Positions 1-64,000 of a stretch of DNA of 64,000 nt are shown here, in pieces. The notes beneath the pieces are model-generated. The model did no database searches. It had not been told where the DNA came from and worked only from the letters and a program-made list of their open reading frames with translations. The stretch covers positions 50,326 to 114,325 of the forward strand of contig BDIU01000314.1 of assembly GCA_002118135.1 (NCBI GenBank), in the 5' to 3' direction. Source of the DNA: Trebouxia sp. TZW2008 (lineage: Eukaryota > Chlorophyta > Trebouxiophyceae > Trebouxiales > Trebouxiaceae). Within the stretch, counting starts at the first letter, position 1. Each line of letters begins with the position of its first letter. The translations under genes and the position numbers were made by a program.

Positions 1-181
1 AGTCTGACTTGTCCCAACTATATCCATGTTGCAAACAATGCATTTGTGCTGCCTTGCTGCGTCAGTTGCACAATAGTGACAATATTCTGGCATGTGCGAT
101 TGTCATGTGGGCGTATGCATACCTCTGTGTCAAGCAGATTTCTGGCTGTTCGGAGCCCTGAGTAAATTTAGAATCCTCACA

Positions 182-515
182 GCATTGTAACATTATGTAG
201 CCATGACAAAGTTATTGACATGTTTGTACCTTTGTGTAAACGTCAGCACGTGCTGACAAAGATTGTCGCGTTACTGCATCATAACACACAGAATCATGAC
301 AGCATTGTTGACATATTTGCATGTTTGTGTATATGTGCAGACAAACAGTATCGTGTCACTGCATGACAACATCACACAACCATGACAGCAATATTGACAT
401 ATTTTTATATACGCGTGTGTGCTGACAAACAGTGTCATGTTACTGCATTGTAACATCACACAACCATGACAGCACTATTGAGGTATTTGCATGAGTGTGT
501 GTGTGTGTGTGTGCA
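182..515. repeat. Tandem repeat, about 88 bp x 4, in cryptochrome intron
   Basis: Four diverged copies of a unit of about 88 bp occupy the intron just before the first visible cryptochrome exon. Each carries a 'catgacagca.tattgacatattt' type core followed by a 'gctgacaaacagt' type core. A short GT run follows and ends at the TAG acceptor at 518. No exon sequence is recognisable inside the unit, so this is intron expansion without an exon edge, unlike the exon echoes elsewhere. Confidence 0.75.
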
Positions 516-518
516 TAG

Positions 519-3230
519 GGAGGGGAGTCACTGGCCCTGAAGAGGCTGGAGGACCACATTAAAGACAAGGCGTGGGTGCTGCAGTTTGAGAAACCTAAAG
601 GCAACCCTGCAGCCCTTGAGCCAGCCACCACAGTGCTCAGCCCCTATCTCAAGTTTGGCTGCCTCTCTGTTCGAGTCTTCTATAAACGCCTACAAGAGGT
701 GAGCACCTGAATGCGTTGTCCATGCATGCTGTTTGTTTGTCTGGCTCTTCAAGAACATGTCTTCAAGAGGGGATCATCTTACTGCTCCCAGCCCTGTAGC
801 TCAACATCATTGTCCATGTATGTTGAAATTGTTGATTCCTCAAACTCAAGCCAGTCACCAAAGCGCTCAGCCCCTACCTCAGATTTGGCTGCCTCTCTGT
901 TTGTCTGAGGCTTCTACAAACGCCTTCAAGAGGTGGGTAGCACATGAACAAGTTCGCTCATCATGGCCCACAGTGCTCACCTTTGTTGTTTGTAGGATGC
1001 GTAAACTACAGACATGACAGTCCAGTGACAAAGCACAGTCAAGCCCATCATTGGGCTTATTTGCTTACAGATAGAAGCTGGCACAAATCAATACACAAAG
1101 CCGCCTGTGTCGCTGAGGGGTCAACTGCTTTGGCGCGAGTTCTTCTACTTTGTGGGTGCCAACACCCCCAACTTCGACCAGATGGAGGACAACCCTATCT
1201 GCAAACAAATACCCTGGGAGGCAAATGACGAAAAGGTTGCAGCATGGGAGGCTGGCAAAACTGGTTTTCCCTGGTGAGGTCCAATCACATGGCTTCTTGT
1301 ACAAGTAGCTAAACCATTACAGTTCAAGTTATCATGGCTATTGGTGCATGCCCGCCATGCTATCATGCTTCAGCAATGGAAAACTGAGCCCTGACTCTCC
1401 TATTTGTCCTACTGGCGTTACATCATACTTGCCGCTGACTTTTGGGTTGCTGCCTTGCAGGATTGATGCATGCATGAGGCAGCTTGCCACTCAGGGTTGG
1501 ATGCACCACCTAGCTCGCCACGCAGTAGCTTGCTTCCTCACCCGGGGAGATCTTTACTGCCCCTGGACAGCTGGCAGAGACGTCTTTGACCGATTACTCA
1601 TTGATGATGACTGGAGCCTCAACAATGCCAACTGGATGTGGCTATCAGCCAGCGCGTTTTTCTACCAGTACCACAGAGTGTACAGTCCCATCACTTTTGG
1701 CAAGAAGTATGACCCAGACGGAGCCTTTGTCAGGAAATTTGTGCCTGAACTCAAGGTACAACTTTGTCGTGTTCCACTCTTGAAGAAAATGCCCAGTCAA
1801 ATCCATTTGGTGTCCAAGTCCAATCTGATGCCTGAGTCGGTGTTGCCAGCTCTGACAGAAGCAAACGCATGCACTGAAATTCTTCTGACTGCATGTTTAG
1901 CTACTCAAGCCTATGCAGAGCATGAGCAGGTCTGGGAACTGTTGTCATTAGAAGTGCAAAGGTATGATGCAGTAGCATGTTTGACAAGAACGTGAATGGC
2001 AACACAGGGACATCGCGCCTGCTTGCTGAGGGAACATGGGCACAGCTGTAACTTAAGCATTAGCAGTCAGGTGCTTGTACTCTCTGCAGGACTTTCCAGC
2101 CAGGTGGATTTATGAACCCTGGAAGGCACCCATAGCCGACCAGAAGCAGGCCAATTGCAGGATAGGTGTTGACTACCCTAAACCCATGGTCGACCATGCT
2201 AGTGTCAGCAGCGCCAATGTGGAGAAGCTGAAGACTGCATATGCCCATCAGGACTCTCCAGACAACAAGATCAAGACCCCGCCACATGCCTCTGGGGGTA
2301 CCAGGGGGGGTGGGGGTGCGACCCCAAGCCACTGGCATGGGGGTCAGAGACCGCACCCTGTAGGTATGCTTGTCCCCACCTGCAGTATACGGCTTGTCAG
2401 CGACAAATCAGTGTCAGTATTCAGATGCATATGCAGCCTTACAGTACTTTGTGCGTCTTATGTGGGGTGAGCATGTTATCTTGATGACATGCGGATTAGG
2501 GTTTCTTGTGTCTTATTGCTGCGTGAGCATGGCACAGTATAGGCGCAAATATTGCTCATTCGAGCATTGTAACCATCAGGCCGACTGTATATGCTGGTGC
2601 TGCAAACACCAGTTTGCACCTCCTAAAGCAATCGTGCAGCTGACTGCATATTTTGACTCTGCAGAGGCTCACCAAAGCGCAAAGGCTACGGCAGACTCGC
2701 CCAGTCAGCCGCGCCAACCCGCTGGGTCTACAGATAAGGAGCCTAAGTCTGGTTTTGGTGATGTGACCATGCCAGCAAGCACAGATGAGTCACCTCAGCA
2801 GGGGGCAGGTAACAGCGGGGCAGGGCAGGACGATCATGGGGCTGTTGCACATGGTGCTCACGAGGACAGGGCTGAGCCTGAGGCCACACTGCCAGGTGGC
2901 ACAGCTACAGGGGGTTCTGGACCGGATTCCGGCACCAAGAAGAAGAGTGTTGGAAAAGGGAGAGCAGCGCCTAGCCCTGGAAGCAAGCAGCATGATGCCA
3001 CAGGGGGCTCTGCATCAAAGTCAGGCAAGAAGAGGAGCAGCAGCGATGACTTGCAGCCAGCATCGCCTGACAAGAAGCAGAAGAAGCTTGACTTCAGTGG
3101 TGCTGGTGCTCAGAAGCAACATGCTGAGAACAAGAGTCCTGCCAAGGGTCAACTGTCACCTGAGAAACCAACCAGGACCACGCCAAAAAGGCAGTGCAAG
3201 CTCAAGCTTACGCCTGTGCAGTCTGAATGA
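519..3230 (+). CDS. Animal-like cryptochrome / (6-4) photolyase, 5' part outside window
   Basis: Flavoprotein blue-light receptor or DNA photolyase. Exons are 519-698, 1071-1273, 1461-1755, 2090-2297, 2386-2466 and 2665-3230; all phases join and give 510 residues ending in TGA. The N-terminal antenna domain (roughly 200 residues) lies before the window. Visible family marks are [43 protein letters not shown] with both histidines of the (6-4) photolyase active site, and [10 protein letters not shown] with Asn at the FAD-N5 position, as in photolyases and algal aCRY rather than insect CRY. The last exon encodes a 188-residue Ser/Pro/Lys-rich tail with basic clusters ([14 protein letters not shown]) that may be nuclear signals; such tails are typical of cryptochromes. 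The 87-nt intron 2298-2385 is the least certain join. Light sensing and repair cannot be separated from sequence alone; both are known for algal aCRY. Confidence 0.9.
745..950 (+). repeat. Exon echo of cryptochrome exon 519-698 (3' edge plus donor)
   Basis: Positions 851-950 repeat the last 90 bases or so of the preceding exon and its donor, including 'gctcagcccctacctcag' and 'ggctgcctctctgtt', with small frame-breaking changes. A shorter, more decayed copy of the donor end lies at about 745-775. Both sit inside the intron, downstream of the working exon. Confidence 0.75.
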
Positions 3231-3693
3231 CCAATGTCCCATTGACATATACCATCTACAGCTTGACTAACTGCTGAGGTTTTCGGTGTTGAATGTGTTG
3301 TTGTTGGGGTCGTTCTTTTCTGATGTATCAGGATGTATCAGGATAAGTTTGAGTGTATGACGCTGGGCTGAGGTGTTTGGTGTGGTCCTGTTTGAATTTG
3401 CAGACGTGCATGTATTGTGGCTCGTCATGGGACGCTATCAGTATCATCAATGCAGTCTTTCTGTTTTGTACAAAGCTGAGGCGAGTAGCGACATATAGGG
3501 AACTGAAATTTCGTGTTACACTGAATTCAAATTCACCGAATCAATGTCAGGTAAGTCCAGCTTGGGTCAAAGGTTTCAGATGAACACAACAGTCTGTTGA
3601 GTGTGTCAAATTTGATATGCTCTGTGCTAGACATTTCTCTTTTACAATTGCCTGCTTATCGTCCCCTTTCAGTCGTGAACACCTGCAGTTGAT
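3231..3693. other. Convergent 3' spacer
   Basis: This region lies between the cryptochrome stop and the stop of the minus-strand gene at 3694. It is relatively AT-rich and holds no convincing exon. TTACA at about 3644 reads TGTAA on the minus strand and fits the polyadenylation signal of the minus-strand gene. Confidence 0.6.
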
Positions 3694-4026
3694 CTAGATC
3701 TTGAGCCTATTCCAATCTTCAGCAATGGCAAGCTCTTTCAAGCCATCATCAACGGCTGTGAGGCAAATTTTACCATCTTCCACATTAACGGTCAGCTTTG
3801 CACAATGGGTGCTTCCAAGATCTTCTGCCTTTGCATGAGCCCAGAATGACGCTTGCAAGCACGATGCGGGCATGAGTGCATGCTGCTCCACAATGATGCA
3901 TTTGGCATCATCACTGTGCCACAAAGTACTGAAAATATCCTTCTGGTCAGTCGCAAATTTTGGCGCTTCTCTGCGATTCGATAGCTCAAAGAGCAGTTGT
4001 GCTGACTTATGTAATGGCGCAGCAGG
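3694..4026 (-). CDS. Unidentified small protein, C-terminal exon
   Basis: On the minus strand an open frame of about 110 codons runs from near 4026 to TAG at 3694. It reads as globular protein (segments AQLLFELSNRREAPKF, DAKCIIVEQHALMPAS, AKLTVNVEDGKICLTAVDDG, LKELAIAEDWNRLKI) with little low complexity. The frame is closed by a stop at 4039-4041 and has no ATG, so at least one 5' exon is missing. An AG at 4027-4028 is a possible acceptor. A TGTAA motif follows the stop. I do not recognise the family. It is divergent from the pseudokinase gene and probably shares its promoter spacer. Confidence 0.5.
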   Translation of the reverse strand, partial: PAAPLHKSAQLLFELSNRREAPKFATDQKDIFSTLWHSDDAKCIIVEQHALMPASCLQASFWAHAKAEDLGSTHCAKLTVNVEDGKICLTAVDDGLKELAIAEDWNRLKI

Positions 4027-4040
4027 CTCAGCAGGATATC

Positions 4041-4474
4041 AAAGGGCACCTTGTTGGCGTTTCAGCAAGCGTTATCAGCATTTATAAGCGACACATGGTC
4101 TGCAAGTTGAGCACGTGAAATCGTTTTTGACAGAATTTTAGGGCAATGCCGCGACCATTGCGTGGCCCCTTGCTCTCGCGCGATCAGCACGGCAGAACGC
4201 GCGTGTTGCGTTTCACCCTGACAAAGCTAACGTTTCGTTGACGCAGCGTGCTGCCAGCCGCAGGCTGTCCGACTTGACAGGCCGGGCGGCTCTTGATCAG
4301 TACCTGTAGGAGGTTGTAGCTCTGAGCGTATCCGCTTTACAACCTCCTGTTGGTGCCTGTACTTTCCTTGCTTGACCGCAAGCGGGTTCGTTCAGTTTGT
4401 GCTTCACTGTATCTTGCAAGGCAGCAGCGCAGTTTATCGTCAGCCGGCGGTCATCAGTCTAACCTTCGACGAGC
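4041..4474. promoter_or_regulatory. CpG-rich divergent promoter spacer
   Basis: This spacer separates the minus-strand gene from the pseudokinase start at 4475. It is markedly richer in CG dinucleotides than its surroundings (clusters around 4141-4300 such as 'ctctcgcgcgatcagcacgg'). The missing 5' exon of the minus gene should also lie here. No TATA box or named motif can be assigned with confidence. Confidence 0.45.
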
Positions 4475-7400
4475 ATGTCGGACGAGGCTGTGGCTCTGAC
4501 GCCGTCCAATCTGCGAACTTTGTCCGTTCCTGCAACACCAGGCTCAGTCCCTGCTGCTCCGTTCAAAAGGCATGATCGTACTAAGTCGCACCCAGCAATT
4601 GACGAAGGCAGTACTGACAGCGGCAGCGAAGGCACAGAACCCCGCAACTTGTCTTCAGCGTTTGATGCAGTTGTCACAAAATCAGAGCCGACGCTGGAAA
4701 CAGCTGCCAGCGTCGTAAACCCAGTAGACTACCGCGACATCGTGGACCAGAACCAAGGCCACAGCCTGTCAGTGCCAGTCTCGCAGACGCCAGTCAAGCC
4801 TGACGCCCTCCCAAAAGCGACTGTCTCTGAGAGAGCAAACGCTTTGAAGAGCCCTAGTGTTCAGTCTGACACTCCCTCAGCAGATGACGCCCTCAAGGGC
4901 ATTGTAAAGCCAGTCTCAGGCACCCCAGTTGCAGCAGATCAAGCAGAGATCTGTCCACCCTCCCCACCTCAGTCACGGCCAGTCGAGAATGAAGCACTGT
5001 ATATGGATGCAGTGCCAGGAACCAAAGGCGCTTCACTCCCACATGATGAAGCAGAGCGCCTCAGGACTGTGGCTTTGCTTGGCATTCTAGACCAGCCAGA
5101 GGACCCTGTGCTAGCATCCATCACAAAACTTGTGACTCGCCTGCTTAAGGTGTCTACTGCAGGTCAGTACGCACAGTCACAACTGCCAGATATAGCGTCA
5201 CGCACGCTGCCGTCTGCATTTAAGCATGCTGCAATATTGACACTAGCTGCATGACCGCTTGCATGAGACTTTTCAGTTCGCCTGTGATTCTGCAACATCA
5301 ATGCCGCTTTGGTAACACCCAGAGACACCCCTGCCTTCCATTTGCATGCTGTGCAGCACCTAACTGGCAGCTGCAGATGCAAATCAGTGAACCCCTGCAG
5401 TACCTCCTGATTGCTTGCGCTTGGATCGCGTCACACCCACATCAGCGCAAGTGCTATGCACACTGATGCCTGCAAGCATCAACAGCACTGGCAGGGACAG
5501 CTTGTGATGGCCGTTACTGTGCACAATTGGCACTGCAAGTTGCATCCACTCACCACAGCACCTTTTGAACATTTGCCCTTCTGGTTTTGTCAGACTTGCA
5601 ACAGCACAATTGCCACAAAGTCTGTGTTGCTGGCAGGCATCAACATCATTGACAAGGATCGTCTCTGGTGGCCGTCACTGTGCACGACTGGTTTGCCAGC
5701 TCATGGCTGGACTCACCCTCGCCAGATTGGCTTTTGCTCCTATACGCTGCTATCAGAGGCAGCTGAAGTCCTGGTGGTTGAGGATGCCCAGAAGGATCAC
5801 AGGTGGGTGCTGGGCCCTTTCAGTGTCTGCATGACATTTCACTTGTATGATGCAATTTTCAGCTAGACCAAAAGGAAGTCATCTTGCAAGAGGGGTGTCT
5901 CACCCTGTTCTTTGGAGGGCATGTGAGGTGTCAACTTACTCAGCCCTTTGATGCTCTGCAAATTACTTGGCTGTCACCAGGTAGCAAGCAAAGGCGATGT
6001 GATCTCATCCAGCATATATGTGAGTGCACCAACACCTTCTGCTGCATTGGCAATAGAGTCTGCAAAGATTGCAGGCTGTTGTTTTTGTGGCAGGCTTTTG
6101 CTTCTGGTTGACGAGTGTTTCGTCACTGGAGTTGCGCAATGCACTGATTTGCAGCAGTTCCCCATGGCATATGAGCTGGAGCAACAGTCAGCCATTGTAG
6201 ATGCTGTGTTGATGACAGATTGCATTCTCAACGTCTTGGCTTGGATTAGGAAATCTGTGATGCCAAGCTTGCTGCTGTACCTGAAGATCAAGACGCCTCA
6301 ATTGCTATCTAGCCTTGCCAGCATCTGTCAGTGACTTTTGTTGTGTCATCTCAAGCAGGAGCTCAAGCTGTTCTGCATTCATGCAGATTCAAAGACAGCC
6401 CCTTTGTGACTGGCTTCCCCAACATCCGTTTCTATGGTGGAGCGCCTCTCATTGCTTCCAACGGCCACCGCATTGGCGCCTTGTAAGTTCTCTGCCACCC
6501 TTTGCCATGCCGTGCCTCATCAAACTGACTGTCACCTATTGTTCAGTCAAAACAGAGACAACCTGCAATGTCTTGCACATTGCATCAACATTAGAGCATG
6601 TGTGGCAGGTTGTTTTCCCACATACATACAAGTGTTCACTGACATGTGTGTCAGTGTCTTTTCAGAAACACCTCGTCAGTGAGAGATCTGTCACATACAA
6701 ACGTTGCTTTGGTCTCAAGTGGGTATTGGCTGCATTCAGGTGTGCCATCGACCAGCAGCCCAGATCCTTGTCATCACAGCAGTTGGCAGTTCTTGCACAC
6801 TTGGCAGAAATGGTGGTGCGCCGCATAGAGCGCGACAAACAGATCCTGCTGCAGCAGCACTCCAAGACTACGCTGCTGCGCACGCTTCGAAACCAACAGG
6901 AGGCTGTGTTGCTGTGTGACACTGCCATGAATGGCTGGCCCATCCTGTTCACCAACAAGTCCTGCTATGACATGTTGGGGTGGGATGAGGGGACACTGGG
7001 GGGTAGGGGGGTGTGGGATTGTTTCAAGATGGAGCCTGGCAGCAAGGTAGATGCCCCTGTTCCCGTTTACCCTGTTTGTATGGTAGCTGGCAGGGGAAAG
7101 GAATGACGTCAGGTGTCATGGTGGAGTGGCTGCTGTGTCAACATTTGTTCTTAGTCCCAATGCTTGACCAGCATTGCTGTCATTGTTCTGAGCCTCTAGT
7201 GAGGTGTCACCGTAGACCTCGGACTGCAGACAACGGAGGGAATGGGCTGTCGTCCAGTTGCTGCTGTGACTTGCAATGCTGACTATTGTCTCAAAACGGG
7301 CGTGACTTGATCTCACCATACGCGGTGGTCATTGTTGCAACAACTTGCCTCAGACAGCATTTCAGCAGCAATTCCTCTATGCAAGGGCCACAAGAGCTAC

Positions 7401-10400
7401 ACTGCGTGTGGGATGCTGCTTGACTGCTGTTTGAGTTGCAAGGTATTGCGTGCAAGTGCTCCATGCTGAACAGATTCCATCAAAGACTGTTCTAAGCCTG
7501 CGATGTACATGATGCAGATCATTCCACTGCTCTTGTTGTTGGCTTTTGGCAGTGATGCATGTTGAAACCTTGTTTCATGCAGTCATCATTGAAAGCCATT
7601 CCAGGTCAGAGTGTACAGGTCCTTGCCTTGAAACCCATGTCAACTAATTACAGACTGCCAATACACCAAGGCAAAGTGGTGATTGATGTAAGGACTGAGA
7701 TCTGTGGTCACCCTCAAACGGCCATCTTGAATTTCACAAGAATTTTGGTTACTCATGTCGGCATTCTCACTTCTGATGTTTCCAGCTGGCTGCCCCAATC
7801 TCAATGTCTAGCATGAAAAACAAATCTTCTTGGGTGTGCAGGAGTCGTCTGAGAAGGCTCTAGCACAGAGGACGCGCTTCACCATCAAAGCCTCATCCAC
7901 AAAGTTTCCCACGCATGCCCGCCAGCTTCAGCTAGAGTTCAGGTGGGCCTGCATATACAGCGCTTTCCATCACTGCTGATACACTCATCAAGCCTATTGC
8001 ATGACAACACAATGCTTGCATTGCAGACATTGTTATCACCTGACTGCAATTTGTGTCTGGGTCAGGAAGCTGTGTTGAGAACAAGTACAGTACATACTGG
8101 AGTTTCAATTGGATTGCGCCTGACAGTAGGCCCGTGCAGCTGCTACAGCAATGCCTCACATACAGGACGCAAGCACCTGGTCTGCAGAGGCCTTCATGAC
8201 GCACTGCTGGTCCAGATGGCTTACGTCCTGCATTTGAGCATTGATGAAACAGCTGCCACACCAGTTGTTGGGCACCTTTATGTCACAGGTCTGGCATCAA
8301 TGCCTGGCATCATGCTTGGGTCTCTTTATGCTCTCAGACCAAAATTTTGCATTTGTCTAAGGCACAGTTTGCCACGGATCCATTACCTGTGTCACAGCAG
8401 CACAAAGCAAAGCAAGGACCACATTATTTAGCATCATGAAGGGAGCTGTTGTGAGGAGAAGCAGCCCAGACCTGCGTTACAAGACAAAGCGTGTGTGTCA
8501 CTCTGCAGGCCTGCCAGTGCATCCAGAGCCGTTCATCACTCCCTGCAGATTGGCATCTTTGGCTTCATCAGTAACAAGGACAAATTGTTCCAGCTGTACT
8601 TTGTGACCAATGCGGTAGACCCATATCTCTAGATAAAGTGTGTGTGTGGCTCTCTGCAGGCCTGCCAACACACCCACAGCCATCCATCCTTCCCTGCAGA
8701 TTGGCATCCCCGCTTCCATCAGTGACCGGATGACCTGTTCCAGCTGTACTTTGTCACCATTGCTACAGACCGATCTCACAAGACAAAATGTGTGTGTCAC
8801 TTGCAGGCCTGCCAACACACCCACAGCCATCCACCCCTCCCTACAGATTGGCATCCCTGCTTTCATCGGTGACCGGGATGACCTGTTCCAGCTATACTTT
8901 GTGACCATTGCGCCAGTGCCCCAGATCCTTACTGCCCCAGGCAAACTGCAGGTAGCGCTGCTGCTGCATCGCGTGAAGTCCTGTTGCCTTCTGCACTGGT
9001 GTTTTGGTGTGTCTGCCTGTGTACACCGTGCTAAGGCCTAATAATTCCTGCGCTGCTGGCCATGCTGCTTCAGCACTTGACAGACTTAGCCTACGTCCTG
9101 ACATTCAGTCCTTGACATACAGCTGTGTTGTGCCAATGTTCAGCTGGCGGATGTCAGCCTGCACTCTGGTGAGGCCCAGATGTGCTGGGGGTCTGAACCA
9201 GACAGCTTCAGCCTCTGATACGTCCAACCTCATTCAATATACCTGTACAGGCTGAAATGCAACAGCACATAGCTGGTGTAAGCTTGCTGAATCCTAGTAG
9301 CAGCTAGACCTTGGCCAGCACTGTTCTAGGCTGTACTTTGAGCCTCGTTTCTGACAATCAGGCTCTCACATGCGCCAATGTTGTGCAGGCTGAAATGCGC
9401 CAACGGTCAGCTGGTGTGAGTGTGCTGAGGCCCAGTGATGCCTGGGCTAAGAATCAAACAGCTCCAGCCTACAACAGTTTCCCCAGTGACATCCGCCACA
9501 AGCGGACTCAGCAGAATCTGGTGAACATTAACTGCGAGCTGCCTAGCCTGCAGCAAAGCCAGTTTGAGGAGGTACAGCTGGGTATGCTGTTGGGAGGCAG
9601 CAGCTCTGGCAACGTGTACAGAGGCATGTGGAGAAGCATCCCTGTTGCTGTCAAGGTATGTTGCTCAAAGCCCAACATTGCACATGGCCTTGTCTTGTTG
9701 AGATGATGGTCTTTTTTGGTGGGTTGTAATTTGGTATGCTGTTAGGAGGCAGCAGCTCTGGCAATATGCACAGGGGCATGTGGAGAAACATTCCTGTTGC
9801 TGTCAAGGTATGCCATTTGAGGCTTGCACTTGCATGTGATGGTTTGTTGGTTGTGATGAGTTACAGCTGAACATGCTGCTTGGCACCAGTAGGTCTGGCA
9901 ACGTGTGCTGAGGCAAAGGGAGGGGGCAGTCCTGTTGCCATCAGGGCATGTTGCTGACGTCCTACCTATTCACACGGCCTGTTTTTGGGGTGATCGCCGG
10001 TTCTGATGGGTCTGCTGTGCATGCTGCTGGTAGGCAGCAGCTCTGGCAGCGTGTACAGCGGCATGTGAGAAACATTGATGTTGATGCAGAAGTCTGGTTG
10101 CACTGTACAAAGCTCTCTCATTTTTGCACGTGACTTGCTTTCTGAGGCATGCTGATGGCCAGCAATTCTGCTTGGCATGTGAAGCAATGACCCTGTCAAG
10201 ACTCTTGCTCGATAGAGCCAATGGTTGCGTTGCAGTCTGTTGCTTGCCCAGGTCTAGCATTCAGATTCCATGCAGAGGATGCATCTGCCGCAACTGAACT
10301 CAAACATCCAGTTGTGTGAGGGTTGCTTCTCTGCACTGGAAGCAGCACTGTTAGCCTGGCAAGTATAGAGCTGAATATGCTGAGTTTGAAGCTGAGTGGT

Positions 10401-13400
10401 TGTTGTCAGATCAAGGCATGTATGGAAAAGTGTCAACAACGCAGGAACAGACCTGACGACAGCTGTAGTTGCAGTCATCTGCTTGTGACAGCATGTGCAG
10501 CATCAGTCAGCCCCTTGATGCATTGCATGTATCCACTGCAACCATACATGCATACTCTGCCACGTAACGTTGCCCAAACATCTCAAAGGCAGATTTGCCT
10601 TGACAGCAAGTTTCAATTTGTGGGCGTGTCTGCACTGAAAGACTCAGCAGAGTAGTATAGCAGCAAGTGCAGTTACTGTGCAATGCTGGGGCTGCTGCAA
10701 TGCACAGATGACTCTGTATCCAGCTGTGTTTGTACAAGCTGTGCAATGGTGCCATGTCAAAGGTCAGGCGCTTGATGCTTTGGCTCAAGCCAGGTAATGC
10801 GACTGAGGTTTGGAATGTACCAATGAACAGCCAATACAGCACGGCTGGGTGGCAAGGTCTATGTGCTAGCCCATCAGAAGCAGCAAGGTCCTTGGTCGGC
10901 AGCGCTTATGTTTGCTGTTTGTCGTATGAAGTGTCCAGTGTAAGCTGTTGCTGCACTGCAAGGCATGTGACTGCTGATCTGCTGAAGTCACAGAAGTGCA
11001 CTGTGCATGCGGGTTGAGGCAGCTGAATTTGGCTGCCTTACAAGTCAATACCTGAGCTGTAAAATAATCATTCCAAGCTGCCCCACAGCTTCTGCACAAT
11101 AGCTGCTCTTTGAAAAGGTGTCATAGGCCCCGCATCAGGCAGGAATGGCTTCCATGCATCCTCTCGTTCCTACCTGAGTTACCCAGTGTTGTGACAATTC
11201 TTCGTCAAAACAGCAGCAACAGCACCATGGTCCTTGCTCACATATCTTTTTTTTTTTGGGGGTTACAGGGGAGATGTCCATTCCCAGTAGGCAAACAGCC
11301 AACCCAGACACCGGACGAACCTGGCATGTGCACAAACAGCGGCCTAGTCAACGAGCGGCTAACATATCATTTCTGCTGAATGACTGGAGTCATTGCTTTG
11401 ACGGTGACCTGCTTTGTTGTGTGCCTGCAATAAATCAAGGCAAGGCTAGTGGGCTGCATTGCAAGCGATGAGCAGGGTGGCTTAACACAAGAAATAAGCA
11501 GCGATTCGTGTCTCACAGATCCTACTTGCTGTTCCTGCACTGGCTTGACATATCTGCTATGCCTGTGTGCCTGCAGAAAACCCGGGCAAGGCTGGTAGAC
11601 TGTGTCCCAAGGGGTGAGAAGGACGCCCTCATCACACAAGAAGCAGCAGCAGCCATGGGTGTTTCTCATCCCCACCTGGTGACTACCTACAAGTACGCCA
11701 TCAAGTATCATGAGAAGGGACAGCCACATGAGAGACTTGAGATGCATGATGATGGCAAGCCTCTGCTGCCTGGCACTGCTGAGTGCTGGCTGTTCATGGA
11801 GCTGTGCAACAAGGGCACCCTGCAGGTTGGTTGCCATGACCAGCCCCAACTCTCATGCCTTGAACCTCTTCATCACTATGCCATTGAACATCATGAGAAG
11901 GGAACAACTGCATGAGAGATTGGGGATGCATGATGATGGCAAGCCGCTACTGCCTGGCACTGCTGAGTGCTGGCTGTTCATGGAGCTGTGCAAAAAGGGC
12001 ACTCTACACGTTGGTTGTTGCCGCGAGCCCCCTCAATTATTGTGATTTGAACCCAGTTCAGGTCGTTCAGTACCATGGGAAAGGCAAGGTGCATGAGAGA
12101 CTTGAGGTGCATGACGATGGCAAGCCGCTGCTGGCAGGCACTGCTGAGTGCTGGCTGTTCATGAAGCTGTGCAAAAAGGGCACGCTGCAGGTCAACTGTC
12201 GCTATGAGTGATTTGACTGCTCATGGTCCAAACTTGCTTGCTGGAGCAGACTGTGCCTTTGAGGAAAAGGCATCAAGTGCTAGGCCGTGATGCCTGATTT
12301 GCAACAATACACTGTAAGCTTGTCAGCAAGCCCCTAGCAGAATGTGCGGCTATTGATTGCAAGATGTTCGCCAATGCTGCAAGGCGCATGAAGGAGCAGC
12401 CTGACAAGGCATCCAGTTCAAACAGCCTGTGGTGCCAAGCACTGCAGTGTCTGATCCTGGTGCATGTTGCTCTTGACAAGCAGGCAGGCTTGATCAGAAC
12501 CCACATATGGCGTTCAAACCACTGACAACTGGCAGCTGAACTGCCCTTTTCTCAGCTCTTGCCTGTGTCCATGCAGCACTGGGTGGTTTCTGAGCTTTGA
12601 TGGCAAGCCCAAGCTAGCAGCTTTTCTCAACAGTGCCCATGAGGCAGCGTCAACTTGCTGCACATCACTGCTGACACTCCGCATTTTTGCCTATGCAGCA
12701 CGCTATGGACAACGGCTGGTTTCTGAGCCCCGATGGCAAGCCAAAGCTGGTAGCCATGCTGAGCAGCGCCCATGAGGCCAGCTTGGGAGTGGCTCAGCTG
12801 CACCGGGAGGATGTTATCCACGGCGGTCTGTGCCCTGCTGCCTGCTTCCTCAAGGCTGCCCGCAACCAGAGAGGCTTTGTAGTCAAGGTGCGTTCTTGCC
12901 CTTTGCATTGTTGTCCCATTGCAATCAACACAGAGGCTGTGCACTCCTGTTGGTTCCTGTTCTTGGGGTGTTGGTTCGCCTACTGATAACACGGGCTTTG
13001 TAGTCAAGGTGGTCTCTTGTCATGCTGCCTGCTTCCTCAAGGCTGCTTGCGACCAGAAAGGCTTTGTAGTCAAGGTGTGCTCCAGTCCTGTGCATCAACA
13101 GTCCCATTGTAAAGGAACATAGCGGTTGTGCAGTCCCAGAGGGTAGCTTTCCTAGGTTGTACTCAAGGTGGCCACTTGCCCTGCCACCTGCTTCCTCAAG
13201 GCTGCCCCCAACCAGAGAGGCTTCGTAGGCAAGGTAGGACTCTGCCTTGTCCTTTCCAGGTATTTCTACGTTTGTCCCTGTAGTCAGACCACCTCTGTTT
13301 GGACATTTCTGCTGTCTGAGGCTGTGTAGTCATGCTGGGTACCCGTCCTGTGGCTGCAACTACCAAGAGGGGCTTTGCAGTTGCACTGGGCACCTGCCCT

Positions 13401-16400
13401 TTGCTGCGTTTGAGCGTTGCTGGACCAACTCAAGACATTGTGTGGTCAAGGTAGTCACTTGTTTTTTGCTTGAGTTCCGACTTCTGAAATAGCTTGAGGG
13501 TCTCATCAATTGGGTATCAAGTTGACGCGTGCTGCTGCCGCCACACTCTTTATGGGACAGTTTGCTAAGTCTTCAGGCAGAGAGGCTGGTTGTCCATTGC
13601 AATGTTGTCTCCCTGCAACAATCAGAGTGTTCAAGGAGGGCTGCTTGTTCCCTTGGCATTGCACTGTCATGTCAGCAATAACAGGGACTCTGCAGTCAAA
13701 GGCGGGCACATGTGATTTGCACAGAAGCTTGCCTGCTGCTTCAACATCACTCATGCGAAAGCCTGCAGTTGATCAGGTCTCTGTAGCAACGTCAAAGTCT
13801 CTGTCTCAAACACAAACCTTTTCCAGGAGGCTTCGATTGTGGTCAACTTCATGGGCTTTTGCCCATATGTGGCACAACCAGCAGGTTGGCGTCGTCGTCC
13901 TGTCAGGACACGTGCCCTGTCCTTTCTTTGTGTCAAGAATTTTGTGCAGGGACCTTGAGCTGCTATTGCGTTGGGAGGCATGCTCTGAAGTCAATCCGTT
14001 CCATGTGTGAAGAGCGTGTTGAGCTTCTGCAACATAGAATGGATTGGCTTCAGAGCATGCCTCCTGATGGCAGCTGGAAAGCCCTGCACAAAACCCATGT
14101 TAAATCACTACTCATCCAAATTACATGGACTGCTGGACAAACAGCAGTCCATTTGGATGAATTTTGAGTCCAATCTGCTGGCAAATGCACAAGCACACAG
14201 TTCATGGCATCACACACTGCTGGTGTGCTTTCTAGCAGACTCAGCTGTCAGGCTTGTCAGCTGCCTGCTGACTGTTAGGCACCAAGCAAACTTTTGCTTG
14301 GTGCAAAAGGGAGATTGCTATGCTACCAGGCTTGTTTCAATAGGCTTGATTGCAAAGTAGCCGTCTTTTGGTTGTGTGCCTCTGTCCTTCAAGAAAGCAG
14401 CAGTGCCAACAGCACTTCAGAGGGTTCCTGTGCTATCAGGCTTGCATCAGTAAGGCTAAGAGCACAGATTTGGTTGCAAGGTAGCAGCAGTGAGAGCAGC
14501 TCTCTAGTCATACATCAATCGTGGTACCTGGTTTTCAATAATTGGACAAGGTCAAGGATAGCAAACAATGAAAACAGTGTCATCTGTGATGCAGGTGGGT
14601 GACCTCGGGCACAGCAGCATTGGTGGGAAGGGCACTCGGGTTGATATCAGGAGGGGCTTGCGCTTCCAGAGTCCCGAGGCAATCTGCACAGGCTTCACTA
14701 CCAAGGTATGATCAGCTGTTGCCTTCAACTGATTAATGCTGCGCCGCACAGCAGAGTACTGGTTTCATCTGTTGCCAGGATGGTTTTGTGCTTCCAAAGT
14801 CCTGAGGCAATCTGCACAGGCTTCACCACCAAGGTGTGATAAGCTGTTGTACAGAAGTATGTCGTGCTCCGCTGCACAGTAGAGTACTGGTGTCATCTGA
14901 TGCCAGGATGATGTTGCATTCAACTGAGTAATGCTGCGCCGCACAGTAGAGTACTGGTTTCATCTGATGCCAGGATGGTTTTTGCGCTTCCAGAGTCCTG
15001 AGGCAATCTGCACAGGCTTCACCACAAGAGTATAACATGGTCTGTAGCCACACCATCCTTGCAAGCTGAGTTCAAGCTGTTGCAACTTGTTGGCTCGTCA
15101 GTGCAATAGCCTTTTGCCTTGTGTTCCTTATCTATCAAACATAGCAAATGCCATCCTGCAGAGACACGCTCATATGGTCATGCACGAGAGTGTCTCTGGA
15201 GTCTGTTATTTGCTCTGTTTCATGCACAAGAGACACCTCTACAACAGGCTGAGCTCGCTCTCATCATATCACTTGGATCGCATACCAATGACCACCTTCA
15301 GCGTGACTTGTGAACGCAATTGAACGGGAGCTCAGCTGATTCGATTCTCTCGTGTGGCATACTCAGGATTAAGCTTTTAGCGCTCTCATAGCTGCTGTGC
15401 ACTGCCACATGTGCTACAGCTCATGCGTGTGCTTCAGCAGCCTGACAGCTAGTGAGCATAGCTGAGCCTGATACATGTTTGTGTGCTTCCTGACATGACA
15501 GTTGATATGCAATGCCGATTGTGGCTTGCAGGAAAGTGATGCTGTATGAGCTGTACACTGTCAACAGCCTGAAGCTTATGTTGCTTCTCCTGCAGGAAGA
15601 AGATGCGTATGCTTTTCATTGCCACAGTGTGGCACATGTGATCAGCCTTGTTGGCTGGCTAAAGCATGTAAAATTATTCTCTCTCTCTCTCTCTTGGTGT
15701 GATGCTGAATGAGCTATACACTGGCAAGCCCCCTTGGCCATGCATGCTCGCCAGTTTTCTCTACAAGACTCATCAGTCTGGCAGCTCCTCAAACCTGTCC
15801 ACTGTGACTTGCAGGAAGGAGATGCGTATGCTCTTGGTGTGATGCTGTATGAGCTGTACACTGGCCGGCCCGCCTGGCCAGGCATGTCCACAGGGGATAT
15901 CATTTCAGCCAAGCTGCGCAGCCAGGCCGGTACTGGGCTGCAACTCTCAGCAGAGGCACCGCCTGCACTGCAGGTAACCTTGGTTGTTGTCACCATTGCG
16001 TGGTTGCTTTAGAGAGATCAGCCTCTAGATAGTAGCCATATTGCAATGACACCTCCCCCCTGTCGTGACCGTCATACAAATGAAATCGTAGGCGCTGAAT
16101 CTCCCATGCTGTCGTCAGCCTGCAGCTTTCAGCAGATTTGTTCCCCGTGGCTATGGTAACCCACTGACTCGTTTGTTGCAGGCAACATGTTGCAATGTGT
16201 TTGTATTGAACATGTGCAGACCCAGTTTGCAGCCCAGCATGTCTCGATGATCATGGCATGATGCGGCAAGACTATTGTAGCGGTTCTGGCAGCCAACTGT
16301 GAAGGATTCTTGGCTGTTACAGTCAAAGGATTAGTTTTGCTGTGTCCAAAGCCATCCATGTTCTGTGGCATGGCTCGGTTGTTCAAGTCATCTGAAATCT

Positions 16401-18248
16401 GTTTCAAGGCAGGCAGTCAGCACACTTACTGCCAGCAACAGGAATGCCTTGATGCCTTTCCAAATGGATGCCAGACGATGCTGCACGGTGTTGCCGTCCT
16501 TCTGCACATTGCTTGCACAGCAGAGTCATATTCAATGAGGGTACAGGTCCAGCACTGAGGAGGGTGAGCAAGCGATGTCTGTGATTGCTGCTTGCCCTGA
16601 CCTTGCGCTTGACCTGCACCCACATTGGACACCACTCTGCTGTTCAATCAGCAAGCAGAATCATGTCCATCTGGCTGTTGCTCAATTGTTCTGCCCTCTG
16701 CTACAATAGTTGCTTGCTAAACAGACTTTTGATATAAGGTCATTGTCAGTTCAAGGTGGACAAGCAGTGGTTGCAGAATCGCTGCGGTCCTTCTGAGAAG
16801 AACAAACTGAGGCCAGAACATTCTTGTCCTGAAAATCACATTCGTCACATGGAAAAGTCACAGCATATGACTGCAATGGCCAAAACATTCATACTTTTGC
16901 GGTTTGTGCTGAGAAGCCGTTGGATGCTGCAGGACCTGATTGACAGATGCTTGTCTTCCAACCCATCCATGCGTCCAAGCCTGGACGAGATTCAAGATGC
17001 CCTGCTGGCAATCAGAGACGGCATGGCCTCCCCGACCCACACCACACCCCTGCAGCCGCCCCAAGCACCCCAGACGCCCTCCCCTTTTGCCCTACCCCAG
17101 GTAATGAGCTGCTCCGCCTGTTGCTGTATTTTGTCTGTTCCGTGATCTTGCTGATGTCTGCATTTGGCCACCCACACCTCCCCCAGTAGGCCAGCCCCCT
17201 CAGTCCGCCCTGACTTCTCCCCCTTTGCCCTAACACAGCTGATGACTGCGCACATTGATGCTGCAACCTGTCTCCTGTATTTGTTTGCTGAGATCTGCAA
17301 TTGCGCGTTGCTCAGTTAGATCTTGTCAAGACCGTTTGCGAAAATTTGTGCCCTGCGTATTTGTATAGATGTATTCATTGGCATGTTGCAAACTTGGCAT
17401 CAAAATGCGTTTGAGGGCCTCATGGCATATGAGGGATGTTGCACTTAGTCAAATCTCTTCAAGTCCACGCTTTACACCAGGTTTTTTCTCTTTCTGTTCA
17501 CACACAGCTTGGAGAGCATCGGTCTGATGTCTTCTGTTGTTTAATGCAGGCTGCGCCTCCGTCCAGTGGTGAGACCAGACAAGCTGTCACCAGGTCCAGA
17601 ATCAACGCCACTCAGTACCAGCAGCCAGTCAGGCGTCAGACTCTTGCCGGTTTACAACAGCCAGCCACCAGACAGCCCATAATCAGGCAGACAAGCACAC
17701 CACAAGGAGGACCTGGTCCAGCTGACCGGATTCCTGCTGAATGGGGACGCATTGCTAGGCTGGAGTCAAAGAAGAGTGCACCCATCAGAACTGTCATAGC
17801 TGCTCCAGCAACTACACCAGTGACTGCACCGGTGACTGCGCCAGTGACTGACAATGAGATCACCCCTGCGGTTGAGGAGGAACTCACACCTGCAGCTAGC
17901 CTCCCGGATGTCGTTTCAGAGCCAGCGCTGCCGCCCTCACGAGCCTACAGTGCGCCGGCGAGGAAGGACGGGAATGACCGGCAGCCTTGCTTGCAGCAAA
18001 TTTGGAGGACTATGGCGTTCTGCTCCACAGCCAAAACTCATTCTTTCCTGCCTGAGGGCACTGGTCATGGACCACTAGAAGTGCCAGCAGAGGTGCAATC
18101 TGATGCAACAGCAACTGAAACAAACCCAGCTGTTTTGGAGGGCATTGGTGCTAGCGGCAGACAGGCCAGTGTCACAAGATCTCAGCGCGTGAAGGAGTTG
18201 TTTTCAGACCGTAGCAAGCAAATCAGGCAGTGTGTAGCATGCAAGTGA
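4475..18248 (+). CDS. GAF-PAS-pseudokinase (Raf-like kinase fold)
   Basis: Sensory signalling protein of 1,114 residues. The 13 exons are 4475-5162, 5637-5802, 6387-6482, 6740-7046, 7842-7942, 8807-8951, 9389-9655, 11577-11825, 12699-12887, 14595-14705, 15815-15973, 16933-17100 and 17550-18248; all phases agree. Residues about 190-355 form a GAF domain (ERLRTVALLGILDQPEDP, IRFYGGAPL). A PAS domain follows at about 370-500 (FTNKSCYDMLGW, LFQLYFVTI). The kinase fold spans about 560-860: glycine loop LGGSSSGNVYRG, VAVK lysine, hinge WLFMELCNKGTL, DLG in place of DFG, SPE in place of APE, and DAYALGVMLYEL. The catalytic HRDxKxxN loop reads HGGLCPAAC, losing the catalytic Asp, Lys and Asn, so phosphotransfer is unlikely. 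A low-complexity tail with TAPVTAPVT repeats follows. The start is the first ATG of the long first exon. The ligand of the GAF/PAS sensors is not evident. Most introns contain exon echoes. Confidence 0.9.
5469..5530 (+). repeat. Exon echo of pseudokinase GAF exon 2 (acceptor side)
   Basis: 'gcatcaacagcactggcagg' followed by a 'gatggccgt.actgtgcac' match repeats the start of exon 5637-5802. The copy has several substitutions. It lies upstream of the working exon and includes an acceptor-like TGCAAG in place of GGCAG. Confidence 0.6.
8509..8806 (+). repeat. Two exon echoes of pseudokinase PAS exon 6 (acceptor side)
   Basis: Copies starting at 8509 and 8660, each directly after a CTGCAG acceptor, repeat the first 110 bases or so of exon 8807-8951 ('ttccctgcagattggcatcc', 'ttccagctgtactttgt'). 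The first stays open until a stop shortly after the match. The second has lost one base (GACCGGATG for GACCGGGATG) and is frameshifted. The last of the three copies continues into the intact exon. Confidence 0.85.
9132..9310 (+). repeat. Two exon echoes of pseudokinase exon 7 (acceptor side)
   Basis: About 9132-9240 and 9250-9310 resemble the start of exon 9389-9655 (CAGGCTGAAATGC.CAACG, GTGCTGAGGCCCAG, CAGCTTCAGCCT). Both are heavily substituted. They lie upstream of the working exon. Confidence 0.6.
9727..10078 (+). repeat. Three exon echoes of pseudokinase glycine-loop exon (donor side)
   Basis: Copies at about 9733-9806, 9859-9957 and 10018-10078 repeat the 3' edge of exon 9389-9655, which encodes GMLLGGSSSGNVYRGMW. 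The first copy is still open (LLGGSSSGNMHRGMWRNI) and keeps GTCAAG|GTATGC as donor. The later two have stops. All lie downstream of the working exon. Confidence 0.85.
11419..11470 (+). repeat. Exon echo of pseudokinase exon 8 (acceptor side)
   Basis: 'gtgtgcctgcaataaatcaa' followed by 'ggcaaggctagtgggctg' repeats the acceptor and first bases of exon 11577-11825 ('gtgtgcctgcagaaaacccg', 'ggcaaggctggtagactg'). The acceptor AG has mutated to AA, so it is dead. Confidence 0.7.
11867..12190 (+). repeat. Two exon echoes of pseudokinase hinge exon 8 (donor side); second is an intact cassette
   Basis: Copies at 11867-12010 and 12062-12190 repeat the 3' half of exon 11577-11825 (HERLEMHDDGKPLL, TAECWLFMELC). 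The second is flanked by CAG before 12062 and GTCAAC after 12190, is 129 nt (phase 0 to 0) and is fully open. If spliced in, it would add 43 residues with WLFMKLC in place of WLFMELC and keep the frame. Both copies lie downstream of the working exon. Confidence 0.85.
12573..12660 (+). repeat. Exon echo of pseudokinase exon 9 (acceptor side)
   Basis: After an ATGCAG acceptor, 'cactgggtggtttctgagct' and 'gatggcaagcccaagcta' repeat the 5' part of exon 12699-12887. A few bases are lost and the frame closes at once. It lies upstream of the working exon. Confidence 0.8.
12975..13455 (+). repeat. At least four exon echoes of pseudokinase exon 9 (donor side)
   Basis: Copies of the exon end 'gaggctttgtagtcaaggtg' occur near 12985-13010, 13022-13078, 13174-13233 and, more decayed, near 13340-13380 and 13425-13455. 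The 13022 and 13174 copies extend back through 'tgcttcctcaaggctgc'. All follow the working exon 12699-12887 and retain GT donors. Confidence 0.8.
13974..14064. repeat. Long inverted repeat (hairpin) in kinase intron
   Basis: The 24-bp arm at 13974-13997 is the reverse complement of 14041-14064 apart from one position that would pair as G-U in RNA. The loop is 43 nt. It is the first of three hairpins within 330 bp of the same intron. Confidence 0.8.
14113..14159. repeat. Inverted repeat (hairpin) in kinase intron
   Basis: Two 9-bp blocks, CATCCAAAT and GGACTGCTG, separated by a 5-nt bulge, pair with CAGCAGTCC and ATTTGGATG across a 6-nt loop. This gives an 18-bp stem. Confidence 0.8.
14279..14304. 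repeat. Perfect 12-bp palindromic hairpin in kinase intron
   Basis: GCACCAAGCAAA at 14279-14290 is followed after CT by its exact reverse complement at 14293-14304. Confidence 0.85.
14738..15040 (+). repeat. Two exon echoes of pseudokinase DLG exon 10 (donor side) plus spacer repeats
   Basis: About 14779-14834 and 14970-15033 repeat the end of exon 14595-14705 ('gaggcaatctgcacaggctt'), with CACCACCAAG|GTGTGA kept in the first. Between them 'gtactggtttcatctg' type sequence recurs three times near 14755, 14885 and 14950, so intron sequence was duplicated together with the exon edge. Both lie downstream of the working exon. Confidence 0.85.
15529..15765 (+). repeat. Three exon echoes of pseudokinase exon 11 (acceptor side)
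   Basis: Partial copies start near 15532, 15596 and 15693. They repeat 'gatgctgtatgagctgtaca' or 'gaagaagatgcgtatgct' from exon 15815-15973. Each is preceded by TGCAG or a CT run. They are internally deleted relative to the working exon, which is the last copy. Confidence 0.75.
17165..17265 (+). repeat. Exon echo of pseudokinase exon 12 (donor side)
   Basis: 'ccccctttgccctaacacag' and the following 'ctgatgactgcgc' and 'ctgtatttgtttg' repeat the end of exon 16933-17100 and its intron start ('ccccttttgccctaccccag', GTAATGAGCTGC). The donor GT has become CT. Confidence 0.7.
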
Positions 18249-19380
18249 GCTCAGATGGCTTGTCCAAGCTTTGTGTGTAGATGTGCATCATGAATTGGCA
18301 TGATGATGTCAGCCCACCACAGATCAGGTTTGCCAGGTGATGACAATCATTATTGGTTTGTGTTTGGTTAGCGTTTGGGTAGTCAAGAGTCAGGAAGGCA
18401 GGATGCTCTACAGTAACAGTGTTAGTCCTTGAACATCAGCCCATTTTATGAGGTCTGACGAAATTTGTCAAGCTGAATTGTACAGATTCTGATGCAAAGA
18501 GGTAGACACGTCATCTTGATAGTCTTTGACAGGTTATCCCTCTTTTCTTGTTGAATTGTCAGTCTGCTTGATTTTCACTGCGAAGCAACAAAGTAGCTCT
18601 CTCGAATCATGAGTTTCAGTTCGCCGGACATAATTAGCTGAGTCAGATGAGCTGCAGTTAATGTGGAAATACATTGGCCGGGCCTCTTGTCAACTTTGTT
18701 CCCAATGCAGCACCAAGCCTGACCTTGATGTGCACCAGCTTTTGTAATGTCACTTCCTAAAGTGAGTCAAATTGGACTTTTGCTAAGCAACCTGCGTCAC
18801 CGCCCTCTGACTGTATGCCGTACGTTAGAGAGACGGTCTATTGACATATCGTCAAAACTGGGGGTTACTGTTTGTAGTGCATTCGCAGCTGTTGGACTGG
18901 CTGAGGGTGCAGTATGCCTCACTATAAATGTGCTCACTCACGCCAATGAATACTATACTATGCACTTGCGGCATCAAGGTGTAGCCTGGCTTCCTTTGTA
19001 TAAGTCTCAGACGGTCTGACTTGCAAGCTTATGAAAGTCTACTGTCACAGCACAGTGCTGAAGATGACATGTTGAAAACTCATGCGTCAAATCATCACTC
19101 AATGTCATGAAATTGATAGGGCAGACAGGAGTCATACTGATAACTTCCAGTGGGTTTGCAGACAGCAAGTGCAGGTCTTTCTGGCTGCATCAACATGCAG
19201 TGACAACTTGTTCAACTTGATCCTCACTGTTTTACATAACAAAGAGCTTGGTACAGATGCAGCAGCCTCAACAGCGACATCTGTGGTGACCAGACTCTAT
19301 GCAGAATTGTGCGGCATATGCAGCAGCTTAGGTGTGACTGATCTCAAAATACAAAGAGGGGGTGCCTGCTGTCAAGTGAG
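18249..19380. other. Convergent 3' spacer without recognisable gene
   Basis: This spacer lies between the pseudokinase stop and the end of the open frame that follows the stop of the membrane-protein gene. TGTAA at about 18744 suits the pseudokinase. TTACA at about 19232 (TGTAA on the minus strand) suits the membrane-protein gene. A 91-codon frame at 18747-19019 shows no family features and I do not call it. Confidence 0.55.
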
Positions 19381-19824
19381 TCAATGCTGACTCCTCAGAG
19401 CTGCATGCATCTGCTCAAGCTTGCTAGCATGCTGTGGCTGGCTGCCAAGTAGGGACATTGCATCTGAACCTGTCAAAGTTGCACGGTCCCGTTCATTGCT
19501 GTTTTCAGAAGCAAGCCTATGGACTGGACTTCCCACTTCATTACCTGATCGTGCTTCAACAAGTGAGCTTGTGCAAGACCTATCAGATGCCAAAGCGCTG
19601 TCTGCTGTTACTGGAACAGGGCATGACTCAGGACTCGACAAGCTGGACTCGCTGCCTGAGCTAGATGCTTCAGCATGCATTGCACTGAGCTGGTGATTTT
19701 GAGCATCCTGGTTTTGCTGCAAACGCGCCACAAGAGACTTGACTGATCTGACTGATGACGTGTCTATGCAAGCTGATTCTCCCAAAGCCGCTACTGCTTC
19801 CTGAGACACTGTTGCGTATGTAGA
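19381..19824 (-). other. In-frame open extension after the TAG stop of the membrane-protein gene
   Basis: On the minus strand the reading frame of the membrane protein stays open for about 147 codons after TAG at 19825-19827. It encodes protein-like sequence (VKSLVARLQQNQDAQNHQL, ASKLEQMHAALRSQH) and ends at 19381. This may be a recent nonsense mutation, stop-codon readthrough, or a chance open frame in a 3' untranslated region. An intron removing only the TAG is not obvious. The TGTAA near 19232 lies beyond this extension, so the mRNA probably contains it. Confidence 0.45.
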
Positions 19825-22800
19825 CTAGCTGTTCGCCTCTGAGGCAGATGCTCCTGCTGATGTGTCGACAGCCAAAGCTTGAGACGTACTTTCTGTCTGT
19901 TGCACTGTCTCAAGCCTGCCTTGCTCATCAGTAACTGCTGACTCCTGCGCTACTGCCGTTGTCATTGATGCTGCCACTGCTGTTGTTGTTGCTGCTGACG
20001 CATTTGCGCTGTCAGACCTCCCCTCTGTAGATACTGCCACAACCTCAGCAGCAGTGACTGCGGTCATTGCAGTCGTACTCTCTGCCTGTGTTGTTGTAGC
20101 GACTGCTGTAGTACCAGAGTGCCGCCTGTCCAAGACTGCTGCACTTGATGCCACAACTTCTGTGTGCTCAGCAGCATCCACAACGACTTCCGCATGTTCA
20201 GCAGCAGCAGCAGCAGCAGCAGCAGTGACTGCCGCTGGTGACTGCTTGGCAGCAGCCACTGCAGCTTCTTCATATTCAGCAGCACTTACAACAGCATAGG
20301 GCTCAGCCTGACTGGCCAAAACGACAGCGTTGACTCCAGGACTTGACAGCTGTGTGACTTGCCGCTCAGCTTTTGGCATTGAAGGCATTTCTGCCTGTGT
20401 GGCAGTGGCAGCAATGACTGAAGCTTCTGTGTGCTCAGCAGCAGACACGACAGCATAGGACTCAGTCTGACTGGCCAAAAAAGCAGCATTGACTCCAGGG
20501 CTAGACAGCCGTGTGACGTGCTGGTCAACTTCTGGCACAGGGACCATTTCTGCCTGTGTGGCAGTGGCAGCAACGACTGCGATGGGCAGGTTTGGTCCTG
20601 ACCCTGTGAGACAACCGTCTGATGCTTTGCTGTTGTCTGTTGGAACAGCAGCGGAAGGCATGTCTGTGGAAGTGACTGCTGCTGGTGTTGCAGCTTCAAT
20701 GTCACCTGGCTCAGCCCTGCATCACAGAACAACAGAATTAAGGCAGTGTTGGTTGAGCAACCCTGGACAATTTTTGGGGTGGTTAATTGGTAATTTAGTA
20801 ACCCCAACAACAGGTTGATAACTCCTAGACTGATGAACTTGCACTGCACAAGAATGAGGTAGAACCATCCATGGGAGAGGATTATTGTCTGTCAACTGAT
20901 TAATAGGTTCATCACCAGGGGACTTGTTAATACTGCCAACACTGAGTGGAGGTGTATGCAACGCCTGAGTTCTGGTCATGTGCTATCTCTTCTGGACCAA
21001 CAAACAAAATGCAGTGGGACTGGAAGCAGTGTGTCAGGTATGCACATCATACAGAGTTTTGAGTGCTTGCATCAGCAACTTTTTCCAGATGCTGTGATGG
21101 TCAAGGCTGTGCACAGCATGGCGCATTCCAGGGAGATTGCTGATGCATACAAATCCAAAACTGATCATTCACAGCAGTCTATGCCCGTGAGCTGCTGGAG
21201 AACACTGCTGCAATCATTTGACATAAACAGGAGATGCATGCTAAAAGCATGAGACATTACGTGTTTGCAGACCGGTCACATTTGCAGCAGACAGCAACAC
21301 CAGCTTGCATTGCAGAGCCAATACAGCAAAATCACCCCAGCAGAATGACTTACATGATGCGTCTCTTTGACCTGCGTCGCAATAGCGCTGCTGCTGCCAT
21401 ACAACAGCAACAGCAGCAAAGCCATGTGGCAATGATAGCCAATGCCACAAGCAGCCACACCCACCACTTTCCAGCCACCTGACCTTTCCTTCCCGCCAAA
21501 AGTGCCTGTGAGACTGACTCAGGGCTTGACTTTGGCGCCAAAGCTGGGGAGGGACTGCTTCCATTGCTGCTGCTGTTACCGGCGGGTACTCCTTCAATGG
21601 ACACAGACGTATTCCCGCCGTTTCTGCTCTGGAGGGAGCCTGGTCCTGCAGGGCTGAAATTTGGCGCCAGGGCTGGGGCGATTGACTCATTTCTGCCTCC
21701 TGAGCTGTTGCTGAAGGGTGGATTGCCCTCAGCAGAGCTCTCAATAGAAGCGTCGCCGCTGTTGTTGCCGCCATTTGTCAAGGAAGCAGCAGGAGCAGCA
21801 TTTGCTGCAGCTGCTGGGGAAGCTGCTAGACCATTGGCAGCAGCTGCTGAGGAAGCTGCTGGACCATTGACAGCAGCTTCATTAGCAGCTGCTGGACCAT
21901 TGTTAGCAGCCCCAGTCTGAGGGAAAGCTGCATTTGCTGGTGCCAGGGCAGGCTGGGCAATGCGCTGGGTGGCGTTTGGACTTAGAGTGGCTGATGAGCC
22001 TCTAGATGCTGCCTGTTCAGAGTTTGACTGACCAGGTGCCAAAGCCTCTGTGCCTGCAGCAATCATTGATGTGAATTCAATGATTTGACTTTAGTTGAAC
22101 AATCCAGTTGATGCATGCAATGCAGCCATCATAGCAAAGGCAGCAAATGAGCAGGTCTGGGCCAATGTCTTTTGGTTTCACTAGTCTGATGATGATGGTA
22201 TGGTTTTAGGTTAGCACAGGACAAACTGGCTGAAGACAACTGATTGCTCCAGCACGTACCTAGCTGGGCTTGCTGAGCCTGTCTAGCATGCATTGTGGAT
22301 GAACGAATGATTCAATGAACGAATGAACAAGGAACGAATGAACATGGAACGAATGTGAGTGAAAGAATGAATGCATGCATGCATGAAGTGTCAGTGTGCA
22401 TACCAGAGGTGGAGGCTTCTACTGCTTGCAGTCCAGGCGCTCCAATCTGTACTGCCACGCCTTGCTGAATCCCTACTGCACAAAGGCAGACAACAGCTTG
22501 TCAATGCTAATGTCTTGGGAACAAAAATAAATGTTTTTTGCATCCGCCCATTGAAGATTTAGTCCTAAAAAGAGACCTGAACCATGCAATACAGCAAGCA
22601 CAAGATTGACTCCTACAGAACAGCAACCTTGCTGCGCTATCTGGTCTGACAATGATTTTCCCAGACCATGCCTGTTTGCAGTGATGTAATTTGGGTTTCC
22701 ATAAAGCCAACCTTTGCAGACGCTCAGCACGATTGCTTTCATGCATCTCTGAAAACAGAATGACTGATGACTTACCAAACAAGTGGCAACATGAAACGCA

Positions 22801-24623
22801 GGTGCACAATTGCCAGGTTATGCTGTACTGTCAAAAGCCAGATCCCCCACATCAAGTAGAGTCAGCAAGTTTGCAAATGTCAGCAAGTGAATTCTGTGCA
22901 CATGTGTCTGCACGCTATCCTCAGCAGCACAAGAAGTAGGACCAAAGTAGCAATATTGCTCAGCCAAACAGCTCTTGACACAGGTGCAGTGACTTCTTCT
23001 CAGGACAATCTGATTGGTAAGCAATGCACTTGCTATAAAAATAAGATGCCTTACCTGGCCTAGTTGAGGCCGCCACTGCTGAGGCGTTGCCACTCAGCCT
23101 CTGCGCAGTCAAAGCTGCTGCTGTAGCTGCTGCAGATACAACACCGGCAACAGCACCTGTCTCAGCAACAGGTACACCACCAGCAAAAGCATTTGCCCCA
23201 GACGAAGGTGCAATACTGACACCAGCAACAGTATCTGCCCCAGCCGGAGGTACAACACCAGCAGCAGCATCTGATCCGGATGATTGTACAGCACCAGCAG
23301 CAGCATCTGCCTCAGATGAAGAAACAACACCAACACCAGCAACAGCACCTGTCCCATTGCCTGAGACTGAGGAGCCAGTCAACATTGCATTCACTGCTGC
23401 AGTGGCTGCTCTCACTGCAGTGGCACTCACATTGCTTGCAACAACAGCTGCTGAGCCCAAGACCGGTGCTGGTGACAATGCTGCAACGCCACTGAATTGC
23501 AGTGCTGTGGGGCCACTTGCAGTTGCTGCTGACACAGCAGTGGGAGCAGCTGATGCTGCTGCTTGAGAGCCTGGCGCTGTTACTGCAGCGGAGCCCTGCG
23601 TGGCTCCTGGCAGCACTTGATACTGTGCATCTGCAGTTGACCCAGATGGTGCATCTGCAAGCATCTCAACAACTTGAGATGTGCTGTTTGCTGTCCACAC
23701 TGCTGATGTTGCAGGAGCTGGTGCAGAAGCATATTCAGCGCCTTCCATCTGAGTGCCAACACTGAAATCAGCCAGGACACTGAGAGCAGCTAAGGTCGCA
23801 GCTTGAGTGGCTGCAGAGGCATTTGCTGACAGGGCACTTGCAAGAGCCCCAATGGCAGCTGCAGGGGCGTTTGCTGTCAGAGAGCTTGTGAGAGTCTCTA
23901 GAGCAGCAGCAGGGGCATTTGGGAGAGCCCCTAGAGCAGCTGCAAAGGCTGCCTGCTGTGTACCAAGGGCACTTGCTGCAACTGCTGAAGTTGGAAACAA
24001 TGCAGCCAGCACTGCCTCTGTTGCTGCCTGTGAAGCTGCTGCTGACACAGCTGCAGTGGCGGTGGCGGCAGGAAGCTCGGCCACAGCTGCGGTGACTGCT
24101 GCAGCGGTGGCGGCTGCAATGCCAGAAGCTGGCACAACCTGTGTGGAGCTTGTGGCTGATATCATGCCAGAAGTTGAAACATTGCTTGCAGCAGAGATAG
24201 CAGCTGGCGCCGGTGCTTGGGCAAGAGAGGTGTTGCTTTGAGTAGCAGCTGATGCAGGCAGTAGCAGGCTGGCGGCTGCAGTCCTTGCTGCTTGCTGTGC
24301 AGAGGATGCTTGGGCTTGAAAGGCACTGACTGCCGCAGCAGCAGCATTGTCTGCTGGGGCAGGGAGGGTTGCTAGTACAGCTGCGGTCGATGCAGCTACC
24401 ACCATGCTCAATGCTGCATCTGCAGCACAATGCAAGCTTTTGTTCGAGGGGTTGCAGAAGTAAAAGATCTGCTTGCAATGCTCACAAGCATGCATTGCGC
24501 ATAAAGTCGGCACATGCAGATTCCTGGCGAGACAAGACTAGTGTCACACACACCTAGCAGTATATACTGGCAAGCGTAACGATTACTGTTACTGTTATTA
24601 TTATTATTATTATTACTATTATT

Positions 24624-24660
<37 letters not shown>

Positions 24661-27600
24661 TTGTTATTATTATTATTATTATTATTATCAGTATTGTTGT
24701 TGTTGTTGTTATTATTATGGTTATTGTTATTATGTCCAGCCCAAATTTGTCTGTCGCAGAATCAAATTGCTGTTGGGTTTTTGATGTAGTACAGCCCTCG
24801 CCATTTGTGCCATGCACGGACCATCCCAACAGATCGTGCCAATCATGTGAAGAAACACTGTCAGAACAGTGTTGCATTGAGCCGTCTGAGGCATGCCATG
24901 TTCACAGGGCATGACATTGGCATGACATGCAGACTTGAAGCAATATGCCAAACACCATCTGCACATCAGATGCTACACAGACTTTGAACATCTTTATTCA
25001 GTCCACTTGGAAAGCAGTGCTGCACATTCAAGTGACGCAAACCCTGGAGACACTCAAGTGGCTCACCTGGGAGTGCGTGAATGCATACCAAATGTACATA
25101 GAGCCTGGAAGGGTTTGATCAGCTCACCTGCTGATGCAGTGGGTTCTAGCCCTGCTGAGCTGGCTGCATCACTGCTGCCCTCTACACTTGCCTCACCACT
25201 GATGGTATTGGAGCCAGTCATGCCATTAGTGCCTGAGCAACAAGCAGTGATGCATGATGATGGATTACATGATCATGGCAGGGATGCATGATGATGAGCA
25301 CAATGATAATGATAGCAAGTCATCCATTTGTTGTCACCACAGGTGCTAGGTGTATATGGCCCAAGGCCTGCCTTGATAGACTGGCTTCTTCTGAGCATCA
25401 CAGCAAGGACATCTAACGTTGAGCCATTTACAGTCAGGACACAACAATGTCATTTGATCTCCCCTAGTGAACAGATCAAAGAATGCATTATTGTTCTCTG
25501 GGACAAAGGCAGGAAGAGCTGCGGCGCAAGGGAGGAGGAATCAAAATGCCAGACATTGCATGATACATTCTTATACTAGAATTTGCTGGACCAAATGGAT
25601 TGTGGCCAAAGTCAGAAGGTGCTATGCAACACTGAAAATGGTAGCTCTGAGCAACATCATTGGCGACTGTGAACTGGGTGCTCAGCATGTCACCGATAGC
25701 TAGATGATCAGCTGTTCACCAACATATCAAAAACCAACCTGCAGGCCCTGTAGCAAATATGAGTCCTGAAGGGGCGGATGCAAGGGCTGTTCCTGATGGC
25801 CCCAGTAGACTTGCTGCTGCAGATGAACCCAATGGAGGCCCTGGGGCTCCCGCAAGTAAGGCCTGTGACAGCAAGACACAGATACACTGTGACAGCAAGA
25901 CCAATTTGAAATTGTGTGAATCCCAAAGCAGCTTTACAAAAAGTTTGGCGTATTTGTTTTGGTCCATGATGTCCATACCAAGAGCAAGAGAGCTCTTCAC
26001 TTGGTACAGTCAAGGCTCCAGCAGATATGTTGCAATGATTGAGTATGCTGCTGCTACTGCTACTGCTGCTGGTGTTTGTCATCGCTACAAGGCATCATGC
26101 GCATGCTGAAGCACTTCCTGATCATTCAAGTTTGGATCATCACAATGTTCTCTTCACCGCACGAACCGAAATCTCAACACTGAATACAATATTGATCACG
26201 ATGCAATCTGGCTGAGGCATGTGCTTTACGGCTCAATTTGATGCACTTGTCTACCGAAATAAATTGAAAGCCACACAGGATGTTATAGCTGAAGCTGACC
26301 TGCACAGGGGCCATACCAGCTCCTGCAGCAGGTGCGCCTGCACCTGCCTCAGGCCCTTCTGTACCACCCAAGACAGCTCCAGCAACACCAGGTCCAACGC
26401 CGCTGCCACCGCCTAGGAATGTGGCAGCCGCATTGGTACCACCTACAGCCTCTTGACCACCCTGGCTACCAGGGGCTGCAGTTTGAGTACCACTGCTGCT
26501 TCCAGGATATCCACTGAAAGAGCTGCTGCTGCCACCAGCGAGGCTGCCACCGCTGAGCATGGAGCCTGCACTGCTGTCAGTTGGGCTTCCACCGCTGTCG
26601 GTCAGATTGCCACCGCTGGATGCAACCCCGCCCAGACTGCCTGTCTGGTTGATAGCAGCAGCATTCATGTCAGCAGCGCCAGGACTGCTTGTCGGGGCAG
26701 ATGCTGCAGTGGTACTGTCTGGCGCTGCAGTGCTTGTGCTGCTGTTGTTGCCTGATGCTAGTGTCTGCCCAACAGGCATTGCTGCATTGACAGCAGCAGG
26801 ACTGCTCGAGCTGCTGTTGCTGAGCAGCTGACCAGTAGCACCAGCACCAACTGCTGCACCCAAGGCCATTGTATTGTTTCCCTGTAGGGACGGGGGCGGC
26901 GGCGCAACACTCATGATCCCAGGTGACATGGGTGATGCTTGTGGATGTGCTGACCGGCTAGCTGGGCTGGTCCCTGTGGGTGGTGCGGTTGGTACTGGCG
27001 TGGGCTCAGTTGTTGCAACAGGAGTCCTCACACTGCTGTTGCCTGCACTGCTGGCTGGTAGTGTTGCCACTGCAGCTCCTACAGTGTTGTTGGCAGCTGA
27101 GGGTGTTGATGACACCGCTGCAGAAGTGCTGGTGCTGTTGGCTGATGCAGGCTCAGCGCTAGGGGGAAAGGAGCTCAGCCCCGGCACTGAGCCGTTGCTG
27201 GCTGATCCGCTGAGCGTTCCAGGCACAAGCGCAACAGAGACTGAGGTGTTACCTGAAGCGCTGTTCATTGAAGAGATTACACTAGCAGAGCTGCTGCTTG
27301 TGCTGCTGTTTGCAGCAGCAGACGGGCTGGCGCTGTTGTTTGACCCCAGCACAGCTGTGTCAGGGGTCCCTGCAGTGCTGGTCTGTGCTGATGGGAACAG
27401 CCCAGCAGGTGCATCAGCACTCGAAGGGCGGCTGCTGGTATCTGTCGTAGCCATGGGAGCGCTTGCTGAGATGCTGGCTGAGCTGCTGGTGGAAGCTGGC
27501 GCTGATTTGGGTGGCATGGCTTGCAAAGGCGCTGCAGGGAGGGGTGTTTGAGGCACCGTTGGGATCTGCAGAGGGTTGGCTTTGGGGGCATAAGCTTCTG

Positions 27601-28546
27601 CAGCAGCTGCTGCTGAGCCTGCGAGTGATGCAAGATTGTGGAAGTTGTCCTCACATGCTGATTGGACGGATACTGATAAAATGAGCATTGCGAGACTGCA
27701 GCCTGATTTGACATTTGTGACTGTCAAGCAGATGTCACACCAATGTTGATTTGTCAAAAGTCCGCCTGCTGTATGGGGAATGCATGTATTGCACCATGCC
27801 ACAATATTGTCGAATGTGATGTGCCAGTCCAGCTGTTGCTGCTGCAGTCAAGTCATGTCTGCACAACTCTTGCTGTGCTGGCGTTCCATGTGTGGCATAG
27901 CTCAGGCAACACAAGCTGTTCAGTCACACCCATGCTTTGCGTGTATATGATGCAATTGACCACAAAAGCATGAGCAGGGCAGCAGGAGAGGATATGACGC
28001 ACCATTTTCAGGTTGTGCACTCTCAATTGATGCGCTGGCTGAGCCAGATACAGCAGGACCTGCGGCTCCACCTGATATGCCCTCAGTTTGGACTTGGCCA
28101 CCGGAGGGCGCTAAATCTGCTGTGCTGTCAGAAGGAGGGAGATTTTGGACTTGGGGTCCTGATGCAAACTGCTGACCAGAAGCAGCCAGGACTGGTGGGA
28201 CATTGTACGAACCCTCAGCAGAAGCAACGCCATTTGGCATCAGCATCCCTGGCTGTAAGAAAGGGCCTGGCGCAGGAGCTAGGACGGGACCCCAGGCATA
28301 AGGGCCGATGTATTGCTGAGGGGAGCTGGCTGTGGCAAAGATGTGCTCGTAAGGGTTGATGGTGTCCCTTTGTAGGGCTGAGAAGCCTATGCCACTTGCC
28401 AGCATAGCTATTATGGCAACAACGCCAGCTGTGATCCTCACGAATCCAGACTCTGGCTCGGGAAACTGTACAGACTTGCAGCAGCAGCACAGCCAGGCAA
28501 ACACAACCCTGCGTCGTCGGTGTCTGGGATCGTCAGAGTCTTCCAT
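19825..28546 (-). CDS. Large Ala/Ser-rich membrane protein with an anchor near each end
   Basis: Predicted 1,706-residue protein; no family recognised. The exons (minus strand, in order) are 28546-28003, 27618-26300, 25862-25739, 25232-25128, 24419-23055, 22475-22404, 22053-21354 and 20716-19825; every phase joins. The N-terminus MEDSDDPRHRRRRVVF, then CCCC, precedes a membrane segment near residues 35-55 (TAGVVAIIAMLASGIGFSAL), giving a type II start. About 1,320 residues of Ala/Ser/Thr/Gly-rich sequence with many NxS/T sites follow. A second membrane segment near residue 1,380 (WWVWLLVALAIIATWL) runs directly into CCCCCC and the basic LLRRRSKRR. The last 300 residues are Ala/Thr-rich and acidic with a duplicated 54-residue unit. 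I infer that both ends are cytosolic and palmitoylated, and that the glycosylated middle lies outside the membrane, perhaps as a wall or surface bridge. The start is the first ATG giving a basic N-terminus. Confidence 0.8.
20280..20605 (-). repeat. Coding duplication, 162 bp x 2
   Basis: Two copies of a 54-codon unit in the last exon of the membrane protein encode ATATQAEM..., LSSPGVNA..LASQ and YAVVSAAE. The 'ctgcctgtgtggcagtggca' block recurs with a 162-bp period (about 20388 and 20550). A CAG/AGC run next to it, near 20200-20225, encodes polyalanine. Confidence 0.8.
22295..22375. repeat. GAATGAAC-type tandem repeat
   Basis: Short units related to GGAACGAATGAACAA repeat about six times and run into GCATGCATGCATGCATG. 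The repeat lies in an intron of the membrane-protein gene. Confidence 0.75.
23125..23345 (-). repeat. Coding tandem repeat of 16-17 residues
   Basis: In exon 24419-23055 about five units of the type SSGSDAAAGVV, PPAGADTVAGV, PSSGANAFAGGV follow one another with a period of about 48-51 bp. They lie in the presumed external region of the membrane protein. Confidence 0.7.
24579..24737. repeat. TTA/TTG trinucleotide microsatellite
   Basis: Alternating runs of (TTA)n and (TTG)n, including an uninterrupted block of about ten TTG units, fill 160 bp. They lie in the intron between exons 25232-25128 and 24419-23055 of the membrane-protein gene; on the transcribed strand these are AAT/AAC repeats. Confidence 0.95.
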
Positions 28547-28999
28547 GAGGGAGCCACGAAGGACAAACCAGAGGGTTAGGGTGGAGCTAGGACTGATGAG
28601 TGCCGGACGCAAAGCTCCAATGCGACCTTGCAATCGCTTTCATAGACAAGTTTGCCTGGCGGTGTGCGGCCATTTCGCTGCGCACTGGCATCCTGCCTTG
28701 CATTGCTGTGATGTTTTGCTGGGCGAAGCTAGCCACTGGCTTTTGACTTTCTGGGTTGACTAACGAAATAACAATGCATGCTGCAATTGATATGGCGAAG
28801 CGCGTTCCGGAAATGCAAAGCGCAAGCTGGTGCGATCATTGGTGATCATCAAAGCACACCGTTGATCAGAGCGCAAGCGCTCGCGATGGCCGTCAGCATT
28901 GACGCGCTTTGCAAACTTGGCAAAGTGGCATGCCGTGGCTAGCTCGTTCACCTCAACCTAGGTTTCTCGGCCTGTTTTTGTAACCTACCACAGCCTGGA
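28547..28999. promoter_or_regulatory. CpG-rich divergent promoter spacer
   Basis: This spacer separates the starts of the membrane-protein gene (minus) and the beta-barrel-like gene (plus). CG dinucleotides are frequent, for example 'gcgcaagcgctcgcgatggc' at 28871. No defined promoter element can be named. Confidence 0.5.
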
Positions 29000-31311
29000 A
29001 TGCAGGACAGCCAACTGCAATGGCGTTTGCAGAGGGGCGATCCCTTATTTGTCGACTGCACAGCAAGCAAGGTTTTCAACCAGATCTCCTTCCAACAACC
29101 TGCTACCTCCAGACTGCACGCGTCACGTCAGCAGGTAAGGGCTCGAGCTTGATGCAAAGCAGCTACTTCCTTCATGCATCAGGATGCTGCTTCTGCAGAG
29201 CACGACCTTCGAAGTCGGTGGCCAACTGCCAGACACGTCAAGCAGTATACACAGTTTTGTAACTGTCAATTTCGACGCAACTTCTGGCAGTCGTGCAAGT
29301 ATCTCAGGACAATGTCGAGCAAATGGTGAACACGCATCTTGCACCCTGAATGCAAGCAAGCCTGGCGCCTTTGGCATGGAAACTGAAGTCAGGGGCAGGT
29401 ATACAATTGCCAAGTGGAAGCTCTCGCTTTTGTCATCAATGCACCACATGATGTGAAAGTACTGCTGACAGTCTTCTTGAGACAAGGCCCTGAACTACAC
29501 GTTCTTCTGGCAACAAAGCGCATGACAAGCTACAGCTTGGCGCGCACAATGATTTGCGCTATGTGTTCACAGGAAGCACAACATGCTACTGAGGCGATTC
29601 TTAGAAACCAAGCTTCAATTTGGATGTTTGCAGAGCAACAAAACGCACATCACGTCATCAGCAGAGGTCACTGCAGCGTCTCTGGCAAATCAGCTCAAGT
29701 TGACAGCTAATGCATCAACAGACTTCCGCCAACGCTTGATACTGCAGACAGGGCTGCAGTGGCAGCCTAAGCAGACAGCACAGGCTACCTCTGCAAAGCA
29801 GCACAGAAAACATCATCCAGCTGAAACCCATTCAGGGTCGCACTCACATGCCAATGCCTACACAGCTCCACAGCACTCAGGGCCACATTCCAACGCCACT
29901 GATGCTACAGTACCGTATCACTTAAGCTCACATGAGAGTGCCAGTGCTCACACTGCCTCTGCAAAGAAGCACAGAAGGCACGGCCGAGCTCACAGTCCTT
30001 CAAGGTCACACTTCAGTGCCAATGCATCCGCAGCACCAGATCACTCAAGGCCACGTTCCAATGCCAATGCACCCACCGCAGCACATCACTCAAGGCTACC
30101 CTCCGACGCAATGGCATCCACTGCAGCACGTCACTCAAGACCAGACTCCAATGCAACTTCACCTGCAGCACCACTTGGATCACGGCAACGCTCTGATGCC
30201 AATGCACCTACAGCACCACATCACTCAAGGCTACACTCCAACGCAGATGCACCCAGGGCATCACATCGCTCAAGACAACGCTCAAGGCGGCGCTCCAATG
30301 CAAGCCCACCTGCAATACCGCTTGACTCAAAGCTACAGTCCAATGCAAATGCTCCTACTGCATCACATCAATCAAGGCCACACTCCAACGCAATCTCAAT
30401 CAGAGCACCACAAGCGCAACTCTGTAACGCCTTGGGTGCAAGCTTGAATCCAGCATCCATCATACATCTGCCTCAAGTTGATTCCCCATTCCTGGTGTAT
30501 GCAAGCAAGCCATCTCCAGCTTTTGCACAAGGTACAGCCGGTAAAATGCATACCAGGCAGCAGTCCGAGGAGGATAGTCACGATGGTTTCCCATCAGGAG
30601 GCCCAGGAGACAGATTTGCCCTTCAGCTGAAAGGGGCTGTGAAAGGCAACCCAGCCCCGAATTGGCAACTGGCATGTCAGAAAGCTTTCAACAGCAAACT
30701 TCAGCTAAGGGCACAATGCAGTGCAATTGTTGCTGGCAAACTTTCTTTGCCAAACAGGTGGCAGCTTGAAGCAAGGCATAAGCTGACAAAAGGTGCAGTC
30801 TTCAGCATCAGGCTTCAGCAGGATCAGCAGAAGCAGAAGGCCCCTCAGGCAGTTGGTTCTCACAGGCGCTCCCTGCAAGTTGAGCATAAGAGCCGCACAA
30901 GCCAGGTCATGTGTTCCTGTCGTCAGCAAGCAGAAGGTGATTGTCACAGCTTGCAGCATTGCATCGGGCCAGCTTTCAAGCAAGGTTTAGCGTTTGTAAT
31001 TTGCATCTGCAGGCAGTTTAAAGTGTGTGCTCACAGCTTTTTCCAGAGCAGAGGGTCAATTGTCCAGTGTGACAAGTGTTTTGCATGACATGATGCAGTC
31101 ACATCAACATGTCGTCAACTGTGTACATAGCCAAAGTTTGTTTGCAGGCTGGCAGATTGGCTTCAAAATGAAAGCAAAGCCTCGTCCAGCCAAAGGCAAA
31201 GTCAGAAGCAGAGGCTTGTTCATTTCAGTCAATGGGCAATTGAACTTAGGGGCCACGCAAGGCAACAAGGCATTCCTGAAAGTTGAATTTGGCACCCCAT
31301 TTGGACAGTAA
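29000..31311 (+). CDS. Beta-barrel-like protein with His/Asn/Ser repeat insert
   Basis: Predicted 636-residue protein from exons 29000-29134, 29199-29398, 29573-30984 and 31148-31311. The start MQDSQLQWRLQRGDPL is preferred over the ATG at 29020 because its frame joins exon 2 in phase. Parts outside the insert look like amphipathic strands with alternating polar and apolar residues: FEVGGQLPDT, AEVTAASLANQLKLTANAS, RFALQLKGAVKGNPAPNWQL, WQLEARHKLTKGAVFSIRL, GLFISVNGQLNLGATQGNK, ending FLKVEFGTPFGQ. This resembles an outer-envelope or outer-membrane barrel of a plastid or mitochondrion, an inference without a family match. An insert of about 200 residues built of 21-residue HSRPHSNANAPTA-type repeats sits between strands. 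The donor of exon 3 is uncertain; GTGATT some 40 bases earlier also keeps phase. It is divergent from the membrane-protein gene. Confidence 0.6.
29845..30430 (+). repeat. 63-bp coding tandem repeat, about nine units
   Basis: Diverged units with 'cacatcactcaaggc' and 'actccaatgccaatgcaccc' recur every 60-63 bp and encode His/Ser/Asn/Ala-rich repeats. Because the period is a multiple of three, a second plus-strand frame stays open for 171 codons (29932-30447), encoding HITQGYTPTQMHP-like repeats. Confidence 0.85.
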
Positions 31312-32008
31312 TACCTATTATATATATATCGCTAATGTAGAAACGTGGGTTGTAATGAGTAACGTCACTGTGTGGAAAAGCTGCTCTAGAGAAGGCTCCA
31401 CATCATTGTTCAGATAGAAATGCTACCAACGCTCCTGCGCTTGAAAGAGCATGTGTTTGTGATGTAGTACATTGGGTGGTGCTGGTATAAAAGTACTTGG
31501 TAAATCTACACGCATGTACCTCTTTACAGACTAATGATCTCATGACAGGATGATTTGTACAATATACCTGTCTCAACTAAATCAAAGTTGTTAATTCAGT
31601 GTAAACTCAGTGACGTGTATCGCCATCGCCAGCATCTCAGTCAAACACATCAAGTAATGATTTTCAGAACTTTTGGAAAATGAACATCTCTACTTGGTGT
31701 TATGTCAATCTGTTGTTTTCTATGATCGGCTGTTCATTGTTTAGGATCACACCAATATATCCCCCAGTCCGCAACAAATTCTCGCTAAATACTCAATGCA
31801 GTTTTACAGTACCTGTCACATGCCATATCTGTTACATACTCACCAGCTTTCAACTTGGCTGAATGCCGTGACATCAGCCTACACAACTTCCAGGAATTGG
31901 ACGGATTTGCAACACCAGCTTATCCTTGGGCTGCAAGGTAACCCTTATAACTTGCTCCTCCCTGAGTAAATCCTCACAATTGACTCCAAACGGCTAAAGG
32001 TCATGGCA
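31312..32008. other. Convergent 3' spacer, AT-rich
   Basis: AT-rich sequence, including TATATATAT at 31319, lies between the beta-barrel-like gene and the P450 stop. TTACA near 31832 (TGTAA on the minus strand) could polyadenylate the P450 transcript. Its right end holds a decayed copy of the P450 last exon. Confidence 0.6.
31893..31996 (-). repeat. Exon echo of the P450 terminal exon
   Basis: 'caccagcttatccttgggct' and 'gcaaggtaacccttataact' repeat the C-terminal coding end at about 32050-32130. The copy lies downstream of the P450 stop on the minus strand. Confidence 0.85.
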
Positions 32009-35000
32009 TCAGGCCTCAAGATTCCCAAGAAATGGCCGGACTTGTAGCACCAGCTTATCTTTTGGCTGCAAGGTAACCCTTGTGACCTGCTCCTCCCTGA
32101 GAAAGGCCTCGCGATTGATTCCAGCTGGCAACTCAAAAACGAAGCTCGCCAGGAATACTGCCAGGGCTGTGCGGGCTTCTGCCAGAGCTAGGGTTTGACC
32201 AATGCAGTTGCGGGGGCCACAGCTGAAAGGGTTCCAGGAAGTTGACAGGTTTCTCCGGTTGCCAGTTAATGTGGCATCTAGGTTCCCTGCTGTCAATGCC
32301 AATATGCGTACTCATGCCCTATTCCTTCAAGCCAGCAGTGGCCAATTGTACAGTAGCATGCACATGCATACTGTCCTAAGCAGCCTTTGCACAAGCAGGC
32401 TGTTGCTGACTGGAATGGCGTGTGAGTGCTGTGCAAGCAATGGCAATGATCGATTGATCAACTGTACATTAGACTGCATCTACACACGGTGCTAAGCAGC
32501 ACTTGCTCAAGCAAACAAATTGACCAACACTGCAAGCAGTCAACAAAGCCGCTCTGGGACGCACCGTCACCCATAGGCTCTGCATGCTTGCTCCAGCGTT
32601 CTGGCCAGAATTTGAGAGGCTTGATGAAGTTAGCACTGCTCAAGTGCATAGGGTAGCTGGGTATCTGTATGAGGGTGTCTTTGGGGACTCTATAGCCCCC
32701 AATCACCATGTCCCTATTGACCTGCCTGCAAGCAAACAAAGTTCACGCACATGCTAGCTTGATGCAGTCCATCAAAGTTAACTTGTGATGATGTGCAGGT
32801 CAAGTATTGCAAGGTAGCTGACAACAGTGCCTTGTTTGAGGGTCAACATGCAGCATGAATGCTTGACTTCCAATATGCTCACAGCACATTCTTGCAGCGC
32901 GAAAGACAACAGTGCCTTAATCGAGGGTCAACATGCAGCATGAATGCTTGACTTCCAACATGCTCACAGCACATTCTTGCAGCGCGAAAGACAACAGTGC
33001 CTTGTTTGAGGGTCAACATGCGGAATGAATGCTTAACTTCCAATATGCTCACAGCACATTCTTGCAGCGCGAAAGACAACAGTGCCGTGTTTGAGGGTCA
33101 ACATGCAGCATGAATGCTTGACTTCCAACATGCTCACAGCACATTCTTGCAGCGCAAAAGACAGCAGTGCCTTGTTTGAGGGTCAACATGCAGCATGAAT
33201 GCTTGACTGCCAATATGCTTACAGCACATTCTTGCAGTGCGAAAAACAACAGTGCCTTGTTTGAGGGTCAACATGCAGCATGAGTGCTTGATTTCCGGTA
33301 TGCTTACAGCACAATCTTGCCGCGCAGTAAAAGACGGCAGGCATGCACTTGAAATAAGTATGATGTGCCTTGTAATAGATTGGCCATGAAGCCTTGCCAA
33401 TTTGTCACCTGACAGTGCCGTTTGAAGCAGTAGAATGAATTTAATCTTGATGGAATTGGATGCAAATTGCAACAGAGCAATCCTGAGGCCTTCGCATTTG
33501 TCATCTGACAGTGCCGTTTCTGGACAGTGGCAGTAATTTTGTGTTACTTGGGTAAAATGTTTCTGGGTGAGTTGTGAGGCTTTGCTGTTGTAATACCTGA
33601 CAGTGCCATTTGGAGCAGTTGCATGCAAGCGCAAGGTTTCCTTGACCACTGAGTCCAGCAATGGCAGCCTAGACAGATCTGCATAGCCATCAAAGCTGCT
33701 CTTGACACTCATGAATAGGCATCCAGCTGCATCATTCACACGAAGGAGAGGGATGGGACAGCTCAACCTGGTGATAGAAATGAGCTCGCCAGGCAGACAA
33801 AGAGAATGACAGTGCAAATGTTGAGGGCATGTCCAACAGCTTTCTATCATCAGGGTTCTGGATTGGACCCAATGATGGTGGTCTCTACAGCGTGCAGAAA
33901 CTTGCAAACTGCTGACCTGCCAAATGACTATGAGAGTGTGCTTGACCATTGCTTTGACTCATTGAGAACGCGTGCAAGGCAGGCTTTGAAACCCAGCAGA
34001 CGCGTATACACAGACACAAGGGCATGGATGGTAGCAAGAGGCTTGCCTGCAAAGTCCAGGGGTCTAGGGTGGGGCTGTTGGGGTGTGGGGGCTAGCCCTG
34101 CCTCCTGTAGCTCCTGCCTGACCCTGTCCTACACACCAGCATCCTGTGATGATGCTGCTGATAAGCAAGACAACCTCATCAGACTGTTCTGCGAGAGCAG
34201 ATGTAACAACTATAACGAGATGCTTGGGAGAATGCTGCTGCTACTTTCTGTGCAAATACTGCTGCGCTACAGCAACTTTGCTGATGTGAATCATTGTCTC
34301 TCTGTATGAAGATGCCCAGCACAAGTCAGGATGGAAGACTGCGACTTGTGCTTCAAACCTGCTGGAATTTGATTACCAATGCCACCATCAATACAAGGAG
34401 ACTGGATCAGACAATTCAGACCCACCTGGATGTCCGTGTTTGCTGCCATCTCAAACAGCGCCCAGTTCACCAGGTGAGCTGTGGTCTCATACCCAGCAAT
34501 GAACAGGAGCCCCACATTTGCGGCTAGGCTGTCATGGCAGACAGGCTCACCAGTCTTGTAGTTGACAAGGCGGCCAAGGCAGGCCCACAGTGAGGTGTTG
34601 TCCGGAAGCTGCACGCCTCTCTGCTGTATTGCTTTTGCCATGCTGTCTTCTTTCTGCAAGACACCAATGGGCGTTGTACAATTCTTCAACTCTGTAAGCA
34701 CCACAACGTTGCAGAAGGCATGGCAAAAGGCCGATCATCTGCACTGTTGCAGCCATGCTAACTTGCTTCTGCAGCAAGGAGCCTGGATGCATTATGGTAA
34801 TCGCACCTGGGTCTTCAGATGTGCATCTGCAGGGGCATTGAATACTTGGCTCCCAGACTGCCTCACGTTGGTATGAAACTTCCGTGGGCACTGTGACAAG
34901 CTCGACTACACCAATATGATGGGTGTCACTATTGCCATAGTGTTGATGCATGCTGATGTCTGGCGTGTCAGTCTGAGCGTGCAATGGAAGTGTAATGCGT

Positions 35001-37993
35001 GGTGGTCTCTGCTTTCAAGCACACAACCTGTCCTAGACCAGAATCTCTAGCCAAACAAGTTCACAAGCCAGATCACCTGGCGTACTCTCTTCATGCAGGC
35101 TTTGGCTTTTCTGGGTGCTTCAAGCCAAGGCATGGCAAAGTACAACAGGGCATGCCACAGACTGCTGCTGGTCAGCCCTGCCCAATCAAGCTGAGCCCGA
35201 GTGTCCTGTCAACAGCCAACAAGCTAGCTGAGTGTCAGGGTGTCAAGACTTGTGCCTAAGCAGTTGTCTGATTGATCGTCAACAAGCCGTTTACTAGCAA
35301 ACTCTCCACTGTGTGCAGCAGCATTTGTCTTGTCAACAGCTCCTGGGGCAACACTATGTTCTGCTACAAAATGCACTGGCTTGCATGGTGTGTACAGTTT
35401 ATTTGACTTTTCTGCAACAGCGTTGACTGCAAAGGCGTGAAGTAAAGAAGGGCTTCAAGAAAGCTTGCTGACAGAGCTCAAGCATCAAGGAACGTGCAGG
35501 GGTTGCTGCTCCAACAGATGGGTCTTTTGCTGTCCTTCTTGCCTCATGTGCAATATACTGAAGTCAAGAGGTGACAGGGCTTTGCTCTAAGACAAAGAGC
35601 ACAGGCCAGGGTGACTTATGTACGAATCGAATGCTGCAGTGGTGTGGCAAAAGCCTGAACCCAAATTTCATGCTAGCAGTAGGTTGGTGGTGCTGCATGT
35701 TAGGGATGCTGCTCCATGGCAATGGTCAGTGAGGCAAGCAATTTGTGTGAAGCATGGACGGCAGAAGCAAGCAGATGCGCACCTGAACAAACTGTTGAGG
35801 TGCCAAATCAAGCTGTCCATCAGAGCTGCTTTGCAGTAGCAGACATTGCAGCTCTTCATCAAACGCAAAAGATCCAATGATCTCTGCAGCATCAAACACC
35901 CTTCGTAGCTGTTGTAGACGCATCGGCCAGACAGAAACTGTTGCCTCAAGGCTTTATGTAGAAGACCGCCTGCAGAAAATACTGCAATGCAAGAGTGGAA
36001 GATTGTGCTCAGTGTAGTCTTGCAAAAGCAGACAATATTGCTGTTTCACTATGTCTGACTGCAACCAGCCATGAACCATTTCGTCAGTGGGCATTGATCA
36101 ATTGCAAAACGCCAACATGTACAGGTGTTCAAATGCAGCAGTGCAATGGAAACACAGTGGGCATGAAGTGTGAAAGCAGTGATACTGCAATGTGATGGCA
36201 TGCCTGTGTTGCCAGAAACAGCGTGAGCAAGCACTAGCAGTTGGCCACAATCATCAAGCGGTAGATGCCACAACAGCTTCAGGCAGAAATGGCAGGCAAC
36301 CCTCGGATGTGTCAAGCTACAGTAGTGTTGCTCTGTAGACATACCTGATTCTCAATGCAAGTACAATGCAATTGTCAACCAATAAATACATGCTGAGTGC
36401 AGTAGTACCTCTGAGTAAGGACACCTTGAGATAACAACATTTTATTTGGTACCCAAAGCATGACAATGACTGTACCTGCAGTCATTCTGGCAGACAGTTT
36501 GCTGATGTCAACAGGTCCCTGCTTGCATAATTGCTGCAGGACGTCAGAAGCTTGCTCGACTATGCTGAGGATTTTGGGGAACGCCTGCAGTCAGCACAGT
36601 GACTTGTCTAGAAAACAACTGCTTAGGTCTCTAGGTTAGCACATGTCTAGATTGAGAGTGAAATGAAACTGTTGAGGTTCTCGTTAGCATCACCCTTACT
36701 CAGAGGTGCCACCAAAGTTTAATAGCAGTGATTGGCTCCAAAACGCATTGCCTTCGTATGAAGATGGGCTTATGTCAAGAGTTGTTGTCAGGGGAAAATA
36801 CGGTATCAGCAAGATTCTGGTTGTTCAGTAATGGGAATGCAGAGATGGAATCTGCACAGAGTTGTCTCTCATGTCAGGCAGCAGGTGGCACCCGCTTGTT
36901 TGCATGCCATCATATCAACAAACAGGTTCACTTGCTCTGCGTTGGTGTGACCTGACATGTGCCCTGCATTCATGATCATACAACAAGCCGTAATCGCAGT
37001 GTATACAGCATTTCAGGGCTTTCTGACCTTGCGGATGTTGTCGCCACTGAAAGCAGGGTTCAGCGTCTTGCGGTAGACTCTCCACTCTTCAGCATCAGGT
37101 GTTCCCAAGATGGAGTAATGAGGCGCTCTCTGCACCCACCAGTCCAGCATTGCATTGCAGTTGATGCTTGACACGGTGACATTGTTTGGTCAGGTCAAAG
37201 GGTCAAACCCTCCAGGTCGGCCTAGGAAGGTCTAGAATGACATTGTTTTGTTTGACTTTCCAAAGTTGACTGTTAGACAGCCCTACAAAGACGCTCAGAA
37301 CAAGCTTGCATGGCAAGACAAGACTTGGGCTATACTCACCCAAGACATGTGCTGGAATGTTTGATTGTTATTACTTATTTTTGTGGTTATTGTGGTGACA
37401 ATGACTCTACATGAGCGTACTGGCAACATCAGTGCTCAGCATGCAACCTGCTTTGCAGCACTCCAACAGGGGCACGACCTGATGTTTGAAACAGCATTCA
37501 CAGCAGTGATCACGTGCTCAAGGAGCTTACAAACTCTAAGCTGAAGTAAGCTTCCTTCAACTTTGGGAGGTTGTCTTGTCTGACATGGTTGTTGATCAAC
37601 AAAGCGACTTCCACAGGGTCTGTCACCAACAGTATGCTTGTGGGGCCAAAGTGGATCCTGATCAGTGGCCCATACTTTTCTGTCAACTCTGCCATGAACT
37701 GCATGCGAAAACATTTTTGGCAATACAGTCTCCACTAGACCGAAATTAGTTGTAGCTTCTGTGCAGGCAAGCCTAGCAGGTTGCACGATATTTTGTCGCA
37801 CCTGATGGGATCGCAAAGCAATAGGACCAACCATGTCCGGAAGATTGCCCAGCACAGGCCAACCAGGCGGGCCCGGGATCTTGTGGAGATCATACAATAG
37901 CCTCTTTCTGATTGATCTCCATGCGATGTAGCCGGCAACCGCAGCCACGAACGTTGCCGTGACCAGCACCCACGGAGCGTTCGGCAGATGCAT
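32009..37993 (-). CDS. Cytochrome P450 monooxygenase
   Basis: Haem-thiolate monooxygenase, about 573 residues in 11 exons (minus strand): 37993-37802, 37698-37531, 37129-37028, 36584-36476, 35883-35783, 35205-35077, 34689-34426, 34128-33993, 33678-33597, 32725-32565 and 32286-32009. The N-terminal anchor (VLVTATFVAAVAGYIAW) leads to the proline hinge KIPGPPGWPVLGNLP, so it is ER- or envelope-bound. The expected motifs appear in order: WRVYRKTLNPAFS, helix I FIAGYETTAHLVNW, helix K KETLRLHATAPNG with ExxR, PERW in FWPERWSK, and the haem loop FSCGPRNCIG with its Cys ligand. The join of exons 8 and 9 is least certain and may add about 18 residues. Substrate and CYP clan cannot be assigned safely. 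The gene is divergent from the ARFRP1-like gene. Confidence 0.92.
32821..33330. repeat. Satellite, six copies with an exact 85-bp period
   Basis: Units begin at 32821, 32906, 32991, 33076, 33161 and 33246 with no length change and only scattered substitutions ('acaacagtgccttgtttgag', 'cagcacattcttgcagcgcg'). The array lies in the intron between P450 exons 9 and 10. The period is not a multiple of three, yet an antisense-strand frame stays open across several units. Confidence 0.95.
33400..33535 (-). repeat. Two exon echoes of P450 exon 9 (donor side)
   Basis: 'cacctgacagtgccgtttga' near 33405 and 'catctgacagtgccgtttct' near 33500 repeat the 3' edge and donor of exon 33678-33597 ('tacctgacagtgccatttgg'). 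On the minus strand both lie downstream of the working exon. Confidence 0.7.
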
Positions 37994-38435
37994 TCGACAG
38001 TTTGCCAGCGGCAGCTGTGATCACAGCCAATCAGGTAAACGGTGGTGATCCAAGTTAGCCAATACAGCAACAGCCGCTGGGCCAATGCACGCCGACCTTC
38101 AGTTCACATGCGTTGAGGCGTGATCGCCATTCAGACGCAGCGCATCGACGCAGCGCAGATCCTGACGACATCAGTTGACCAAGCAGCTGCTTACATTATA
38201 GGTCTCGTGAGCACGCTCATGAGTAAAGTTGTGTGTTAGCAGGACCTTGCCAACAGCAAAGCGTCGCGTTGCAGCGGCACGCGGCGTGTGCCAGAGCATT
38301 AGCTGACTTGGCTTGGGCTAGGCTGTCGAGGCAGGTCAAGGACTGTCGCATACCGAGACGAGGGTCTTAAAAGGCGGGCAGATGGTCTGCAGTCTATCTG
38401 AGGGCGCAGCGTAGCTTGTCATAAGGCAGCTCACC
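37994..38435. promoter_or_regulatory. CpG-rich divergent promoter spacer
   Basis: This lies between the P450 (minus) and ARFRP1-like (plus) start codons. CG-rich stretches such as 'gacgcagcgcatcgacgcag' occur around 38130-38300. Confidence 0.5.
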
Positions 38436-39041
38436 ATGTTCTCCCTCATGTACGGGTTGTGGGAGTACATGTGCAGGAAGGACGAGCTGAACATTCTAAT
38501 GATCGGTCTGGACAAAGCTGGGAAGACAACAGTGCTTGAGAAAGTCAAAGGCATGTACTCAGAGCTGCCAGGAATGGATCCAAACAAAATCCTCCCGACA
38601 GTTGGCCTCAACGTTGGCAAGATCGACTTCTCGTCCAGCACAAAGCTGATCCTGTGGGATCTTGGCGGCTCCTCAGGCTTGCGGAAAATCTGGGACAAAT
38701 ATTATGCTGACTGCCATGCCATTCTTTTTGTCATTGATGCGACAGATCCTGCACGTTTTGATGAATCCAAGGATGCATTGGACAAGCCTCTTGGCAGCAG
38801 GGACACATTTGGGGCACCACTGCTAGTCATGGCAGCCAAATGTGATGATCAAACAGCACAAAGCACTGAGGAAGTGGCAAGCAGCCTTGGACTAAGTGCA
38901 GTCACAAGCAGACCTCATAAGGTGTTGCAAGTCAGCAGCCATACTGGCAAAGGCATAGCAGATGGAATGAGCTGGCTTGTGTCTAGCGTGCAGCAAAGCA
39001 ATAGGGCATTATTGTTGCGGCAACGCAGGACGAGACGATAG
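38436..39041 (+). CDS. ARFRP1: ARFRP1-like small GTPase, intronless
   Basis: Arf-family GTPase of 201 residues in a single exon. The family member ARFRP1 (yeast Arl3) acts at the trans-Golgi upstream of ARL1. The N-terminus MFSLMYGLWEYMCRKDELN, P-loop GLDKAGKTT, switch I PTVGLNVGKID, and KIWDKYYADCHAILFVIDAT all match ARFRP1. Two nucleotide-handling motifs differ: the switch II WDxGGQ reads WDLGGSSG, so the catalytic Gln position is Ser, and the guanine-specificity NKxD reads AKCD. The C-terminus ends in a basic RQRRTRR. All nine other well-resolved genes here have introns; a single-exon copy suggests retroposition or intron loss. It could still bind nucleotide through the P-loop, but hydrolysis and guanine selectivity are doubtful. 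Confidence 0.88.
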   Translation: MFSLMYGLWEYMCRKDELNILMIGLDKAGKTTVLEKVKGMYSELPGMDPNKILPTVGLNVGKIDFSSSTKLILWDLGGSSGLRKIWDKYYADCHAILFVIDATDPARFDESKDALDKPLGSRDTFGAPLLVMAAKCDDQTAQSTEEVASSLGLSAVTSRPHKVLQVSSHTGKGIADGMSWLVSSVQQSNRALLLRQRRTRR

Positions 39042-39773
39042 TGCACAAGCCTGCCTGCTGCGGCATGAACTGTATGAACTGCTATTGAATGCTTGTGACT
39101 TGGAAATTCCCGGCAAATCTGGCAGTGTTGTGCCCAGCTAATAAATTTTGTGTGACCTGCCATGTTAGGGCTTTGATCCACCGTCTAGGTTTAACTGGGT
39201 TAGCTATGCACTGATGCATCTTGGAATCCACCAATGGTATTTGAAAGCTACAAGTCACTAACAAAATTTGGGTCAAGGCATGCAATTGATGCAGTCACGC
39301 AGTTGGTTGCCAACTTGAGACTCTAACTGGAAAGCATTTCACATGCCCCACTTTTTGTCTTGCAGTACTCCCATTGATGGAGGCAGACGAGCGAGGCCTT
39401 AGCATGCCGTTTCGCCTTTGGCAAGCCTGATTTTTGTCCTGTCGCATCACTGTGCAGATGATCAGCACCTCTTGCGCAGTCAAGGGCAGACTCTAAACAA
39501 TGTCATTTCGTTTACAGAATTTGCAACTTTTTGAGCTGGTAACCTTCATGGAAAATGTACAATACAAGCAAGTCAGCACGACTGCAAGCCCCAGATTACA
39601 ATAACTCATAAGTCCCCCATTACAACAAGTCTGTGAGACCTTTATTTACATTCCTTCATTGACAGCTCAAGAATCTCACATGTGAGGCCCAGCACGTCTG
39701 GTGCCAACAGTCACTGACTAACACTTAGGACGCAAATAGATTGCGTGCGTTGGCACTTTGCACACTGAATGCA
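39042..39773. other. Convergent 3' spacer
   Basis: No exon is recognised between the ARFRP1-like stop and the stop of the mTERF-like gene. TTACA motifs near 39596 and 39620 read TGTAA on the minus strand and fit the mTERF-like transcript. Confidence 0.55.
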
Positions 39774-41538
39774 CTAGCCCTCTTTGCTTGCAAATGTATA
39801 ACCCTGCCATATATCGTTGGGATCCCTCCAACAAGATGAATGCTGTTTTGGGACAAGTGATAAGAGCAGCTTTGGATATTTCTGCAGCTTGAACGCACCA
39901 TTTGTTGTTGACATCCACCTGCACAGCAGCTGCCATCGCATTTTGATGTAGCCATAATGAAGCGTACTCCCAACGCATTAAGCGTGATGCAGTTCAGGGC
40001 TTCTGCATGCACCCAGCTGGGTTATAGAACCTCGCTAGGACGCAGGTTGAATGGTGTATCGAGTACGACTATGGTGTCTAGCTATGCAAACAGGTCTGAT
40101 GGGTCTGAGCCTCCAACACGGCACAAAATGCAGATAGCTTTGCATAAATTTCCTCAGGAGTCTTTGGTATTGCAGGACTTTCACAAGTGACCTTTGGCAT
40201 TGCAGAAACTTCACAAGTACCGTTTAGCATGACTTGGTTGCAAAACTATCTTACTTCAGCAGGAAATTGACACCAGCTTTGTCGCCTGACCTTGTTCCAT
40301 GATACCTGTTTAGTGAGGATATAGCACTCTCGATGTCTTCCACAAGGAACAAGGGTTGCTCTTCGACCATGCGGTCAATTGCATCTGCCTCAAACCAATG
40401 CTGGAGGACTGCAATAGCATCTGGTATTCTGCTGAACTCCTCCTCAAGCACTAACGCTGGCCTGCACCCATGGGTTGTACATGAGCATTGGCTCGACATG
40501 AGACTCAAGCTTTGTGTCCAAGTCATGAAAGACAAGGCATGACAGCAAACATGCATTTGAGGCACTGTCATTATGGTAGGCGCATATGGCTCTAAAGGCT
40601 CAGCCAGACATGCCTCATGTAAGCATTTGTGGTGACATGCATATAACATGCATACAGAACACATGACACGCAGCATGTTTGACAAGGGGCACTGGGAAGG
40701 TGGCAGGAATGTTTGTGAGACAAAGTCAGATCAGAGAGAGCCAGAAGCATATCAAATTGAGCAACACAGGTGTGGGTGGTGCTCACCATTTTGCAACCAT
40801 GATGGAGACATTGGCCTTTGGGAACCATACTTTGAGCTGCATCAGCTTGCTGGCAACAGCACTTGTGTCAGCTTGTAGCGCATGCACAGTCTGTGGCTGC
40901 AGTTTGTGCCATTTGCCTCTCAAGTCTGGCAGCAGATTCTGCAGTTCCTGAAACAGCAGGCACAGCAGCTATGCACCCTCTGTGTGTAATGGAAGCAGAA
41001 AGGCTTGAGTGTACTGCCAACGGTGACCTCAACCTGAACAGCAGAATACATGGCAGAAATACAACTCAAACGGACGCTGCTTACCTTCACGGAATCGTCG
41101 TTCAAACTAGCTAGAGCACCTGACATCTGGTCAAATAGCTCGTGATGCTTGGCCCTCTTGTCTGCAATGGCATCCCTAAGGTAGCCTCTCACTACTCGGC
41201 AGAGGATCAACTATTGTAGAAGATAAGCCAGCCTGCTGATTTTGTTCCACACCTGCTGACATGTGGATAGGAAGCAAAGCAAAGTCCGGACGGGACTGCC
41301 GGTGACGCAGCAACAATTGCCTGGCATCGTTCAAGGCTTGCTGCTGTGGAGAGACTTGCAAAGGCAGATGGCCTGGTACCGGCACTTGTGAAGGACCAAC
41401 AGAATCGCCTTCAGTATGGTCAGTATGCGCACTGTTGACTGCGCGCCTGCTGAATCGCTGTGCGGTGGATCTCGTGGCGGATACAGGAGCAGGCAGGCTG
41501 GTGAAAGCTGGGGCGCAACAGTGATGGTGCGGGTGCAT
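39774..41538 (-). CDS. mTERF-like organelle protein
   Basis: Predicted 282-residue protein. Exons on the minus strand are 41538-41253, 41185-41085, 40947-40787, 40461-40306 and 39918-39774; all phases agree and it ends in TAG. The first 70 residues (MHPHHHCCAPAFTSLPAPVS, then SRRAVNS) lack acidic residues early and look like a plastid or mitochondrial transit peptide. The rest carries helical repeats of the mTERF kind, with hydrophobic spacing such as LKVWFPKANVSIMVAKWPAL, VLEEEFSRIPDAIAVLQHWF, MVEEQPLFLVEDIESAISSL and LQKYPKLLLSLV. mTERF proteins bind organelle nucleic acids and affect transcription, splicing or translation. The family assignment rests on pattern only and the target is unknown. 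It is divergent from the ERD2-like gene. Confidence 0.65.
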
Positions 41539-42012
41539 GCTGTCTAAGCTGTGACATGCAAGCGATATGGTATGGCCTACGCCCGATTGGGTTCACGCAT
41601 GAGCGTTGGGACGTCTCAGGACGATATGCGACCCTCCCGAAGTGCGAGCGAAGGAAAGCGCGTCCACGCAATCTCCACAAAACGGTGGTCAGTGCTATCG
41701 GCGCCGCGACTGGGACGTTGCAGCGACGTGAAATGACGAGCCTTGAGCTGACGGCCGAACGGCTCTCAGCAAGTCGTAGCAAGTGTCGAATGCGTGACTG
41801 GCGATGCTTGTGGAACGCTATGAGAGTTGCAGGAAGCGACGTAGGAAGTTGGCTTGACAAACCCTAGGCAACACATGCATCTGTTTGAACTAGCTGATGC
41901 TATTGGATTGTGCGCTGCAGCGCGACGTGCTCAGCGCCCGCTGGTCACATTGGAAGCCGTCGGATCGCACAGCAGCCTTGTGCTGTGAGTCGCCGAAATC
42001 AGCACCGCCCAA
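41539..42012. promoter_or_regulatory. CpG-rich divergent promoter spacer
   Basis: This lies between the mTERF-like start (minus) and the ERD2-like start (plus). It is one of the most CG-dense parts of the window (for example 'cgatatgcgaccctcccgaa' at 41623). Long open frames here on both strands probably reflect base composition. Confidence 0.5.
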
Positions 42013-44315
42013 ATGGCCAACAGGTGGACGCATCAGCCTGGCACAGCTGATCCGTACAACCAATTTGCGACTCCCAGGGACGATAAGCTTGGCAAAGTAC
42101 GAGATCCATTGCTGATAGCGTCACGATGGCTTAAGCGTCGAAGTCAGAAAGAGAAGGTTCTGCTGGGCAGTGTTTGTGGTTTGCTGGTGAGCAAGCACTT
42201 GCCATGCCTGCTTGTTGGCAGGCATCAGACGCCTCAACTACGCCCATTTCATGCAGGCCCTCTTCTTGATGTGGCTTGTGATTGAGGACCACGACAATCT
42301 GTTCATCATGGCCGAGTTTGTCCATTTTGCTGGCATAGGCATGCTGCTCTTCAAGCTCTTTAGCAAAAAGAACGCTGGCGGTGAGAGTGTCAAACCCACA
42401 TGGAACGCTTGCCATGTTGAGCATTTGACCACATCCCACTGACAGATGGTGTATGTTGCAGGCCTTTCCTTGAGATCACAAGAGCTCAGTGCTTTGTTTC
42501 TGGGCATTAGATTGTTTTGCAGGTATTTAGCAGCAATGCTAGTCTAGCAGCTGGGAATTGGCCCATGCATTGGCTTGCAAAGCATCATTGTACTGAAATG
42601 CTTGCGTGACTAAACCTGCATGCCTGCAGCTTCATGATGGAATATGACATTCATACCTTCTTGGATCTGTTGACATTGCTGGCCACTCTGCTAGTGATTT
42701 ACATGCTTTGGTTCCCCTTGAGAGATTCATACCAGGCGGCTGAAGACAATATACAGTCATACTATGTGGTATGCCTTGCACACCCGATTGCACGCTTTGT
42801 TATCATCAGCCTCACCTGGTGATGCGCATAATTGTTTGAGCATCTGCAGCCGTTTGAATTGGACATATTTCATGCAATGTGCACAATGTGCACAGCTGGC
42901 AGCTTGCAAGCACGAAATCAAACCACTTGTTTTGCATGTTATAACTGCTTTACTAGTCTGGATCAATTTATGCAGCTGACATGAGTGCAGCATGGAGAGG
43001 TTCAAATTTGAGCTGATTGCATGCAGGCACTCCCCTGTCTTCTTCTTGCTTTCATAGCAAAGCCTGGTACACATCACAAGCTAATATTCAGGGTGAGTGC
43101 TCTTTTATCGTACCTGCACAATTCACCAGACAGTAACAAGTGCATCTGATCAGTACTGCACTGCAATGGCTTGCTTGAAGCTATCTGTTCATGCGATGGC
43201 CTCTATGATTAGACGTACGACAAGCACTCCTTCTGCCGCATTTGCAGCTTTGCATGACATTGTGCAGCTACATCGCAATGCATTCTTGTGACTTGATGAG
43301 CAACTGCCCACAAACCTTGCTCTTGACTGATATATTTGCCGTCAGGTTCAAATGCAACCTGTGCCTGCAAGATAAGTTGCACACCATATGCATTCCTATG
43401 TATACATTCACCCATGATCGTTGTCACTGCAATATCATTGCCTGCTATGCATGCTCTGAGACCTCTCCTGCTAGGGCGCAACCATTGTGCAGTTGAGGCA
43501 TGACACTGCAGATCATGTGGGCGTCATGTGTCTACATAGAAGCGTTGTCAGTGCTACCCCAGCTGCGTATGATGCAAAAGGCCAAGGTCGTAGAGAAGTT
43601 CACAGCGCATTATGTGTTTGCGCTGGGCATCTCCCGATTCATAAGTTGCGCACATTGGATTTTGCAAATCATTGACGGGGACAGCTTCCTCCTACAAGCC
43701 ATTGGCAGTGGGATATGGCCTGCCATGGTCCTGCTTTCTGAAGTTGTACAGACAGGCATCCTTGCTGATTTCTGGTGAGTAGCATCTCCCCTCGTGCAAC
43801 ATGTTGACAATCCAGCTGTGCATATGTCAACCAACTTCATCTGATCAGCCAAGTATGGTCAGCAGCAAAATTTGTTGCTCTGCAAGGTTGTGCAGTTTCC
43901 TCAGGCTGTTTCGCAATCCCAATGTGCACTCAATCTTGGCCATATGTTAGGCATTGCTCTGCTAGCCTGCTGTTGTAATGTGCAACTGCAGCTGTAGAGG
44001 GGCTGTCTTTTGTTCTCCGTGTGGTGTGAGCTGTATGTAGCCACAGAGGGCATACTTGACAGCATCATTGATTATTAGATTGCATTCAGCGCACTTCAAG
44101 GCATCCTGTGGCACATGTGTTGAGCATGTGTTGTCAAGGTGTCAGCTGGTGTGTGCTATTCTTGCTGGCAATAGCCAAAAACAACATCAGAGGTCACAAT
44201 GTACATGCTGACTGTGCTGTGTGTTCACATCTGGTGTTTGCTATGCAGCTATTACTATGTCAAGTCTTATGCGGAAGGCTCAGGTGTCATCCATTTAGCA
44301 GCTGGCATAGTATAG
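42013..44315 (+). CDS. ERD2-like (KDEL-receptor family) membrane protein
   Basis: Seven-helix protein of the ERD2/KDEL-receptor superfamily, about 306 residues. Family members retrieve ER proteins from the Golgi; the plant ERD2-like branch has a longer N-terminus, as here, and its cargo is less clear. Exons are 42013-42178, 42222-42380, 42462-42522, 42630-42768, 43027-43092, 43512-43774 and 44249-44315, ending in TAG. Family marks are IMAEFVHFAGIGMLLFKLFS, FMMEYDIHTFLDLLTLLATL, YIEALSVLPQLRMMQKAKVV, FTAHYVFALGISRFISCAHW and YYYVKSYAEGSGVIHL. The first intron would be only 43 nt with donor GTTTGC. The more typical GTGAGC donor nearby breaks phase, so that junction may be wrong. No exon echoes were found in its introns. 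Confidence 0.88.
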
Positions 44316-44868
44316 CAGCACATCTTGCAGGTAATGCTCCATGCATCCACATCTTTACAATCTGCTCATGCATATGCATACCCCTCGGGCTGATGAGCAC
44401 TTCAAACTGCCTTGTTGATGCAACCATGTCTGTGCTGTGTGTCAATCTGCATGCAAATCATGTTTGGCATCTATGACAGCACTGTGCATGTTTCCCTCTT
44501 GTGCTGGTGCATGATCTTCACCTGACGAAAACAGTTGTGGTCTTGCACTTTTGGAAGCTTCCGCCCTGCAAATGCAGGTGTCAGACTGGGCTTGAGCTTG
44601 AAGCATGTAATAACCTGTTCCTGCTACAGAGTCCCAGACTGCTTTTTGTAACTGATTTTGCTGTGTAGACACTCCAGCTGAGCTGCAGCAGCTCATGCCC
44701 GTGAGCGTACGTTGAACATATGCAATTGATCTGCTTGATCCCAAAACGGATATGTCATGTATGGACATGTTCGTTGCTCATTCAAAGTAAGACCACGGTC
44801 AAGTGTTCACAACCTGCAGCCCAAGTCTTGCAGCACCCTAAATGCTGTCAATTGTCAATAATCGCAAC
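44316..44868. other. 3' region of the ERD2-like gene
   Basis: No exon is recognised. TGTAA near 44606 may be the polyadenylation signal of the ERD2-like gene. Confidence 0.5.
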
Positions 44869-45302
44869 TACCGCACCGCCCGAAACTCACCGTGAATAAC
44901 TAATTCCTGGACCCCCCTAGCGAGTAAAAAACCCTCCATGACGGCTGCTTGCGATGCATGCCTTGGTGAGACCCTTCGCGAAACCTCAAGAAAGTCCGCC
45001 GCTGGCTATTTGCTGCAGAATGCGTGAAAGGTGGGCCGGAAGCCGCTTTCAGGCTGCATTTTGCATCTCTGACGGCCGTAACATCATGTGCAGCAGCTCA
45101 TGCAGTGCATTTGCATGCAAAATTTGCGGATGCATGGCATTTTCCGCCAAAGTAGCTGCTCGCAATGCATGCCTCGCGAGCGGTTTGATAATTGCTTGAC
45201 GGCTGCTCGCGATGCCGCTTTTACATGACGTGCCCTCGCTCGCGATGCTGAAAAATAATTGTGGTTTCAAGGCCCTCGCGGTGAGTTTCGGGCTGTACGG
45301 TA
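44869..45302. mobile_element. MITE-like element, 434 bp with 24-bp terminal inverted repeats
   Basis: The left end (44869-44892) and the reverse complement of the right end (45279-45302) match at 22 of 24 positions (TACCGcACcGCCCGAAACTC...). Both ends start with TA, so a TA target duplication is possible, as in Tc1/mariner-derived Stowaway MITEs. The interior is CpG-rich, carries repeated CGGCTGCTYGCGATGC-like blocks near both ends and has no transposase frame. It lies in the convergent spacer between the ERD2-like and LYRM1-like genes. Confidence 0.75.
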
Positions 45303-46536
45303 TGCCTGTCAGCATAGCGAGGCTGGCAAGCAAATAAAGGCAGAAATGCTGCATAAGCAACATAGGAATTGGTCTATGCTGCATTCTTGCAACAAACCCT
45401 GAATCATGGCTCATGTAAGATTGCAAATCATCAAGCGATTACTTCAGCTGCGCTGCAGGCTTTGTCCTAGTTGACCTAGATGAGCGCTGCCTTTTTGCAC
45501 AACAGCTGGCTTTTAAAAGTGACACTGCTACAGCTGACTGTTCTTGTGAAGCTGTACCAGCAGAAGTGCAGCACAACAGACACGTCATGTATGTTGCACT
45601 TGTCTTCCAACAGCCAGTAGATTGCTCCACCAGACCCTGCTTTAGACTAGGCACATGGCCTTAGCTGCCTGCTGAATTCAGCCAGCAACGTCTTTGATAT
45701 TAGGGCAACACAAAGCGGAAAGTTTTCCCATGGCAAACTGAAACCATCAGGTTTGGCCCAGACAGTTGCAGACGTCTGATGCAGCCTTGACAGGAGCAAG
45801 GAAACAGTCTTAACGTGTTGCAGGAAGGTTTCCGCTAAGCATAAACAAGCGCCTCTCCTGGGCTATCGACCCGTTATATGAGGTCTAGCCTGATTTGTCA
45901 GGGTGTCTCTGCAACAACAGACAAACAAGGCCATGCTGACTGTATGCACTGGAAAACACACAAATAAGCCATGACTTGGTTCTGTACCTGCTTTCTTTGC
46001 TGCATGGCTTTAGCCAATTTGCTGCTGGCTGCAGTCCTGCATAGACCGCAAGCATTGAAGGTTGTAGTTGTGCGGGCTTACAAGACAAGACAGATCTTAC
46101 ATGATGGCAATGCGAGGAGACATGCTGATTTGGACGCTGAGATATCAGAACTGCAGCAGTGCAGCCAGCTGGGCTGAGCTCGCATACACAAGTCAGGTCT
46201 CAGCTTGCATGTGCAAGCCAGGCCACATACGCTGCCGATTGCGAATCTTGGCTGCTGAGTGCATGTGTGAGCATGCATGCATGGTGGAAAACATTGCTTG
46301 ATGTTTGTATCCCTGCAACACGTCAGCGTTCCATGCAAAGCATTGGATATGTTGGATGTTTGCATCCATGCGAAGTGCTTGATGTCCAAAGATGGCTTGC
46401 CTGCCTGCGGACTGTTGCTGTCCAAAGTCTGTCCTTGGAGCAGGATGAGAGCGCTTATACTGCACAGGACAGCACAGTATTTTGAGCATCGACATGTACA
46501 GCATGCTCTGCAAAACAGCAAAATGTGGCTGCTGAC
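45303..46536. other. Spacer downstream of the LYRM1-like gene
   Basis: The last exon of the LYRM1-like gene may lie in this stretch (possible acceptor TGCGAGCTCAG near 46180 on the minus strand), but I could not fix it. A 45439-45570 minus frame ends in a basic tail (RQRSSRSTRTKPAAQLK) and could be a terminal exon. It has no link to a recognised gene. Confidence 0.35.
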
Positions 46537-46942
46537 CTGAGTCTTATGTTCCAGCCTTGGGTATGGGATTTGATACTGTCTAGCGTACTGCAGTCTCAGC
46601 TCGCCCTCGAGAATCTGCAGCCACAATGTGACAGGGGAGGTCAGAGCTCCAGGATGCTTGCATGAAACTTAATAATAGTTGCAGGCAAAGCATGCACAGA
46701 CCTGCTTGTCCAAACTTGCGGCGTCTGTGGTACGGTTGTTGGCACGGAATGTCTTTGCAGACTCCTCGAATATGTACTGCTGTTCCTGCACGATGCAAGC
46801 ATATACATTCGTCGTGCTGTCCTACATGCAGTGTTTTACTTGCAGCTTGAAAGTTTACCTCTCGAGGACCTGCCCAGGAACGGCCTGTGCGCAGAATCTG
46901 CCTGTACAATGAGAGCACTCTTGTCCGAGCAGCTGCTGGCAT
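46537..46942 (-). CDS. LYRM1-like LYR-motif protein, 3' end unresolved
   Basis: Small LYR-family protein. These bind the mitochondrial acyl carrier protein and help respiratory-complex or Fe-S assembly. Exons on the minus strand are 46942-46859, 46785-46702 and 46614-46537, all phase 0, giving 82 residues before a further donor (CAG|GTCAGC). The LYR motif is in MPAAARTRVLSLYRQILRTG. The following EQQYIFEESAKTFRANNRTT and EGELRLQYARQYQIPYPRLE match LYRM1-type proteins. A short last exon should follow. The start codon is 249 bp from the divergent BUB3 start. Confidence 0.82.
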
Positions 46943-47191
46943 CCGTCAGCCGCACCGATGAAGTTACAAGCATCGACAGCACACGACACAACTGAGAGTC
47001 GGAAAGAAACCAAGCTCGCACAAGTCTGCTCCAGGGTGACTTGCACAACCATGGTCAATGCGCGGCCACGGCCTGCACATTGCAAGCTCAGTGCTTCACT
47101 TGCTGGCATATCAGGGGCACGCTGATTGTTTGCCATAGCCGTTCATCCTGCATTTGCTGAGGATCAGATTGCAAGTGCGCCCCTCTTGTAT
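46943..47191. promoter_or_regulatory. Compact bidirectional promoter, LYRM1-like / BUB3
   Basis: Only 249 bp separate the two divergent start codons, so 5' untranslated regions and promoter elements of both genes must lie here. CG content rises around 47061-47080. Minus-strand open frames in this spacer have no family features. Confidence 0.6.
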
Positions 47192-49867
47192 ATGACAGAC
47201 GCAAGCATCTTTGGATCACAACTTGCAAGCCCACCAACTGACGGCATTTCTGGACTTCGCTTTTCTGCGGCCAATGACTTGCTGCTAGCCTGCTCGTGGG
47301 ACGGGGTAAGTGCTAAGCCTCGATTGTCCCTGACATTTTATGTATGATCAGTTTCTGAAACAATTCAGCATGGGCATTCGCAGTTGGCCAGGCTCTATGA
47401 CGCCCGACACGACACCCTGCGTGGCAGCTACTCTCACCAGGGACCTGTTCTAGATGCCTGCTTCCAAGATCACTCCACCATATTCACTGCTGGTCTTGAC
47501 AGCTTTGTAAAGAGGTACAGTGAACAACACAGAGTCAACCAAATGCTGGTACAACATGACATTGTATCCGTCAACCTAGGCTCGTTTTGCAGGTATGACT
47601 TCTTTGGTCATGCAGAGACTGTCATAGGGCAGCACAGCCAGCCAGTTAGATGCGTTGAGTGGTTGAGAGAGCAGGGAATAGTAGCTACTGGAAGCTGGGA
47701 CAATACATTGCGTCTATGGGATCCAAGGATGCCTCTTGGCAAGAACTGTGTTTCATTAATCCCCCTGCCGGGCAAAGTATTCTCAATGGCACAATCTGGC
47801 AGCCGGATGGTGGTGGGAACATCAGGCAGACATGTCTTGGTGTTTGACCTTCGCAGGTATTTCTGGTCTCATGCAAACAGCATGTTATGCTCCACATCAC
47901 AAGCAGAACATGCAAGCACCCAAACTGCCCTGTAAAGGTCACGCCTGGCAAGTCACAAGTGACATGAGCTGCTGACATGATCAGATCAGCTTGTGCTTTG
48001 GCGAGTTGTTTGGACCTGCAGGCTTGCCGCCTGAGCGGAGTACTGCTGCTGCTACTGCTGCTGCTGCTGCCTGCACAGAACCATGATGTGATAAAAGCAT
48101 CTGCAGTGCTGCTATGCCTTTGCATCTGCTTGTTGCTGTCAGCATTGACACAGCACTGTTGGCAGCACTGGCTCATTTGTCTGGCCCACGTCATGTCTCT
48201 CAACTGTGTCTAGTTTCCAGCAAATTAGTCATACCTTCTGTCATTTTTGCAGCATCAAGGGCGGGCAGACAGCCAGAGCAAGTCAGGTACTCTTCTCTGG
48301 AGTATCAGACACGTTGCATACGCTGCTATCCCAATGGCACAGTGTCTTCAGCTGGCCACTGGCTCATCTGTCTGCCGCTCGTTCGCCTCTGTTGTGAATT
48401 ACTGTTGCCAGCAACTTATTTGTCCTGTGTGCTCATTGCAGCATCAAGCGGGGGCAGTCAGAGCAAGTCAGGAACTCTTCTATAGAGTGCCAGATGCGTG
48501 GCGTACGCTGCTAGCCCAACGGCAAAGGCTATGCTCTCAGCTCATTCAACATCGTTGGCAGCTCTTGTATGCTCATGTCTTTTGTGATGCTTGCAGTATC
48601 AAGGGTGGGCAGCCAGAGCAAGTCAGGGGCTCTTCTCTGAAGTATCAGACTCAGTGCATACGCTGCTATGCCAATGGCACAGGCTATGCCCTTAGTTCCA
48701 TCGATGGTGTCAGCGGCTCTTGTATGCTCACGTCCCTTGTGATGTCTGCAGTATCAAGAGTGGGCAGCCAGAGCAAGTCAAGGACTCTTCTCTGAAGCAT
48801 CAGACATGTTGCATACGCTGCTATCCCAACAGCACCGGCTACGCTGTCACCCACATCAACAGTGCTGGCAGCCCAAGTCTTCTGTGATGCTTGCAGTATC
48901 AAGATTGGGCAGCCAGAGCAAGTCAGGGACTCTTCTCTCAAGTACCAGACGCGGTGCATACGCTGCTATCCCACTGGCACAGGCCAACCTCTCACCCACA
49001 TCAAAACTGCCAGTAGCTCAAGTCTGTTGTGGTATCTGCAGCATCAAGAGCGGGCAGCCAGAACAAGTCAGAGACTCTTCTCTGAAGTATCAGACGCGTT
49101 GTATACGCTGCTATCCCAATGGCACAGGCTATGCCCTTAGTTCCATCGAGGGCAGGGTTGCCATGGAATACTTCGATATCAGTGAACAGGCTCAAGCAAA
49201 GAAGTATGCCTTCAAATGTCACAGGAAGAGCGAGGCTGGCAGGGATGTTGTGTACCCTGTCAATGCCATTGCCTTCCATCCTGTCTTTGGTACCTTTGCA
49301 ACTGGAGGTAAGCTTTGCTTTGACACTGAGCATGCTCATAAGTGCTGCTGGGAGCGCCACCTTTCCAGGCTTTGACTTGACCAGCAGTGACGATTGCTTG
49401 GTGGGCACACTGTCATGCTGCAACAGCCATGTCAATGTGAACATATCGTGCCAAATCAGCAGGTCAATGACACACATGTATGCAGCACTGGCTATATGGC
49501 CATGCATGAACTGTATGTGGCTCTGGGCTTCAATCATTCAATCAGCAAGCAGATGTCTGTTGTCTTGAGAATCCATAAAGTGATTGCATACAGACAACGT
49601 CAATCTGAGATGTTTGTAATGTGATACACATACACTGCAGGCTGTGATGGGGTTGTGAACATCTGGGACGGCGAGCACAAGAAAAGGCTGTTTCAGATTA
49701 GCAAATACCCCACAAGCATAGCAGCCATGGCCTTCAATGCAGATGGCAGCTTGCTTGCAGTAGCGTCCAGCTATACTCATGAACAGGGTGACATTGAACA
49801 TCCACCTGACATGGTGTATCTGAGAAGGATAAATGAATCAGAAGTGAAACCCAAGCCTCGCAGATGA
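47192..49867 (+). CDS. BUB3: Mitotic checkpoint WD40 protein BUB3
   Basis: Seven-bladed WD40 protein of 333 residues (human BUB3 has 328). BUB3 docks BUB1/BUBR1-type proteins on phosphorylated MELT motifs at kinetochores. Exons are 47192-47305, 47384-47514, 47593-47856, 49042-49307 and 49641-49867; phases agree and it ends in TGA. Diagnostic segments are [116 protein letters not shown] and the C-terminal [20 protein letters not shown]. The start gives the usual BUB3 length. The 1.2-kb intron before exon 4 is filled by five decayed copies of the start of that exon. Confidence 0.95.
48253..49041 (+). repeat. Five exon echoes of BUB3 exon 4 (acceptor side)
   Basis: Copies of the first 110-130 bases of exon 49042-49307 start at 48253, 48440, 48597, 48752 and 48897, each immediately after a TGCAG or TTGCAG acceptor. 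Spacing falls from 187 to 145 bp towards the working exon. Copy 1 has a 4-bp insertion and copy 2 a stop. Copies 3 (48597), 4 (48752) and 5 (48897) keep the frame through [17 protein letters not shown] sequence. The sixth, last copy is the functional exon. Confidence 0.95.
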
Positions 49868-50624
49868 GTCTGTAGGCCTAGCTAGTTGTTTTCATGGGTG
49901 TTGCTGGGCATGCTGTGTAGATAGTTCTGTAGGCAGGCTGAGTCATGATAAGATAGAGGCAACTCAAGTTTGCTGCACACTTCTTGTACAGTAGTCACTG
50001 TACTGCATGCTTTGGCCTAATAGTATGAGTCCTTTGAGCTGCTGTAAAGGCACAGTATGTTGATGACCCCTTTGTGCACATTGTCAAGCAATGCACACAT
50101 TTGTGATCATGTGAGAACAATAGTGGTCGCGTTCCAGATATGCATAGACATGTGTAAAGCAGCTCAAAACCTTTGTCTGATGAGCAGTCATTGAAGCTGC
50201 AAGAACTCAAAGGAACAAATGCTGCAACTCTTAAATACTCAAAACAAGTCTTGTCACTACTGTACGCTGCATCAGGTCATGATGTATTCCCGCCATGTGT
50301 TGAGTGTACAGGAGCTGCAGGACTGCGCTACTCTGGTTGACAATATTGAGCACAACTTGAGTACTGGTAAGTCCACATGCACTAGCCCTTGCAAGCGATT
50401 GCCGCATTCCTAGGTCATAGGCCTAGATATCTGAAGAAAGCTGAAGGCTTGCAGTCAGAACACCCACAGCAATCAACCCCAGGCTAGACACATGGGCTTG
50501 GCTAGCTTTGCGTCTGGTGATGCTGGACATGGAGTGCCAGAAATATAGCACTGTGGCGCCATGCATCTTGGTATTGAGTTTGGCATAGTACAGGTTCAGA
50601 CTCAGCTCTCAAAGTCACTTCACT
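49868..50624. other. Convergent 3' spacer
   Basis: This lies between the BUB3 and universal stress protein stops. TGTAA near 50043 suits BUB3. One exon-like stretch on the plus strand at 50320-50369 has an acceptor (GTACAG), an open frame ELQDCATLVDNIEHNLST and a perfect GTAAGT donor. It connects to no recognised gene. Confidence 0.5.
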
Positions 50625-51204
50625 CTAGTGTACAATCAGGACAGGCTTCTTGCAATGGTGAGTGCAAAAGCTTGTCACGCTTCCCATGAAGAATGTCCCG
50701 GTTTGACTTTTTCTGTGTCCAGCTATAACCACAGCCGCAACAGCCAAGGCGTCTGCTTGCTGACAGACAACATTTCCTATGGAATCCGTGTCCGTGTCTG
50801 ACTGCAACAGCAGTGCGTGCATCGTCACAAGTCAGGGCATGGCTGCCTAGTTCAGCTTCTCAACTTGACATCAAGCATACCTTGATGACATGCACAACAG
50901 GCTCTGTCTCTATGTCCTTGAGCATAGGCAGCAGACGGTCTTTGATGAAACTCAGTGCCTGGTCTGCTAGCTTCTGCACAGACTTGGGGTTTTGTTGCGG
51001 CAGAAAGTCAACCGGAGGAGCTCCATACATAGCTGCGGGCTCCTGTCTTGGCACAACATGCAAAAAGTGCAGCACGTCCCCAGCTTTGTACATATTGTGC
51101 AAGGTCCATCGCAAGGCTTCTTCGCTTCCCGCAGATGAGTCGACAGCTACAAGTATTTTCCTGCCAGAAGTTGTGGCTCCGCCTTGTTGCCTCGGCGACA
51201 ACAT
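50625..51204 (-). CDS. Universal stress protein (UspA domain)
   Basis: Single UspA domain of 166 residues from two phase-0 exons (minus strand 51204-50881 and 50801-50625), ending in TAG. The first strand GRKILVAVDSSAGSEEALRW with its Asp, followed by VLHFLHVVPRQEP, is typical; the end GSVTSFCTHHCKKPVLIV matches the UspA C-terminus. The GS of the ATP loop is present, but the preceding glycines do not have the usual G2xG9xG spacing, so ATP binding is uncertain. The ATG at 51204 is the first in frame after an upstream stop. A basic stretch before it in the same frame lacks an ATG. The gene may act in stress responses; no partner is evident. Confidence 0.88.
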
Positions 51205-51910
51205 CCTTTGTTTGCAGCCAATCAGGACAAGACCGCCACCGACAACAAAGTCTAGTGCTGCCGCAGGGCGCAGCTGCCGACTGCAAATCACGCGAAGCAG
51301 ACCAGATGCCAGCAATCTGCTTGGAGTCAACGCGTATGTGCAGCTAGCACGTTGCTACTGTTGAGTGCATGACAGTGGACTCAAATTCTTCTGTTGTATC
51401 TGCAGTCCTGAAGAAATCAAGCAAATGTGTTGTGATCAGACTGAGATGTCTGCAAGCTTACTGGAATGAGGAATGATGACAATTTTGAGTCAGCTGCATT
51501 CACAGTCACTTGGACGTAAAGAAAATCAATCGCGGAAAGCAAAATATCCAGTCACCCTCCAACGCGTCCTGTGGCAAACACACATACTCTTACAGCTCAT
51601 GCGCAAGTTCAAATAAAAGTTTCCATATTGGCTACATAGCAGTACATTACTGTACACCAGCAGTGGCTGTTGACTTACTCCTTCAATGCTTAGATGTACA
51701 GAGTCTCACAACATGAAATTGAATTTGCTATCTGGTATAGGACCAACTAATCTCCTGTCACTCATGACAACAATGGAAGCTGGTACTGTGGCAGTGTATG
51801 CAGCCCCTGCACGCCATCTGCCTCAAGCCAATGCAGCAGGTATAGTTCTGCACGAACGCCATATCATAGGGCCCCTTCTTTGCAGCATTGCTGCCTGAAG
51901 TGCTTGTGAA
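51205..51910. other. Spacer between USP and F-box genes
   Basis: This stretch holds the USP promoter and the 3' region of the tandem upstream F-box gene. No further exon is recognised. Confidence 0.45.
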
Positions 51911-52769
51911 TCATGCAAAGACAGGAACATGGATATGGATGCTGCCTTGTGATGGCATGGAAAAGGGGCGCCTTGCTTGCTTTGTCTGTGATATCACCTG
52001 ATGCAGCAGGCTGTGATTGAACCTGCATGAGCACACTCAATTTTGTTCTGTGCCTTTAGGCGTCATAACGAGAGCCTCTATAGCCCAGCATGTTGATAGC
52101 TTGCAAGCTGGCTTGTTGCATGTAATATCAGGCTCCAAAACCAGTTTGACAATTGGAATGTGCAATCAGCCATAATTTTGTTTTGATCATGGGTATGAAA
52201 GCTTTGCACTGCACTGCTCCTGGACGAACAGAGCTCCTAAACTCCGACAGTGGAGATATGTATAGGCCATGATCGATGGAATTGTGGTCTGTTGCTTCTG
52301 AGCTGTACCTGTAGAGTGCTTTCCAGTTCTTGCATGGAGCAGAGCGAGGGGGACTGAACTTTTGATAGCAAAGCCTTTTCCACAAGTCGTCATCTTGAGC
52401 CGCAACCCTGCACTCATTATCGGCGACAATCTGCAGACTATCTTGAACAGCAGGCACGTCAATGCTATGACGTTGTATGTTGGCATGTTTTGTTCACCAA
52501 GTCACATGTCTGTGCCTCATACAGCTACTCACTAATTGACAGCAGCTCGTGAGCGCAAGATCCTAAAGCTGATACTCTACAAGCACTCACCAGCAGGACC
52601 GGTTGAGCACCTCAAATGTCGCTAGGTCCTGGGCTGATGTCAGGGCAGCTGCAACCTTATGCAGTAGGGCTCCAGGGAGAGCATCCCATTGCCGGGGAGG
52701 TTTCGGAAGCTCCTTCGGCAATGTATGCAGGAACAGTGGGTGAACGACTAGTGCCAACTCCTGAGGCAT
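51911..52769 (-). CDS. Small F-box protein
   Basis: F-box proteins bind SKP1 and bring substrates to SCF ubiquitin ligases. Exons on the minus strand are 52769-52591, 52407-52309, then more tentatively 52047-52023 (25 nt) and 51997-51911, giving 129 residues. The F-box is split over the first two exons: LPGALLHKVAAALTSAQDLA, FEVLNRSCWVAAQDDDLWKR, LCYQKFSPPR, NWKALYR. That part is firm. The last two exons keep phase and follow CACAG and ATCAG acceptors but have no family support. No substrate-binding domain is visible, so the true 3' end may differ. It is divergent from the RabGAP gene. Confidence 0.7.
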
Positions 52770-53045
52770 GCTGTAGCCATGCGCGGTCTGACTGTGTAGA
52801 CTACTCTATGAGCATGCTGCAGTGCGTGCACTTGTCCTCGAGAATGCTTGTTTGACTTGTGAGTGTTCCGACTCTGCAGCATTGCAACGGGATTATGACC
52901 TGGCAGTTTCGTGCATGCTTGAAACTTTAGTATTCCCAGAAAGAAGAAATACTTTACGTTCGTCTTGTCGAGGCAGGTGCACATGCAACATGTTCAAGCT
53001 ACCTCAGCAGCGGATCAAGCCCGCGCCTCGATCTCAATGCTTGTA
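52770..53045. promoter_or_regulatory. Divergent promoter spacer, F-box / RabGAP
   Basis: About 276 bp separate the F-box start from the proposed RabGAP start. It is less CpG-rich than the other divergent spacers; CG density rises just downstream, around 53130-53290. No named element is visible. Confidence 0.4.
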
Positions 53046-56000
53046 ATGACCGCTGCCAAAAGCTCAATGACCATTGTACAAGGTTACGTGGGATGTTCGG
53101 ACCCTGTTTGTTGTATTTGTTGTTGTGTCTAACATGACCACGGAATTGGTGTCGAGTTCGCCGCACAGCTTTTGCACAGGTACAAGTTCTGCCGTTGTAT
53201 TGGAGATCCTCTCGTAGACCACTCTCGTGAAGTGTACCGACATCGTCCATCATGCAGGTTGCGCAGCAGATTGTGGAACGGTGTTGACAGCCTTTCGGTC
53301 AAGCAACAAACGCGGCAAGGTAATGACCTGCACCTCAGACCTTCTTAGCTGCGCGTGCAAGGCTGATTAAGCCATTCTGCAAACTACTGACGAACGTGCT
53401 GTTTTCAGGGGCCCGTACTAAGAACAGAGGAAGGCCAGGAAGGCGCTGTGCTTTGCAACGACGACGAGAGTCTGTTCGCAGCTAGCAGGGAGAACAGCTT
53501 GAATGGTTGTGATCTCGTGAAGCAAAGTTCGTTCGAGTCAGTGCATTGCAAGTAAGTGGAGTGTCAAGTTCACAGCAAACGGCTCAAACTCTGTCTCTGG
53601 GTCTTTGATCGTGCTATGCCAATGACACCCCGCTGCAAAATGCACCTCATGCCAATTTAACCATGCCATGGGTTTTCAAGTCATGTCAGCCAGCTTTTTC
53701 CTGCAGCATGGACGATTATGAGGTCTGCAGCAATGGAGGTGCAGAAACTCCAGTGCAAACAGCTCAGAACCCTAGCACGAACTCATGTGATGATGTCATG
53801 TCTAGTCCTGATGCACCTGAGAATCAGCAGACGCCTGCTGATTGCCAAGTAACCACAAGCAGACATGAGGATGCCTATGGCAGTGATGATGATCACTTTT
53901 CAGATGTGGGAGATGCACCTGACACAGAGGTTGCCATTTTGATCTCCGCCATAGGGAAACACGAAGTTCTTCATGTTGTGTGTGCATGTATGTCTTCATG
54001 TTGCAATGCTTTGCGTCAACATCCAGTTTTGAGATGTGGCCCCATTTGTGTTAACAACTTTGCTGCTGGTAATGATCATACGTGCACATGTGACTTGTTG
54101 ATCTGATGAGCAAGCAGTCGCTGGTGCAAGCATTGTTTCTGCTCATCTATGAACACCTGCACTATTGCCATGGAAAGTCAGCAGCATTGCTCATCAATTT
54201 GGCATGCCAACTGCCCTGGCATATTGTGCAGGTTGTGTATGTCAGAGAAGGTGTTGCAGTATGGCCCACAAAAAACCAGCGCATTATGGGCCGGCTGAGT
54301 CTCATTAAGCAGCATCAAGTCATGTTCTTGGCATGGCTGCCTTACAGTCAAGGCTCCCTGAATAGGGACGGCACGTTCCAATCGGCTGCAACTGCTCAGA
54401 AATCTGCAACCCAATCTGCCAAAGGTGCTTTGAAGCAGGACATTGGCCTGTGTCCATAGTCAGGCGCAGGCAGATTTACTATATCTGCACTTTTTTGCTC
54501 TTGTGCACAATGGCCAGTAAAGTTGTGTGCAAATGATGTGAGGGACGTCCTGCAGGCACAATTGCACTGCATTGCTGCACCAAATGGGCGTCAAGCCAGC
54601 ATATAGCCTATTCCGAATTGCCCCCTTCGCTCTCAAGGGTGCGTTGCTCAATGACAGAATCTCAGTGCCTCATTGTCTCTGCCCATATTGACATGTCAGG
54701 GCATAGTGCCTTGCACTTGCGACACCCAGAACAAGCTGGCCTTGATCTCAGGCTTGGTTCACACAAACCAAGCACTTGTGCCGAGAATACAACATAAATC
54801 AAGGTAACATTATCACCACATCTGACTCCTGACACTGATGATGTGTACGCAGATTGAAACATGTCTGCTGTGCTCCAATCACTGGGAGTGCTGATGTGCG
54901 GCTGATGCTGCAAATTGACCCATGTATGCTGCGCTGTGGTCGCTGAGATTGCTGAGATTGCTGACATGTGGCTGTTGTTGCAGATCGAACCATGTATGCT
55001 GTGCATCCAATTCCACTCTCTGAGGTGAAGGCTGTCAGGAAGCACATCCCCTCCTTTGGCTGGCAGTACATTGTGCTGGTGCTGGTGAATGGCCTCACAC
55101 TGCCGCCTCTGTACTTTGGCACTGGTGGCGTCAAAGCCCTCTTCTCTGCTCTCAAACAGGTGTGGAATAGTCATCTTACATCAGCCAATGCTGCGTCATC
55201 AGAAGCTGGTGGTCAGTCATTCATTGTCTTACATTGCCAGCAGCACAGCAGTGCTGTCCTCTGTTGTAGCGGCATGCATCTGCCCTTCTGCACCTACTTG
55301 CTGAAATGCATGCTTTGCTTCAGAGAAATTGATCGGCTACACATACTCGTTGTTGACAGCGCCATTGAGAAGGTTTTAAGAATGTGCTAAACTATGCGCG
55401 TTATTCAGCAACAATGATCTGAACTATATGTCTATTGTCTTCAGAACACCTCAGTCCACTATGACTATGCTTTGGGCAGGTAACAAAGCAAGGCACGCAC
55501 ATTGTGCCATTCATTCAGCTTTCATAGGATAATGGAATCAATTGTGCTTTTGAGCTTGTGACATCAAGCCTCTGGTTGAAGCAGCCTGGTTGTGATGCAG
55601 CATGTGCCTTTGGTGAAGAGCTCAGATGACGCCAACACCTACCTGGTGAATGACACCGCTGACCCCTTGCAACGCAGCCTAACCTCTCTGGAGCTGACGG
55701 ATGTGCTGATGGGAGCCCCACCCCCAGGGGCTTCCACCACCTGGCCCCCTCCCACAGGTGTCAGCAACCCCTTTCTTGTTTAGGTTCTGACTTCACTGAA
55801 TCAAGTGCGTCAATCTGCAGCTTGACGCATCACACCATGGATCATGCTACATTGTTTGCTCACTTTATCCCTTTTGCTTGCATGCTTGCTTGCTTGCTTG
55901 CTTGCTTGCTCGCTTGCACGCTTGCTTGTAGCACTTCTGCATTGTGATCGTACTGCTCAGCTCAAGCCTGCAACAGCTCCATCATGTCTGCATGGTGCCA

Positions 56001-59000
56001 AAAGCATGCCTTTGAGCTTTGCTTTGTGTAGTGCTGGCATGCCCCAGAAGGGAGACACTTGCCTTCGACATGTCGCTCGGTGCAGCAGCTCTTTGCCAAA
56101 TTTAACTTGGGCCCCATCTGCCTTTTGGGATAGTGTCTGCAAGGCACAAGTCTGTGTCACAGCTTTTGCTTCGGTGGTGCTGTATTCGGCTTGTTTGTAA
56201 CGTCTCCATCATCCTGCTGATAAAGTCTTTTGCTATGGTGTCCACCCTCAGACCCAATTTCACACAGTCATACAGAGTTGATGGAGCTATTGCCAAGCAA
56301 TTTTCTGCTTCCACACATCCCTTTTTCCCCTTGAAATTCTGTGCCTATCAGGCTGGCAGGACAACCTGCCAGCGATGTTCCCTGTGCTGTGTTGGCACAA
56401 AATTGGACACAAGTGTGCAACAGGGTTGATGATGCAGGTGGGGCTGTTTTGGGCTGAATGGGATCTGCGGTCAAGTTCATCAGCCTCGCATGGTGGCAGG
56501 GCAACTCCAGGGTGGGTGGTCCATGTGAAGCTCTCTGCGCTGTGTCACACCACAGCAACAAGGAACACCTTAAAATCAAGACTGTGCACAAAGCACTGCT
56601 GGCAAAAGTTTGAGTTTCTAAACCAGCAAGTGCCACACTTTGCGCCTGATGGCATGCAGGTGGGGCTTGGGTGGGCCCAGAAGTGGGTAGCACAGCAGGG
56701 TGGCAGGATGCCCCAGAGGGCAGGGCACCCCTGGTAGCCTCTGTGCTGGAGCAGTTTGGCAGGATGACTGCCCTGGCTAAAGAGACCACCTCCAACCTGC
56801 TCACCAGTACGGCCTACTGGGGCGCCCAGCCAGGTCCGTCATCAGAGCATGTGGGTGTATCTGCAGCCATGCTGTGAGGGGAATTGCTCTGCTTTCATGC
56901 GTAAAGAATGCTTCGTTGGCAATCTTGCTTGCAGGTGCTGATTGACAATGTAATGCATGCTGTGTCATGGAGCTAGCTTTTCTTCAGTCAAGCCCATGCA
57001 TGTCAGACAACAAATTATGCTGTCACTGCAGACGAAGAGACACTGGATGCTGCTGCATCCTACCCCCCTAGAACCCCCCAGGGGTTGCCAGAGGGCCCCC
57101 CACCCCTGTTCATGGCCAGACAGGCTGCACAGGGGCTGGTTCTGGAGCACGGCATGCAGCATGAGAGGCAGCTTAGCGGCGAGGTCACCTCCACAAGCGT
57201 TGGTGTCTTTGAGCTTCTCGACAAGTCGGTAAGATATGCTCCACAGCCTATCCAAACACTGTGCTATTCTCAGAGTCATGTCTGCTGGACAGCTGAAAAT
57301 GTAGTAGTGCTTCAGTGAATGAGCACGCATATGCTGAACACCCGCTTGTGCATACATAGGTTGCTATTGTATGTCAGTATGACCTCGCTTGAAACATCTT
57401 GTTCTTCCAACAGCACAATCAATGATGCACACAAGCAACTGTCTGGTGCGCAAGCTGACAAGCGCAGCCAACATAGGTGTGGTGTCGTTAGTACAATTGC
57501 TTTGGGCATCCTGTGGGCTCACCTGCCCATGCCAGCGGAAGGTTGTCAAGGTCCTCAGCCCTGCGCTGCATTTCTGCTCTGCTGATGGTTTATGTAGCTG
57601 AGCTTCAGACTCGGTGAGGGCGCTGGTGTGTGTGTGCAGGGTGCCAAGCTGAGTTTCGTCACAGGGATGAACAGGCAGTCCAAAGTCAGCATGTTGCTTG
57701 GTCTATGCAGGGTCCTATGCTGAGGGTGCTCTCACTGGCAGTCAACGTGATGTGTTGTTTGTGCAGGGTGCAAAGCTGCCAGTGGATCGGCGGCCCAGCT
57801 CTCCAGCCCTGCCGGTCTACCAGGAGGAGTTTGAGTCCTTCTTCAATGCTGAAGGTATGCTGACTTCTTCCAATGTAGCAGCTTTGGCAAGAGTCTTTTT
57901 ATGGCAGAAGCACAAGTCTTGCACATAAGATGGAGAGATTTTTTTACTGATGAACCTTTTGTAATGCATTGCTGTCAAGCATTGCTGCAAAGCTGGTAGT
58001 GCTTGCCTTCCCCACAAAGTGTTTGCATGCCAGCCAGGCATCAACAAGCAGATACGCGTCAACTTAGCATACTGTCCGCCTCTTGGCATGAAAAATGACT
58101 TCCTCACATCCCAAACTTGTGAAGTGCGCTTCCTGCATTTGATGCACCAGGAGCGGCTGTCTTTTGTGTGCAATCTACCTCATCGCTTGCGCAAGCAGCA
58201 ACACTCATGGACAATAACTTGCTTGCAGGTCGCCTGGCAGGCTGGAAGAAATTCAAGGAGCGTGTGTTTTCCAGCCGCATACAGCCAAGCCTCAGACAGA
58301 ACGCATGGAAGTTCCTGCTGGGCTTCTATCCCAATCACAGCACTTGCTTGGCACGCATGCATTGAGCATCATTTCTTGCACAAGCAGCATCGCAAATATG
58401 CATTGCCATGGCTGCAGGTCGTCTAGTAGGCTGGAAGAAGTTCAAGGAGCGTGTGTTCACCAGCGGCATTGAGCCAAGCATCAGACAGAAGGCTTGGAAA
58501 TTTCTGCTGGGCTTCTATCGCTATGACAGTACCCAGATGGAGAGAAGGGCTTTGCGCAAAACCAAGAAGGCTGAGTACGAGCGCATGAAGTCCCAATGGA
58601 GGACAATGAACGAAGAGCAAACCAGCAGGTGGGCTTTGATGACACAAATTGTCATTGCAGTGATGCATGCTGCTTTTTGCATGCTCAGACAATGGAGAAT
58701 GCAGCAGAAAGCAGGGCTTTGCGCAAGGCCAAATCAGCTGAGTGAAAGCCCGCAAAGCCTCAGTAGAGGACGATAAACAAAGAACAGACCAGCAGATGAG
58801 AGAGAGAGAGAGAGAGAGTGTTGTTGCTTGGCAGCAATGCATGCCATGTTTGGCATGCTTCTCAGCGGCGGACGCAATACAATGCCACAACATGTTGCAC
58901 ACTGCTCCCCATGTAGCTCAATGTGATGAAGCAGCAGGAAGGCGGTGACAAAAAAATCATATCAGCTGCTTAGCTTCATTTCAGGTCCCAGCAGGATTGA

Positions 59001-61633
59001 GGGCCTTCAGCTGTCAGCTACCCTGTTATCAATGCACATTTCTGCATCGGTAGCAGCAATCAGAGGAGCAGTTGTCTGCAGCAAAGCATAGAGATGCATG
59101 GTCATATCACGCCAGCACAGTGCCATTCACTTTGTTTTGCTTGCTGCTGATATATGGAGCTGTTGGCCTGACAGGCTGATTTCAAGTTTGTTGAGTCACC
59201 TTTTTGCATCTTGGCCTTGAGCAAAGCAGCCTGCAATGTGCATGAACATGGCAACATCCAGTGCTTTCATGTCACAGCTTTGCAGGGTCATGCAGCTGAT
59301 CAGAACCTTTTTGCCATTCATGAAGGCTTTCGTTGACTCCCCCCTGGTTCTTTCTGTGTTTTCTTGGGCACTAGAAGTAAAGTTACATGGGTTGAGTTAA
59401 GATAGACTTTTTCCGTTTGTCTTTCCATGTTGTCTTGCTAATTCTGAGTTCAAACAATATACACCTGCTGCAGAAATGCAAAGTGGCGGGAACGACGCAG
59501 CAGAGTTGATAAGGACGTGCGCCGCACAGACAGGCAGCAGCCCTTCTACAGCGAGGCCCGCAGCCACAGCATCTCCCAGCTGCGTAACATCCTGCTCACC
59601 TATGTACAGTATAACAACGATCTCGGCTACTGTCAGGTGAGCGCCCCAGATAAGATGTGGCAGGTTGTCATAAAATGGCAAGTACCATGATGATTATGGT
59701 TGCTGCAGATTTGGCTCCTGCTGCGCAACATCCTGCTCACCTATGTACAGTGTAACGATGATCTTGGCTTCTGTCAGGTCAGTCTGTGGAGCTGCTCAGT
59801 GACAATTGTCTCTATGCAAGCAGAGTATTGTCTCAGCTGCGCATTATCCTGCTCACCTATGTACAGTATAACAATGATCTTGGCTGCTGTACTGGCTGGC
59901 GTGTGCCATCTTGTGAAGACATGACCCGTGATATGATGAGTTTGGCTGCTGTCAGGTCAAATTTGCTCTGCCTTTGCGGTCGCTTGCTAGAGACAATTTA
60001 TAGTGTTTTGTGTGCATTGCATGGATTTGCCTTTTTAATCTGTTCTCATGGTCATTTCCTGGGTGTTGAAATTATCTAGCCTCGGCACCAATCATTTTCA
60101 GTGTCCTGGCAGCAAGGAGCTGCACACTGCATCTGGTCTGTCAGTTGGCCTTTCAGCAAAAGACTGTTGTGTGTCTCCAGGCTTTGCATGGCTAAAAGCA
60201 GTTGCTTTGACCTGTCTCATGCATTGCCTAAACATGTTGCAGCTTGAGAGTGATACAAACACAAGTGTGCTGCAGGGCATGTCTGATCTGGCGTCACCAA
60301 TTTTGTACATTATCCGTGATGAAGCCAAGGCCTTTTGGTGCTTCACAGCCCTCATGCGCCGCCTTGAAGGCAACTTCGAGCAAGACAGCATGTAAGTCCT
60401 CCTGGCTAATGAATTAGCGCTGATTTGCAATGAGCACTGCTGCCGGGTCGCATCAGGAAGGCTTGAGCAGGAGACCATTTGAGGGACGCCTTCTGATCAA
60501 ACAGCACAGCTGCTGGTTTTGAAAAACCTTGTGTAACTGTTGAACTGACTGTGGACAGTGCATATTGGACACCCCTCTCATGTTGCATTGTATCTGTCAC
60601 TTGAGCACGCTGCGCCTCAAAATCACGTGGAGACTTGTATTGTGGTGCGATCTATGTTCTGATGATGCAGGGCCATGCACAGCCAGCTGCTGGCATTGAG
60701 GAAGCTGGTGCAGCTGCTAGACCCCCCAATGCACGCTTTCATGGAAGCCAAGTCCTGCCTCAATTACTTCTTTTGCTATCGCTGGCTGCTCATACACTTC
60801 AAGCGCGAGTTTGCCTTTGATGAGGTGAGCCTCAGGCAGCACTAAGGCTTGACACACCTCTTGCAACGAATTGAATGCCTTCATGAAAGCCAAGTCCCGC
60901 CTCCATTGATGCTTCTGCTATCGCTGGCTGCTCATACACTTCAAGCGTGAGTTTGGGTTTGATGAGGTGAGCTGTAAGCAGCGTTTAGGCACAACACAGA
61001 TTGCCTTTGACTCTCGTGATAGAATGCATTTCATGGATGCTGAGCACTACAGCTTTTGCTATCGCTGGCTGCTGATACAAGTTCAAGCCAAAGTTTGCCT
61101 TGGATGAGGTGAGCTGCAGGCAGTATCTGGTGACGACATGCTTTGCACACTGGACTGACTGTATGCTGAGCATGCATGCAATTGTGACAAGTGACCAGCC
61201 TGCATAAACTGCATTCTATCGCTTGCTTGGAGGTTGGCTTGCGCTTGCAATCTGCTGCTCAGAGTCAGTGTGCTTGGTTGACTTGGTTCTGCACTCAGTG
61301 CACTGACTGGAACAAGCAACAATAGAAGGCTCATAGGGTGAATCTTCTTGATAGCAACTGCTTCTGCTGCAGGTGCTGCGGTTTTGGGAGGCTCTCTGGT
61401 CCAATCCCCATCACGAGCATTTCCACCTGTTTGTTTGCGTGGCTGTTCTGGAGCATCACAGACGAGCCATCATGAACAGCTGTGAAGATTTTGACACCCT
61501 CCTTAAGTTCTGTGTTGATCTCAGTGGCCGAATTCCTATGGCCTCAGTTCTACAAGATGCTGATGCTTTGTGTAGATGGGCAGGTGATGCTGGTCGAGAT
61601 TGTGTGGCAGAGCTTAGTCTAGGCCAGTCCTAA
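53046..61633 (+). CDS. TBC1D15/GYP7-like Rab GTPase-activating protein
   Basis: RabGAP of about 791 residues. Exons are 53046-53082 and 53258-53319 (both tentative), 53409-53551, 53707-53929, 54232-54424, 54984-55159, 55601-55757, 56660-56854, 57032-57228, 57767-57854, 58418-58628, 59474-59636, 60276-60391, 60671-60824 and 61373-61633; phases agree and it ends in TAA. The N-terminal region matches TBC1D15-type proteins (EGVAVWPTKNQRIMGRLSLI, FGWQYIVLVLVNGLTLPPLY, DDANTYLVNDTADPLQRSL). The TBC domain has SGIEPSIRQKAWKFLLGFY, the Arg-finger motif VDKDVRRTDR and the Gln-finger YCQGMSDLASPIL, so it should be catalytically active. CLNYFFCYRWLLIHFKREF and VLRFWEALWSN follow. It probably acts on Rab7-type GTPases, as relatives do. 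Most introns contain exon echoes. The GTTGCC donor after 53929 is atypical. Confidence 0.88.
54850..54983 (+). repeat. Two exon echoes of RabGAP exon 54984-55159 (acceptor side)
   Basis: 'cagattgaaacatgtctgct' near 54851 and 'caaattgacccatgtatgct' near 54910 repeat the acceptor and start 'cagatcgaaccatgtatgct' of the working exon. They are separated by copies of the preceding intron (CTGATGTGCGGCTG, CTGACATGTGGCTG). Confidence 0.75.
55872..55932. repeat. GCTT tetranucleotide microsatellite
   Basis: About a dozen GCTT units with a few CGCT/CACG variants lie in a RabGAP intron. Confidence 0.9.
56430..56525 (+). repeat. Exon echo of RabGAP exon 56660-56854 (acceptor side)
   Basis: 'gatgcaggtggggctgtttt' and later 'tggtggcagggcaactccag' echo the acceptor and start of the working exon ('catgcaggtggggcttgggt', GGGTGGCAGGATGCCCCAG). 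The copy is diverged. Confidence 0.55.
57635..57690 (+). repeat. Exon echo of RabGAP exon 57767-57854 (acceptor side)
   Basis: 'gtgtgcagggtgccaagctg' repeats 'ttgtgcagggtgcaaagctg' at the working acceptor; the match fades after about 25 bases. Confidence 0.6.
58228..58345 (+). repeat. Exon echo of RabGAP TBC exon 58418-58628 (acceptor side)
   Basis: After a TTGCAG acceptor this copy reads GRLAGWKKFKERVFSS and then RQNAWKFLLGFYPN, close to the working exon 58418-58628 (GRLVGWKKFKERVFTS). It then reaches a stop and has no donor. It is the best preserved amino-acid-level echo in the gene. Confidence 0.9.
58680..58800 (+). repeat. Exon echo of RabGAP TBC exon 58418-58628 (donor side)
   Basis: 'agggctttgcgcaaggccaa' and 'gaacagaccagcag' repeat the second half of the preceding exon ('agggctttgcgcaaaaccaa', 'gagcaaaccagcag'). 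The frame is broken and the donor GT is lost. A GA run follows. Confidence 0.8.
59720..59962 (+). repeat. Three exon echoes of RabGAP exon 59474-59636 (donor side)
   Basis: Copies near 59722-59779, 59836-59894 and a short one near 59940-59960 repeat 'aacatcctgctcacctatgt' and 'gatcttggcttctgtcag|gt'. The first keeps the donor. All lie downstream of the working exon. Confidence 0.88.
60880..61112 (+). repeat. Two exon echoes of RabGAP exon 60671-60824 (donor side)
   Basis: Copies at about 60880-60966 and 61030-61109 repeat 'tgctatcgctggctgctcat' through GATGAG|GTGAGC. The first has an in-frame stop (CATTGA); the second has lost and gained bases. Both keep a usable GTGAGC donor. Confidence 0.9.
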
Positions 61634-62297
61634 CTTAGTAATGCAGTGAGAGTGCACAAGTCAACAGTGCTGTATCATGAGATGTTCAGCATGGCAACCC
61701 TGCCTTCATGCTGTGTTTGGCTGATTTGATATCAATATTGATTTCCAAATGCGCTTGGTCAGTTGTCAGTGCCCAGGGTTCTGCTTCTGTGATAACTTGT
61801 TCGCCTTCGCTGTATCAGTCAAACGAATGAGGTCCAGCAAATGTGTGAGAGCGTTGTCTGATGTAAACTAGCCCGGGCCGTGGCCCTTGCCAAGTTGTTC
61901 TTCCAGTCATTGGCAGCTTTGCAGTCATCATGAAGGTGAGCAAAACAGATGTATGTAACGGCACAGGGATTTTTTGGATGGACAGAGTAAGCAGATTTTG
62001 AAGTGCTGACCAGCTATGTTTATATCCATAAGTCTGAGAATGCAATTGACAAGTTTTGCGGAAGGCTGAGTTGCTGCTGTATAGCATGCATAGAAGAAGA
62101 AGCAGCCTGTGTGAGAATATGGCTGACATAATGAGGTGAGTCAATTTTGCACCTGCTCGAACCTTGTGAAACCGCAGTTGCCCACGAGCGCTGTCGCAAC
62201 AGCAGCGTACAGATCCGGCAGACCCGCGAAAGAGGCCGAAGCACTTGTACACAGCTCGCCGACACCGCGTGCCGAGCGCAGACCGGGCTTTCGCGAC
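61634..62297. promoter_or_regulatory. RabGAP 3' region and promoter of the DUF1757-like gene
   Basis: TGTAA near 61860 may end the RabGAP transcript. From about 62150 the sequence becomes CG-rich ('cgagcgctgtcgcaacagca'), as at other promoters here, just before the next start codon. Confidence 0.5.
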
Positions 62298-62923
62298 ATG
62301 TCAGCGGGTGAACCGGACGAGTTTGATCCGACACAAAATGCAACCGCGAAATTGATGCAGCATATACTGGAAAAAGGATTTCAGGCGGGATCATGTATCG
62401 GCACAGGCATCGTGCTGCCCTTGACAGCTTACAGAGGAAGGCGCTCTGGTATTCCTTTCACCTCCAGAGCGTTGAGGGGACTCAGCAAAAGCGCGCTCGT
62501 CACCACAGGCATAACAGGTAGGCGGGGACTTGAGTACCACTTGCTTCAATGCGAACGAGCACAGGCCCTCTTCAAATTCGTTGGCCGTTCCCTGCTGAGA
62601 GACTGATGTTACACACAGGATTGCTTGGCCTTGCCAAGATCTATGCCACACCACTAACACTTGAAGGCATACAAGACAGGGTGTATAGACTGCACTATAA
62701 TGAGGGGCAAAATCGAACAGATACCTACTCACGATACGGTGCTCTGACTGGTGCTGTCATTTCAAGAGTCAGATTTGGTGGTAATGCAGCTTCACTTATA
62801 GGTGGAGCTGCATTTGGCACAAGTTTGGGAGTCTTGGCTCATGTGTCTACATTCCAAGGAGCTGAGAAGGGTCTCAAGACTGGGCCCAGCAACATGCTGA
62901 ATGAGCTGAAACACAAAGACTAG
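62298..62923 (+). CDS. DUF1757-like small integral membrane protein
   Basis: Predicted 174-residue protein from exons 62298-62517 and 62619-62923, phase 1, ending in TAG. Hydrophobic glycine-rich segments (GFQAGSCIGTGIVLPLTAY, ALVTTGITGLLGLAKIYATP, AASLIGGAAFGTSLGVLAHV) suggest membrane hairpins of the Tim17-like or DUF1757 kind. The conserved-looking EGIQDRVYRLHYNEGQNRTD lies between them. I recall this pattern from uncharacterised DUF1757 proteins of plants and fungi; the assignment is by resemblance only. The start is the first ATG after a CG-rich leader whose frame is open upstream but has no ATG. Confidence 0.7.
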
Positions 62924-64000
62924 CTAACACTTCAGCAAGTGTACAGAAGTTGATGGTTGCAAGCATTTACAACATCAGCATTCATTCTGGATTTGAACCT
63001 GAACTGGTCAGGTTTGTCGCATTGCTCTGGCAGCACAGAAGCGTTTGCTCTGACAGATCTCAAGGCCAAGCCTACCACTGGCATGGGCAAGTCTTGGACT
63101 TGACTCACTCTGCCCTTTGGTCTTGACATTCAGAGCTGGGCAAGTAAGTGTCATGAAAGTCGCTCCTCCGGCCAAAAGCAGCAGTCATTGAATCTGACTC
63201 ATGGGGTCCTGTCCTTTCTGGACCTCTTTGTACTGACAACAGTGTCGTTAACAAAGTCGTGCTTCATTAGTCATGTGGAAAGTCCGTGGCATCTGCAGTG
63301 TGCGCAAGGAGGCAGTTCAGGGTTCAGAGCAGGCAGTCAAGCTTTAGTTTTGCAGGCGTCATGGCGTTTGCCTTGCCTTCTGTACATGGGCAGAGAGCAT
63401 GGGTGCAGACCAGACCTGTGGTCAGTTTGTGACAGTCAAAGGTAGTCAAAGTGTGTCTATGGACCGATTAAATTGCAGCAGTGTAACCCAACAAGTAGCG
63501 GATAGCTGATTATAGGTGCGATCTTTAGTACTGCTGGAAATCAGCACAGACTTGTACAGCATTTCAAGTCAATTGTGCCTGTAACACATGCAGAGCTTCA
63601 GCAGAAAGCAGGACTGGCAGTCCATCCTGGGATTTCCGTGCCTAGCCTCTCCAGCCCAACTGACCACAACTGACTCAATGAGATACACAGCAAGAATGCT
63701 GGAATGTGATATGTGCTTGCAAGTTTGCATCAGCAACGCCTGAAGGTCTGGCAGTCAGAAGAAGGTGCCAGACTTACACAGACCTGTCAGGCTTGCAAAA
63801 AAGAGCACTTTTTGGCCAAGCGACCTCTTAGTCTCAAAACAGCATTTTGTGGCAAATTTGCCAGCAACAAAATTTAGTAGCCTTTGCTCTGCAAACATTG
63901 ACTTCAGTAGGGCATTGTCAGTGAGAGAGCAGAAAGATCACGAGCCCCAGCCGAATGGCGAATGGGCGAAAGCCGACAGCCGATTGCTCGCGAAAGGGTC
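62924..64000. other. Spacer at window end
   Basis: No exon with family features is found. An 85-codon plus-strand frame at 63188-63445 looks like chance. The last 60 bases become CG-rich ('gccgaatggcgaatgggcga'), like the promoter spacers, so another gene probably begins just beyond the window. Confidence 0.45.

Follow-up and report, generated by a model that had tools for sequence, protein, structure and literature searches.

The 64-kb stretch of DNA analyzed here in full (the window) comes from Trebouxia, a green alga that lives in lichens, and carries a cryptochrome/photolyase-type gene, a GAF-kinase gene whose protein, trimmed by hand, gives Pfam matches to GAF and protein kinase, a P450 gene, a putative BUB3 gene, and a RabGAP gene. 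Assembled from its exons, the RabGAP protein shares 84% identity with a protein of Trebouxia sp. C0006 (99% covered) and 77% with one of C0010 (73% covered). Beside exons in this window lie partial copies of the exon edge, which we term echoes (Table 1). A sequence-only reading had listed 22 positions as such copies. Each was aligned to its named exon edge and compared with 300 shuffles of dinucleotide blocks, and the echoes were borne out at 22 of 22 positions, each scoring above 300 of 300 shuffles. Two passed narrowly: position 56430 scored 31 against a shuffled maximum of 29 over 21 columns, and position 57635 scored 37 against 28 over 27 columns; a common acceptor motif could carry much of both scores. 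Self-blastn of the window at a threshold of 1e-4 returned 45 pairs less than 4 kb apart and none further.

Table 1. Exon-edge echoes in the 64-kb window, in window coordinates.
Feature	Position	Strand	Basis and remarks
Working exon of cryptochrome/photolyase-type gene, 3′ edge echoed	519..698	+	Gene finder; FAD_binding_7 in first 245 residues of predicted protein
Donor-side echo of exon 519-698	849..948	+	Matches 619-711, 83%
Acceptor-side echo of exon 5637-5802 (GAF-kinase gene)	5464..5530	+	75%; missed by self-blastn at 1e-4
Acceptor-side echo of exon 8807-8951	8483..8614	+	Self-blastn, shuffle test; within three-copy array 8479-8916
Acceptor-side echo of exon 9389-9655	9129..9214	+	70%; missed by self-blastn at 1e-4
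Donor-side echo of exon 9389-9655	9733..9812	+	91%; more copies up to 10086
Acceptor-side echo of exon 11577-11825	11409..11517	+	70%; missed by self-blastn at 1e-4
Two donor-side echoes of exon 11577-11825	11877..12192	+	Second copy is gene finder exon 12071-12190
Acceptor-side echo of exon 12699-12887	12581..12648	+	80%
Donor-side echoes of exon 12699-12887	13005..13235	+	One is gene finder exon 13168-13259
Donor-side echoes of exon 14595-14705, nested array	14776..15033	+	Self-blastn, shuffle test
Acceptor-side echoes of exon 15815-15973	15536..15746	+	Self-blastn, shuffle test
Weak donor-side echo of exon 16933-17100	17170..17249	+	73%; missed by self-blastn at 1e-4
Echo of last P450 exon (32009-32286), just beyond gene end	31857..31988	-	Self-blastn 78%; P450 Pfam match
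Donor-side echo of P450 exon 33597-33678	33407..33437	-	87% over 31 columns
Array of about five acceptor-side echoes preceding exon 49042-49307 of putative BUB3	48248..48984	+	Self-blastn, gene finder, shuffle test
Acceptor-side echoes of RabGAP exon 54984-55159	54852..54934	+	Self-blastn, shuffle test
Weak acceptor-side echo of RabGAP exon 56660-56833	56427..56445	+	21 columns, barely above shuffles
Weak acceptor-side echo of RabGAP exon 57767-57854	57626..57651	+	27 columns
Acceptor-side echo of RabGAP exon 58418-58628	58224..58343	+	85%
Donor-side echo of RabGAP exon 58418-58628	58707..58798	+	73%; two in-frame stops
Two donor-side echoes of RabGAP exon 59474-59636	59717..59890	+	88%; one is gene finder exon 59709-59777
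Two donor-side echoes of RabGAP exon 60671-60824	60877..61123	+	88-89% in parts compared

Several other repeats lie in the window. An 84-bp tandem array (202-507) sits just before the cryptochrome exon, with no exon sequence recognized inside it. The P450 intron holds, at 32820-33340, an 85-bp tandem array of six copies with 91% matches, which may have originated from the exon edge at 33597. Tandem repeats at 20247-20579, 23134-23356, and 29785-30411 fall in long low-complexity open frames and are in-exon repeats of repetitive predicted proteins, and a TTA microsatellite of 46 units occupies 24595-24733.

The sample comprised the window and 20 tiles of 10 kb, together 264 kb in 21 records, from a source genome of 68.5 Mb in 527 contigs. 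The tiles lie on other contigs, all with a P450 search match, and their round coordinates were chosen by hand, not drawn at random. The DNA has a GC content near 50% and contains no N; the part of the Trebouxia A48 genome description available to us gives 69.1 Mb and 49.68% GC for that assembly (PMC12712428). Genes were modeled from sequence alone by a purpose-written gene finder that learned from this same DNA, starting from the splice sites of the hand-read RabGAP exons; an earlier version merged genes across strands and was dropped. It predicted 43 genes with 384 exons and 341 introns (median intron 351 bp), leaving 144.5 kb of predicted intron and 40.1 kb of intergenic DNA. Eight of the 13 hand-read RabGAP exons were recovered exactly; among its errors, some echoes were called exons and the BUB3-like and RabGAP genes were fused.

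Local direct repeats abound in this sample. We obtained 292 near direct-repeat HSPs, against 25 near inverted ones, 7 direct ones beyond 3 kb in the same record, and 0 in one shuffled copy of the 264 kb. The copies show the direct orientation and closeness expected of short tandem duplication. Assigned by best pair, they form 124 local duplication loci: 52 at exon edges, 24 in which both copies overlap predicted exons, 29 noncoding (26 in predicted introns and 3 outside), 11 inside exons, and 8 other. When the annotation was slid 1000 times, 29.8 ± 4.5 loci fell at exon edges (maximum 45). The proposal that the pattern spreads past the window also held, with an edge locus in 20 of the 21 records and in 24 of the 43 predicted genes, among which the tile genes include PP2C, E1-E2 ATPase, glycosyltransferase, and ankyrin proteins by Pfam. 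Periods cluster at 125 to 199 bp (59/124), with 89 at 50 to 199 bp, 105 at 50 to 249 bp, and 7 at 400 bp or more. Detectable local repeat copies cover 23,236 of 144,499 predicted intron bases (about 16%), and 105 of the 341 introns contain 25 bp or more of such sequence. In the PP2C gene at L012 5252-6144, several copies of one exon were joined into the protein by the gene finder. Two further tiles (L021 4341-8254 and L024 4954-7624) contain copies 1.0 to 2.7 kb apart that span several predicted exons and resemble larger internal duplications more closely than they do junction echoes.

Echoes follow a fixed side rule. Copies of an exon's 3′ edge with its donor lie after the working exon, and copies of an acceptor with an exon's 5′ edge lie before it. 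The sequence-only reading saw no exception in the window, and we found none either: all 47 scored loci that reach a single edge, 26 at acceptors and 21 at donors, comply. This count covers neither the 5 whole-exon loci nor the 24 in which predicted exons overlap both copies. Tandem duplication imposes this rule by its geometry: once the end of an exon and the start of its intron are doubled, the message stays unchanged only through splicing at the outer copy. Random placement nearby would be expected to break the rule about half the time, so the result argues against copies dropped at random in the vicinity. Intron sequence was duplicated along with the exon edge. For 47 of the 52 edge loci, whole-exon ones included (5 were too short or not mappable), we compared the intron between edge and echo with the sequence lying past the echo, using 30 base shuffles per locus as control; z exceeded 2 in 38 of 47 and 4 in 25 of 47, with a median of 4.4. 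The duplicated unit therefore holds both exon and intron sequence. Although this spacer homology suits a head-to-tail join, contiguous copies are rare among the more similar pairs. The spacer is 15 bp or less in 54 of 124 best pairs, and 7 of 29 pairs with at least 85% identity are contiguous; for the edge class the figure is 1 of 11, compared with 56 of 133 in the most permissive simulation.

One of the two copies has decayed freely. Across 47 edge loci, exon and echo differ at 148 of 1121 first, 120 of 1121 second, and 260 of 1119 third codon positions (13.2%, 10.7%, and 23.2%). A neutral echo compared with a constrained exon that itself changes mostly at third positions yields a ratio of about 1:1:2, and the observed pattern fits one constrained copy and one free. 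Two coding copies, as in exon duplication, should give far fewer differences at positions 1 and 2. The exon part was more alike than the intron part in 44 of 47 loci, a comparison we rejected as proof of constraint on the echo, since exon similarity was taken from within the HSP and intron similarity mostly from beyond it. Inner splice sites are weaker as well. In the edge class, median donor scores were 2.65 for inner and 6.2 for working sites, and median acceptor scores were 3.25 and 6.9.

We assign a probability of roughly 0.8 to the reading that the echoes arose by tandem duplication across splice junctions, with the outer copy maintained by selection and the inner copy left as dead intron. 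It starts from duplications that are local and direct, cross junctions, obey the side rule, and carry constraint on one copy only. Many short tandem duplications, with a unit mostly of about 75 to 225 bp, would have arisen in the gene-rich nuclear DNA of this Trebouxia species, most likely when neighboring nicks or breaks were repaired by fill-in synthesis, as reported in plants. Where a unit crossed an exon–intron junction, the old message would be obtained only by splicing at the outer copy, which selection would then keep; the inner copy, its sites presumably disregarded by the spliceosome, would turn intronic and decay unconstrained. Duplications wholly within introns would have no conserved exon for comparison and would fade from view faster, and those within exons would mostly be purged by selection. 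Introns would thereby gain length from defunct exon edges, whose splice sites are dead or weakened and which lie without exception on the intron side of the working exon. The sequence-only reading had proposed tandem duplication across a junction, with the outer copy still attached to the exon and the inner ones ignored by selection, and the intron homology, the side rule, and the codon-position pattern all uphold it. The rarity of contiguous pairs of at least 85% identity counts against it, as do an excess of junction loci that persists after simulation and the survival of splice motifs at inner sites, detailed below.

That excess raises the alternative that duplications are aimed at splice junctions or kept longer there, through nicks or R-loops at exon edges, exon-phased nucleosomes, or use of the inner copy. 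The slid-annotation comparison favors it, and so does a benchmark in which random duplication and decay were simulated in six settings and detected by the same search: edge loci make up 52 of 81 edge and noncoding loci (64%) and 43 to 54% of simulated ones (one-sided p from 0.00009 to 0.04 in the five settings tested). Junction positions within the unit are also not quite uniform (KS p 0.036, n 46), which detection limits could explain. Best pairs of at least 85% identity, however, divide into 11 edge and 11 noncoding loci, as simulated random placement gives, and the excess lies in the older pairs below 85% (41 versus 18), where the conserved exon copy aids detection; the contrast in edge share between young and old pairs is not significant (Fisher p 0.12). 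We read the distribution as random placement with uneven decay, with a possible residual junction bias, and regard it as unlikely that junctions promote or selectively retain duplications and that a junction-centered burst largely sets intron length in the lineage. We consider it distinctly less probable that inner copies are in use, as alternative or mutually exclusive exons or as decoy splice sites with a role. Forty-six of 49 inner sites aligned (3 did not) and 30 of 49 keep GT or AG, which does not differ from the 76% expected under neutrality (p 0.12). Scores match or exceed that of the working site at 10 of 49, so some could be in use, and at 24 of 124 loci each of the two copies overlaps predicted exons. 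Such use is countered by the codon-position ratio and the lower median scores of inner sites, and the seven RabGAP echoes, which sit inside introns, contain four in-frame stops. By eye, the sister species' RabGAP protein shows no such inserts, including the one that would match the echoes at 59717-59890. Transposable elements or Introner-like insertions carrying splice sites are highly improbable as the source. Echoes do bear splice motifs, and matches between records (190 HSPs at 1e-4, with each direction counted) show that the sample has some dispersed repeats or gene families, but each echo resembles its adjoining exon, 7 direct HSPs in the same record lie beyond 3 kb, and at 1e-10 the matches between records number 22 and span 46 to 180 columns. 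We set both sources aside on the locality of the copies within the 264-kb sample. A short dispersed repeat (46-112 bp, 87-94%) does occur in four records, at L012 2851-2962, L015 7744-7880, L010 1249-1342, and L016 890-948.

Whether duplication across junctions is continuous was addressed through the identity of the copies. It had been proposed that intron growth would be a continuous engine, and this was not supported as stated, because copies of at least 95% identity are missing among the 124 best pairs (0/124; highest 93.9%), whereas constant-rate simulations place 104 of 905 and 73 of 550 detected pairs, 11 to 13%, at or above that level. A single HSP of 292 reaches at least 94%, an exact 25-bp match. 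We put at somewhat below even odds the reading that most duplications date from one period that has since ended; under other scoring two 46-bp pairs exceed 95%, and near-identical tandem copies may have been collapsed in assembly. The missing pairs would be accounted for by a wave that has ended or by such collapse. The sample has no N, but no dispersed repeat of at least 95% over 200 bp was seen between records of the 264 kb either, so collapse stands beside an ended wave as an explanation. A relative date comes from the seven RabGAP echoes compared with the sister protein: in 11 codons exon and echo agree against the sister, in 2 the echo agrees with the sister, in 28 the echo has changed, and in 9 all three differ. 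The 11 versus 2 pattern (p 0.02, with echoes of one exon not independent) makes the duplications of this one gene look younger than the split from C0006.

The individual components of this pattern have precedents. Vaughn and Bennetzen (2014) and Schiml et al. (2016) reportedly described short tandem duplications in plants via patch repair of adjacent nicks or breaks. Gao and Lynch (2009) reportedly treated within-gene duplications that take in both exon and intron, a trait that the Trebouxia loci would share. According to the portion of a rice study available to us, tandem duplications are the commonest source of insertions there, are enriched at 50 to 200 bp, and are attributed to patch repair (PMC7971508). 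The Trebouxia copies are likewise direct and local, and 89 of 124 periods fall in this size range. In the same portion, however, the rice duplications are variants between varieties, unlike the decayed copies seen here, and between 125 and 200 bp the proportion that are tandem declines from 70% to 5%, so that Trebouxia sizes peak just where the rice share drops, a further point against our preferred explanation (PMC7971508). A tandem duplication whose unit spans an intron–exon boundary is in print for a potato gene, as far as the accessible section of a review relates (PMC3443670); a new intron arose there, whereas in Trebouxia the message is kept, the existing intron lengthens, and no new intron is inferred. 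Introners, in the part of the source at hand, are copies of one element at many genes (PMC9860276). They too add intron sequence in many genes, but echoes are recognized by likeness to their own exon, and across the 264 kb sampled, few matches at a distance or between records point to a similar element at many unrelated sites.

In titles and abstract openings of literature on tandem duplication with green-alga introns or Trebouxia, we found no description of the echo pattern among the matches listed, and titles and abstract openings on intron growth by tandem duplication and on boundary-spanning partial exon copies yielded none either, in coverage that leaves most subscription papers outside. 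The components are thus known; their density, as measured in a 264-kb sample of one genome, and their regularity look like a new variation on these. Annotation pipelines will probably mistake dead copies in such genomes for exons, as our gene finder did at several places in the window. Working and decayed splice sites of similar sequence share one intron, which makes each such intron a natural experiment on splice-site choice. An edge locus also carries its own clock, with the dead copy standing next to the original still in use, and would give dated intron growth without transposons.
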